From assembly GCF_963082655.1 (NCBI RefSeq), contig NC_081553.1, forward strand, positions 38,715,445 through 38,779,444: a stretch of DNA of 64,000 bases, read 5' to 3'. Position 1 is the first letter of the stretch. Every line of letters starts with the position of its first letter. The DNA comes from Stomoxys calcitrans. Its lineage: Eukaryota; Arthropoda; Insecta; Diptera; Muscidae. Of this stretch, positions 1-64,000 are shown piece by piece. The position numbers were made by a program, and so were the translations under genes. Under the pieces are notes generated by a model, which was given only the letters and a program-made list of their open reading frames with translations, made no database searches and was not told the origin of the DNA.

Positions 1-840
1 AGTAATCTAACATAAAAAAATAAATAAAAAAAAATTATAATAAATTAAAAAAAAAAAAATTGATCAACTTTTTGCAATTTTCAAAAACTTCCATACAGGG
101 TGGACCATCTAGCGGGTTTTCAATTTTAAATGAGTCACCCCATACATCTTGATATAAGTTTAAGTTTTCTAGTTTCCTGTCTTAATGAATTTCCCTGCAT
201 TTTGTTTTTCCTTCTTCTTAGCTTTCATGTTTAAATTTTCTCTATCTCTTCAGTTTTGTGTTGTAATCATTTTAAATTATTTTTAATCAAAACAATTAAA
301 ATTCATCAATTTCAAAACCTAACAACCACAACTGTCCACTAAATATTTCTTGTCGTATTTTCAATTTTTATTCGACTTTTTTTTTTTTTTGTAATTTTTT
401 TTTTTCTCTACTCGCGTTTCGACTTGCTCGGAAATAAATTTAATTCTCGCCATAAATATAAAGCGTTAACATTTAAACAAAAGCATTTTTTCTATGCAAT
501 TTAATTACAACAACAACAACAACAAGCACTAAGGCAGTCACAACATTGAGCATTTGTTGTAATGTATTAAGATATTTTAATAGCAGCCACAAAACGCTCA
601 TATGTAATGGACGAGGAGAAGAAAGTCTACCAAAAACGACAAATGGCTAGTAGTAGAGTGACGGCGTCGGCAACGGCGGCGCCTTGCCACAATTTAGAAA
701 TGTCAAATGTACAACAATTGTGCCAATAGATGAAGACTAGGCGGAAAATAATGGGATTGAAAGGAAAAACAAAATTTACACACATACGACATTTGATGAA
801 AGAGAAAAGAAAGGGTTTGTCATTTTTATCATAGAAATTT
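1..840. other. Unique AT-rich intronic sequence
   Basis: No supported gene. It contains a CAA-repeat stretch near 508-530 and a relatively GC-rich patch at 600-700. Nothing here looks like the repeat families seen elsewhere in the window. Confidence 0.5.
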
Positions 841-1065
841 AAAAAAAAAATAATTTAAATATATTAAAAAATAATACTAAATAAATTTAAAAAAAAAAAT
901 AAAAAAAAGAAAAAAAATTTAAAAAAAATAAAAAAAATATAATGAAACAAAAAACAAAATAATATGTAAAAAAGAAGATGAAAAATAATGGCAGAAATAA
1001 TAAATTAATTAATAAACAGTTTATTATTAAACATGTAATACAAAAGTAAAATAAAAAATAATAAG

Positions 1066-1738
1066 AAAAATAAAATAAAATAAAATAAAATAAAATAAAA
1101 TAAAATAAAATAAAATAAAATAAAATAAAATAAAATAAAATAAAATAAAAATAAAGTAAAATAAAATGAAATAAAATAAAATAAAATAAAAAACAAAATA
1201 AAATAAAACAAAATAAAATAAAATAAAATAAAATAAAATAAAATAAAATAAAATTAAATAAAATAAAATAAAATAAAATAAAATAAAATAAAATAAAATA
1301 AAATAAAATAAAATTAAATTAAATTAAATTAAATTAAATAAAATAAAATAAAATAAAATAAAATAAAATAAAATTAAATAAAATAAAATAAAATAAAATA
1401 AAATAAAATAAAATAAAATAAAATAAAATAAAATAAAATAAAATAAAATAAAATAAAATAAAATAAAATAAAACAAAATAAAATAAAATAAAATAAAATA
1501 AAATAAAATAAAATAAAATAAAATAAAATAAAATAAAATAAAATAAAATAAAATAAAATAAAATAAAATAAAATAAAATAAAATAAAATAAAATAAAATA
1601 AAATAAAATAAAATAAAATAAAATAAAATAAAATAAAATAAAATAAAATAAAATAAAATAAAATAAAATAAAATAAAATAAAATAAAATAAAATAAAATA
1701 AAATAAAATAAAATAAAATAATATAAAATAAAAGTAAA
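1066..1738. repeat. (AAAAT)n pentanucleotide microsatellite, about 670 bp
   Basis: Roughly 130 nearly uninterrupted AAAAT units. There are short interruptions at about 1150-1210, and AAATT variants at 1250, 1310-1340 and 1370. On the minus strand it gives long artificial open frames of repeated Phe/Ile/Leu/Tyr, which are not genes. Its A-rich flanks (840-1065) look like degraded extensions. Confidence 0.97.
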
Positions 1739-1799
1739 AAAAATTAAATTAGAAAATTCCTGTAAAAATATGATAAAAAAAATTTTATTAAAAAGAATA

Positions 1800-2270
1800 T
1801 AAAAAATTAAATTTTTATATTGTTTCTTCCAAATCTTATGCAATATGAGTCAAATGGAGGCAAATATTGAGAGCAAAAATTGATTAGTCTTTTTTCATTG
1901 CCAATGTTGTTGCCAGCACCAGGAAGCGTTTAGACAGCTTAGTATTAGCTTGGAAAAAATATCAAATTAGATATTCTTTTTTCTTTCAAAGTCATTATGA
2001 CAGCTTAACCAAAAACTTTAAAAAATAAAAAAAAATTCGGTACAAAATGATAGAAAAAATATTCTTCTCCAATTCTTATATTGTTTCTTTCAAATCTTTT
2101 GCAATTTAAGTTAAATGGAGTCGTTTATTGAGAACAAAAATTGATTAGTCTTTCTTTCAGTACCAGGTAGCGGTTAGACAGCTTAGTAATATTAGCTTGG
2201 GAAAAATATCATATTAAATAAATGTTTGTTCTTCCAAAATCATTATGACAGCATAACCAAAAACTTATTT
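1800..2270 (+). repeat. Two-copy tandem duplication (about 260 bp) containing the 20-bp motif
   Basis: The words TATTGTTTCTTYCAAATCTT, TTTAGACAGCTTAGT and AGCTTGG occur in the same order twice, about 260 bp apart. Each copy carries the motif (1866-1885 and 2127-2146). The flanks are more diverged than the motif. Confidence 0.8.
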
Positions 2271-2326
2271 CCCATTGCCCTTAAAATTAAATTTTAAATA
2301 ATTTATTAATTTTTCCTTATATTTGT

Positions 2327-4105
2327 TTACCCTGCACCACTACTGTGGTACATAGTATTGTAGCTTAGTGCATTTGTTTGTAATACCCAAAAGAAAAATT
2401 CATACCCCATTGATAAGAATACGAATGGACTCAAAATCAATTTCTGATTCGATTTAGCTGAGGGCTACAGCTAACTGTCCATGTCAATTTCTGTTAAAAG
2501 TACAGTTCACAATTTCCATCCGATCGTCCTCAAATTTGGCACAGGCATCTTTTTTGGCCTAAAAACACAGTCTATTGAAATTGTAAGAAATCGGGTCTGC
2601 TTTGGATTTAGCTTCCATATAGACCGATTTGGACAAACATTGCAATAAACATCGTCATCACTCATTTGTTCACTCATTCTCACCACATTTTGCACAAGGG
2701 ATTCTTCTACGACTCTCGACATTGTAAGTGAGTTTCATAGGAATCAGTTCAGCTTTAGTTATAACTACTGTAAATATATATCACCCAATTTTCACTTCTA
2801 GAGCCTTGGCAAGCGAATTTATCAACCCGTCTTTTCAAAATTTTGCAGAACTCTTTTCTTTCCAAATTCCACAATACCTTTGGATTTGGCTCGAAATCGT
2901 ATTAGATTGGAATATCGGTCCCATATATGTGTTGGATGTAAATCGGTTCAAATTTGGATATAGCTCCCATATAAATGTATCACCCGATTTTCACTTCTAG
3001 AGCCTTTGAAAGCGCATTTATCAACCGGTCTTCTCATAATATTGCGCAACACTTTATTCTTCAATTACCACATTATCTCTGGTGTTTTTTCGAAATTGGT
3101 TTAGTTTGGAATATAGCTCCCATATATATGTTTGATCGAAATCGGTTCAAATTTATATATCGCTCCCATACAAATGTATTGCCCGATTTTCACTTCCAGA
3201 GCCTTTGTAAGCGCATTTATCAAGAGGTCTTCTCCAAATTTTGCAGAACGCTTTCCTTCCCAAATTCCACAATACCTTTGCATTTTGGTCGAAATTGGTT
3301 TAGATTGGAATAGGGCTTCCATGTATATGTTTGATGGAAATCGGTTCAAATTTAAATATAGCTCCAATATAAATGTATCGCCCGCTTTTCACTTCTAGAG
3401 CTTTTGCACTTTTTTCTCCAACTACCACATTATCTCTAGGGTTTGGTCGAAATCGGTTCAGTTTTGGTTATAGTTTCCATATGTATGTTCGTGCGATTTG
3501 GACAAAAATTGCAATAACATTGTCATTTTTAACCAATTCCCGAAATTTTGCACGAAGAAATCTTCTATGGCTCTCGACACTACTGATGGCTTTGATAGAA
3601 ATCGGTACAGATTTTAATATAGCTTCCATTTATATGTTCGTCCAATTTAAACTAATACTGCATTATTTTAATGTTTAGTTAAACAATCCTCCCGAATTTT
3701 AATACGAAGGTTTCTCCTATAACTCTTCTGATCACTGGTGAATTCAAAAAAAAGAAACCGTTCAGATTTAGATATAGGAACTAGAAGGCATCTTTCTTCT
3801 TTTGTTCCTGTGTTATCACAATGGACGAAAACGTCTATGTGAAACTGATGGCAGAGTGCCATTTAAACCTATCCTAAGATATAGCTCCCGACTTTAGCTT
3901 ATAGGGTCTTTGCAAAACACATTTATCAACCAATCTACTCAAAATTTTGCACAATCTTTCATTCTTTATCTTCAGCAATATTGAAGTATGGAGGTCGAAC
4001 TTTCAAATTCAAATAAATTTTAATTTCCAAGACTTAGTCTGCGTAACCAATGTAGAGTAGGTTAGAGTCGGCTTTGCCTGCATCTAGACCTTCATTGCTT
4101 GTTTT
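2327..4105 (+). mobile_element. Divergent non-autonomous rolling-circle-like repeat, subfamily C, copy 1
   Basis: It starts TACCCTGCACCACTACTGTGG and ends near GGCTTTGCC...TTCATTGCTTGTTTT, like the related copy at 14300-15124. The interior repeats blocks with GCTCCCATATA, GGTTCAAATTT and CGATTTTCACTTC. Equivalent points at 2963, 3162 and 3361, and at 3116 and 3315, are 199 bp apart. Several short open frames in both directions are by-products of the repeat. The GTCC microsatellite seen in related elements has mostly decayed here. Confidence 0.7.
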
Positions 4106-5270
4106 AATTTGGAAAATGTTCTAAATGTTTTCTTACCTTACCTCACCCCACCTTCTCACATTTCTGTCTTTCTTATATCATTTACAAAATTAATTTCTTT
4201 CTACCACCTTCACCATAATAATTTCTTAGACTTTATTTCTTCAATACTTTCTTGGTTCTGTTTTTTTTTTTTTTGTTTTTCAACTTACCTACGTTTAAAC
4301 TCTAGAAAATCCCACGAATATCTTTCCCTTTAACTTTGAATAGAGAGCATACAACAACGGCAATAAGTAAGCAACACATTTTCCTGAATAGGGAGTTCTT
4401 TCTGGCTGGACGCAGCAAGTCAAGAACTAATGAAAACTGAAAAACTCGTTAGGGTTTTAGATTTTATAATTTATACTTATATAAATTTTAACGTCACGCT
4501 ATTTAAAAGTGCATTTATGCTTAAGGAAAAAGTTTTTTTTTCTTTTTCTTATTTAGACTGATGGGGCTCACACTGTTTCTGTTTCTGTGTATGGTTGTAT
4601 GGCTGACTCTTTGTCTGTCCATACAACGAAATGTCCCAGTATCTTATGATTACAAAAAAAGAGTTGGGTTTGCCTGAATGCCCGGAATATTGCTTGCCTT
4701 GCCTGATTGCTTGGGCTTGCTGGCTGAGTGGCGGTATGGCAGTTTTAGCTTCTTGCCTCTTCTACTTATGGGCTTCATCATTATCACCAAAGACAAACCA
4801 AACTGCAACAACTACAACAACAGAAAGAGCACTACCAACTGTAGAAAATTAACAAAACCATTTGGCTTAAGATCTAATGACCTGATTACTTAATTGAACA
4901 GCTCCGACCAAAATGCAAGAAAAAAAAATTAACAAAAAACACACAAAGGCTATATGCCTCGAAATAACAGAACAAAAAAAAAGGAAAAAGAAAAAAGTGG
5001 CGGCGTTGGCGACGAAAACGCTTAATTTTAAATGAATGCATTTTCAACGCAGTTTCAACCAAAAACAAAAACTGAAAATCAAGCAAAAACTGTAAAGAAA
5101 ATGCGTTCAATGGCATTTTCAATAAATTATGGTCTGCTTGTTGTGATTATAGGCAAATGAATGGGTTGAAAAGCCTGGCAGTGCTGAAAATAAACAATTT
5201 TCTGAAAAAAAAAACACCCAATTTTACAGATACCAAAATATTCAAAGACCCTATTCTAAAAAGAGATTTT
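4106..5270. other. Unique intronic sequence
   Basis: AT-rich, with no recognised repeat or credible coding region. Short open frames at 4631-4893 lack any family resemblance and overlap in different frames. Confidence 0.5.
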
Positions 5271-5274
5271 TTTG

Positions 5275-6100
5275 TACGTCCCCTAAGCTTAAGAGATAGT
5301 TTGGGAACATGTGCTAGGAAAAAGGATTGATTGCTGATTAAGAAGGCTAAAGAGAACTCATAAATGTATATAAATACTTAAAAAAAGTTTAAACACAACT
5401 TTTTTTGAGAACTTTGAATTTTGGCTGGAGTTTAAATTTTATTGAGAACAAAAATTGATTGATTTTTGATAATAGTTCTTAAAATGATATGGAGATATGA
5501 AGTTTATGGTTAGCATTCCCTTATTCTGGATTTTTCCGCATTTTCTGATTATTTTATTGTGTCATTAGATTTTATGCTAGGAAAAAGGATTGATTGCTGA
5601 TTAAGGAGGCTAAAGATAACTCATAAATGTATATAAATACTTAAAAAAAGTTTCAACACAACTTCTTTCGAGAACTTTGAATATTGGCTGGAGTTTAAAT
5701 TTTATTGAGAACAAAAATTGATTGATTTTTGATAATAGTTCTTAAAATGATATGGAGATATGAAGTTTATGGTTAGCATTCCCCAATTCTGGATTTTCCG
5801 CATTTTCTGATTATTTTATTGTGTCACTAGATTTTATGTTAGGAAAAAGGATTGATTGCTGATTAAGGAGGCTAAAGAGAACTCATAAATGTATATAAAT
5901 ACTTAAAAAAAGTTTAAACACAACTTTTTTTGAGAACTTTGAATATTGGTGGGAGTTTAAATTTTATTGAGAACAAAAATTTATTAATTTTTGATAATAG
6001 TTCTTAAAATTATAAGGAGATATGAAGGTTATGGTTAGCATTCCCTTATTCTGGAGTTTTCCGCATTTTCTGATTATTTTATTGTGTCATTAGATTTTAA
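5275..6100 (+). repeat. Three-copy tandem array, period about 262 bp, with the 20-bp motif
   Basis: Three consecutive units share AGGAAAAAGGATTGATTGCT, a motif copy, GATAATAGTTCTTAAAAT and TTTCCGCATTTTCTGATTA. Motif copies are at 5441, 5704 and 5966, spaced 263 and 262 bp. Units are about 95% alike by eye, so the duplication is recent. Confidence 0.93.
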
Positions 6101-6203
6101 CATTGAGCTTAAACTTGAATCGGACTGCACTCCTTGATATGTGAGAAGTTTGCCCCTGTTCCTTATTGGTATGTTCATGGGCAAAATTTGTATTTGCATT
6201 AGA
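6097..6203 (+). repeat. 5'-truncated SINE tail
   Basis: It matches the 3' half of the tRNA-derived SINE: CATTGAGCTTAAACTTGAAT, then GTGAGAAGTTTGCCCC, then TGTTCATGGGCAAAATTTG. The tRNA-like head is absent. A motif copy follows 40 bp later at 6243. Confidence 0.8.
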
Positions 6204-6429
6204 TTTTTTTTCCTAGAATATATGAAAGTGATGAAAACATTTATTGAGAACAAAAGTTGATTAGTTTTTCGTTATGATTTTTAAAATGACAAGGAATAAG
6301 ATGTTTACATTTGGTTTTCTTATTTTCTTGATTTTTGTTTTTGCATTTTCAGTTTTTTATTTTGTCATTTGGTTTTTTCTAAAGCTATAAGTGAAGAAAA
6401 TATTTATTGAGAACAAAAATTGATTAGTT

Positions 6430-8080
6430 TGTTTTTTCAAACACAATGTGGCCAACATTAGTGGTTAGTATTGGATGGGCTTTAATGACCTGCCATTAGA
6501 GAGTAAAATATTTAGTACAAAATCTTTGGACTTTCGCATTGGTTAGCCGATCACTTTACAGGCCCCGATGTTTCTCAATAACCAGGCAAATAGTTTATGG
6601 TTTATGGGATTATTCAATAATCCAGAGTTCCACCTGGTTTCAGCTATTTTAAGTTGTATACCATCTGCCCACTCCTCAGCTTCAATGTTTAGTTATGCTG
6701 CCACAATAAGTCTTCAATGAAAGTTTCCAAGGTATTTATTATAAATATCTATGGAATCCGTTCTTCTACAAGTATCATCTAAAGTTCTCAATTTTCCAAA
6801 GCTCTCATCATAAATCTTACCCTGAGTAGTTTCAAGACTTCTTAACGACAATTTGTACAACATTTTCACACATTTAAAAACGCTATACTTCAGAATTTTA
6901 TTTTAATAGCTTTGCTCTTCCTTTCATTTCATACCTGTGTCTCACTTCAAAATTTAATGTACGTAGAGGGAGTCTATATCAAATTCAGTCATACTGAGTT
7001 TCTTGTTTAAAATAATCAAAGAAAAAAAAAAAGAGAAATATAAATATTTTTAATTTATACTGTCTTGTTTCAAAGAATTAATTTGCCATGTATTGTTATG
7101 AGAGATTTTTTTTATGTTGTTGCTGTTGTTGTGTATTGTATTGCTTATGATCTGGTTGCGGGGTTTGGTTCTACTGCGAAAAAAAATCAGAAAAAAAACT
7201 TCTGTGTTCCAGTAAGAAACCTTAATGACTTTGATTAAAAACAATCTTAAGAGTAAATGATTTCAGAAAATGAAATGGCACCCCCCGCCGAGTTAAAGCA
7301 TTTTAAATGTTGTTAAAAACACACACCGTCTCCAGCGACATACATATAGAAAGATACAAACATACAAAGAAATATAGAAAAAAAAAATAATCTTTCAATA
7401 TGGTATATGAAGAGTAGAGAATAAGTTACCTATAAGGAATTTTTATAAGCACAGCAAAAGTATGGATTGTATAATAACAATAATCATCGTCGTCATCATC
7501 ATCATCATCGCTGTCTTGCTCGTTGTGATAATAAAGCATATTAATATCAATGTACAAACTTGGCAAAAGTATTTTTATATATTTTTTTTTTTTTGTTTCT
7601 ACTAAATCGCCAAGTTTCAGTTAATTAAAAATCTGCAAGAAAAAAAGTCCCCTAAACCAGAACCGTTGTAGAAGTACAAAAAAAAATTTGCTAAAGTGAA
7701 TGTCGGCTCGACTTTGGGGAGCAGTCAAAATTAATGGTTAAAGATCTGCGGGAGAGGTGTTATTATTTTATTTGGAATCAATGATTTTTTCATTGGGTTT
7801 TTGTGCATAATGACAAATTTAGACGTTATTCCATCAAATGGATTAATTATACAATACAAAATTCGAAAAGGTCAATGTTCGATAATGAAATTTCAAATGC
7901 AACCTTGAAAAAAGCAATGCAGCTCTGGCAAAAAAGAAGAATGAAAGGGAGAAGGGGTTACCAAACTAAAGAGAAATATGTGAACAAAAATGAAAATTAA
8001 GTATATGTTAATGAAATAAAAAAAGAAGAAGAAAAAAAAACAAGGGAAAGTTTTCTTAAGAGTCTAACAAGTTGAAATTC
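6430..8080. other. Unique intronic sequence with an ATC microsatellite
   Basis: No repeat family or gene recognised. A short ATC-type microsatellite lies at 7484-7512. Runs of A occur at 7021-7034 and 7379-7388. Confidence 0.5.
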
Positions 8081-8109
8081 TAATGCATTATTGGCCTATA
8101 GGTCAGATT

Positions 8110-8412
8110 TGACAAATGTTGGCCATGAACATTCCACTAAGGAACAGGTGAAAACTTCTCACCTATCAATGAGTGCAATCCGATTCAAGTTTTAAGCTCA
8201 ATGATAAGTGACCTCCTTTTTATAGCCGAGTCCGAAAGGCATGCCGCAGTGCGACACCACTTTGGAGAGAAGCTTTAAATGGCATATTACCTCACAAATG
8301 TTGCCAGCATTAGGAGGAGAAAACCACCGCTGAAAAATTTTTCTGGTGGCCTCGCCAGGATTCGAACCCAGTCGTTCAGCATCATAGGCGGGCATGCTAA
8401 CCACTGCGCTAC
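8110..8412 (-). mobile_element. tRNA-derived SINE, full-length or nearly so
   Basis: On the minus strand, a tRNA-like A box (near 8402-8411) and a B box GGTTCGAATCC (8358-8368) are followed by the family body (GGTGGTTTTC, GTGAGGTA-like, GGACTCGGCTATAAAAAGG) and tail (TTCCTTAGTGGAATGTTCAT). Internal pol III promoter boxes are the hallmark of tRNA-SINEs. It lies opposite to the copy at 8557. Confidence 0.88.
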
Positions 8413-8556
8413 AAATGAAAAACTCCCTGCCGCTCTGAAGGACGGACTTTATATGCCATGATGCTGACGAAGACCCAGACCAACAGCGCAGCAATTTTTA
8501 GGATTTTGAATACTGGTTAAAATTTATTGAGAACAAAAATTGGTTGATTCTAGTGT

Positions 8557-8853
8557 AAATCTCAGAGGTTAACTTGCCTGCCTATGACCCTCAACGCCTG
8601 GACTCGAGTCCCGGCGGGAACATCAGCCATAAAAATATTTTTCGGCGGTGGTTATCCCCTCCTAATGCTGGCGACTTTTGTAACATACTATGACATGTAA
8701 AAACTTCTTCGTAAAGTGGTGTCGCACTGGTGGGGCATGCCGACGGGGCTGTAAAAAAGAAATCCCATATCATTGAGCTTAAACTTGAACCGGACAGCAA
8801 TCATTGAAATGTGGGAAGTTTGCCGCCATTCCCCAATGCAATGGGCAAATTTT
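8557..8853 (+). mobile_element. tRNA-derived SINE, diverged copy
   Basis: The head is degraded: AGAGGTTAACTTGCCTGCCTATGACCC, then a B-box-like GGACTCGAGTCCC. The body has GGCGGTGGTTATCCCC, CTAATGCTGGCGAC and GTGTCGCACTG, and the tail has CATTGAGCTTAAACTTGAA and GTGGGAAGTTTGCC. Together with the minus copy at 8110-8412 it makes an inverted pair about 145 bp apart. A motif copy follows at 8899. Confidence 0.82.
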
Positions 8854-8919
8854 TAAAAAATTTTAAATCATAAGGAGATATGAAGTTAAGATTTTTTTAT
8901 TGAGAACAAAAATTGATTC

Positions 8920-10410
8920 GTTTGTTTTTCCAAATACTATGTGGCCATTATTAGTGATTTGTTAAGCGATTGAGATTTGCTTACCAAATGTAGTCCTCCT
9001 GCTATCATCAAATAAAAACATTAGCTAATTTTGGTATTTTTTTTTTAATCAAAGATTTTAAAAAAGCACCTCATATGATTTTTCGTAAAAAGTTTTAACA
9101 TTATATTATTTTTTTATGTTTTGTTTAATAATATTATTTTTTCTTAATTCCAAAAGCTCATGTTTACAATTAAAATTTTTTTTTTTATTTTTTCGCTATG
9201 CTTTTCTTTTTTTTTAGACCTTTTGTATTATTTTTAGACCTTTTGTATAATTTTTTCATATATTTCTGAATTTCGATTTTTTGGTAAATTTTTTTCCTTT
9301 TGTCATTTTGTTGGAGGCGATCTCCACAGAAAATATATAAAAAAAAACAATAATAACCGAAAAAACCCAACATAAATACAAAAAAATATTTTTTTTCTTC
9401 AAAAAACACAACAAGATGAGATGAAACCAAAAAAAAAAAAAAAATTACGAAAAATACAAAAATAAGCCTGAAACAAAAATCTTGAAACAATCCTACTCAA
9501 CAACAAGCAAAATCCCCCGAATGAACCGAAATATTTAACAGAAAAAAAAATACACTCATCTCCCGCTGTGCTAAAGTGATTTCATTGACTGTGTCTACAG
9601 ACAGCCAAAACAGACAGGCGAACAAACTGATGGCAGACAAAAGGATGGTATAGACAGACAGACAGATAGCCAAACAAGCCGGGGGTATGCACAGACGGAC
9701 GGACAGCCAAACAAGACAATTTAAGTTAAATTATTAATTTTTTTCTTCTTGTTTTAATATTTTTTCGTTTTTTTGGGAAAGAATTTAAAATTTTAATTTT
9801 GAAAAAAAAAGCTGCAACATAAAAACCACGACCTTTTCAGCCTCTTCAAAAACCAACTGACGCCATATTAATTTAGTTTCATGGGAGAGAAAACAAAAAC
9901 TGAAGGCTCAACTTACACCACCCATAAAGTGTTTTAAATTGCAAAACTATATGAAAAAAAATAACAAATCAGAGAAAAAAACTTCCAACCCCTTTATAAA
10001 GCAAATTCACAGTTTGCTGAGAGTTCCATGAAGAGCAATTGAAAATGGATGCTGTCTATTATGCATCTTTGCTTGCTTTATAATTCTATAGCAATGATGC
10101 GTTTAATTTTGTCATCGATCTTCATCGCCATTCACCGCCTGGCCTCTAGACAGATAGCACATATCTTTTGTCTTATTGCAAATCTCTTTGTTGTGTGTTT
10201 AATTTTTTTCGTCGAATGTAAAAATAAAAGCACAAACTATCAGAAATATTTTGTGAGCGAATTGTATTCTGTTTAGATTTTTTGTTTTATATATAATTTG
10301 GGTTCCTGGGGTTAATTCATGAGCAATTTTACAACAAATATTTAGGAACAAAGTGTTTTTGGCTAGTGAAATGCCATGTGATGTACACAAATATCTTAAT
10401 TCTTATTTTA
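8920..10410. other. AT-rich unique intron with a CAGA-rich tract
   Basis: 9000-9540 is extremely A/T-rich. At 9598-9718 there is an imperfect (CAGA)n/(GACGGACA)n tract. 9720-10410 looks like unique sequence. No gene is supported. Confidence 0.5.
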
Positions 10411-10514
10411 AGAAAATTTTATTGAGAACAAAAATTGATTCCATTTATATATCACATATATATTTTAGTTATAAATCAACTATTTTGTATTCAAACTTCT
10501 CTCATAGACCTATT

Positions 10515-10690
10515 TAAGCTTAACTCAATGACAAGGGTATCCTTTTTGTAGCCCCAAGGGAAATATGCTTCTTGGGATGGGTAAAGTGACCATCTGGCTC
10601 TCACAACTGTTGCCTGTAGGTGGATAATTTTGCCTAGAAATGATTTCATTGCTCTCACCTGGGCTTAAACCCAGAAGGGTTAAGGTGTCT
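10515..10690 (-). repeat. Highly diverged SINE fragment (tentative)
   Basis: AGCTTAACTCAATGACAAGGGTATCC resembles the reverse complement of the SINE tail. TTGCC...GGATAATTTTGCC...CTGGGCTTAAACCCAGAAG is in the expected order for body and B box. Divergence is high, so this is a weak call. Confidence 0.4.
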
Positions 10691-11017
10691 AGAACTTTGA
10701 AAGCCTTAGATGACTTAAATAAAAAAAATTATTGAGAACAAAAATTGATTCTTCGTTAATCAAAGTGAATCCACTTTATAGTGGTGATTTGAACATTGCA
10801 GTTTTTTAGTCTTCATCACACAAAAATGTCACTCTGCAATACTACAGTCGGGCTGGACTATAAGTGAGTTAATCCCTCTATACCAAAGGTTTCCTGCATC
10901 TCATCAATGGGATGTTCGTGGCAATATTTTGCATTTGAACGGAATCTATGGTTTAAGGCCAAATCGTAGGAAATCTTCCTAGGTAATTCAGTTTTGTATG
11001 CTACTTCTCTAGAACCC

Positions 11018-11293
11018 ACCGTAGCGCTTAGGTTAGCATACCCGCCTATGACGCTGAACACCTGAGTTTGCCGAGATCATCAGAAAATGTCGCCTTTCTA
11101 ATCCTGGCGACATTTGTGAGGTACTATACCATGTACAAATTTCTTTCAAAGATTTGTCGCCCTGCGGCACGCCGTTTGGACTCGGCTATGAAAAGAAGAT
11201 CTTTTATATTAAGCTCAAACTTGAGCACCCATTGATATGTGAGAAGTTTGCCCCCTGTTTCATAAAACAAAGTTCGTGGGAAAATTGGTATTG
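11018..11293 (+). mobile_element. tRNA-derived SINE with degenerate B box
   Basis: The head CCGTAGCGCTTAGGTTAGCA matches the family A-box region, but the B-box area (GAGTTTGCCGAGATC) is damaged. Body GGCGACATTTGTGAGGTACT and GCGGCACGCCGTTTGGACTC, and tail TTGATATGTGAGAAGTTTGC, follow in order. A second headless copy is attached directly downstream. Confidence 0.85.
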
Positions 11294-11296
11294 CGC

Positions 11297-11510
11297 CTCT
11301 TCTAATTCTAATCCCGGCGACATTTGTGAGGTACTATACCATGTAAAAATTTCTTTCAAAGATTTGTTGCGGCACGCCGTTCGGGCTCAGATATGAAAAG
11401 GAGATCTTTTATATTAAGCTCAAACTTGAGCACCCATTGATATGTGAGAACTTCGCCCAATGTTTCATAAAACAAAGTTCGTGGGAAAATTGGCATTGCG
11501 CTTCTTCTCT
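11297..11510 (+). repeat. Tandemly duplicated SINE body
   Basis: It repeats the preceding SINE from CCCGGCGACATTTGTGAGGT through CATAAAACAAAGTTCGTGGG. It keeps the private change ATAAAACAAAG of its neighbour, which indicates local tandem duplication, not a second insertion. Confidence 0.85.
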
Positions 11511-11586
11511 AAATGTTCGGCCCAATGTTTGAGCGGTCTCCCTCCACTTGATTTTTCCATCGCTGTTAGGGACTTCTCTAGATAGC

Positions 11587-11760
11587 TCCATTAGCCGAGT
11601 TGGCAGCGTGCTCGTACTGCCAGTGCGGGAGGTAGTGGATTCGGGTCCCTTTAGAGGTCTGTTATGTTACTACTGAGGTATCAGAATAGACTACAACCAT
11701 CTAAGTGAGCCAATTTAGAAAATAGTCTACCACTCTAACTTTACCTAAACTAGGGGAACA
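11587..11760 (+). mobile_element. Second tRNA-derived SINE family (candidate)
   Basis: TAGCCGAGTTGG at 11592-11603 matches a tRNA A box. GGATTCGGGTCCC about 35 bp later resembles a B box. The tail GTATCAGAATAGAC...CTAAGTGAGCCAA is matched by a fragment near 21468-21530. It is distinct from the main SINE family here. Confidence 0.6.
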
Positions 11761-11777
11761 TCTCTAGCGGGAGCAAA

Positions 11778-12093
11778 AATGTAAATTGCAAATTTTGCCC
11801 ATGAACATTCCACTAAGCAACGGGGGCAACTTCTCACATATCAATGAGTGCAGTCCGATTCAAGTTTAAGCTGAATGACAAGGGGCCTCCTTTTTATAGC
11901 CGAGTCCGAACGGCGTGCCACAGTGCGGCACCTCTTTGGAGAGAAGTTTTACATGGCATAGTACCTCACCAATGTTGCCAGCATTAGGAGGGGAAAACCA
12001 TCAATAAAAAATTTTTTTGATAGTCTCACCAGAATTCGAACCCAGGCGTTCAGCGTCATAGACGGACATGCTAACCTCTGCGCTACGGTGGCC
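11778..12093 (-). mobile_element. tRNA-derived SINE, full length
   Basis: Minus-strand copy with A box (near 12072-12082), B box as GAATTCGAACC on the plus strand, full body and tail. It is one of the best-preserved copies, in inverted orientation to those at 11018-11510. Some 3' tRNA-head bases differ (ATCAATAAAAAAT replaces the usual stretch). Confidence 0.9.
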
Positions 12094-12642
12094 TCTGTCT
12101 TTAATCTCCCAAGAACGGCTGCGAAGTTTAGTATCCTTCCATGTTTTTATTGCAAACTGTTCTTGGTTTTTTATGCATTCCACTGATTTTATTGAGAACA
12201 AAAATTGATTCAATTTTCCATTCATTTTTCCATACTCTTATCCTTTTGCAATATTCATATTCATCAACATAAACCACCATATTTTCACCTTCTAACCCTT
12301 TAACCTTTTCTTATATTCATCTCCTGGTAAACAACATTATAAAATTATCATCAAACAAGATTTGATTATGGAAAATTTTAAACATTTAGCTTTTAACAGC
12401 TATTAAGTTACCATCAAACTCTTTTTCTAATCCTTACACCCCCCTACGCAAAACAACAACAACTTTTGGTGAAATCTCAGTTAAATTATGTAAATTTACT
12501 CTCAACCGCCTGTAGAAGTTTGATGAGGGGGATGTTATATCAACTTTCCCCATTCTTTTTTTAATTTCAAAAATTTTATTCATTTTTCTCTCGCCCTGTT
12601 GGGTAATGAGTTTATGAATATGATAAAGACTTTTGTTTCAAT

Positions 12643-12667
12643 GGGGGGGGGGGGGGGGGGGGGGGGG
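12643..12667 (+). repeat. Uninterrupted G25 homopolymer
   Basis: Twenty-five consecutive G residues on the sense strand in otherwise AT-rich DNA. Such a run can form G-quadruplex DNA or RNA. Its length may be unreliable because sequencing of long G runs is error-prone. Confidence 0.9.
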
Positions 12668-13433
12668 TTAGTACTCATATATGACGGTATATCTCTCTAA
12701 CTGTCTATTGTATTGAAAGGGGTGCGCTTATTCAAATTCTTGCTGTTCGGTTTTTGCTTTTCTGCTTGCTGAAACTGAAGGTAAGAGTTAAACACCAGTG
12801 ATTTGATTTACATAAATTTAGACCAAAACGCAAAAAAAATCAGGGGGAGAGTAGAAATGAACAACTCACTGGCAGCGCGCTTTGCTTGATGGCTGTTGGG
12901 TAAGGCGACAGGCAGGCCGAGGTAAATTGGACTAAATTAGATAAATGCCATGAAAATGGAATATGGTAGGAAATTGGATTTGCATAAAAATCAGACAAGA
13001 ACACAAATTAGAGAAACATGGAAAAAATGAAAACAGTTAAAAGGTTTCTTATGTTGCGAATGTTGGCAACAAAAGGTAATCCTATAAAGGATTTTTGGAA
13101 TATCAAAATATACTCCCACTCTTTTAATTGTTATATTAGTTACATTTCATAAGACATTAACCTTCAGCTTTATTCTTATTACTATAATTTTTTTTGTTTT
13201 AATGATTTGTTCCTTAGAATCGTTTTTGTTTTGTTTTTTTCATTTTTGTATTTTATTTTTCTTTAGAATGATTGTTTTGTTTCCATATTCATCTAAAGTG
13301 TTATGGCATAACTCATGAATAAGGTGCAGCCGTTGCTAGCCGCCGTTTCAAAGCATCTCAAAAAAAAACTTGATTGATCGCTATCATAATAGAAAAATCA
13401 CACACTCATAGAATGGCAACAGAAAATCTTTGC

Positions 13434-13461
13434 AAAAAAAAAAAAAAAAAAAAAAAAAAAA
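13434..13461. repeat. A28 homopolymer
   Basis: Uninterrupted run of 28 A residues. It is not obviously attached to a retroposon. Confidence 0.9.
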
Positions 13462-13682
13462 CAATTCTAAGCCAGCAATTGTTAGATTCTAAAGTTAAGG
13501 TCATTATAGTCAGGTTTGTTTTTAAATTAAAAAGCAAAAAAAAATAAAAAAAAAAAAAAAATAAATAAATAAAAAAATGTTAACTGTACGTGCATGTTTG
13601 GGTTAAAATAGTTGGTGTATGACATCCTGGAGATGAAAGATTTTCTGCAGACTATGAGACCTATTGTAATCATCCTTAAAGG

Positions 13683-13775
13683 GCTTGTATCATTGAATTT
13701 AAACTTGAATCGGACAGCACTCATTGATATGTGAGAAGTTTCCTCCTTTTCCTTAATGGAATATTAATGGGCAAA
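13683..13775 (+). repeat. 5'-truncated SINE tail
   Basis: It contains TTTAAACTTGAATCGGACAG, CATTGATATGTGAGAAGTTT and ATGGGCAAATTTGC. There is no tRNA head. A motif copy lies 94 bp downstream at 13869. Confidence 0.82.
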
Positions 13776-14299
13776 TTTGCAACTGGGCTTGTATTAGGGT
13801 GTTTCTTGTGCTGGAGGGCTATCTACCATCGAAACACAAGGTGGTGTAATATTTAAGCTTCTATATTTATTGAGAACAAAAATTGATTCCTTTTCATAAT
13901 TTTCGCACAAATTTAGTTTTTTAATGCTGTAAAATGGCAGGTCTGAAAATAAATATTGTTGAGTTGATTATAGTCCTTATATTTGCGAGAAAGTAGGCTA
14001 AAAGTTCCTATGTTGTATTCAGAATCCTATATGGGAGAAGTCCTAGGTGATTTTATATTTATTGAGAACAAAAATTGATTCATGAGATATGAAAGATTCA
14101 AATTGTGTACCATACAAACCCAGTTGCCCCACAAATAAAATTTATTGAGAACAAAAATTGATTCTTTTTCATATATTTGAGGAATCTCAGGTTACAATAT
14201 CATCAATACTCATTAAAGTTAATTGAGAACAAAACATCCATTCTTCTTCATACATGTTCGGATACTTAGGATCCAGATTCCTAGACAAGTTCGCCTAGT

Positions 14300-14882
14300 T
14301 ATAACCTACACCACTACTGTGTTTGTATGTGTTTGTTTGTAACACCCAGAAGGAAGAAAGATAGACCCATTGATAAGTATACCGATCGACTCAGAATCAC
14401 TTTCTGATTCGATTTAGCTATGTCCGTCTGTCTGCCCGTCTGTCCACAATTTGTGTACAAAGTACAGATCGCAGTTTTCATTCGATCGTCTTCAAATTTG
14501 TTATGGGCATGTTTTTCGAACTAAAGACAAAGTCTATTGAAATTGAGAAAAAATCGGTTCAGATTTGGATATAACTCCCATATATATATTCGTCCGATTT
14601 GCAGTAATATTGCAATAAAATGGTCTTTTGTTAACCGATTCTCTCGAAATTTGGCTGGTAGGATTTTCTTACGACTCTCAACATTACTGGCGAATTTCAT
14701 AGATATCGGCTTAGATTTAGATATAGCTGTCATACATTTATATCGACAGATTTTCACACCAAGAGCTGCTGCAAGCGCATAATTTGACCAATCTCGCCAA
14801 CATTTTGTACCACACTTTCCTCGACGACTACCACATTATCTGAGAAGTTTGCTTGAAATCGGTTCAAAGTTAGATATAGCTT

Positions 14883-14931
<49 letters not shown>

Positions 14932-15124
14932 CGTCAGATTTTGGGTAATTTGCAAAAATGTTGTCATTTGTCAACCGTAGTTATTTCAGTTTGAACATAT
15001 TTGATCGCCGAGGTCCATCAAAATAGGTTGAGAATTGAATATTGCTCCCACATTGTACTTATAGGGTAGGTGTAGGGTATTATACAATCTGCACCGCCCG
15101 ACTTTTGCCTTTCATTACTGGTTT
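14300..15124 (+). mobile_element. Non-autonomous rolling-circle-like repeat, subfamily C, copy 2
   Basis: It starts CCTACACCACTACTGTG and has the conserved segment TTCTGATTCGATTTAGCTATG followed by a GTCTGTCTGCCCGTCTGTCC microsatellite. It carries GATATAACTCCCATATATAT-type blocks and ends GTAGGGTATTATAC, then GACTTTTGCCTTTCATTACT. It shares order with the copy at 2327-4105 but has fewer internal units. A (TA)22 microsatellite lies inside. Confidence 0.75.
14885..14928. repeat. (AT)22 microsatellite
   Basis: Pure AT dinucleotide run inside the subfamily C element, probably grown from its CCATATATAT segment. Confidence 0.95.
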
Positions 15125-15349
15125 CATCTGAATAGGGTCTTTTTTATTTCATGTATTTGCATCGTGTATCACGAGAGATCCAGGTTGCCCCGTATTTATT
15201 AAGAACCAAAATTGATTCTATATTCAAGGGAAAGTTCATCTTCCTCTATTTTCTCTAAATTAAATCTTTTGGAATTAAATCTTTTCCTTTCCTTGGAACT
15301 AAATCCTTTCCTTTTTTGTTCTTTACAAATTTTAATTTTTGGTCCCCTG

Positions 15350-15466
15350 CTACTTTCATGGTAAAGGTCACCGAGTTTAAACTTGAATCGGACATCACTC
15401 AGGGATATGTGAGAAGTTTGCCCCTGTTCCTTAATGAAATTTTCATGAGCAAATTTGCAATTATCC
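15350..15466 (+). repeat. 5'-truncated SINE tail
   Basis: GTTTAAACTTGAATCGGACA, ATGTGAGAAGTTTGCCCCTG and GAGCAAATTTGCAATT identify the SINE 3' half. A diverged motif copy follows at 15506. Confidence 0.8.
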
Positions 15467-15525
15467 AAACTGCTTGGGAAGCGCTTTTTTAGAACTTTTT
15501 TGTTTACTGAGAACAAGAATAGATT

Positions 15526-16640
15526 TTTTTTCGACCAAATGCAGAGACATAGGTTTCAAAAATCCTTAAATAGTTACTAAATGTTCTCTAAAAAACTAAA
15601 ATGTTTAAAATTTAATAGAATGATCTGCTATTAACGGTTTCTACATAAACTGAGAACATTTTCATTTTTTCTCTCCTAAATAAGATTTTTTTCCCCCGAA
15701 TAACATCGTCATGCTTTTGCCTCAAAACAACAAATTGTCAAGCAACATAATTATTTGCAATAAAAATTAATTAAATTGTATTGGCACAGAGAACACCAAC
15801 CATGTTTTATCTAACGAACGAATAAGCGCAGTCAGCCATCGAGCGAGCTCCCATAGCACATTGTCATTTAATGTTGTTGAAGTCAATGCGACAACCTGAA
15901 ACGACAATAGTGCGACAAAACTTGTTAAAGTGATTAACACATAAAAATGTTTTAAACATAAAACCATGAATTATGGCTTGAAAATGTTGTAAACTGAATT
16001 TATTAAAAGAAGAGAAAAAAAATCCAATAGTGTATTAACAGAACCAAACCAACAAACAAACAACGATGGCAGTGGCATAAAAACAAAAAAAAAAAAAAAG
16101 AAAAGCTATACATGATGAAGACACTAAATGTTTGTTATGATGCCGAGATTATTAACCAAAAGCAAAAAAACCGGGAAAATTTTACAAGTTGTTAGTCAGT
16201 ATCCAAATTAAAAAAAAAAAATTATTTAAAAATATTCTTTTGATTTTTTTCTTTGCGTGAATATTAAATATGCTCCTTTAAATAACTTAGCAACTTACAC
16301 CGACATAAATAAACCTATAAAATATATAAATTTCTAACAGTGTTTCGGAGACTGAGTCGTCCTTGTAGATATCACAGATATCCCATGTCACCTTTTGGAG
16401 CCGCATAATGAACTTTAAATTTTTTTCATTTATTGAGAACAAAAAGTGATTGATTTTCATTGCTTTATAAGATTTTTTTTGATTGAAAATTAAACATATT
16501 GCTTAATTTTTTAAATTTTCAACTTCATCTTTATTGGTTCATTCTTATGTTCATATTTACAAAGCAGAGTTATGAGATCTTATCTTTTGGATATTACTGC
16601 ATATAAGACTTAGGATCAAAGATATTAAATTACAATTGAA
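15526..16640. other. Unique intronic sequence
   Basis: AT-rich. One motif copy lies at 16432. No gene or repeat family recognised. Confidence 0.5.
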
Positions 16641-16644
16641 AATT

Positions 16645-16753
16645 AAACATATTCTGCCGCCGCTAAAAATTTGTCCGAAGTTTTCGTCAGTATTTAAGCC
16701 CAGGCGTTCAGCGTCATTGGCGGGCATGCTAACCTCTGCTCTACGGTGGACTC
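16645..16753 (-). repeat. SINE head fragment
   Basis: On the minus strand it retains the A-box region and CGCTGAACGCCTGGG with a B-box relic (GGGCTTAAATAC), then stops. It lacks the body and tail, the opposite of the tail-only plus-strand copies. Confidence 0.75.
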
Positions 16754-16872
16754 CACCCTTTATGATGGTATAAAATCTTTTGTACATTATTTTTGAAACA
16801 TCCGTCGGCATACATGTGAACTCAGGCTTTTTTGCGATCGGCGGAAATGTTATCCAAACTATCTGGCCCTTT

Positions 16873-16955
16873 TTATATCCTCCGCAATAGGATGGGCTTA
16901 TACTAATTTCGTCATTCCGTTTGTAACACCTCTAAAAATTCGATAGATTAATTTC
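16873..16955 (+). repeat. 5' end fragment of a subfamily A-like rolling-circle-like element
   Basis: TATATCCTCCGCAATAGGAT, then TATACTAATTTCGTCATTCC and GTTTGTAACACC, match the 5' ends at 18255 and 25863. The rest of the element is absent. Confidence 0.75.
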
Positions 16956-16959
16956 CTTG

Positions 16960-18250
16960 AAATCTTATACACATTTTGTTCAAAAGTTAAAAATTTAAAT
17001 GTTTTAAAAAATTAGTTTTAAGATATTTTTTTTTTTATTTTAAATTTTCATTGTTTTCCATTCACATTCTCCCTAAATATCTTAGCCACCTCTAATGAAA
17101 TTATTTCTATTCCCCTCCCACACCTCTAACCCTACGTTGGCTTTAAACTCTCCTCTCTTTGGTTTAGCCTTAATTGAATTTTCTTTTTCACTCACTGGGA
17201 TTTTCTTGCATCCCGTAGAGTGTAGATTTCCCTGAGCTAAAAACATCCTGCTGATTTTCTCTCATCTCCCCATCTGCTTTGCGTGCATTTAAAAGCAGAA
17301 AATTTTAATTTCTTTGCTGACAACGGCTACGACTCCAAAAAAATAAAGAAAACTGAGACACAGTAATCAATCTTCCTTCATTTTTTGTTTTTTTTTTGCT
17401 GTCTATATTACCCAAAATCGGATTAGTCACCAAGGTTGTTTTCGGCTTTGTTTAAAAAAAAAAACTCACACAGCAGAAAAGGCAAAAAACCTGGAGTAGA
17501 AAACAATAACCCCAGGTTTCTCACAGTGCAACAAGAGGCCCGGCCTGCATTGCGCTTGTGCCTGGTGGTCTGTCTTTTTTGGTGTTTTTTTTTGCCAACG
17601 GGCGGGCGGGCCTAAAACAATTAACTTTTTATCAAAAGGTGTTTTGCCCATTTTTCCCACTTTTTTTCCTCAAATGTCTTTGTGTGTGTCTGCCTTTGAA
17701 TAGGTTTGTCGTTGTTTGTTGAGTTATTATATAAGGGTATGTTAATCATGCGTAAAGTAAAATGTTTAAAACAATAGTTTGAATTTTTGCAAAACAAAAA
17801 CTGCACAGACACACACCAAGTTTTTTTTTCCCCCTCCTAAAGAGTCTATGGAAAAACTGTAAACTGAGCAATCGTCATTGGCCTCAGTTGGATATCCAGC
17901 TGTGAGCCTTAATACACAAAAGCCTGAGAATGTGGTAGGTAAGGCCTTCAAATAAATAAAGAGAAAGTAGGGTTTGTAGGGAAAAGCAAAATGGGAGTAA
18001 GTGGATATGACTAGGTTGTCCCAAAAACAGTGATAATTAAAAAAAAAAAATAATTTATAAAAAAAGTTTTATTTTTATTTTGGGATTTTTATTGAGAACA
18101 AACATTAATTCTTATCAACAAAGCAGTCATATGAATATTCTGAGGCAAAATTTATAGATAGGTATATATGTGTATACAGATACCTGTTATGCGCCACATT
18201 AGCCACTATCACTTTTAGTCAAATAAATAAAAATTAAAATTGTATACGTA
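16960..18250. other. Unique intronic sequence
   Basis: No recognised repeats except one motif copy at 18091. No credible coding region. Several A/T homopolymers are present. Confidence 0.5.
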
Positions 18251-18254
18251 ATTT

Positions 18255-19153
18255 TTATACCCTCCACCATAAGATGGGGGGTATACTAATTTCGTCATTC
18301 TGTTTGTAACTACTCGAAATATTCGTCTGAGACCCCATAAAGTATATATATTCTTGATCGTCGCGACATTTTATGTCGATCTAGCCATGTCCGTCCGTCT
18401 GTCCGTCCGTCCGTCCGTCCGTCCGTCCGTCCGTCTGTCTGTCGAAAGCACGCTAACTTCCGAAGGAGTAAAGCTAGCCGCTTGAAATTTTGCACAAATA
18501 CTTCTTATTAGTGTAGGTCGGTTGGTATTGTAAATGGGCCATATCGGTCCATGTTTTGATATAGCTGCCATATAAACCGATCTTGGGTCTTGACTTCTTG
18601 AGCCTGTAGAGTGCGCAATTCTTATCCGATTGGAATGAAATTTTGCATGACGTGTTTTGCTATGATATCCAACAACTGTGCCAAGTATAGTTCAAATCGG
18701 TCAATAACCTGATATAGCTGCCATATAAACCGATCTTGGGTCTTGACTTCTTGACCCTCTAGCGTGCGCAATTCTTATCCGATCAGAATGAAATTTTGCA
18801 CGACGTGTTTTGTTATGATATCCAACAACTGTGCCAAGTATGGTTCAAATCGGTTCATAACCTGATATAGCTGCCATATAAACCGATCTTGGGTCTTGAC
18901 TTCTTGAGCCTCTAGAGGGCGCAATTCTTATCCGATATGCCTGAAATTTTGTACGATGGATCCTCTCGTGACCATCAACCAACGTGTTTATTATGGTCTG
19001 AATCGGTCTATAGCCCGATACAGATCCCATATAAATCGTTCTCTCTTTTTTACTTCGTGAGCCCCAATGGGCGCAATTCTTATGCGAATTGGCTGAAATT
19101 GTACACAGGTCTCCAACATATAATTTAATTGTGGTCCGAACCGGACCATATCT
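18255..19153 (+). mobile_element. Non-autonomous rolling-circle-like repeat, subfamily A, 3'-truncated copy
   Basis: The 5' end TATACCCTCCACCATAAGAT leads to CCCATAAAGTATATATATTC and TTGATCGTCG, then a (GTCC)n block at 18389-18441. Internal units contain GATATAGCTGCCATATAAAC; two consecutive occurrences, at 18711 and 18863, are 152 bp apart. It lacks the terminal hairpin present at 27492-27507. From memory, the conserved core plus GTCY microsatellite is shared with Drosophila mini-me/DINE-type elements. Confidence 0.85.
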
Positions 19154-19199
19154 TGTTTTAAATATTTTTTCGAAAATTTTATTGAAAACAAAAACTGAT

Positions 19200-21250
19200 T
19201 CTTTTTGTATTTTTTTTTTTTCTTAATTTTTCCTTTAGCCCATTTATTGGTGCCATGACTTGAATTTTCCAATTTCATATCTTGGAATTTTTCCAAAAAT
19301 TCATCTCCATAATTTCTGGTCCCAATCTATATCTCTTTTCCACAAAATATAAGCCAAAAATAAAACCAAAAACTGCTGTTGGCCATACATGCCATTAGAG
19401 CTGGTGTACTGCTTATCATTGAATCTCATCGATAGAAAGCATACCAGTCGCCATGCAAACAAACGTCATTTGTAGAAATCCTGTTGTGAATCCTTGTTGA
19501 CCACCAAATGCGACAACATATAAACAAACCAAATGGAATGCATTTAGACAACAAACTAATTTCAAATGTCAAAATCTTATCTAACGATTTTCTTTCATTC
19601 AGCCATGGCTTTTTCAAGCACTAAACATGATTTCATGATAAATTCCTTTATTTAAACAACCTTAAAATACAAATAGGAAAAAAAAAACACATAGCTAATC
19701 ACCAAAACCAGTACCCAAGATAGGAGAATCTACCACAAAAGAAAGAGATTCCTATACATCAAGTTTAACCGTAAGACTAGCTAGTTTGGAAAAGAAAAAC
19801 CATAGAACATGTTATACTGTTCAACACCTTCTTCTCCCAGTGGTGGAGAGTCTGCCTGCTCTCTAGCAAGCAGACTTTTAGTTTCTTGTCTGTCTAAAGG
19901 AAACAACAACAAAAAAAAAACACTTTTAGATTTTTATCATTCGCAACATTGCATGTCACTGATACCCTCTTAACTGGAGAGCTAAAGGCACATTTTCTAA
20001 ACCAACACCATTTACTTTAAGCAAAACACACACTTACTATAGATGTCAGTTTGGCAATCTCTTCGATGCAGTCTAAAAACAATATGTCACCGTTAAATTC
20101 TTGAGTTTATGAAATGATAACTCTTTAAACTGTAAGGTCTTTAAAGAGTAAAATCCACGAAAACACAAAAATAAAATGGCCTTTCACAAGCCAACGAATG
20201 AATACAACGATGACGGCGACGACAACAACTATACCACACTTAACATAATTTAACACGAATATCAACAAAGATTTTGGCTTGTCGGCCACATTTTGCCATT
20301 GCCAGGGTGTTGGCAGACTTTTCGGCTTTGGCTAAAATCTGATAAACATGTTGAGTTGTTCTAAAATAAAGCATGTTGCTGCTGATGTTGTTGAGTTGTT
20401 GTCTCAGGGGTGTGTGACATGTTACACGAAATAGTTTGCATATGTTTGCCGAGTCCTCCTCCCTCCCCCCCCCCAAAAAAAAAAAATCTGCTTGAGTACT
20501 ATGTTCAAGCATTTTGCAGTTACACTGTCTGAGGCTCTATAAACTGTCTGTCTTTGCTATCACTACTACAACTACTCCTCACTCTACTTGTCTCAAAGTA
20601 CATGCATCAAATTAATTATACGATTAATGCTTTTCATGTTATTCTCTTGCATCTTGAAACGTCCATTTCGCTTCTCCCTCTCTCTACTTAGGCGAAAAAT
20701 GTTCACTAAGATCTTCATAATGCTGGGCAGCTTTCATAGCTTGATGTCTATGCGTTCTCACACCACATAGTACTGCACAAAATTGCCTTGGGTTTTGCCT
20801 AGAGCTAAGCAGAAATCTAAAATGTCTGCAAATCCTATATAAAATGCATAAGAAATCGTTTTAATGTTTCCTTTTACTGTCTATGCAAATCTTAAGATTT
20901 CATGTGTAAATGTGTTATCTTAATATCTTGTAGGCCAGCAACAACAACAAAAAAAGAACAATCTTGATTAATGTTGTTTTTTTTTCTCGCCGATGTTGTA
21001 GTTGAGATGGTATTTGCAGTAATGCAAAAAAAAAAAGGACAGTCATATTAGTTTGTGGGCCTGGGAATATGGAAAATACATGATATGCCAATAATTATGC
21101 CATGAAAAGATGTTAATCATAGCATCCAGATAATCTACTTTAATTATAAAAAAATAAACATCTGGGTGGACTATTTTTTAAAATATCTCCTACAAAATGA
21201 AGAAAATTCCAAACTCTAGGTTAAGAGATTCGGGGACTTGAATAAAAAAA
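19200..21250. other. Unique intronic sequence
   Basis: Apart from a motif copy at 19181-19200, the region shows no repeat family. It holds CAACAAC-type microsatellites and a poly-C/poly-A junction at 20465-20486. No gene is supported. Confidence 0.5.
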
Positions 21251-21399
21251 ATAAGAAAATTTATTGAGAACAAAAATTGGTTCGTTAATGATTGATAATG
21301 ATTTTGGCTGACCCGCACTCCAAAAAGTTTTTGAGCTCCTCCTTGAAATTTAAGCCACTCCCATGGTTTGGTAGCGAGAGCAAAAAAAAGGATTGCCAT

Positions 21400-21530
21400 T
21401 TAGTGCCAGGTCGAGTATGGCGAATGCTGAAAAACCTTTCAGAGGCCTTGGTATGTCGCTATTGTTGTATCAGAATGAACTTAAAGTTGTCTAAGTGAGT
21501 CTGTTAAGGTCTACAATTTAACCCTAAAAT
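21400..21530 (+). repeat. Tail of second SINE family (tentative)
   Basis: GTATCAGAATGAACTTAAAG and GTCTAAGTGAGTCTGTT resemble the tail at 11666-11720. The head (GCCAGGTCGAG) is not convincingly tRNA-like. A related piece follows at 21600. Confidence 0.45.
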
Positions 21531-21659
21531 ATTGCTGAAGCTTAGGAGCTTGAATGGTGTGACATCGAGGCAAAAACGGGATGTCCGTTGTTGTGAGGTC
21601 TTGTAAGTATGGCGTATGCTGAAGAAACTCCCAGTTGAGGTCCTGTAAGGCCCAACTAA

Positions 21660-22735
21660 CATTATTTGCGACCTTGAAATAGTTATTGAGAACAAAAACT
21701 TATTCTTCTAAGATACCTGTAAATCAACCCTACCTCTTCTTAACCGCTTTTTTAACATGTATCCCATATAACACCTGGCTTTCCCAGCGCGAAGACTTAT
21801 CTACCGCATAAAGTTGTCTCTTTTTGGGCGTTGACATCTCTGGGGAACAAGCAGCCATTCCTCTTCTTCCTATAGATTTTCCTTCCTCCATGAACATCTC
21901 ATCTCTCATTATTTGCGACCTCGGAGTATTTATTGAGAATAAAAACTGATTCTTCTAAGATACCTGTAGATCAACCCTACCAAGATAGATATTCTTCTTA
22001 ACCGCTGTTTTTTAAGATGTATCTCATAATACACCTGGCTTTCCCAGCGCTAAGACTTACCTTACGTACAAAGTTGTCTCTCTTTGGGCGTTGATATCTC
22101 TGGGGAACAACCAGTCATTCCTCTACTTCCTATAGAATTAGGGGCACCAGATTTTCCTGCCCCCATGAACATCCATCTCTGATTATTTGCGACCTCGGAA
22201 TATTTATTGGGAACAAAAATTGATTCTTCGAAGATGCATGTAGATCAACCCTTCCAAGGTAGAGATTCTTCTTAACCGCTTTTCATAAGATGTATCTCAT
22301 AATACACCTGGCTTTTCCAGCGCTAAGACTTACCTAACGTACAAAGTTGTCTCTCTTTGGGCGTTGACATCTCTGGGAAACAACCAGTCATTCCTTTACT
22401 TCGTATAGAATTAAAACACCAGATTTTCCTCCCTCCATGAAAATCTCATCTCTCATTATTTGCGACCTCGGAATATTTATTGAGAACAAAAATTGGTTCT
22501 TCTAAGCTGCATGTAGATCAACCCTTCCAAGGTAGAGCTAAGACTTACCATTGTGTAAAGTTGTCTCTTTTTGGGCGTTGACATCTCTGGGGAACAAACA
22601 GTCCTACCCCTACTCCGTATAGTATTGGAGGTACCAGCTCTTCCCTCCTCCATGAACATCCTATGGAGGCACCGGCTCTTCCCCCCTCCATGAACATCCT
22701 ATGGTCGAGCAAGATTTTGAGCGCCATTCATAATT
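21660..22735 (+). repeat. Four-copy tandem array, period 247-274 bp, with the 20-bp motif
   Basis: Each unit has ATTTGCGACCT, a motif copy, GTAGATCAACCCT, ACACCTGGCTTTCCCAGCGC, AAAGTTGTCTCT and GGGCGTTGACATCTCTGGGG. Motif starts are 21685, 21932, 22206 and 22480, with spacings 247, 274 and 274. The last unit is shortened. A 47-bp sub-duplication (CTCTTCC...CATGAACATCCTATG) lies at about 22630-22700. Confidence 0.93.
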
Positions 22736-23530
22736 TGGTTAACTTTGTATTTCTTTTTCAGTTAGTGTTAGTTTGAGTTACTGTGTCATGCGCGCCATTC
22801 AGATTCGGCCTTAAAAAGGATGTCCCTTATCATTGAGTTTAAACTTTAAACGGACAGCCCTCTTTGCTAAGTGAGAAGTTAGCCCCTGTTCTTTAATGGT
22901 ATATTCATAGGCAAATGCAAATACCCACAATTAAGGTACTCGGGGAAGACTTCTCTGAAAGAGTGCTGTTCTAAGGATAGCCCTAAGTCAGTTTTTTTAA
23001 AATAAATTTATTGAGAACAAAAATTGATTCCATGTTCGTAAAACTAAGCAAAAATTTAGTTTAAATTTTTTTTTATATGGAGGCTTGAATCATCTTTGCT
23101 GACCTGTATGGCAAGCAGCTCTTCCCCCTTCCATGAACATCTCATGGTCGAGCAAGATTTTGAGCGCCATTCATAATTTGGTTAACTTGGTATTTCTCTT
23201 TCAGTTAGTGTGGGTTTTTGAGTTACTGTGTCATGCGCGCCGTTCAAACTCGCCTTTAAAAAGGAGGTCCCTAATCATTGAGCATAAACTTTAATCGGAC
23301 AGCACTCATTGCTATGTGAGAAGTTAGCCCCTGTTCTTTAATGGTATATACATAGGCAAAATGACATTACCATCAATTTAGGTACTCGGTGATGACTTCT
23401 CTTAAAGAGTGCTGTTCTAAGGATGGCTCTAAATATTTTTTTTTTATAAATTTATTGAGAACGAAAATTGATTCCATGTTCGAAGATCAAAGCAAAAAAT
23501 TTAGTTTAAATTTTTTAAGTGGAGGCTTAA
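22640..23530 (+). repeat. Two-copy 444-bp tandem duplication including SINE tail and motif
   Basis: GAGCAAGATTTTGAGCGCCA, the SINE tail (22806-22925 and 23247-23365), GAAAGAGTGCTGTTCTAAGG and the motif (23010 and 23454) repeat in order with a 444-bp offset. This shows the motif and the SINE tail being copied together as one unit. Confidence 0.9.
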
Positions 23531-24049
23531 ATCATCTTTGCAGACTTATATGGCGAACAGCTTGGGATATGAGGGATATATACCGTCGGAAGAGAAGGAT
23601 TTTATTTGCACTACAAACATTTATTGAAAACAAATATTGATTCTTTCAGAAACACATAGTTTTTTTAATTTAACACCCCTTCCCCCCTCTCTCAACCCTG
23701 TAAACTCTTTTTGGATTGCTTATACTAATAAGCTTATAACCCCGACTTGTTTAAATCCAAAATCGGAAGGAATCCGTCTACGAGACTGTTTCTACTGCTT
23801 GTTTATTGGATCGGTAATACGAAGTCTCCTTGTCAGGTGCCTAAAGCTACTTGGTCTTTTATGGTATGGGCGCCGTAAGTTTCTGCTTCCCTATTGTTAC
23901 TTTAAGGAACTTTTCAACAATTTTAAACTCCTTCTATGTTTGTTTTTCTTAAAATTTATAGGAAAGACCCATATTTAAAAATTATTTCTCTAATCAATAT
24001 CAACCATTTTTTCGCAGCAAACATTTTATTGAGAACAAAAACTGATTCC

Positions 24050-25860
24050 ATATTCGTTAAACCTTCAAATTTAAGTTTTCATTTCGAGGTGGCTCAAAAT
24101 CCCATTTCCCTAAGTTTAGGGTTATTTTCAAAATTTGTTTATCAACAGCCATCAAACATAACCCTTTAGGAATTTATTTTAGAAAGGTTCGTTTACTTCT
24201 TTTATATATGAAAAAATCATCAGTATTCTCTTTGTTACTAGTCTCGTTAACTCCTCCCCCTTTGAAGAACAAAAAACTTATTCAATAAACCCTATTCCAT
24301 TAAATTTCTAATCATTAACAAAAAATCAAGGCGTTTAATGGTTACCATTTGAATTGAATCAAGAAAACCACCATAAGACAGCCGGCATGCGTCATAAGTA
24401 GAGACAAGATGCCCATTGTTGTGTGTGTGTTGTGAAGCCCGATAGCAATGAAACAATTGCTTACAAGTGGTGTCGGCATAATTATTAAAGAGAATAAATA
24501 TTTTATGCTTTGACAAAGCCTCTACAGCAAAATTGGTAACACCTTACAGCAATTCCTAGGGAATAACGAAGAAAAAAACCATTTGGGTCGTAAAACAATC
24601 TGCCGCAATACGGTGGCGTTTTTGACGTCTGCAAGTCTACTGGAAAACAAAAAACCTCTTTTCAGGCTTGTTTTTCTTGAAAACCCCTCTTACAGAAAAG
24701 AAAAAAAAAATTTTGGAATGGAACAAATATTTGTGCTTTATCATGATGTTTAGGCCAAAAATCGACCAAAAGAATTTTTGTAGTATGTATTTTGATGAAT
24801 CATGTTTACTTAGCCTGACGCGTCAGCCAGCAAAAAACCAAAAAAAAAAAACATAGTGCCGCATTCTCTCTCCTTCAAACTTACAGATGTCTTGGGCAAC
24901 TTATTCATCTTTTCGGTTTTTTTATGGGGCCAAAGCAATGGCATTACAATAATAATAATTTGAAATTCATATGTATGGCATATACTGTATGCCACTCTGG
25001 CTAGGCGGCTCGCATACAACAATTTCCATAATAAAAAGATGTTATACTTTGATAACATTAAAACTAAACTTACAATAACACTGGATCTTTGGTTCATACC
25101 AGGGCTGGCTTGTAAGCCATTTGCTTTCATAGATTTTTTTTTTTTCATTTGGAGGCTTAAAAAATGTTTAGTCATAATTTTTATATGTGGTAAAAATGTA
25201 GCCGGCGGTTCGGTTAACAGCGGCGGCGGCGGCTGCTTTGGTAGAGAAGACCTCCTTTTATTTTGTAGCTTGGTTTTTGTTTTTTTTTTTTTGTCCATCA
25301 TACAACAAATTTGTGCAAGTAAGCTTTTGAAAAAATGCAAGATCATGGTACAACAACATTTTTCCCTGGCCTTTAGTTTTCCTACATAGGGGAGAGATTT
25401 TCGTTTTCATTTTCATTATGTTGAATGGTGGGGTTAGACTTACAGACGTCACATGACATTTGGGAAAATCTGTAGAAGTATGACCTGGCAATAAAACTCA
25501 ATAAAAAAAATTGCTTTTAAATCATTTCAGCAAAATCATGCATTATGGCTTTTATGTAGTGAAGAGTACAAAAAAACCGGAAAACAAATTAGCAAATATA
25601 CAACAAAAGGAAGAGTTGTATGAAACAAAAGGCTCTAAGGCGATACGAAAAAAGCTTTTATAAAAAAAAAATTAGCAAATATTCCGTGTGTAACAAACGC
25701 ATTTAATTTTGCCACAAAATTTATTAGCTCTCATTTGTTATGAGGGCTCCATAAAAATCCTAGTTTTATGAGTAGCCTTTAAAAAAGAAAACCTTAAATC
25801 ATAAAACATTTCATTTTTGGTTTTAGTGTTTGCGCCATTAACCATTTGGAAAGAAACCGT
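24050..25860. other. Unique intronic sequence
   Basis: No repeat family recognised. The longest open frame, on the minus strand at 24810-25346, is rich in Lys and homopolymers and shows no domain, so I do not call it a gene. Confidence 0.5.
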
Positions 25861-25862
25861 TT

Positions 25863-27526
25863 TTATACCCTCCACCATAAGATGGGGGGTATACTAATTT
25901 CGTCATTCTGTTTGTAACTACTCGAAATATTCGTCTGAGACCCCATAAAGTATATATATTCTTGATCGTCGTGATATTTAATGTCGATCTAGCCATGTCC
26001 GTCCGTCTGTCCGTCCGTCCGTCCGTCCGTCCGTCCGTCCGTCCGTCCGTCTGTCTGTCGAAAGCACGCTAACTTCCGAAGGAATAAAGCTAGCCGCTTG
26101 AAATTTTGCACAAATACTTCTTATTAGTGTAGGTCGGTTGGTATTGTAAATGGGCCATATCGGTCCATGTTTTGATATAGCTGCCATATAAACCGATCTT
26201 GGGTCTTGACTTCTTGAGCCTGTAGAGTGCGCAATTCTTATCCGATTGGAACGAAATTTTGCATGACGTGTTTTGCTATGATATCCAACAACTGTGCCAA
26301 GTATGGTTCAAATCGGTCCATAACCTGATATAGCTGCCATATAAACCGATCTTGGGTCTTGACTTCTTGAGCCTCTAGCGTGCGCAATTCTTATCCGATC
26401 AGAATGAAATTTTGCACAACGTGTTTTGTTATGATATCCAACAACTGTGCCAAGTATGGTTCAAATCGGTCCATAACCTGATATAGCTGCCATATAAACC
26501 GATCTGGGGTCTTGACTTCTTGAGCCTCTAGAGTGCGCAATTCTTATCCGATTGGAATGAAATTTTGCACGACGTGTTTTCTTATTATGTCCAACAACAG
26601 TGCCAAGTATGGTTTAAATCGGTCCATAACCTGTTATAGCTACCATATAAACCGATCCTGGGTCTTGACTTCTTGAGCTTCTAGAGTGCGCAATTCTTAT
26701 CCGATTGGAATGGAATTTCGCACGACGTGTTTTGTTATGATACCCAACAACTGTGCCAAGTATGGTTCAAATCGCTCCATAACCTGATATAGCTACCATA
26801 TAAACCGATCTTGGGTCTTGACTTCTTGACCCTCTAGAGGGCACAATTCTTATCCGATTTGAATGAATTTTTGCACGAAGTATTTCGTTATGATATCCAA
26901 CAACTGTGCCAAGTATTGTTCAAATCGGTTCATAAACTGATATAGCTGTCATATAAACAGATCTGGGGATTTGATTTCTTGAGCTTCTAGAGGCCGCAAT
27001 TCCTATCCGATTTGGCTGAAATTTTGCATGACGTATTTTATTTTTACTTTCAACAACTGGGTCAAATAAGGTTTAAATCGGTTCATAACCTGATATAGCT
27101 GCCATATAAACCGATCTGGGATCTTGACTTCTTGACCCCTAGAGGTCGCAATTATTATCCGATATGCCTGAAATTTTGTACGATGGATCCTCTCATGACC
27201 ATCAACAAACGTGTTTATTATGGTCTGAATCGGTCTATAGCCCGATACAGATCCCATATAAATCGTTCTCTCTATTTTACTTCGTGAGCCCCAATGGGCG
27301 CAATTCTTAAACGAATTGGCTGAAATTTTACACAGGCCTCCAACATATAATTTAATTGTGGTCCGAACCGGACCATATCTTGATATCGTTTTAATAGCAG
27401 AGTAACTCTTTTCTTATATCCTTTTTTGCCTAAGAAGAGATGCCGGGAAAAGAACTTGACAAATGCGATCCATGGTGGAGGGTATATAAGATTCGGCCCG
27501 GCCGAACTTAGCACGCTTTTACTTGT
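25863..27526 (+). mobile_element. Non-autonomous rolling-circle-like repeat, subfamily A, full-length copy
   Basis: The 5' TATACCCTCCACCATAAGAT, core CCCATAAAGTATATATATTC and (GTCC)n microsatellite are followed by seven GATATAGCTGCCATATA-type units. Their anchors are 26174, 26327, 26480, 26633, 26786, 26939 and 27092, exactly 153 bp apart. The 3' end carries ATGGTGGAGGGTATATAAG, inverted relative to the 5' end, then the palindrome TTCGGCCCGGCCGAA and CTTAGCACGCTTTTACTTGT. Subterminal inverted repeats, internal minisatellite and 3' hairpin fit Helentron-derived non-autonomous elements. It has no coding capacity. Confidence 0.88.
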
Positions 27527-27529
27527 TAT

Positions 27530-28480
27530 TATTTACCCATAATAACGCATTGGGTAAATAAAACTTTGCCAACACACCGCACCACACCACACCACACAGC
27601 TTAGAGATAACATGATAATTTCTTGATTAATTTCATTATATTTATTTCGTTTGTACTATCAGATTGCTGACTTTACTTACTTTGCTGCGTTGCCTGGGCT
27701 ATCTTTTGTTGGCTTTTCAAAGCAAAAATGCTTTTCTTGAATCCCAAAAAAAAAAAACACTCACAAAACAGAACATATGTATGTACACATGTAGTCTAGC
27801 AGTCCAAGAAAAAAAAATCACTTGCTTATCTTAAGGCTTCTGTATTTAAACTTCATTATCAAAGAAGCCAGTCAGCCAGTCAACCAGCCAGCTAGCTGGC
27901 CAAGTAATTTTGTGTATTCTCTCTAATGTTTATTTAACTTTAGTGAAAAAAAGTCTAACAAAACAGAACAAAAATGTCTTAGTTATCAACAAATAACACA
28001 CCGAAAATATTAATCATAAAAAATAGACGTTAAACTAAAAATGTGATTTCTTATGTTATTTTTAAAAACTTCCCAACTTGCACCGGGGGGAGGCCAAGAA
28101 GCAAAGGTAATGTTTCCTTTTTTTGCCTTACTCACGTCATTTGTTTTAAGATAATTTGTTGGGGGGTTTTATTTTGTTTTTGTTCAATTCCATAAAACAA
28201 TATCGTCAAAGACCAGAAGTCGCAACTATCAGTTAACCTTAAAGCTAATTTCTATTAAGTACTTTAACATGAAATTATTATGTTATATTTCAAGAGCAGA
28301 TAGTAAAAAGAAACAGCAGGAAAATCAGGTCTACAATTTATAAATTAATATGGCAACGTGATAAGATTTTTCCACCAAATGGGGTGAAGTTTTGAAAAAA
28401 AAAAATCAAAAAGTTAAAAAACACACTGCTTCTTCAACTTCTTGTCATATTGACAAGAAAAATTTACTTTTCTTCGTTGA
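27530..28480. other. Unique intronic sequence
   Basis: Short CCACA repeats at 27571-27597 and CAGCCAGT repeats at 27866-27900. Nothing else recognised. Confidence 0.5.
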
Positions 28481-28519
28481 CAATTTTGCGCTTCTATCCA
28501 TGAATAACTTGATGTCCAG

Positions 28520-29010
28520 CAAGAATTTTTAGGTGGCATTGAAAATTTTATGTTCTTACAATTCTCATGTCGCTTTAGCTACATAATTTTGTTGTTAAAC
28601 TAATATTGAAATGGTCTGCAGATCAGAACCTAGTTCCAGTTTCCCAGTTTTCTTTCTCTTGAATGCCAGTCCTTTAGCAAAAAAGAAGAATTTTAAGGTG
28701 GCATTGAAAATTAAATGTTCTTACAATTCTCATGTCGCTTTAGCTACATAGTTTTGTTGTTAAACCAATATTGAAATGGTATGCAGATCAGAACCTAGTT
28801 CCAGTATCCCAGTTTTATTTCTCTAGGATGCCTGTCCTCTAGTAAAAAAAAAGAATTTTCAGGTGGTATTGAAAATTTAACGTTCTTACAGTTCTTATGT
28901 CGTTTTAGCTACATACTTTTGTTGTTAAACCAATATTGAAATGGTCTGCAGATCAGAACCTAGTTCCAGTATCCCAGTTTTTTTTTTCTCTTCCATTCCT
29001 CTCCTATAGC
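28520..29010 (+). repeat. Three-copy tandem array, period 165 bp
   Basis: AGGTGG(C/T)ATTGAAAATT recurs at 28531, 28696 and 28861, exactly 165 bp apart. Shared blocks include TCTCATGTCGCTTTAGCTAC and GCAGATCAGAACCTAGTTCC. This array does not contain the 20-bp motif. Confidence 0.92.
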
Positions 29011-29371
29011 AAAAAAAGTGCCAATATAACCTTCATCGATCTTGAGAGACCTGCCGAAAGTGGGAGTTAAAGTTTATATATTCGAAACATTTTCAGCCAG
29101 TGTTTTCGTAGTTAAGAGTCCAATCCGAAGAAGTTCCAGATATTCCTATCTGCTTCCCCAGTTTTTGGAATTCATACTAGAGATAATAGTATTGAACAAC
29201 CGCTTAAAATTTATGCCCCTCATAGAGACCAGAATTTTATTTGAAAGCGCAGGACTCAACCTACTAAAATTTATTGAGGACAAAAATTGATTCTTCTAGA
29301 AATAAAAATTCTTTTATCGAAAATCCTTGGCCTGCTGAAAGTGGGGGTCAAATGTTACTTTGTCGTTACTA

Positions 29372-29608
29372 TTGGGTTGCCCAAAAAGTAATTGCGGATT
29401 TTTTAAAAGAAAGTAAATGCATTTTTAATAAAACTTAGAATGAACTTTAATCAAATATACTTTTTTTACACTTTTTTTCTAAAGCAAGCTAAAAGTAACA
29501 GCTGATATCTGACAGAAGAAAGAATGCAATTACAGAGTCACAAGCTGTGAAAAAATTTGTCAACGCCGACTATATGAAAAATCCGCAATTACTTTTTGGG
29601 CAACCCTA
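29372..29608 (+). mobile_element. mariner-type MITE, 237 bp, flanked by TA
   Basis: The left end TTGGGTTGCCCAAAAAGTAA continues TTGCGGATTTTT. The right end is its inverse, AAAAATCCGCAATTACTTTT then TGGGCAACCCTA. TA dinucleotides flank both ends (29370-29371 and 29609-29610), as expected for Tc1/mariner TA target duplication. There is no transposase inside, so it is an internally deleted derivative. A truncated copy lies at 55238. Confidence 0.93.
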
Positions 29609-29754
29609 TAGTTTCCTTATATTGTTTTCGGAGTAAGAGCCCCAGTCCCGTAGAAGTCTCACACTTGCCGACCAAATTTTGCCGTTTTTGGCACCCATTC
29701 TAGGGAAAATAGTATGAAACAATCTTTCGAACTGGATTTCAGTCGTGGAGAGAC

Positions 29755-30072
29755 GAGAATTTACTTCGAACGCACTGTACTTAACCCACAAAAATTTATT
29801 GAGAACAAAAATTAATTCTTATAGAAAAATGTTTTAAACCCCTTTTCTCCCCCTATAACTTTGTAAAACCCAATTGGTTTGCTTACACTAAGAAGTTAAT
29901 AACCTTGGCTATTCAAAGGACTGGTTTACATTTAAAACTATTACCATTACAAAACTTAACACAAATTTAAATATGTTTATTTAAGAGATTTCCTTTATAG
30001 AACAGTCAAATAAATCTGTTATAAGGCTTCACTAAGTTTTGTGAAAAATGTCGCTACGATCCTACTTTTTTT
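29755..30072 (+). repeat. Unit 1 of a dispersed tandem block, interrupted by an insertion
   Basis: CGAACGCACTGTACTTAACC, the motif (29798), CTTTGTAAAACCCAATTGGT, AAGGCTTCACTAAGTTTT and GATCCTACTTTTTTT match units at 31905 and 32360. The unit resumes at 31758 (AACTTTAGGTAACCATTGC) after the 30073-31757 element. Confidence 0.9.
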
Positions 30073-31757
30073 ATACCCACCACCGAAGGATGGGGGTATA
30101 TTCATTTTGTCATTCCGTTTGCAACACATCGAAATATCCATTTCCGACCCTATAAAGTATATATATTCTTGATCAGCGTAAAAATCTAAGACGATCTAGA
30201 CATGTCCGTCCGTCTGTCCGTCTGTCCGTCTGTCTGTTGAAATCACGCTACAGTCTTTAAAAATAGAGATATTGAGCTGAAATTTTGCACAGATTCTTTT
30301 TTTGTCCATAAGCAGGTTAAGTTCGAAGATGGGCTATATCGGACTATATCTTGATATAGCCACCATATAGACCGATCCGCCGATTTAGGGTCTTAGGCCC
30401 ATAAAAGCCACATTTATTATCCGATTTTGCTGAAATTTGGGACAGTGAGTTGTGTTAAGACCTTCGACATTCTTTGTCAATTTGGCTCAGATCGGTCCAG
30501 ATTTGGATATAGCTGCCATATAGACCGATCCTCCGATTTAGGGTCTAAGGCCCATAAAAGCCACATTTATTATCCGATTTCGCTGAAATATGGGCAAGTG
30601 AGTTGTGTTAAGCCCTTCGACATTCTTCGTTAAATTGGCCCAGATCGGTTCAGATTTGGATATAGCTGCCATATAGACCGATCCTCCGGTTTAGGGTCTT
30701 AGGCCCACAAAAGCCACATTTATTATCCGATTTTGATGAAATTCGGGACAGTGAATTGTGTAAGGCCCATCGACATCCTTCGTAAATTTGGCTCAGATCG
30801 GTTCAGATTTGGATATAGCTGCAATATAGATCGATCCTCCGATTTATGGTGTTAGGCCCATAAAAGCCACATTTATTGTCGGATTTTGCTGAAATTTGGG
30901 TCAGTGAGTTGTGTTAGGCTCTTCGACATATTTCTTCAATTTGGCCCTGATCGGTTCAGATTTGGATATAGCTGCCATATGGACCGATTTCTTGATTTAT
31001 GGTTTTGGGCCCATAAAATTCTCATTTATTATCCGATGTCGCCGAAATTTGGGATAGTGTGTTAAGTTAAGCCCCTTGACATACTTCTGCAATATCGCAC
31101 AGATCGGTCCAGATTTGGATATAGCTGCCATATAGACCGATATCTAGGTTTTAGGTTTTGGGGCCATAAAAGACGCATTTATTGTCCGATGTCGCTGAAA
31201 TTTGAGACAGTGAGTTTGGCTAGGCTCTTCGACGTCCTTCTTCAATTTTGCCCAGATCGGTCCAGATTTGAATATAGCTTCCATATAAACCGATCTCTCG
31301 ATTTTAGGTTTGGGCCAATAAAAGAGGCATTTATTGTCCGATTTCGCCAAAATTTAGGACAGAGCTTTGTGTTAGGCTCTTCGACATTTTTATGCAACTT
31401 GGCCCAAATCGGTCCAGATTTGGATATAGCTGCCATGAAGACCGATATCTCGATTTAAAGTCTTGGCCCCATAAAAGGCGCATTTATAATCCGATTTCAC
31501 TGAAATTTGACACAGTGACTTATATTAGGATTTTCGACATCCGCGTCGTATATAGTTCAGATCGGTTTATTTTTAGATATAGCTAGTGTACTTATTAGTA
31601 TTTGGTCCAAATCGGAACATATTTTGATGAAACTGATATGGGACATAAGGTATGAAATTTTCACCGAATTTTGATGAAAGGTGATTTACATATATACCCG
31701 AGGTGGTGGGTATCCAAAGTTCGGCCCGGCCAAACTTAACGCCTTTTTACTTGTTTT
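30073..31757 (+). mobile_element. Non-autonomous rolling-circle-like repeat, subfamily B, full length with inferable empty site
   Basis: The 5' ATACCCACCACCGAAGGATG leads to CCTATAAAGTATATATATTC, a GTCCGTCTGTCC block, and about nine units around GGATATAGCTGCCATATAGA at about 153-bp spacing. The 3' end has GAGGTGGTGGGTATCC, TTCGGCCCGGCCAAAC and TTTTTACTTGTTTT. A duplicate of the host unit at 32216-32236 shows the unoccupied site (CCTAC, seven T, AAC), so the element inserted within T/A without a target duplication beyond the T run. Confidence 0.88.
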
Positions 31758-31794
31758 AACTTTAGGTAACCATTGCGGAACCTTTGTTCCACTA

Positions 31795-31902
31795 GCCGAA
31801 TATAGAATTGTTTTACAAGCGCCCAGATCCTCTGCCCTTCTTCTTCAACTTCTGGGGCCCAATTTCGCAATGTCTGTCATCACTTGGTCTTTCCAGAATT
31901 GA
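31795..31902 (-). pseudogene. LINE C-terminal fragment (degenerate)
   Basis: The minus strand reads FWKDQVMTDIAKLGPRS, then a stop, then RRRAEDLGACKTIL. This matches the pattern of the basic tail found at the end of many non-LTR retrotransposon reverse transcriptase proteins (RWxDQVxxDxxxLGxRxWRRxAxDRxxWxxI). It has an in-frame stop and no remaining RT or endonuclease domain. It recurs in the tandem units at 32270-32345 and 32690-32850. Confidence 0.6.
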
Positions 31903-32689
31903 CTTCGAACGCACTGTACTTAACCTACAAAAATTTATTGAGAACAAAAATTGATTATTTTAGAAAAATGTCTTCTATAGTTTAAACCCCCTTTTCTCCT
32001 CCTACAACTTTGTAAAACCCAATTGGTTTGCTTACACTAAGAAGTTAATAATCTTGGATGTTCAAAGAACTGGTTAACACCAAAAACTATTACAACGATA
32101 TTCATAAAACTTAATGTAGATTTAAATAGTTTTATTTGAGAGCTTTCCTTTATAGAATGGTCAAATAAACCTATTTTAAGGCTTCACTAAGTTTTCGGAA
32201 TAAGGCCGTTACGATCCTACTTTTTTTAACTTTAGGTAACCATTGCTGAAGCCGAATATGGTATTGTTTTACAATCGCCCAGATCTTCTGCCCTTCTTCT
32301 TCAACTTCTGGTGCCCAATTTCGCAATGTCTGTCATCACTTGGTCTCTCGAGAATTTACTTCGAACGCACTGTACTTAACCTACAAAAATTTATTGAGAA
32401 CAAAAATTGATTCTTTTAGAAAAATATATTCTTTAGTTTAAAACCCCTTTTCTCCCCCTACAACTTTGTAAAGCCCAATTGGTTTGCTTACACTAAGAAG
32501 TTAATAATCTTGGATGTTCAAAGAACTGGTTTACACCAGAAACTATTAAAATGATATTCACAAAACTTAATGCAGTTTTAAATAGGTTTGTTTGAGAGCT
32601 TTCATTTATAGAACAGTCAAATAAACCTATTTTAAGGCTTCACTAAGTTTTCGGAATAAGGCCGTTACGATCCTACTTGTTTTTAACTT

Positions 32690-32850
32690 TAGGTAACCAT
32701 TGCGGAACCTTTGTTTCACTAACTGAATTGATTTCCAAGCTCCCAGATTTTCTGCGCTTCTTCTCCAAGCTTTGGGGCCCAATTTCATCATTTGGTCTTT
32801 CCGTCGGAGTTTTGGTCTTGCTCTTTTGCGTATTTTATTGTGGTCCCCTA
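32690..32850 (-). pseudogene. LINE C-terminal fragment (degenerate, related to 31795)
   Basis: The minus strand reads RARPKLRRKDQMMKLGPKAW, then RRSAENLGAWKSI and QRFRNGYLKLK. It is the same tail motif as at 31795-31902 and longer open here, but there is no upstream RT domain, so it is a relic carried by the tandem unit. Confidence 0.6.
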
Positions 32851-32939
32851 GTAAGGATCTGACTACAGGACTGTTTATATTGTTCACTTATAAGAGTGAT
32901 AATAAGAAACCTCCTTGCAAGGTATTCTTAGTTACAGTA

Positions 32940-33300
32940 AATCGGGAGACCAATATGTATAGCAGTTATATCCAAATATATCCGAGTTGCACCATTTCCG
33001 GGGACGACGTGTAGGTGTTAAGCTTTGCTCACCCTACTTAATTTCATCAAAATCGCTATTTATAGGTGAAAACCCTTCTATCTGGAGATGGGTCTATATA
33101 ATAGCCATACCCAAAAATGGAGTGATCTACAACCATAGTCGACATGACCGTCAATGGGCTGAGTACAGCTCACTGTGTTCTATTTAAGCGAAATCGGGCA
33201 ATAAATGTGGCTTTTATTGGCCTGAGACCTTAAATCGGGAGATGGATCCATACGGGGGATATATAGGGATACAGTTCTAATTAAACCATATTAGGCGCGG
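32940..33300 (-). repeat. Diverged inverted fragment of subfamily B element
   Basis: On the minus strand, blocks such as AATAAAAGCCACATTTATT, CCCGATTTCGCTT and ATATGG-type segments match subfamily B internal units. No termini remain. Confidence 0.6.
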
Positions 33301-36300
33301 ATATCGAGAATCCTAACTTAAATTGAGGATATTTGTGATTTTATTGTTGACCTTTGGAATTTCATAACTTTGTCTTCTTGGTTTGGCTCCAGGTCATCGA
33401 AAAATTTTAAAAACAGGTGTTGGTGTTTTATTTTTTTTTTTTTTGAACATTTGTCTTTTTGATTCTTTTGCCCTTCTTTTATTTATGTTGCCTCATTTTG
33501 ATTGGATTTCCTTCTCCAATTGAAACCAATAGGTTTTGTTTCTAGATTAGTAGAATAGGAAGCAATATAAAATCCTTTTTAAAAAGTTAAGACAAAAAGT
33601 GAGGGTTGCTTTTTAACCTTTTTTTAAGTATTTGTGTTCAAAAACACTTTTTTTTAGATTCTATATTTTTTTGTTTAATTTCATTAAATATTTAAAATTT
33701 AATTGATATAACAATATGATAAGATTTGTTAAAAAAAATATTTCATAATATATTTTTACATTTTGTTTTTTTATCTACAAGTTATAACCTTTAAAATTTT
33801 ATTGATAACATCAGTTCGTAGAATTTATTCAAACACTTAACTTATAGTCCCAAAGTTCAAGTTTTCATACATATTTCAACAAAGCATTCTTCCTTACATC
33901 AGTTATATGTCTCATATCCAAGAACGCTGCACGATTTAGAATCAGAATTGGCAAATTTTCTTTCAATTTTGAAGAAAGATTTCTTTTTGAAAGAATATTT
34001 TTTTAAATTATTATTAATTTTTTATAGAGAATATCTAGTAACGAACTTTTAGAAGTTAGGCAAGTGTGTGCTATTCTCAAAACAATTTGAATGGCGTGGT
34101 GGATCGCTATTTCTTAAACGCCATCTTCATCAACACTTCATCATCTTCATCAACACCTTTGACAAATTGACAAAGATGTCTACATGCCAAACGACTATTG
34201 ATTACGACGTAGAGCACGCTTTTGTTCTGTTATAGGATTCGATAAGTCCTCTCGCTCTTCCAAGCTTAGTAAGAGAGCAGAATATTAAATTTTTTTTTTA
34301 ATATTTTTAAATGACTGCGATCATATAAAATGTTATTGAGTTCAAAAATTGATTAGATTTTGAAGACACCGTCTAAGGCCATCATTTGTAGTACCAAAGA
34401 TCCGATTTGCATCCAAAGTTCTCTAAAGCATCTTTCTCTGATTGAGTGGTAGAGGATTAGAATAGCTCAAAAGTGTTACTCAATTGAAAATTCAACCACT
34501 TTTCAACATTTGCAAAATTGCATTTAATGTTTTTTTTTTCAATAAATCATTTTCATCATGCTTTTTATGGCAACTGTTCTTCAAGAGGGCTTTATTGCTT
34601 TAAATTTGCAAAATTAGTTCCTTGTTCATTGATGGCTGGCCATATTATAGGTGATTTTCGAGATGATGATGATAAAAATAATGATGCGGATGCTGCAGAA
34701 TGCTAAACAAACCAAAACAATTAAATTCCATGAGCACAATTAAATTCAAAAGGTGCCAATCCACAAACACATAAAATGTACCATCAGACAGTTAGTCATT
34801 CAGTCAGTCATTTCTACGTTTTCGCGGTGGTAATCGAATAGTTCAACATTGTTGCAAAGTGGTGGGGGTGGGGGGGAGGGAGTCTGTCTGGCATTACAGT
34901 TGGTGGTAATCAAATATGGTTTAGATTTAAGTAGGCATGCATATACGAACGAACCTAAAGCAAAAACCAACCAACCATTCATCTAACAATTCGCCCCCAT
35001 ATAAACCTCAACTCCCTCTCCACACCAATAGGCGAAACACCTACCTACAAATTATGAATTGCGCATGTCGTTGTATGGACTTTCTGTTTGGGGGCTGGGT
35101 GTGTGTGTGTGTGTTTTTTTTTTTAATATGAGAGTGGAGATTCGTACACAACCTTAATTAAGCTCAAAGGGAGTAATTTCATATTATAAACGCCATTGTT
35201 ATTATTATTGTATTGTGTATTGTTGTTGTTGTTGTTCTTGCTTTCAGATTTCTATATTTAATTCTCAAACACAGCAGTAAAAGCTTAAGTGAAATCTTAG
35301 ACCCTTTTTAGTCTGTTGTGTGTGTATGAAAGCAGGGTATATTTTTTTTTTTTTGTTGCCCCCCCCCAAAAACAACAACCAAGTGTGTGAAGAGAAACCT
35401 CAAAAACAAATATGACAACAACATCAGCCATGGTGGTGATACAGCAAGAACTCATACATATTGTACTTGTAATAGCAGGAACAGGAATAAGCATCAGCAG
35501 ACAGTTCGTCATACCAGGCCACAATCAAAACGGTTTGAGTGGCATGTAGCTGTAGTCAGTGGTGGCTAATACAACATCAAAAAACCTTGTAAAACAAATC
35601 CATCAAAATAAACAAATCATCATGTTTTAGTTTGTTCTCTCTCTCTCTCTACCTAAGCTCTCTTGGCTATATAGCCAAATATAGAAGAGATTTTGGCATG
35701 CTCTCATATTTGATGTAAGTGAAATCATGAAGTACACACACACAGAACAACTCTGACAATATAAAGGATTTAATTATTTGTTTTAAGGATATCAGTCAGG
35801 GTTTTTGTATTCCAAAGGGATGCCTTAAGTAGGACATAAAACGTATGTTTTCTGTTATTGGTTTTGTTTGATTAGTTAGTAAAATTTGTTTTGTTGTTGG
35901 CTTAAGTGAAGAGTGTTTACTGGGTAATCACTATTGTGATTGTTGTTGTTCAATGCAAGTTTTGTCTGATGGGGTGTCGAAAATTCTTTGTTTTGGTTTT
36001 ATGTTTTTTCTTCAATTGTGGTTTAAGGATAAATTTCTGGTTTTTTGGAATTGTTTATCATATCTACGAATGCAGTTCCCAGGTTATTTTTCTTGGCTAA
36101 ACTAGTGCTGAAGCAAGGGTTATAGAATTATTATGAGACGTAATCCTCAATCCTTTGTCAAAATATTTTAGGCCCCTAGGCGTAATGGTTTGGTTAACAA
36201 GCTAAGCCTAGCCCCAAGCGTTGAATAGTATGAAAATAAATTCTCATGATTTGTAGGAAAATGGAATTCCATACAAAAAACCATATGATACAGAGAAAGG

Positions 36301-38300
36301 GGAAAAGCTAAAGGAAAAAGGCTTTACAATTGTCATATGTATTAACACAAATTTTATTGAGATCAAAAATTGATTACAAGGTGTGAAAGGATAGTATCGA
36401 ATAACATAAAAATCGTGTACAAATTTATTGTACATTATTTATAAAAAGTTACATTTGTAGACAATTTTTTTAATATTCTTTTTTAATGAGTAAAAAATAT
36501 TTTAAATATTTTGTGAGATATTGTGTTTGTTTTTAAATTATTTAAATTTTATTGAGATCACAAATTGATTTTTAAATACTTGTTTTAAAGAAAAAAAAAC
36601 TTTTTTTATTTTTAAAAATTTTTTTAATTTTTTTTACCAAAAAACCTAACGCAAAAAATCAGAAGAAAAAAGAAGATGGATTAAAAAATGTTTTTTTTTT
36701 TAATTATTAAAAAATAATATTTATACTTTTAAAGATATTTTGTTTATTTTTATAATGCGAGCATATAAAAACAATATTGAAAATTTTATTCAACAATTGA
36801 CTTTTACAAATATTGCCATACATTTTGCATTGATTATGCTAAAGATTGTGTAAAAACAAATCTACCTCGCTTCTCGCATTGAATTTTCATTGAATTTGGC
36901 TACATGTGTAAACAACATGTACATATCGTTGTCGCTCATAAATTCCTGAGCAGCTTTCATTGATATCTCATTTAAAAGTCAAACCACCACCACCACCCAC
37001 CATTGTTGCCTTTATTGGCTGCAATGGGGCAAATTCCCTCTCCCAAACCCCATAAATATTTAATAAACTCATACTGTTCTATTAAAATGATTAAAAATTA
37101 AAACAAAAGCAAACACCTGCATCAGAAGCAGCAGCAAGAGCAATTCTGCACACTTTTTGTTGGCACTTCACTTGGCTACAAAATGAGACGAGGTACGACA
37201 TACCAACACTTGGGACTGGCTGCAAGCCACTAAATACCAAACACCAAAATCCCTTAGGAAAAGTCACATGAGTTGCTGGTAAAAAAGGAAGAAAAGCAGG
37301 CTCTTGCCGCCAACATGCCAACCAGCCAAACATCATGCATCAATGTGGTCTTCAGTCAGTTTACCTCGGCTCAGCTCAGTTCAGTTTTGATAAGGCACTT
37401 TTACTCTGTAAACTGTACCGTGCATACAACCCACCATCACCATCATCATCATCATCACTCCACTACCTTTGAGGCTTGTGAGGAGCTGAGAGCAGTGACT
37501 ACAAGTGTCTTTAGTCAGCATTTAAAGTTTATAAATAAATAATTTGCAACCTTTTTGTTTCGGTATAAAGTCCCAGAACCCCCCCTACAACAGTCCTTTC
37601 TTAAGACACTGGTGATGACTATAGCTGAGGACAACTGTAAGCATAGGCAGCTAGTGTTTTGAGGGGGGGAGGGCGCTGTAGAGAGCACCAAATAAACGTG
37701 ACTAAATTGTTAAAGATAACAAGATACAAATAATGGAAATGAAATTGAAACTCACCAAAGAACCAAATGGCACCACCGTAGACATTGTTGAAAGAGAAAG
37801 AGCCAGCCAGCCATTGGATTGGAAAACATATATAACAACCTAAAGCAATACATATCTAAACTTTGAAGTTCTTTTTGACGTGCAAAAGAAGTCTTAGACT
37901 TTTGTTGGCAGTTTTTGAAAAAAAAAAACTATTTTGTATCAAAAAGTTGATCACTTTATTGGTCTTTAGCTGCAAGGGAGACAAATAAATTGTTTCATGT
38001 TTTTGTATGCCTTTTAAAAGCCCAAGAGCTGATAGGAACACAAAAAAAATGGTCCCTTAAGATTTGTTTTTAAAAGGAGAACTGATCATTGGCGGCAACA
38101 GTTTTATTGAATGAATATGCCGATTAAAGTTCAAGTTCACGTTGTGGGCATAACAATTATTTTAATTCATAATATGATTATGGGGGAAGGGGGGGTAGGG
38201 AAAGAAAATATATCAAATAGTTGCTTTGCCTCTCCCCTCTCCCTTATGATCTATCTTTAATCATACATTTTTGTATCCATTTAACTGATTCTGAGTTTAT
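33300..38300. other. Long mostly unique intronic block
   Basis: It contains three motif copies (34335, 36356, 36551) and microsatellites: GT at 35099-35114, GTT at 35221-35235, CT at 35637-35650, CAT at 37436-37457. No gene is supported. Non-repetitive blocks like this are where conserved hth enhancers would be sought. Confidence 0.5.
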
Positions 38301-38459
38301 TTTATTGAGAACAAAAATTGATTCCTTTTTGATATTAGCAACAATAAAATAGTCTGTTGGGGAATAAAGCAAAGCATAGGTTCGCATTGACTTCCTTATA
38401 CTAGATAAGTAAACCCCCATCCTATGGTGGTAGATATAAAAAAAAGACAAAACTACAAA

Positions 38460-39830
38460 ATCTATTGCGAGCAAAAATCGAGTCTTCGTCCGAAAATATT
38501 ATTCTGGAATATATTATCCCGCGAGGAAGTCCTTACAAGCGATCATGGTGGAATACGCCAGCCCGATGGAAAGATCAAGTGGTGAAAGACATTTCGAAAT
38601 TTGGTGTCAGAGATTTTAGAAGAAGCTCAGAAGATCGAGATGCTTGGAACGCTTTCCTAAGTTTGGTTAATGGGAAAGATGTTCTGTCCTAGCCAATTAA
38701 AGTAAAGTAAGAAGGGAACAGGGAAAGGACATATCCTTTGAAGAGTATAAGGTAAGAGGCTACAAGTTGAGTTAAATGGAGAGAAATCCTATTCAGTTGC
38801 TGAGATCCTTTGCGTATTAAAATTCTTAACCTTTATTGAGAACAAAAATTGATTCTTCTTCCAAAAACTGTTTACCGATATTAATCTCCCATGGTACAAT
38901 AATGAGGTATCATCATTAGCACAACAACAAAAATCCACCCCCAATGATACTACCTTGAGTGGCAAATACCGTAAATTGAAATGTCAAAGTGGTTTTAGAA
39001 ATAAACTTTGTTTTACAACTTATCTTCTTCAATTGTGTTCTATATTTGTATTTTCATCATTACAACACAGTTTTGTTGCTTATGTGTGGAATATGAGAAC
39101 AAATAGATTTTAGAAAAAATCACAGCTGTGTCATCAAGCCTTTGACATATAGATTTAATGCAAAATCAAAACAAAAGTAAAAAAAAAATTGTACTCAGCT
39201 GTTCGCATGACGTCACTTTATCTGAAGAGTTCAATATTTTGTTTTTGGCTGCAAGCTGTAATTGACTTAAACTGTTTGTATTACGCTGTTGAATAATTTT
39301 TCAGTAGCTTATGTCAATAGCAACCTAAAAGTTAAGGAATTTCTTTGCGATACTGCGGGTATACAAATCTTACCCATGATCTTGTTCTTCGAGTTTTTCC
39401 GTCAGCTTTATTAAGTGAACTTTATTGAGAACACAAATTGATTGATTCTTTTGCACGCAAGGCAACCAAATAGGGGATAACTTCCCCAAAAATAAGCTGA
39501 TGAGTTAATTCTTCCTTGACAACAATTAGAGATCAACTATAGGAATCCTTGGTTATTAAAATTCTTAAAATTTTTAAGCACAAAAAATGAATGTTCTTTG
39601 ATGTTTACTCTGATTTTTTACCTCGAAAACTTGAAAAAAGTTCATTGAGAGAACAAATTGGGCCTTCGTCCAAAAATATTATTTCCGAATATATCTTTTG
39701 AAGAGCGTAAGATAAAGGCTGCTAGTGGAGGTAAATGATGTATGCGTTTCCTGAGAAATCCTCTTCAGTTGTTGTTGTAAAATTCTTAGCATTTGTTGAG
39801 AACAAAAACTGTTTACTGATCTTAAACTTC
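38460..39830 (+). repeat. Diverged duplication with the motif and a LINE relic
   Basis: Segments at 38463-38515 and 39645-39710 (CTTCGTCC, AAAATATTATT) and at 38735-38880 and 39690-39830 (CTTTTGAAGAG, AATCCT, TTCAGTTG, AAAATTCTTA, motif, CTGTTTAC) are alike in the same order. This indicates an old duplication of roughly 1 kb. Motif copies at 38463 and 39795 are degenerate; 38835 is intact. Confidence 0.65.
38523..38690 (+). pseudogene. Non-LTR retrotransposon C-terminal fragment
   Basis: Plus-strand translation includes RGSPYKRSWWNTPARWKDQV and then KDISKFGVRDFRRSSEDRDA followed by WNAFL, ending at a TAG at 38690. This is the tail pattern of many LINE polyproteins: a GRPxxRW-like start, DQV, LGVRxWRR and DRxAW. 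Only the last 55 or so residues remain, so it cannot function. Confidence 0.65.
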
Positions 39831-40004
39831 AAACTGTTAAATATTTTGTCTTTTGCTACAAGTGTATATTTTATTGATTAAGCAACTGAAAATGTTAAGA
39901 ATTTTTTTAAAATATTGTGGTTATAAAAATCTTACTAGGTAGTTCTAGTACTAGTTCTAATAGTTTAATTGAATGAAATTTATTGAGAACAAAAATTGAT
40001 TCCT

Positions 40005-42320
40005 GTTCCATGGAAGGCAACCCAAATAGGGGACAATTTCCACCAAAACCTCCTCCAGCCTTGATGTTTTCTTTTATATTTTTGTGTTTTTTTTTCTGAA
40101 TGACCACTTGACCAAAGTTCAAGTTCACTTCCTAGGCATTTCAATTATTTTAATTCATAATATGCTAGGAAAATTACTTAAATGCTTGCAATAGTTGTTT
40201 ATTTATCTGTCTATCTAAAATACTATTCGTTTCGATTTCATGACATGGCAGCTAAAATAGCTTCATAGGTATTCCACTGATGTCTGTTGTAATTTATTCT
40301 AATGCATTTTAATTTGAATATTTGTTTTAGTTTCACTTCAAGTCATATTCTTCACTCTTCTTCTTCTTCTTCTTCTTAGTAACTAATATGCCATGCTATT
40401 TTCATTCAGAGCAGCTTGCTCGATTAGTTGGTAATAATTGCTAGAAAACATGCAAAGATGATGATAAACGCAGCAATTAATATATAGAAATAATTTCAAT
40501 AATACTCCAATGAAAATTACTTACAACAAAGTTATCAATGTTGAAAAAAATGCTTCCCGGGCAAAAGCTTGGTATACATATATAATAATTGTAGCAGAAC
40601 AACATGTTACCTGATAAGTTCCTATTTACAAAGACAAAACCAAACCAAAAAACGCCACACTAAACGCTTTTGCTTTGATGTATTGAAGACCAAAAAAAGA
40701 ATGTAGGTACAACGAAACAAGTTGCCTGCCAGTCTGATTGGCTGGCTTAAGATGCAATTTGATAACTTAATTTATATTAATTGATAAGTTATTAATTAAA
40801 AGTCCAAAGGGGCAACAGAAGAAAGGCAGGTACCGACGACAACACTTCCACGTGTTGAGTGTTATATATAAAATTTCTATAACAAAAAACTATATCTTCT
40901 TGGAGTAAGAAAAAAACAACAAATATTTTTTCTCAAGGTAATTTGATAGGCTGCTGAAATCCTTTATTTGCAATGAAGCTTGAAAATTTTTCAAAAAAAA
41001 CCAAAGTCGGCCTTTTAAGGTTGCCAAAAGGCGGTACATAAACTTTTTTTTTTTTGGTTTGGGTGAAAGACTTAAAGTAGACTTTGTAACACTTTTTGAA
41101 AGGATTATACAAGGCATTCTTTTAGCACTTGCTGTGTTGGTGCTTATAAATTTTATTAAGCTTAACAGAAGGCCCCAGTATGTTTTAAAAAGCCGCCAAG
41201 CATATTAAATTACCTTGCTTGTGTTTTCACCAAAATCTAAAGAGCCTGAGTCTAAGGGAGTACACAAACAATCACCTTAACCTTATCTTTATGAATGAAA
41301 AACGGAATGGAATTTTTGCTCAGCTCAGCTGTCCCAGTAATCATTTTTTCCGCTTATGAAATCATGCATAACAGTTTGGGTTTTTTTTTTGAGTTTTAAC
41401 AATTTTTTTTTTGCATTCTTCACAAATCATTACAAGTCATAAAAAATCTATCATACTGCTAGACTACAACAGAGATATGTAAAGAAGGCAGTCTGAGTTT
41501 GCTTTGTTTTGCGCTCTATAAAAACTTTGGAGAGTGTGTTAAATGATCGTTAAAAATTCTAGTGGGGCGAATAATGGCAAACAACTCTTTATACTGCCTC
41601 AGTTTTTGAATTTTTGTTTTCTTTTACTTTCAATCACATCCCTGAATGGATCATAAGAAATTTGAAATGCGTAGCTTTATTAACGGGGAGTAATAATAAT
41701 TTAGAAATTTTTATGATGCGTTTTGGCTTTTGGCTTCCATATATAATCTATTTAATAGTGCCATTAATAAGCGTGAAGCATTAAATGATTGAATATGAAA
41801 GAAAGCTGCGGAAGATGTGGAGTTAGGAAAGAGTTTAAGGGCTTTGATTATAGTGATTATAATTGGAGTGTTTAGGTTTTGAAATTTATTGAGAACAAAA
41901 ATTGATTAATTTTTGTGAGCAGGAATGGAAAAATCTGAAAAAGAAAAAAAAAAAATGCAACATTAGTAAAAAGATCAAACAAAATACTAAAAATGAGTTT
42001 TGAGAATTTCTAGGTATTTTTAAACTTTATAGGTGAATACTTAAAAAAGGAATCCTAGCTTTTTAACAACCTTCTATGTATACCTGTATCATATTTTGAT
42101 GAATATTTATTTAATATTAGATATAATCTACATATAAGGAGATTCGTAAAAAAAAACTTCTCACACAAAATGATTCAAAAAAACATCACATAACTTTAAT
42201 TTCCCAATAGTTTGTACGTGACCTTTTTTAATATTGTTCATTGTCTTTCAAGTCGAGCTTAATGACCAAGCGAATGCAACATCCAAGGGAGAGATTGATA
42301 ACTGAGTATTGAAGAAAATA
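40005..42320. other. Unique intronic sequence
   Basis: One motif copy at 41888. A homeodomain-like AT-rich cluster (AATTGATAAGTTATTAATTA) lies at 40777-40800. No gene is supported. Confidence 0.5.
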
Positions 42321-43580
42321 AATTGCCAGTTCCTCAGACAAGGCAGGACACATGTCACCCCACTGGTGGACGCGTTTCGATAATTGGGTTTCATTATCTC
42401 ATCGCCACCATCGTGAACTATGTCCGTCCGTCTGACCGTCCTACAGTTCCGTTATATTTTGATATATTTAACTACAGCTCATATGATATTCTCCATCAAT
42501 GCAAACCGGTCCATACATATTTCGAAAAATCTTCCTGGTCTGTGGTTTCTGCGGTTTTCAATGAGAATGGCTCAGACTGCCATTATAAACTAACCTAACC
42601 TGGAATGATATTCTACACCTTGAATATTTTTGACTATTTTACTTCCACAGAGCTATCAAAATTCTATTTTTCAACCTAAAGCTAGCCTTTATTTAATTGT
42701 GATAAAATTAACCCCAAGTATTACATCAGATTATGGAGATTACACTGCTAATTTCTTCAATACTGTATATAAACAGCGCCATTGAATATTATTTCCTAAG
42801 ATTTTCTTAACCTCAAATCATTGTTGGCTAATTGTGTAAAGGCAATATTATAAAAAAGCCTAACTATTAAAATGATTTATGGGTTTATTGGCTTATTAGG
42901 GAAAGGAAACTTGATTTCCCCAAGTTCAGAAAAAAGGCTAATTGGTTAAACTGGATTGTTCTGAATCTTATCGATAGAATAACTTTTATGGAAGCTACAT
43001 CCGTTTATGAGGCGATTTAGACCATATTTACTAATACTTAATCGGTTGGTGCTCCAAACACATCATTTGTATAAAATTTCAACTGGAATGCCTTATTTTT
43101 GGTTGAAAAGATTGGTAGTTTTAAACCTCCAAAATAAACCTCTAAAAAACAGTGTAGGGGTGCTGTACTCTTAACATATTCTTTAAACCTCTTACATTCT
43201 ATGTTGGTTGCAGTTTGTACAAACTTTCGGTTGCCTAGCCTTAAATTAGGTTGAATAAGTCAGTATGGCATTTAAACCATTCCATGTCTTGCATTCGCAT
43301 CCCTGAACTCGATTTGTTGCGGGCTCTAACTATACTCAAGGAAACTTTAAAAGACTATCTCCGGAATTCTGTCCCCTCACATATTCCTAAATCCTCTTAC
43401 ATTCAATTCCCTGGAGTTGGTTTTAGATTGGCATTACGTTAGTTGCCTAGCAAAAAATTGGGCATTCGCAAGGGGAGTGTTCCATTGTCTTGCCGTTGTC
43501 TGCATTTCCTGCACTCGCTGGTGCGCCGATAGGTTATACATATCTCCTTCATACAATCACTCTTAATACCCTCCTCGCAG
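42320..43580. other. Intronic sequence with a possible transposon relic
   Basis: At about 42327-42600, CTATGTCCGTCCGTCTGACC and a terminal AAACTAACCTAACCTGG look transposon-like, but I cannot assign a family. The remainder shows no recognised feature. Confidence 0.35.
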
Positions 43581-43585
43581 AATCA

Positions 43586-43832
43586 GAAAACAAGTTTCAG
43601 AGGTGGTTTTCCCTTCGTAATGGTGGCGAAATTTTGCGAGGTACTATGCATAGAAGCCATGTTAAAACTTCTTCTTAAAGATGTTTCGCTTTGCGACACG
43701 CCGTTCTGACTCTGCTATAATAAGGAGATCCCTTATAATTGGACTTGAACTTGATTCGGACAGCACTTATTGATATGTGAGAAGTTTTCCCCTGTTCCTT
43801 AATGGAATGTTTATGGGCAAATTTGCATTTTA
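43586..43832 (+). repeat. 5'-truncated SINE (body and tail)
   Basis: CAGAGGTGGTTTTCCCTTCG, GCGAGGTACTATGC, GCGACACGCCGTTCTGACTC, GATATGTGAGAAGTTTTCCC and TTTATGGGCAAATTTGCA follow the SINE order. The tRNA head is missing. Confidence 0.85.
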
Positions 43833-43926
43833 TTTGCTTGCTAGGAAAGGACGGACTGATGAAATGATCCGACATGGCAACATTGACTAGACGTTCATCC
43901 TACAGAGGACATTTGGTTCCCTTCCC

Positions 43927-44122
43927 CTAACAGGAATATTAGCTAGTCCCTTATGAAATTTATCGTACTTGCTACAGACGGACGGACGTACTGACTTGAT
44001 AACATCAACTCAGTATTTAGTACCGCCATAAAGTACTGAGTTGATGTAGCCAAGTCAGCACGTCCGTTCGTCTGTAGCAAATACGAAAACTTTCAAATGG
44101 GGCTAGCTTATATTCCTGTTAG
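43927..44122. repeat. Fold-back palindrome with arms of about 91 bp
   Basis: The left arm (43927-44017) starts CTAACAGGAATATTAGCTAG and ends CATCAACTCAGTATTT. The right arm (44031-44122) is its inverse, with AAGTACTGAGTTGATG and GCTTATATTCCTGTTAG. Arms are roughly 85-90% identical by eye, separated by about 13 bases. It contains CAGACGGACGGACGTACTGA. No coding content. Confidence 0.88.
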
Positions 44123-44159
44123 CAATGGAATGACAAAGTTCTTAGACGCCTCAGCTAAA

Positions 44160-44800
44160 ATCGGAGGGTACAAAGATCAAACTATCAATCGGAGGGTACA
44201 AAAATCAAACTAACAACAATTGAATTTTATTGAGAACAAAAACTGATTCCTTCGATACCTTCCCCTTGGAAGGTTCATATGCTAGCCTTACTCTTATAAA
44301 AGTGAACATGCTTACTATATACCGATGGATAGGGTTACATCGTCTATGGAGTTAGATCCTCAAATAAACGGAATGATTATGTTCTTAGCCCCCTCAGTCA
44401 AAAGCGGAGGGGTCTAAAAACAATTGAAATTCATTGAGAACAAAAACTGATGCTTTTGGTCACTTCCCCTTAGAAGATTGTTAGCTAGCTTTAATCGTCT
44501 AAAATTAAGCCTGTGCTATGTATAGCTGGACATGGTTATATGGACTCAGAATTTCATGGAGTAAGGTCCTTAAATAATGTTTTTATACCTTGGAGGCAAA
44601 GGCGCAAGATATTAAAACCTAAACTGTTATAGATTATCAAACAATTAAAATTTATTGAGAACAAAAACTGATTCCTTTTGGTGGTAAAACAATGCCGTAG
44701 AACATTTTTCGACAAAAAATTTATTGAGAACAAAAATTGATTCTTTTTCCTTGTCATTTTTCGACAAAAAATTTATTGAGAACAAAACTTGATTCTTTTT
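44160..44800 (+). repeat. Motif-bearing tandem array (about 204-221 bp units, then 52 bp units)
   Basis: Blocks of GGAGGG(G)T...CAATTGAAATT, motif and CTTCCCCTT repeat with motif starts at 44229, 44433 and 44654. The array then collapses into a 52-bp repeat (TTTTTCGACAAAAAATT plus motif) with starts at 44723 and 44775. A 28-bp duplication of ATCGGAGGGTACAAA lies at 44160-44215. Confidence 0.88.
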
Positions 44801-47230
44801 CTTTGTCATAAATAGTATATCATAAACTTTACTCTAAAGTAATGGGCATATATTTTACTTCCCCTACTATTGTTTTTCCAACTTTGTCTTTGTTCCAAAT
44901 CCACAAATCTTCCAAATGAAAGTAGTAGGGAAAAACTCCAAGTTTTGTTTGCAAAACACTCTTTATTGAATAACAATATTTTTTCCTTAAGCAAGTAAGA
45001 AAAAAAGCATAGCACAGACATTTGGACAAGTAATTTCTTAAGTAATGGTCATCATCATCACCATCATCACTATGGTCATTATAAGAAGAGTTACAAGAAA
45101 TAAACTACAAACTTTTGATAAAGTTTTACGCTCTAGGGTGTCATTTTGTTTTTCCTAAACTATAGATAGAGTGAGAAAAGGAGAGGGGCGGGAAATATAA
45201 AAACATTTAATTACTTTTGGTTAAAAAGTTTGCAAATAACTTCACACATTTGGCGAAAAACTCAATTTAAGAAGCATTTAATCTTCACCACTATTTTTTT
45301 AATATTTTTCTTAAGCTTTTGGCATAAATCCCTATTTAATGAGCTGCTTCAAATTTGTCAAGGGTCATTCCTCTATGATGAAGATAATGATGATTACAGG
45401 GTTTTACTGTTTTCCCATACTTTTTGAATTAACTTTGTGAGATTTCCTTATGGACAAAGACAAATATTCCAGCCAACACCTTGTATATCTAAGTTATCCA
45501 GTTCTCATCAGACTTGTTAATAATATTCTCTTTCTGGCACACACACACTCGCCAACCAGATAATTGTCACTTTGTGTTCTATATAATCATTAAGTATTTT
45601 TTTTTTTTTTTTTTTTTTGATGGGGGGTACGAAACCCTTAAGTACTAGCCAAAGTGGAGTAGCTTAATGCCTCTAAGCAGTAGCAGAAGGTAAAGGCACA
45701 CGTTCAACCAAAAATGATTATAGTGTCTGTTCTGTAATTTGTGTTTGATGACCACCCCTTCGGAAGTTGCACATTCTCATCAAATGGCAAAACAATCAAA
45801 TTATCGTTGGAAATATTTTATTCTCATTTTGGTTAAGGCACCCTTCGAAAATCCTCTGGCATGGCAAAAAAAAAAAAAAGAAGAAATTCTATGACTCTTA
45901 AGTGTTTTGCTGTGTTATTTGAAAACATGCCATCCCTGTGTGTGTGGGAAGAAGAAGGACTCTTTGGACTTTTGGGCCCAAAAGGAAAACACAATTTCTC
46001 TATTTGATTTTTTGATGTCACTTACACATCACACACTTAGCGCGTACGGCATTTGTCATAGTCCTTGCCTGGGGTTGAATGAGTGTGTGGCACAGACAGC
46101 CAGCCAACAGTAAAACGTCACACCGTCGTCCTGCTTCGCCTCATCTTACCATCTCTCAAATAATCATTTTCAGTTTGACGTTCGTTTAAGCTTATGTCCT
46201 TTGGGTATTTGCGTATGTTTGCTGACGCCTTGCGTTTTCAAAGCAACTCCCAACAGCACACTGCACTCATGCTTGAACCCACACAAGCACACGCTCGCCA
46301 AAGTTCAGAATGATAATTCACCCTCAAGTACATGGAGAAAAATAAAAACAAAACACGCTAAAGACTAAACAAAAATTAAAAAAAAAGTTTAAATTCTCAA
46401 CTCAAGCTACTAACCCAGGTCATCACCTTCTGGGTGCATTTAGGTTAAAACATGTCATTGCATCATCAGTGTCTCTGCGACCATGTTGTTTCAAACCTAT
46501 TTGAATTGTTTTTTTTTATATGGCGTAAGCTTGATTTTTCTCTGTGCATTTTCTGTCGCCTCAGCGTCATTTTCGCTTGGCCGCCCCAGCACAGGATGGC
46601 TTACAATTCCGCAGGACTTGTTGTTAATTTGTTTGTATTTCTGGTGTGTTCTGGCATTGTTTGTTGTTGGTAATTGTTCAGAGTACAACTGTGGTTCCCG
46701 CAGCTCTTTGTGTGTTGATTTCAAGTATGTTGTTATTTCAATTTTGTTTCCTGTTGTTATTGTTGTTGTGTGTTCGTTAACACCCAAACCTCGTCACCCA
46801 GGCAGGATGATGGAAAGGTGTGGTACTACGTTGGCGTTTGCCAAACGTGCTTTTGTTTTGTTTTTCTCTCCACTCTTGGGCTCTAAGCAATGATGTATAA
46901 TTTTTCGCCTATTTAAGTATAGGCTTTATAATTGGCTGGTGTTATTAGAGATCAGATGTGCAGAAGGAGGAGGACAATGACGTTGTCGAGTAGTGGGGAA
47001 ATAAATTCCTAAGATCTTGTGACATTAAGGGGAGATATATTTGCGAAGCGAGTGCTTGTTATATCAAATTTCATTTAATTTTTGTAGGTGGTAAGTGATT
47101 TTTTGATATTTTATGGGAAGGAAGGGAAAAAATGATGGTGGGAAAATTTTGCAAATTTAAATATGGGGTGATAAGGCTACTGGATGATGAGCTAAGAAAA
47201 AGGCTGGTGGTACATAACTTTTTAAAATGT
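44800..47230. other. Unique intronic sequence
   Basis: A T22 run at 45597-45618 and short CA, ATC and GTT microsatellites. The 136-codon open frame at 46483-46893 is Cys/Val/Leu-rich with no recognised domain and no splice context, so it is not called. Confidence 0.5.
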
Positions 47231-49170
47231 CCATTTGTTAAATTCTCGAACGTGGGTGCGAAATTCGCTACAAAGTCTGACTTATTTTAGTATCAAGTCC
47301 TCAAACATGGTAGTAGATAATTTTTTAAGACTTATAAAGGTATTGAATAACCATTTGTCCAGTCCTAGAACTTAGGCGCAGAAATTCACTACGCAGTTTG
47401 AGGACTTGATTTGTTCTACTGTGAAGTTTTCAAACATGGTGACATAATATTTTCTAAAATTTTAATAGCCCATTTGTCAACTTCGTTGTAAATTTCCCAC
47501 CAAAGATTGAGGAATAGATTTTAGTGAAAAATCCTTTTTTGAAAATTTTCTTCACAACTATTCTAATAAGGACTTTCCAATAACTCAAAAAGCTATTTAT
47601 TAACCTTTAATCCTCTATTTATCAAGTCTTTAAACTTAGGTGCGAGTATGAATACCAACTTTGAGGACTTGATTTTCTGACGCATTTCACTATCAAGTCC
47701 TCAAATATACTAAAAAGGACTTCCCAATAATTCAAAAAGCTATTTATTAACCTTTAATTGTCTATTTGTCAAGTCCTTAAACTTAGGTGCGAATATGAAT
47801 ACCAACTTTGAGGACTTGATTTTCTGACGCATTTCACTATCAAGTCTTCAAATATTCTATTATGGACTTCCTAATAACTCAAAAAGCTATTTATTAACCT
47901 TTAATCGTCTATTTGTCAAGTCCTTAAACTTAGGTGCGAGTATAAATACCAACTTTGAGGACTTGATTTTCTGACGCATTTTACTATCAGGTCCTCAAAT
48001 ATTCTAAAAAGAACTTCCCAATAACTCAAAAAGCTATTTATTAACCTTTAATCGTCTATTTGTCAAGTCCTTAAACTTAGGTACGAATGCAAATACCAAC
48101 TTTGAGGACTTGATTTTCTGACGCATTTCAGTATCAAGTCCTCAAATATTCTATCATGGACTTCCAAATAACTCAAAAATCTATTTATTAACCTTTAATC
48201 GTCTATTTGTCAAGTCCTTAAACTTAGGTACGAATGCGAATACCAACTTTGAGGACTTGATTTTCTGACGCATTTCACTATCAAGTCTTCAAATATTCTA
48301 ATAAGGACTTACCAATAACTCAAAAAGCTATTTATTAACCTTTATTCGTCTATTTGTCAAGTCCTTAAACTTAAATGCGAATATGAATACCAACTTTGAG
48401 GACTTGATTTTCTGACGCATTTCCCTATCAAGTCCTCAAATATGGTGGTAAATAATTTTCTTAAATGTCACTATGCAACAATCATTAAAAGTTGTTCTAA
48501 GAAAGAATTCCACAACTCACAAAGGTGCTGACTTACCTTTAATCGTCTATTTGTCAAGTTTCCAAACTTAGGTAGGAGCTTTATTGCAAAGTTTGAGGAC
48601 CTGATTATATGGTCGTAAATAATTTTCCTAATTGTCACTATGCAACAATCTCTGAAAGTTGTTCGAAGAAAGAATTCCACAACTCACAAAGGTACTGACT
48701 TACCTTTAATCGTCTATTTGTCAAGATTCCAAACTTTGGTAAGAGCTTTATTGCAAAGTTTGAGGACCTGATTTTCTAATTTTTTTACTGTCAAGTCCTC
48801 AAAAATGGTAGTACAAAATGTTCCAAAATTTTCATACACAGCAATCTTTAAGATCCGTTCTAATACAAAATGTCCCATAACGCATAAAGGAACTGATTTA
48901 CCTTAAATCATTCATTTGACAAGTCCTCAAACTTAGGTGTGAAATTCGCAACGTAGTTTGAGGACTTGAATTTTACAGTCGTGATGGTAGATACTTTTTA
49001 AAAAATTTCTACAAATTCCAAAAAGGTTCTTATATATCGTTAATCGCGCGTTTATAAAGAGGTCAAACATAGGATAAGAACTTCATTGGAAAGTTTGAGG
49101 ACCTAATTTTGTGTTGTATTCTACAGTCAAGTCCCTAAAAATGGTTGTAATATTTTTCCTATAATTTTAT
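47230..49170. repeat. Satellite-like array on CAAGTCCTCAAA, with six copies at exact 147-bp spacing
   Basis: The anchor CTATTTATTAACCTTTA occurs at 47593, 47740, 47887, 48034, 48181 and 48328, every step exactly 147 bp. Each unit has TCAAGTCCTTAAACTTAGG and, inverted, CTTTGAGGACTTGATTTTCT, so it can fold. Flanking units (47230-47580 and 48430-49170) are more diverged; one pair there is 167 bp apart (48471, 48638). Confidence 0.95.
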
Positions 49171-49221
49171 TATTTTTGTTTTGTGAAAAGCTGTTCCACA
49201 AAAGCTCTTCTCTAACAAATT

Positions 49222-49827
49222 TATAAAGGGTGATTTTTTTGAGGTTAGGATTTTCATGCATTAGTATTTGACAGATCACGTGGGATTTCAGACATGGTGT
49301 CAAAGAGAAAGATGCTCAGTATGCTTTGACATTTCATCATGAATAGACTTACTAACGAGCAACGCTTGCAAATCATTGAATTTTATTACCAAAATCAGTG
49401 TTCGGTTCGAAATGTGTTCATTCACCGTTCAGCGATGAGGCTCATTTCTGGTTGAATGGCTACGTAAATAAGCAAAATTGCCGCATTTAGAGTGAAGAGC
49501 AACCAGAAGCCGTTCAAGAACTGCCCATGCATCCCGAAAAATGCACTGTTTGGTGTGGTTTGTACGCTGGTGGAATCATTGGACCGTATTTTTTCAAAGA
49601 TGCTGTTGGACGCAACGTTACGGTGAATGAACACATTTCGAACCGAACACTGATTTTGGTAATAAAATTCAATGATTTGCAAGCGTTTCTCGTTAGTAAG
49701 TCTATTCATGATGAAATGTCAAAGCATACTGAGCATCTTTCTCTTTGACACCATGTCTGAAATCCCACGTGATCTGTCAAATACTAATGCATGGAAATCC
49801 TAACCTCAAAAAAATCACCCTTTATAA
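49222..49827 (+). mobile_element. mariner-superfamily element, internally deleted, with long inverted ends
   Basis: The ends TATAAAGGGTGATTTTTTTG and its inverse (CAAAAAAATCACCCTTTATA) extend as inverted repeats of about 165 bp (49224-49391 and 49659-49825). The arms run through the transposase start codon into coding sequence. About 0.6 kb in total, much shorter than an intact element, with TA at both borders. The central part holds a piece of the catalytic region. Confidence 0.92.
49339..49640 (+). pseudogene. Remnant mariner-like transposase (N-terminus joined to central fragment)
   Basis: From ATG 49339 the frame reads MNRLTNEQRLQIIEFYYQNQ then CSVRNVFIH. After a deletion and frame change, 49428 on reads FSDEAHFWLNGYVNKQNCRI, a TAG stop (49488-49490), then ELPMHPEKCTVWCG and GGIIGPYFFKDA. 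From memory these match the N-terminal helix-turn-helix start and the DDE catalytic block (SDEAHFWLNG) of a mariner-type transposase common in insects. The intervening HTH/linker portion and the C-terminal third are gone. It is non-functional. Confidence 0.9.
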
Positions 49828-49829
49828 CC

Positions 49830-51010
49830 CTTTCCCAACCCATTCAATTGATTTTCCTATTGTTGGCCCTATAAAGCCAAAACATTTTTTAAACAATACT
49901 TGGGGGAATAATTTTAAATGCTTTTTAAAGCCATAAAGCAAAGATAAAGCATAGCCCTAAAAAACTCAATTGGGATCAATTAAAATTTTTTTTTTTTTTT
50001 TACGATTCGATTTACTCAGATGACTCCACTTGAAAATCATTATGGAATATCATTTTTATGTTATTTTAATCGATCATTTTATACCTCATAAAAATTTTTT
50101 TATATATTTCTTTTTCGTATAGGGATTTTAATTATTTGTTTATTATTTTCAAGGGGTCAATGGAAATCGATTGATCATTTATGGCGAGAAAGCTTTGAAC
50201 TTGTCTGCCACCCAAGATACGCAAGTAGTAAAAAATTAAAAAAAAATATATAATAAAATTTTACTTTTTAAAGGGTAAAGAATAGATGAAAATAATTAAC
50301 AATTAAGTGAAAATGAATAACACATGCAGGGAAAAGAGGCCAATTTAAAAGGCAAAGAGATAAGAAAACACTTGAAGGCTATGAGTGAACTCTTGCAATA
50401 AAAGGGGGGAGAAAAGCCATAAAAATTAAAATTTTTTTTATATGTAAGGGTTTCTAAGATTTTCTGTTCTGTTCTTTTCTTCTTATTTTGGTTTTTCTAT
50501 GTTTGCTGGGTATTATTCAAAACCGAACTATTTTAAAATTCAAGGCTTTGGGAAAAATGTCAACCGTATGCTTGGTGTGCTTTTATTTTATTTTTTTTTT
50601 AATTCAACAAAAATATTCCCTCATATTTAATAAAATTCACAGCACGCACTTTTTGAAAGCCATGCCATACAGTCAGTGTGTCCGTCAGTCAGTCAGTCAG
50701 TCAAAGCCAAGAAACTCAGTCCGCAAACCGTTTGTTAATCGAACAAAGACCATATTGCTTATAGACCCAAAAAAAAAAAGAAAATAAAAACACCAAAGAA
50801 GTTGTTGCCTGTCTTTTTTTTTAATTTTTAAAAAAAATTAAAAACAAAAAGCCAAGAAGCTTTAAAATTTATATTTATACATTTGAGCAGCAAACCTGGA
50901 AATTCAATTGTATATTTTGAAAAAAAGAAAGAATAATAACATCAACATATACACTGGGTTACAAAAGTCTACATAGGGAAACATTTGTAATTAGCTTGAA
51001 AAATGGTTTA
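49830..51010. other. Unique AT-rich intronic sequence
   Basis: It separates the two CAAGTCC arrays. Contains a T run at 49988-50000, a CAGT repeat at 50682-50702 and A/T runs near 50770-50860. No gene is supported. Confidence 0.5.
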
Positions 51011-51014
51011 GCTT

Positions 51015-52530
51015 TCTTAATGTAAACCAAAGACTCGATTGTTTGACGCATTTCACTGTCAAGTCCTCAAACATGGTGGTAGATAGTTCCCAAAAAGTCA
51101 ATACGCAACAATCTCCAAAAAAAAGTTTCACAAAACTCACAAAAGGTACTGATTTACCTTTAATCGTCCATTTGTTAAGTCTCCAAACTTAGGTATAATT
51201 TTTTTTCCAAAGTTTGAGGACCTGATTTTCTGATTTTTTTCCGTCAAGTCCTCAATTTTTTTTTTTTTAATCATACTCCGCAACTATCTCTAATATCGGA
51301 ACTAATAAGTATTTCCCCACAACACATAACGGAAGAACAGTTTTGTCAAGTCCTCAAACTTTCATCTGATCAAGTCCTAAAACTAAGGACTTGTTAAGTC
51401 CTCAAACTTTTTATTGGTCAAGTCCTCAGAGTTCTGATTTGTAAAGTGGACAAGCTACGGGTTTGTGAAGTGTTCAAACTTCTTACTTTTCTATTCCTAA
51501 ATTTTTGGAATTTTTAATGTCCTCAAACTTCGTACTGGTCAAGTCCTTTAATTCGTACTGGTAAAGTCCTCAAACTGCGGACTTGTGAAGTCCTCAAACT
51601 TCGTACTGGTTAAGTTTTAAATTTACGGTCTTGTCAAGTCCTCAAGCTACGCACTTGTTAAGTCCTCAAAGTTCTTATTAGTCAAGTCCTCAAACTTCTC
51701 ATTAGTTAAGTCCTCAGACTTCGGACTTGTAAAGTCCACAAGCCACGGGCTTGTGAAGTCTTCAAACTTCTCACTTATCCTCCACAAACTTCGTACTGGC
51801 CAAGTTTTCAAATTCATACTGGTCCAGTCCTCAAACTACGGACTTGTGAAGTCTTCAAACTTTGTACTGGTCAAGTTTTAAAACTACGGCCTTATCAAGT
51901 CCTCAAACTTCTAACTGGTCAAGTCCTCAAGCTACGGACTTGTGAAGTCCTCAAACTTCGGACTTATCAAGTCCTTAACCTTTGGAATTTTCAATTCGTC
52001 AAACCATGAACTTGTCAAGTACTCAAATCATGCACTCGTCAAATCTCCAAATTTCGTACTGGTCAAGTCCTTAAAATTTCGCACTGGTAAAGTGCTCAAA
52101 CATAGGAATTTTCAAGTCCCCAAACTATAGAGAAGTCAAGTCCTCAAACTTCGGATTTTGCATGTTCTCCAAAAACTGACTTGTCTAGTCATGAAACTCC
52201 ATACCCCCTTCATCAAGTCCTCAAACTTCGAATTTGTCAAGCTTTAAAACCAGATACTCGTCAAGTCCTTAAATTTCGTACTGGTCAAGTCCTCAAACGT
52301 TGGACCTCTCAAGCCCTCAAAGTACAGACTTGTCAAGCACTAAAATTTCGAATTTTTAAAGTCCTCAAACTCCAAACTTGTCAAGTCCTCAAACTTCGTA
52401 CTGATCAAGTCCTCAAACGTTGGACTTCTCAAGTCCTTAAATTGCGGATTGGTAAAATTTTAAATTTCGAACTGGTGAAGTCCTCAGACTTCGTGAAGAT
52501 CAAGCCTTCAAATTTTGGATTTTTCAAGTC
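51015..52530. repeat. Degenerate minisatellite, about 24-bp units on CAAGTCCTCAAACTTCG
   Basis: After one copy of the long unit (51030-51260), the sequence becomes a run of short units alternating CAAGTCCTCAAAC and (TT/TA)CGGACTTG or CGTACTGGT. CAAGTCC and GGACTTG are inverse, so units form small dyads. Length and sequence vary strongly between units. The apparent protein at 52181-52573 is a by-product. Confidence 0.92.
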
Positions 52531-52534
52531 CTTA

Positions 52535-53030
52535 TGCTATGGACTTGTCCTCAAATTATGCACTTGTCCTTAAGTTATGGACTTTTCCTCAAGTTATGCA
52601 CTTGTCCTCAAGTTATGGACTTGTGCTCAAGTTTTGGACTTGTCCTCAAGTTATGGAATTGTCCTCAAGTTATTGACTTCTTCTCAAGTTATGGACTTCT
52701 CCTCAAGTTATGGACTTGTCTTCAAGTTATGGACTTGTCTTCAAGTTATGGACTTGTCTTCAAGTTATGGACTTGTCCTCAACTTATCGACTTGTGCTCA
52801 AGTTATGGACTTTTCCTCAAGTTATGGACTTGTGCTCAAGTTATGGACTCAAGTTATGGACTTGTCGTCAAGTTATGGACTTGTGCTCAAGTTATGGACT
52901 TTTCCTCAAGTTATGGACTTGTCCTCAAGTTAAGGACTTTTCCTCAAGTTATGGACGTTTTCTCAAGTTATGGACTTGTCCTCAAGTTATGGACTTCTGC
53001 TCAAGTTATGAACTGGTCCAGTCCTCAAAC
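52535..53030. repeat. 19-bp minisatellite (ACTTGTCCTCAAGTTATGG)
   Basis: About 25 tandem 19-bp units containing the dyad ACTTG-TCCT-CAAGT. Because 19 is not divisible by 3 and the unit has few stops, all three plus frames stay open, giving a 200-codon frame at 52534-53136 with a 19-residue period. This is a repeat artefact, not a protein gene. Confidence 0.95.
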
Positions 53031-53225
53031 TTTGGGCATTTTTAGTCTCCAAACTTCAGACTTGTCAAGTCCTCAAACTTCAGACTTGTCAAGTCCTCAA
53101 ACTTCGGACTCCTCAAGTCCTCAAAATGTGGGATAGAACTTTTTTCCTTGAACTTCACATTTAAAAACTTGTCAAGTCCTCAAACTATAAACTTTTTAAA
53201 TCCTTATACTTCAAGTGTAAAGACT
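53030..53225. repeat. Degenerating end of the CAAGTCCTCAAA minisatellite
   Basis: The units return to the longer form with CTTGTCAAGTCCTCAAACTT, then decay into unique sequence by about 53225. Confidence 0.85.
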
Positions 53226-54889
53226 TTTGTCACCTAGTGTAAATGTTTAGAGAGCGTAAATTAAATCGAGGCCTCAAAGACGCTATGTAGTCTGCCCAAC
53301 TACTGAGGCTATATAGGCTGTGGTGGCGGCGGCGGTGGCTTCCAGAACTCCTGTGGTTTCCCATGAGCAGCCTTTGTTTAAAAATAAGCACACAAAAATC
53401 TACTCTCAAAACCAAAGCTTGCAGAGGACTCGAGCGAAAATATCATTCTTCCACAAACCTAACTCAGCTATTTAATAATTCATATTTCTTTTGGCTTGTT
53501 TTTGCTTTGCCCACCTCCATGGGGTTTTCAAAAGCGAAAGAGAAAATTAGTATGCCACCATCATGAGTTTGAAGCGTAGCATAGAAGCAAGGCTTAGAAA
53601 TTTCAGTTTACACATGATAGCCGTCGCCAGTCATTGCCTTAAAGCTAAGCGGCCATAATAATTTTCTGCATTTATTTTTCTACCATGTATAGGCACTAAG
53701 TCTAGACTATAGCTTTACTTAGACATACACACTGAGCGTCAGACAATGTCCGAAACTAAAATAGCCCTTTTACCAACAATTGACTATGACATTTTGACAT
53801 TTTCTTCGGCGGCCTTTGCATAAAAGAAGTCATTTTCCTGCACAATGATAATCACCTTTAGAATGTAATTATTGACGGCTTAGACTATAACTAGACATTT
53901 AAATTTATACATGGACTTTTAATAAGGCATATTAAATGAAAGACATCAAACAAAAAGAAGAAAAAAATGCAATAAATAAATAATTTGTCTTTAATTTAAT
54001 TGAAATTCATAAACGTTCCTTTGCCGTTTTTTTCTGTTTTGTTTCTAAAGACTTTTAAAAAAAACATTTTTTTTTTCATACGTTCCATTGTTACCTTGTT
54101 AAGTACTTTTGTCTGAATTGTTTGTTGTATTAAAAAGTAATTTTTGTGTGTTTCGCTTTTGTATAATGTATTTTTAATTATATTAATTACACCTCGATAA
54201 AAAACGTGCTTTCATTTGCATACCAACCAACAACGTACCAACCAGCCAGCGGAGACGAGTCAAAAAGCATTAAGACCCCACCAGTCATTCATACATACTG
54301 CGTTCCCAAGAAAACAGAAGACCTCCTGTTTGCCAAATGTTTAAAGATTCCTACTCGTTTTTGGGGTTTTTACTTTACAATGGAAGAAGGGAAAACGCAA
54401 CATAACGCAACAATGTTGAAATTATTTTTTTTTGGGTAGTTAAACCAAAAATCTACAAAGTGGTCATAAACAACTGTTTTTGGCATTTTATGGCATTTAA
54501 ATTGGAAAAAAGTTTTGGTGGTTATAAAAAAAAAGAGTAAAGTCTTGTAATTGAAGGTGGTCATCAATATTTTTTGAAAAATACATTTTTTGGGGTATGA
54601 AAAAAAAATCTTGTAATTGTAGAGGGAATTTTGTCGTATATTTTTAAATTATTGGTTTACTAACCCAAAACTTCTATTAAATTTTTTTTTGTATATATTT
54701 ATGTGTGTTTTATTTTATTTTTAGCCTTAGTAGCCAATGCTCATTTTTCCTACAAATCTTATATTTTACCATAGGTTTTGTGTGATTTAAATAAATAAAT
54801 TATTTTACTTTCTTTATTTTATTAAATTTTTATTTATTTTATTATTATTTTTATTGTTTTATATTTTTATTTTTGTTACAATTTTTAAT
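53226..54889. other. hth: Unique intronic sequence upstream of the hth exon
   Basis: No recognised mobile element in the 1.7 kb before the exon. 54580-54889 is very AT-rich. A CGG/GGTGGC tract lies at 53321-53340. Confidence 0.55.
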
Positions 54890-54965
54890 TTAATTTTCTT
54901 TAAAAATATTTTTTCATATTTACAAAATTTCTATAATGGTTTTTGTATCTTTTATCCATTTTCAG
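54890..54965 (+). promoter_or_regulatory. hth: 3' splice site (acceptor) of the hth exon
   Basis: A T-rich tract runs into CATTTTCAG directly before the exon. The upstream 70 bases are almost purely T and A with scattered C, as expected for a pyrimidine tract in this AT-rich intron. The AG at 54964-54965 puts the exon in the Homothorax reading frame. I cannot single out a branch point. Confidence 0.85.
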
Positions 54966-55089
54966 CGGCCTCCTAGTTCATCTTTATCATATGGTGGAGC
55001 CATGAATGAAGATGCTAGATCGCCGGGCGCTGGTAGTACACCTGGTCCTTTATCTCAACAACCACCTGTCCTAGATACATCAGACCCTG
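54966..55089 (+). CDS. hth: Internal coding exon of homothorax (MEIS-family TALE homeodomain protein), linker region
   Basis: Reading from the first base after a TTTTCAG acceptor (54959-54965), 41 codons are open. They begin RPPSSSLSYGG and continue AMNEDARSPGAGSTPGPL, then QQPPVLDTSDP. The exon ends one base into the next codon at a GGTAAGTG donor (GT at 55090), so it enters in phase 0 and leaves in phase 1. From memory, Drosophila Homothorax has nearly this segment, with D for E and A for V at two positions, between the HM domain that binds Extradenticle and the C-terminal homeodomain. The next residue there is Asp, which fits a split G|AY codon. The segment is low-complexity Ser/Pro/Gly linker with no catalytic or DNA-binding residues. 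The HM-domain and homeodomain exons are not in the window. An ATG upstream in the same frame (54936) is intronic and not a start. The protein acts in the nucleus as a transcriptional cofactor of Exd and Hox proteins. Confidence 0.9.
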
Positions 55090-55095
55090 GTAAGT
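55090..55095 (+). promoter_or_regulatory. hth: 5' splice site (donor) of the hth exon
   Basis: The exon ends CCTG and is followed by GTAAGT, a consensus U1-binding donor. Use of this site leaves a phase-1 end. If the intron were retained, the frame would run GKCQTNSLHL and stop at about 55121. Confidence 0.85.
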
Positions 55096-55237
55096 GCCAA
55101 ACAAACTCTTTGCATTTGTAATAATAAAACTAAAAAAAAGTTTAGGAAGGGAGAAAAAGCTCGGAAAGTAAAAAAAATAATGAAGAAATTATAAATCAAG
55201 TCTCAAAAAAAAAAATTTTTTTACTATCCCGAAAATA

Positions 55238-55310
55238 TTGGGTTGCCCAAAAAGTAATTGCGGATTTTTTAAAAGAAAGTAAATGCATTTTTAATAAAAC
55301 TTAGAATGAA
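55238..55310 (+). repeat. Truncated mariner MITE (left end only)
   Basis: It matches 29372-29444, from TTGGGTTGCCCAAAAAGTAA through AACTTAGAATGAA, then breaks off at the inverted subfamily B element. It lies about 150 bp downstream of the hth donor. Confidence 0.92.
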
Positions 55311-55862
55311 ATGACCGTTAAGTTCGGCCGTGTCGAACTTTGGATACCCACCACCCCGGGTATATATGGAAACCTTCTTTTCGTCACCCCCTCCCCCCCA
55401 CAGCAGCTGTATTTAATTTATGCCCCCATAGCCGCTGTATCGAAATATGGTTTATGGCCCCATAGCAGCTTTATCAAAATATGGTCTGATTTGTACCAAA
55501 TTCAACACGAATATTGTGAGGCCTAATAAGCCCATGTCATTGTTCAATTTTGCTAAACAAAATATTGGTCTTTTTGGTAGCCATATCCAAATATAGACCT
55601 ATCTGAACCATACACGACACCGGTGTCGAAAAGCCTAACATAAGTCACTGTTTCAAATTTCAGTGAAATAGGATTGTAAATGTGCTTTTTATGGGGCTAA
55701 ATCGAGAGATCGGTCTATATGGCAGCTATATCCACATCTGAACCGATCTGGGCCGAAATTTCCCAAATTTCGGCAAAATCGCACAACAAATGCGCCCATT
55801 ATGGGCCCAAGACCTTAAATTGAGAGATCGGTCTATATGGCAGCTATATCCAAATCTGATAT
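55311..55862 (-). mobile_element. Inverted, truncated subfamily B rolling-circle-like element
   Basis: On the plus strand it begins CGTTAAGTTCGGCC...GAACTTTGGATACCCACC, the inverse of the 3' end at 31700-31745, and continues into inverted internal units (AGATCGGTCTATATGGCAGC). It ends at about 55862, where the 333-353-bp array begins. Confidence 0.82.
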
Positions 55863-57600
55863 GTTTGCAACTTTGGTAACAACTTTTGAATCGATTTCTT
55901 ACATGGAACTTAACTCCAGTTAATTTTCTAAATGTCCTCAAAGTATTTGTAAAATGTCCCCAAAGTGAGTTAAGCAATTTGTGTTCAACTGTGCCTAAAA
56001 TTTTTGCTTCTAGTATCGAATTTAATATTCTACAACCAATTTTCCATAGACACCAACAATTTGTGCTTTTAGAAAAACTTTGACATATCTTCAAATTTTC
56101 ACGTAGACATGTCCCAAAAATTTCTCATTTACATGGAATATTCACTGGCAAATTTTTTGTATTTATAATATACCTAAGTTGGGCAAAAATTATATGTTTG
56201 AGCCCTTGGTAACATCTTTTGAACCGATTTCTTACATGGAACTTAACTCCAGTTCATTTTCTAAATGTCCTCAAAGTATATGTAGAATGTCCCCAAAGTG
56301 AGTAAAGCAATTTGTGATCAACTGTACCCATAAATTTTGCTTCTAGTGTCGAATTTAATATTCTACAACCAATTTTCCTTAGACTACCATAGACAATAAA
56401 AATTTTTGCCTCTAGAAAATCTTTGACATATCCCCACATTTTCATGTAGATATGTCCCAAACATTCTTCATTTACATGGAATATTCACTGGCAAATTTTT
56501 TGTACTTATAATATACCTAAGTTGGGCAAAAATTATATGTTTGAGCCCTTGGTAACAACTTTTGAACCGATTTCTTACATGGAACTTAACTCCAGTTCAT
56601 TTTCTAAATGTCCTCAAAGTATATGTAGAATGTCCCCAAAGTGTGTAAAGCAATGTGTGTTCTGTTGGTTAACTGTATCCAAAATTATTGCTTCTAGCCT
56701 CGAATTTAAAAATCTGCAACCAGTTTTCCATAGACTACAATAGACACCAACAATTTGTGCCTCTAGAAAATCTTTGACATATCCCCAAATTTTCACGTAG
56801 ACATGTCCCCAAACATTCTTCATTTACATGGAATATTTACGGGAAAATTTGTGTGTTTTTCTAATATACCTAAGTTGGGCAAAAATTATATGTTTGAGAT
56901 CTTGGTAACAGCTTTTGAACCGACTTCTTACATGGCACTTAACTCCAGTTCATTTTCTAAATGTCCTCAAAGTATTTGGAGAATGTCCCCAAAGTGAGTA
57001 AAGCAATTTGTGTTCAACTGTATCCAAAATTTTTGCTTCTAGCGTCGAATTCAATATTATACAATCAATTTTCCATAGACAACAACAATTTTTGCCTCTA
57101 GAAAATCTCTGACATATCCCCAAATTTTCACGTAGACATGTCCCCAAACATTCTTCATTTACATGGCATATTCACGGGCAAATTTTTTGTATTTCTAATA
57201 TAACTAAGCTGGGCAAAAACTAGATGTTTTAGATCTTGGTATCAACTTTAAACCGATTTCTTACATGGAACTTAACCCCAGATCATTTTCTAAATGTCCT
57301 TAAAGTATATGTTGAATGTCCCCAAAGTGTGTAAAGCAATGTGAGTTCAACTGTATCCAAAATTTTTGCTTCTAGCGTCGAATTTAATATTGTGCAACCA
57401 ATTTTCCTTAGACTACCACCGACAACAACAATTTTTGCCTCTATAAAATTTTTGACATATCCCCAAATTTTCACGTGACATGTCCCCAAACATTCTTTAT
57501 TTACATGTCCCCGAAAACATACACATATTGTCCTCAAACATGCTACATATACAAGATACCTAATTGTAGTCATTTACATGTCCCCAATCCACCACCACCA
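55862..57600. repeat. Five-copy tandem array, period 333-353 bp, with ATGTCC(T/C)CAAA blocks
   Basis: The anchor ACATGG(A/C)ACTTAACYCCAG occurs at 55901, 56234, 56577, 56930 and 57263. Units share AAATGTCCTCAAAGTAT, GAATGTCCCCAAAGTG, TTTTGCTTCTAG and TTCACGTAGACATGTCCC. The GTCCTCAAA core also defines the arrays at 47-53 kb on the other side of the exon. Degraded traces continue to about 58090. Confidence 0.93.
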
Positions 57601-57910
57601 CCGTAGCGCAGAGGTTAGCATGTCCGCCTATGACGCTGAACGCCTGGGTTCGAATCCTGGCTAGACCATTCGAAAAAAAATTTCAGCGGTGGTTTTCCCC
57701 GCCTAATTCTGACAACATTTGTGAGGTACTATGCCATGTAAAACTTCTCTCCGAAGAGGTGTCGCACTGCGGCACGCCGTTCGGACTCGGCTATGAAATA
57801 GAGGCCCTTATCATTGAGCATAAAACTTGAATGGACAGCACTCATTGATGTGTGAGAAGTTTGCCCCTGATCCTTAGTGGAATGTTTATGGGCAAAATTT
57901 GCAATTTTAA
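57600..57910 (+). mobile_element. tRNA-derived SINE, full length
   Basis: A box TAGCGCAGAGG at 57604-57614 and perfect B box GGTTCGAATCC at 57647-57657, then TTTCAGCGGTGGTTTTCCCC, GTGAGGTACTATGCCATGTA, GCGGCACGCCGTTCGGACTC and tail ATGGGCAAAATTTGCAATTT. It is the best reference copy in the window. It is inserted in the ATGTCCCC array, so a target duplication is hard to define. Confidence 0.93.
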
Positions 57911-58089
57911 ATGTCCCCTAACATTCCACATATAGAAAGTCCCCAAACTGAGTAAGAAACTATAGCTCTAATGGTCCCCGAAATGTATCACATGAAAGTG
58001 TTCAAGTCTCCTATACAATTTTTATGCCTGAAACTGTTTGTAGGCTATAGCCAAAGTTTAATTAAATGTCCCAAAAGCAAAATTGAATG

Positions 58090-60180
58090 TCTTCCAGCTG
58101 TACACTCTTTCTTCAAAGCCAACAAATAAAGTATTTTAAAAACACATTCATTCAAAGAAATGTCATTTCAAACTCAATATCAAAGATTTTCATCTTTTTC
58201 GCTCCTTAAACATAGTCTTTGTTTATATTTTGTATTTTACATTACACCCTCATCTCTTAGATGGCACATATCATACCCTTTTGAGGTATTCCACATTGAT
58301 TTTTGTCTCTCTGCCTCTATGGCAAATTAAAATTTATTTCGTATTAAAATCAACTTCATGTTTAACATAATAATTATAGGGTTTCTCCCACAACTAGTTT
58401 TCTTCGTCAGAGAAAAGACGGAGAAAAAACGGCCCTAAAACTGAAAATTATAATTCTTAATAATAATTGCCATGAAAAGAGATGAAGGCAGAAACGAGAG
58501 AGAGAAAGAGAGAGAGAGAGAATTAAAAGCCTGTTTGGTTTCGTTTCAATTTAACCGCAATCGACATTTTAATACCATAATGATAATGTTAAGGCCCTCT
58601 GAAACTAAGACCCATGCCCACAGAATTCATACAAATGGATGGATGGAAAAAGACCAGAACAATATTCTTAAACTAGAACCTATAATTATCTAAATAGACA
58701 GACGCAGCGCAACATGAGATGGGACCCCTCCAAAGAGAGACCCTCATCTTATTTGGAAATTAACGTAACAAAATAGACACCCAAAACCAAAACTGAAATC
58801 AACACTTTGGACATGTTGAACTCGAACACTCAAAAGTGTTGGCGTTTTTTTTTCCAACATAATTGTACAAAGCGTAAATAATTTCAATTAAAAATAAATT
58901 TCTATTTAATTTTATAATTATAGATGAATATGATAGAAATAGAAAAAATATTACATACACACATCAAAAATATGGTCATAGGGTATTCAAATGTATTTCG
59001 TTTTTTTCGAAAATTTCTGGTCCAACACCACTTTGGCCCAAAACAACCATTTGTTGATTGTTTTGAATGACATTTAAAAGTTTACATATTGGGTTTAAAA
59101 TTTGCCCGGTGACATTTTAATAAGTGTTAATAAGCAATTAACAATTATGGCCACATTTCGTTTTTTTTTTTTTTTTTTGTTCTTCTTGGGTTGATGAAAT
59201 GCCAAAGCATTTGATGATTGTCATGATGATGATGATTTTAACCCCTATTTATATGCATATGTTTCTCTGACCGTGGACTTATGGGGTTTGTCTAAATGTG
59301 TGCGATGTGTTGTGGTTTATTTTTATTTTTTTGGCATTTCTTTTTTATTTGCTTATACAACAAGCAAATAAACAAAATCAGCTGGAGGTTTCTGGTTTTT
59401 CCTTTTTGTTGTTGTTTTTTTTTTTTGCACCCCACATTGGTAATTGAGGGGTTAATTTCAATCAATGTCATTTGATGATGGCAAACGTTGACGCCGTGGT
59501 GTGCTTATTTTCCGCCCAACTGCCTACATGCTAGACGAGATGACTTATCAATCCACAAACACACATCAACATTTCCGAAAAAAAACCCAATACCCATGTT
59601 GCCATGAGCGGTTGTTATTTTTTGGCCACAACCCCTTTTTTACCTCCCGTCTTTACCTAACCAAAAAAAAGGACTTCCAATGCTGCAGTTTCAGGCTTTT
59701 GTTCTTATCTTTAACTTTACATACCATAAAATTGTAACATTTTAAAATGAATTCACTTTTCTCTCAATTGTTACAATTGCATACTTTTAGGGGTTGTAAG
59801 TGGTAAACTGGTCCCTTACTTGGATTTTATCTTTGTTTGTTGGTTTTAGAGCAATTGGTGTTGTGTTTTCTAGTTTTTGATTTCTTTTAATGCGATTAAA
59901 GATTTCCCTTTCTGTATGATTGCATTTTTTTTCGAATTTTCCGAAACCATGCTGGGTTTTTAAAATGTTTTTATAGTTACGTGTTGGTCGATGTTCCACT
60001 AGTGATCTGAAAACGAATTAATGTTTAAATTACTAAGCTGACGTTAATGGTGAAGGATTTGACAGTGATTGGAAATGCCCTACGAAACACAAGAAAATTA
60101 AAAAAAAATATGTAAAATATAAAATTTAACAAACGAAAATAAATAAAATTTCAAAATACAAATAAAAAAATAAGAATGAA
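58090..60180. other. Unique intronic sequence
   Basis: GA-rich tract at 58497-58521, poly-T at 59161-59179 and short GTT/ATG microsatellites. No gene or repeat family recognised. Confidence 0.5.
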
Positions 60181-60184
60181 CAAC

Positions 60185-61509
60185 TAAAAGCGTGCTAAGT
60201 TCGGCCGGGCCGAATCTTATATACCCTCCACCATGGATCGCATTTGTCGAGTTCCATGCGCGGTCTCACTACGTGCAAGATCTCAGCCAAATCGGACGAG
60301 AATTGCGCCCTCTATAGGATCGCATCTGTCAAGTTCTTTGCCTGATATCTCTTTATAGGCAAACAAAGGATAATGGATAAAAATTGCTATCCTATTGGAG
60401 CTATACCAAATTACAAACCGATTGCGTCCATACTTGATTTGACCATACTTTGCACAATTGTTGAGTGTTAAAACAAAACACTTTATGCAAAGTTTTAGCC
60501 CAATCGGACGATAATCGCAACATCTAGCGGCTCAAGAAGTCAAGATTCGAGATTGGTTAATATGGGAGCTGTATCAGATTATGAACCGATTTGGACCATT
60601 CTCAACACATTTGTTGAAAGTTATAACAACACACTTCATGTAAAATTTAAGCCAAATCGGGTAATAATTGCGACATCTAGCGGTCAATTACTCAAAATCT
60701 CAGTCAAATTGGATAATAATTGCGCCCTCTAGAGACTCAAGATCACAGATCGCTTTATATGGCAGCTATATCAGGTTATGGACTGATTTAGACCATACTT
60801 GGCTCAATCGGATAATGATCGCAGCCCCAAGCGGCTCAAGAAGTCAAGATCGGAGATTTGTTTATATGGGACCTATGTCAGATCATAAACCGATTTAGAC
60901 CATACTTTGCACAATTGTTGGAAGTCATATCGAAACACTTCATGCAAAATTTCCGCCAAATCGGAAAATTATTGCGACCTCTAGCGGTCAATTACTCAAA
61001 ATCTCAGTCAAATCGAATAATAATTGCGCCCTCTAGAAACTCAAGAAGTCAAGATACCAAAATTACAAATTTTGCCTTTGTACATTCCACTAAGTAACAG
61101 GGGCAAACTTCTCACATATCAATGAGTGCAGTCCGATTGAAGTTTAAGCTCAATGATGAGGGGCCTCCGTTCTATAGCCGAGTCCGAACAGCGTACCGCA
61201 TTTCGACACCTCTTTGGAGAGAAGTTTTACATGGCATAGTACCTCACAAATGTCGCCAGCATTAGGAAGGGAAAACCACCGCTGAAATTTTTTTTCTGAT
61301 GGTCTCGCCAGCATTCGAACCCAGGCGTTCAGCGTCATAGGCGGACATGCTAACCTCTGCGCTACGGTGGCCTCCCGATACCAGACTGGTTTATATGACA
61401 GCTTTATCTGGGTAAGGACTAATTTAGACCATATGGTTGTTGTAAGTTATTGCTCAATGATATTTGCAAAAGTTCAGCCTAATCGGAAAAGATTTGCGCC
61501 CTCTGGAGC
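60185..61509 (-). mobile_element. Inverted subfamily A rolling-circle-like element, split by a SINE
   Basis: The plus strand begins AAGCGTGCTAAGTTCGGCCG, the inverse of the terminal hairpin end, then TATATACCCTCCACCATGGA and inverted internal units (ATATGGCAGCTATATCAGGT). The element resumes after the SINE at 61384 (GACTGGTTTATATGACAGCT). Internal units are more diverged than in the 25863 copy, and the 5' end is missing at its junction with the next element. Confidence 0.82.
61053..61383 (-). mobile_element. tRNA-derived SINE with 7-bp target-site duplication
   Basis: A full SINE on the minus strand (A box near 61355-61364, B box inverse GCATTCGAACC at 61311-61321) sits inside an older repeat. 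GATACCA occurs on both sides (61053-61059 and 61377-61383), and removing the insert and one duplicate restores the host repeat. This is direct evidence of retroposition. Confidence 0.92.
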
Positions 61510-63102
61510 CCATATTTCGATATAGCTGTCATATAGACCGATCTCTCGATCTCTTTGGGCCCATAAAAGGCGCACTTATTGTCTGATATCGCCGAAATTT
61601 GAGACAGTGTGTTACATTAGGCCGTTCGACATCTGTCTGCAATTTGGCCCAGATCGGTTCAGATTTAGCTATAGCTGCCATATACACCGATCCGCCGATT
61701 TAAGGTCTTAGGCCCATAAAAGCCACATTAATTATCTGATTTTGCGAAAATTTGGGACAGTGAGTTGTGTTAGCGCACTCGATATCCTTCTTAAATATGG
61801 CCCTGACCGGTTCAGATTTGGATATAGCTGCCATATAGACCGATCTCTCGAGTTAAGGTTTTGGGCCCATAAAAGGCGCATTTATTGTCTAATTTCGCCG
61901 AAATTTGGAACAGTGAGTTGTTTGTTGGCTCAGGTCGGTTCAGTTTTGGATATAGCTGCCATATAGACAGATCTCGATATTTATGGTTTTAGACCCAAAA
62001 AGGCGTATTTATTGTCCGATGTCACTGAAATTTGGGACAGTGGGTTGTGTTGGATCATTTGACATTTGTCTGCAATTTGGCCCACATCGGTTCAGATTTG
62101 TATATAGCTGCCATATAGACCGATCTCTCGATTTTAAGTTTTGGGCCCATAAAAGCTGCATTTATTATCCGATTTTGCTGAAATTTGGAACAGTGATTTG
62201 TGTTAGTGCCCTCGACATTTTTCTGCAATTTGGCTCAGGTCGGTTCAGATTTAGATATAGCTGCCATATAGACCGATCTCTAGATTTATGGTTTTAGTTT
62301 CATAAATGGCGTATTTATTGTCCGATGTCACTGAAATTTGGGACAGTGAGTTGAGTTAGGCCCCTTGACATCTGTCTACAATTTGGCCCAGATCGGTTCA
62401 GATTTGGATATAGCTGCCATATAGACCGATCTCTCGATTTAAGGTTTTGGACCCATAAAAGCCGCATTTATTATCCGATTGTGCTGAAATTTTCAACAGT
62501 GAGTTGAGTAAGGCCCCTTGATATCTGTCTACAATTTGGTCCAGATCGGTTCAGATTTGGATATAGCTGCCATATACACCGATTTTTGTATTCAAGGTCT
62601 TGGGCCCATGAAAGCCACATTTATTGTCCGATTTGGCCAAAATTTGGGACGGTGAGTTATCTTAGGCCATCTGACATCTGTCTGCAATTTGGCCCAGATA
62701 CGTTCAGATTTGGATATAGCCGCCATAAAGACGATATCTCTATTTAAGGTTTTAGTCCATAAAATGCATATTTATTGTACGATTTCGCGGAAATTTGACA
62801 CAGTGACCTATGTTAGACTTTTCGACATCCATGTCGTATATGGTTCAGATCGGTCTATATTCGGATACACCTACAAAAAGACCAATATTTTTTTCTACGA
62901 AACTGAACAATGACTTGTACTTGGTAAACCACTCAGTGTCCCTGTCGAATTTGATGCAAATCGGACCATATTTCAATATGGTTGCTATGGGGGCATTTAT
63001 TTTGCATTTTTCACCGGATTATAACGAAAGGTGAAAGGTACCCGAGGTGGTGGGTATCCAAGGTTTTGCCCGGATAAACTTAACGTCTTATTACTTGTTT
63101 TT
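61510..63102 (+). mobile_element. Subfamily B rolling-circle-like element, 5'-truncated
   Basis: Units around GATATAGCTGCCATATAGAC recur at 61671, 61824, 61952, 62104, 62257, 62410, 62563 and 62716: mostly 152-153 bp steps with one 128-bp step from a deletion. The 3' end GAGGTGGTGGGTATCCAAGG and TTACTTGTTTTT is present. The 5' TATACCC/GTCC portion is missing. It abuts the inverted subfamily A element. Confidence 0.85.
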
Positions 63103-63104
63103 CA

Positions 63105-63137
63105 CTCATATTCCTTAGATTTTATTTCCAGGTATGG
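63105..63137 (+). promoter_or_regulatory. hth: Candidate recursive splice site (ratchet point)
   Basis: TTTTATTTCCAG is directly followed by GTATGG (AG 63130-63131, GT 63132-63133), with a pyrimidine-rich stretch from 63102. An acceptor abutting a donor is the pattern of recursive splicing sites in very long fly introns. The donor half is not a perfect GTAAGT, so this is only a candidate. Confidence 0.3.
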
Positions 63138-64000
63138 CTAATTTTTTCCTCTTTCATAAACTCTAAATTTCTGCAGCCATGGAAATATTTAATGAAAACA
63201 AAAAACTCATATGAGTTAAGGCATTATGTGCTCCTGCCGCAACAAAAAAGACCAAAACAAAATATTTTTATGATTTTTATTTTTGATTTCATATAAAAGA
63301 CAATAGAAGTCAGCCGGCGTTTTAATTATTTTTATTTTTGGCGATGCGTTCCATGTCTATTTGTATGTAGTATGAATTGATATAGCAAATAATAAACATA
63401 TCTAGCCATCTATCTAAAGACACAAAAAAAATCAACTCACATTGTATTCATGGTGGATAGATTTTTTGTGCCTTTTTTTTTGTTTTTGGTGTTGTGCGTC
63501 ATAAAAAAATCATGTATTCTTTGACTTTTATTATTCATTATTTTCACATTTATTTTCAGACAATTTTATTGTCTGTTTGTGCCATGAGGCTGGCGAAACA
63601 AAATAAAAAGAAATCATACTCTAGCTTAGCTATATAAATTGACAGACCACACCAACATAGCATTATGGTGGGCCCACCAATCTCAACTCACATTATTGCC
63701 ATTAACATAAGCATGCTTTTAACGCTATGGTTTTTGATTTGCTTTTTTTTTGTTAGGTTTGTTTGTTTGTTTTTGTTTTTTTCCTTCTTGTCTTCTGCTT
63801 CTTTGTGTTTAATATTTAATTTCATTTGATTTTTATTATTTTTTATTATTTTGTCGCCATTTGGTGGGGCTATTAAAGTATTTTAAAGTAATTTGTTAAG
63901 TGAAAAAAAAAAACGAAAACCCATTCATGCAAAATATTTTTATAAGATATGCATATGTATGTGTAACTAGGTTTTTTTGTCTTCTCTGTGATAAACTATT
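63138..64000. other. Unique AT-rich intronic sequence
   Basis: No repeat or gene recognised up to the window edge. Confidence 0.5.

Follow-up and report, generated by a model that had tools for sequence, protein, structure and literature searches.

A 23-bp block repeated in one orientation in an hth intron and found near unlinked genes of Stomoxys calcitrans may act in RNA

The window (the 64-kb stretch of DNA analysed here) contains an hth coding exon whose edges resemble splice sites, AG preceding it and GTAAGT following; its translation matches residues 243-283 of fly Hth, with 95% identity. Because this exon lies on the forward strand, the strand of the motif described below is the sense strand of hth. 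BLAST of the exon against phage found nothing, and searches of the window gave no Rfam match at the gathering score and no tRNA.

The hth intron carries 47 sites that match the 20-mer ATTGAGAACAAAAATTGATT with at most three mismatches (19 exact, 17 with one, nine with two and two with three), all on the forward strand, while shuffled sequence leads one to expect 0.13 such sites. The reverse strand of the window has no site at up to four mismatches and two at five, in agreement with the single orientation, with no reverse copy, described in the earlier note; its count of about 49 copies is reached by adding three forward sites with four mismatches (28449, 38464 and 57813). The last of these lies outside the array, inside a SINE-like repeat. 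No 1-bp indel variants were found at new sites in the window, and among the 14-mers of moderate complexity surveyed there the motif is the most dispersed family. The CENP-B box is a conserved box within the fast-changing repeats of alpha satellite; the comparison with it, made before, holds in that the box here also sits in changing DNA, but not in that the fly copies are dispersed at genes with a strand bias, and lie 52-5245 bp apart instead of in regular tandem monomers.

Table. Features of the window, with positions of the copies by their first base
Feature	Position	Strand	Basis or remark
47-copy array of the 20-mer core, hth intron	1866..44794	+	mismatch search and alignment
Three copies (5441, 5704, 5966), 263-bp tandem duplication	5441..5985	+	flank divergence 3-5%
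Copies 6243, 6406, 8899	6243..8918	+	left flank common with one copy, right with another
Three exact copies (13869, 14061, 14144) inside 300 bp	13869..14163	+	mismatch search
Four copies (21685, 21932, 22206, 22479), ~273-bp direct duplication family	21685..22498	+	self-alignment
Copies 23010 and 23454, 445-bp direct duplication	23010..23473	+	self-alignment
Copies 29273, 29798, 31937, 32393	29273..32412	+	direct duplications of differing age, motif retained
Decayed copy, 4 mismatches	38464..38483	+	with paralogue 39644, a lineage that lost the box
Copies 39424 and 39982	39424..40001	+	flanks 16-27% diverged (alignment-dependent); core differs at 2/24
Last five copies (44229, 44433, 44654, 44723, 44775)	44229..44794	+	array ends ~10 kb before hth exon
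hth coding exon, splice-site-like edges	54966..55088	+	sets sense strand

The conserved block measures about 23 bp (TTT plus the 20-mer, positions -3 to +20; TTTATTGAGAACAAAAATTGATT), with soft edges that are A-rich at -7 to -4 and T-rich at +22 to +25; alignment columns past -7 and +25 are at noise level. The conserved length is given as 23-33 bp. The information content of the block is 32.7 bits over 24 columns, calculated from 31 hand-picked representative copies that still include some distant relatives. Stronger constraint on the 5' side, indicated by the 17 non-exact copies elsewhere (P 0.0009), is not borne out in the window (P 0.45). The consensus presumably does not look like that of CTCF. 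So much information, sharp edges with A-richness on one side and T-richness on the other, and oriented clusters would all suit a DNA site for a long-motif protein, such as a zinc-finger array, that is direction-dependent with respect to transcription, the clusters then being architectural or regulatory arrays. We regard this as possible, if rather unlikely, since sense placement in introns and in a probable 3'UTR is unexpected for most DNA sites, and copies near exons and within a short intron (see below) also speak against it.

Around the block the sequence is mostly unrelated between copies, as had been claimed: grouping the 47 copies by their flanks gives 23, 25, 26 or 30 groups at four score cut-offs. 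Local duplication on the sense strand, an idea of the earlier note, is nonetheless real; low-copy self-alignments near copies are direct in 16 cases and inverted in none, and some of the 47 copies arose in this way. Because it is direct, the copies in hth are all on one strand. It explains neither the likeness of the cores amid divergence of the flanks nor the spread to unlinked genes. Core differences stay at 8-10% while flank divergence is 6, 15 and 24%. In ten chosen, more diverged pairs, 23 core differences compare with 44.9 expected from the flanks (P 2.5e-4), both members having been preselected at three mismatches or fewer and the decayed pair 38464/39644 left out; in ten pairs of young duplicates, core and flank change equally fast (19 core differences, 15 expected). 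This replaces a cruder comparison of 35 pairs, some of them matched via SINE fragments or adjoining copies, which had given 102 core differences against 137.5 expected. Flank grouping, column profile and core-flank comparison thus bear out the view of a box kept in changing DNA.

The same 16 direct and 0 inverted alignments would also be in line with a neutral outcome of local direct duplication together with recombination or conversion at the motif, which would then be a recombination seed. In the group 6243/6406/8899 each flank matches a different copy, so that homology stops at the motif edge, and it likewise does so between 5441 and 6243; this pattern is suggestive, in a comparison without a proper control. 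We consider a recombination seed very unlikely, as it leaves copies at 16 unlinked loci unexplained and as the array region has little tail of decay (47 sites at 0-3 mismatches, compared with 20 on the forward and 16 on the reverse strand at 4-6). Co-duplication with a SINE is not supported, SINE-like fragments near copies being 78% alike among themselves and 79% alike to others. Once two local duplicates are left out, seven independent forward SINE-like fragments remain, five of which have a copy at most 150 bp downstream (P 0.0016, post hoc).

In the 1.07-Gb genome the exact 20-mer was found 43 times, 19 of these in the window and 24 at 16 other loci, and a control search with the reversed 20-mer gave 0 matches. 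The special link to hth proposed in the earlier note is therefore lost. The 24 exact copies outside the window divide equally between the genome strands (12 each), an outcome that the note itself had named as refuting, and this too removes the tie to hth, but the tie to strand survives, because multi-copy loci are strand-uniform and the motif is sense in 9 of 10 host genes (see below). All eight multi-copy loci outside hth are uniform in the stretches examined; at five loci, with 3, 3, 7, 5 and 3 contexts, such uniformity has a chance probability of 1.5e-5 if contexts are independent. The DNA fetched at the 16 loci contains 43 copies, and 41 copies in it represent 32 flank-independent contexts. 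Of 741 cross-locus pairs, 5 have similar flanks, as do 12 of 1927 pairs between the window and elsewhere. As to whether every copy is the end of a longer known transposon, flank grouping, column profile and the matches listed reveal no longer element at the copies.

That the block recurs at unlinked loci, amid flanks that are mostly unrelated, could reflect a very short element scattered by insertion, whose antisense copies in genes were lost since the antisense strand carries the poly(A) signal AATAAA. This antisense AATAAA is retained in 75 of 88 copies, and the sole antisense copy in an assigned gene (HAGH-like) lies at the 3' end. Intronic L1 copies can terminate transcription early via their own poly(A) signal (PMC10030826). 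The sense bias of the fly motif could arise via loss of antisense copies, the transcript strand then carrying AATAAA. We nevertheless believe this origin to be unlikely: there is no convincing empty site among the matches listed, which are self, motif-bearing or of low complexity; there is no longer shared element; diverged duplicates already hold the motif in register; and clusters are strand-uniform despite unrelated flanks.

No host gene was assigned at six of the 16 loci outside hth. Of the ten host genes that could be assigned, nine carry the motif in sense orientation (one-sided P 0.011, a small sample). The assignment presumes co-transcription for ASC, MFS and MFS-like genes and follows position at L022 and L025, where the opposite strand bears another gene or ORF within about 1 kb; with doubtful loci counted against, sense placement is 9/11 (P 0.033) or 9/12 (P 0.073). 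At L013 forward ORFs without a Pfam match, and at L015 a forward ORF with DUF4780, face a motif on the reverse strand, and each counts against the bias if the ORFs are host genes; the DUF4780 ORF we take to be transposon-linked. At the HAGH-like locus the motif is antisense and lies 443 bp beyond the coding end. Intronic copies occur in hth, in an mRpS9-like gene, in an astacin-like gene and in one unnamed gene; the mRpS9-like copy is inside a 116-nt intron whose flanking exons form a single open frame when joined, and the astacin-like copy is 30 nt ahead of an exon. At the SDR locus two copies lie between the stop codon (4823) and AATAAA (5015), and hence probably in the 3'UTR, while at the GMC locus a copy lies past the stop codon. 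Of 11 pieces with exons, 9 have their nearest copy less than 1 kb from a coding exon (4.9 at random, P 0.01). Lying mostly on the coding strand of identified genes, the motif resembles a signal, so far unrecognised, that is read at the RNA level.

Such a signal might belong to splicing, as a branch-point region or recursive splice site: copies in two introns end 39 and 30 nt ahead of the 3' splice site, and TTGATT in the motif presumably resembles a branch point. Downstream of hth copies TAG (1.58 vs 1.25) and T-runs (2.35 vs 1.16) are somewhat raised, as is [CT]AGGT upstream (0.23 vs 0.12); downstream AGGT and CAG are not raised, GTAAG is absent there, and splice signals near hth copies show no clear enrichment overall. 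With many copies hundreds of bases off exons or in a probable 3'UTR, a splicing role seems scarcely credible.

Our preferred, though still tentative, reading takes the 23-bp block for a cis element that works in RNA, where a sequence-specific trans factor would recognise it. In DNA the block is seen to have a fixed length and to lie, often several times per locus, in or beside genes and mostly sense; action in RNA is our proposal. The trans factor would read the transcript over almost all 23 nt; a small RNA (piRNA, siRNA or miRNA) would be the first choice, because of the length of the block and its information content of ~33 bits, and an RNA-binding protein the alternative. A transcript with several sites would respond more strongly, and the hth intron, which holds the largest cluster seen, would serve as target, sponge or source, its copies having multiplied through direct local duplication. 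Among the roles suggested earlier, an RNA element fits best; a protein site is possible, and little speaks for a recombination seed.

As to a small-RNA partner, a search for complementary targets on the forward strand of the window gave a best value of -15.8 kcal/mol, and six shuffled queries gave -16.0 to -19.7. A miRNA gene was considered and rejected: 88 copies were folded in either orientation, and the eight best show no pre-miRNA-like hairpin. Accessibility of the core in predicted folds is ordinary, and a stem joining both flanks is weak (P 0.035). The exact 20-mer had no match in viral contigs, nor an exact 23-base variant in GTDB contigs.

The closest known system is that of the snetDNAs (small-RNA-network DNA) of mosquitoes, where, in the sections of Jensen et al. 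2020 cited here, a word of ~40 nt is repeated in unrelated mRNAs and lncRNAs, clusters in Culex (193 copies in 10.5 kb), has a conserved T at the first base of the responder piRNA, and needs a trigger piRNA antisense to the transcript, so that direction matters (PMC7349650). The fly motif is a short word repeated in or beside several unrelated genes, their transcripts being predicted from exons; it differs in that snetDNAs as described there have ~40 nt and other central motifs, the fly block being 23-33 bp, and two published central motifs fit the fly consensus at best with 8-9 edits. There is piRNA evidence for snetDNAs, whereas the fly motif is known from DNA. A network of this kind in the fly seems quite unlikely as a specific proposal: transcripts such as those of hth and of the mRpS9-like, SDR, GMC and astacin-like genes would have the 23-nt word as their common address, and this word would either be recognised by an antisense small RNA or itself give rise to a sense small RNA with 5' U. 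The intron of hth with its 47 copies would act as hub, being source or sponge, and a perfectly complementary guide might come from the antisense copy at the HAGH-like 3' end.

Other systems are more distant, as far as the portions cited describe them. The tapiR locus of culicine mosquitoes yields an abundant repeat-derived small RNA acting in trans (PMC9962485); it is a satellite repeat locus, whereas the fly copies, seen in DNA, extend across 43 kb of hth and occur at 16 further loci. The Firre and Dxz4 CTCF clusters hold many sites for a single factor at one locus (PMC4539712), as hth holds many sites of one motif, but the fly motif occurs at several genes and its strand tracks the host gene. 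Ultraconserved elements reflect non-coding conservation around hth, Musca included (PMC7466983, PMC4989106); they are single blocks compared between species, with no repeated motif described in those portions, whereas the fly motif is repeated.

The motif places one short word, longer than ordinary protein-binding sites, at several unlinked genes. The case of hth shows how the intron of a developmental gene can turn into a 43-kb array of sites via direct duplication. If the word is an RNA address, it would name a gene set and foretell its reader by complementarity.

The 20-mer ATTGAGAACAAAAATTGATT forms a one-stranded array within the hth intron. With up to 3 mismatches allowed we find 47 matches, every one on the + strand, where 0.13 would be expected (19, 17, 9 and 2 copies carry 0, 1, 2 and 3 mismatches, respectively), while the - strand of the window gives zero matches up to 4 mismatches; the description in the earlier note of about 49 sense-only copies, none reversed, is thus borne out. 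The sense direction is set by an hth exon ~10 kb downstream of the array end. The conserved block is 23-24 bp long, consisting of TTT, the 20-mer and usually C; it holds 32.7 bits of information (31 representative copies, picked by hand), and beyond softer A-rich and T-rich edges the columns are noise. The window has no indel variants of the motif at new sites, and in a 14-mer survey of the window the motif is the most dispersed family. Four motif strings of 17 and 20 bases, on both strands, are absent from the main texts searched, and no such motif appears in the available main-text portions of the literature on hth introns and ultraconserved elements.

The flanks of the copies had been called largely unrelated, and this holds: those of the 47 window copies sort into 23, 25, 26 or 30 groups, depending on which of four cut-offs is applied, and several of these groups represent direct local duplications. 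Low-copy self-alignments of the array region, with motifs masked, are direct in 37 cases and inverted in 5 (16 and 0 where both sides lie ≤100 bp from a copy), and self-hits of every kind number 150 direct and 34 inverted. Since the local duplications are direct, the array can be one-stranded inside hth without a special cause. The conservation of the core, unlike this strand uniformity, does need one.

Where paralogous sites were located purely by their flanks, those judged to be in register carry the motif, the remaining rows being out-of-register blocks, an indel beside a known copy, transposon ends and low-complexity matches. Over 23 pairs, the core difference is 7.9, 10.1 and 9.7% at flank divergences of 6, 15 and 24% (10, 7 and 6 pairs), and 10.2% across the 1058 other pairs, in a comparison where both members were preselected at ≤3 mismatches and local alignments are biased to conserved flanks. 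Ten more-diverged pairs of our choosing (flank divergence 13-29%; two from one family) show 23 core differences vs 44.9 expected (P 2.5e-4), and all 23 pairs, which overlap, sum to 50 vs 76. The ten youngest pairs have 19 vs 15 expected, so single mismatches seem to be tolerated. At 4-6 mismatches the array region holds 20 sites on + vs 16 on -, so few decayed copies remain. An exception to the retention of the core is 38464 with its paralogue 39644, both of whose boxes are decayed. Local sense-strand duplication with the motif kept, one of the two options of the earlier note, stands in part: the direct duplicates and the core retained in diverged pairs speak for it, and this decayed pair against it.

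In the whole genome (1,070,917,216 bp) the exact 20-mer occurs 43 times, 31 on + and 12 on - (lower bounds), vs 0 for the reversed control. While 19 of these copies lie in the window, 24 lie at 16 other loci, and the suggested special link to hth is thereby lost. Orientation gives a divided answer: outside hth the exact copies split 12 + and 12 -, yet all eight multi-copy loci are one-stranded in the stretches seen (3+, 5-, 2-, 10+, 2+, 2+, 6-, 3+, the 6- becoming 8- with piece L033 added). The 16 loci were covered by 25 fetched pieces of ~10 kb, 249 kb in total, with 43 copies at ≤3 mismatches (41, plus two in L033), of which 24 are exact by the way the loci were found. Their consensus matches the hth one at every position but +20, which is most often G (22/41), vs C in hth (30/47). 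Flank similarity is seen in 5/741 cross-locus pairs and 12/1927 window-elsewhere pairs, and the 41 copies represent 32 flank-independent contexts. For five loci with 3, 3, 7, 5 and 3 contexts, the chance of uniformity is 1.5e-5, old shared ancestry being set aside.

A host gene was assigned at 9 of the 16 loci, L013 was left unassigned, and 6 loci had none, among them L015, whose DUF4780 ORF we take to be transposon-linked. With hth included, the motif is sense in 9/10 assigned genes (one-sided P 0.011); this becomes 9/11 (P 0.033) if L013 counts against, and 9/12 (P 0.073, by arithmetic) if L015 does too. The nearest copy lies ≤1 kb from an exon in 9 of the 11 pieces with an exon on our own list, vs 4.9 for random points (P 0.01). 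At L016 the motif stops 39 nt short of the 3' splice site; the frame stays open when the exons are joined. The L025 exon encodes HEILHALGFYH (translated by eye), which we liken to the astacin zinc-site pattern; a + ORF lies ~1 kb off on the opposite strand. The 507-aa open exon of L026/L027 terminates at GTAAGT. L022 also has, on the - strand, a thiolase-like gene that ends 385 bp off and whose 3' end might thus overlap the motifs as well. The GMC motifs of L017/L018 likely lie in a putative 3'UTR, judging by position, with no AATAAA or ATTAAA on the motif strand within the fetched 1.5 kb; three further copies lie 2.4-4.2 kb ahead of the N-terminal exon. The AATAAA of the antisense L010 copy could act as a poly(A) signal for the HAGH-like gene.

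Features of the window and of pieces fetched from other loci (L handles), in coordinates of each
Place	Position	Strand	Feature	Relation to motif
Window	1043-1749		AAAAT x141	immediately ahead of first copy
Window	1866-44794	+	motif array	
Window	6136, 8806, 13726, 15404, 22866	+	repeat fragments, presumably SINE-like	≤150 bp upstream of a copy in 5/7 independent + cases (P 0.0016, post hoc)
Window	18557-62806	both	153-bp tandem repeat family GATATAGCTGCCATATA..., several places	
Window	43927-44122		196-bp inverted self-repeat, 82.7% identity	adjoins last cluster
Window	51343-53125		dense tandem arrays, units TCAAGTCCTCAAACTTCGGAC-like and TATGGACTTGTCCTCAAGT	
Window	54966-55088	+	exon taken to be hth from its match to Hth protein	
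L010	4300-4900		3' end of HAGH-like gene, E 1.5e-28	sole antisense copy at an assigned gene; 443 bp beyond coding end, past first AATAAA
L012			ORF whose MFS-like and Salp15 matches fall short of their cut-offs	4.3 kb off, co-transcription assumed
L013		+	ORFs without Pfam match	on -
L014			ASC channel exon, E 2.7e-14	0.8 and 3.4 kb, co-transcription assumed
L015		+	ORF with DUF4780	on -
L016			Ribosomal_S9 exon, E 3.5e-10	inside 116-nt intron
L017/L018			GMC oxidoreductase	149 and 378 nt beyond coding end
L019-L021	C3:184.32-184.34 Mb	+	cluster second in size among those seen; fetched DNA shows no host gene	10 copies, all +
L022	stop 4823 (our reading of last exon), AATAAA 5015		SDR gene, PF00106, E 1.6e-39	4892, 4942
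L023			MFS transporter	0.94 kb upstream of exon, co-transcription assumed
L025			astacin-like exons; their Pfam match, E 0.0097, falls short of the family cut-off	ends 30 nt upstream of exon
L026/L027		+	open exons, 507 and 225 aa, no Pfam match	284, 480, 351 bp
L033	2035-2391	-	coding-like ORF	same strand as the cluster's eight copies

One main alternative is that a directional DNA-binding protein acts at the motif. The other is that a tiny element dispersed and its antisense copies were lost through the AATAAA that they carry on that strand; the antisense AATAAA is preserved in 75 of 88 copies, in favour of such dispersal. A miRNA gene was also considered and is counted against by folding, as none of the eight best of 88 folded copies gave a pre-miRNA-like hairpin. 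We tentatively put forward the 23-nt block as a candidate element read in RNA, a reading that we hold to be possible rather than probable; it fits because of the sense bias, the several sites per locus, the fixed length, the intronic and probable 3'UTR placement, and the near-complete constraint over 23 nt. The snetDNAs of mosquitoes (PMC7349650) differ from this block in length and motifs, while their working logic would be the same as that of the RNA reading proposed here. A putative small-RNA reader would account for both the length and the information content of the motif.
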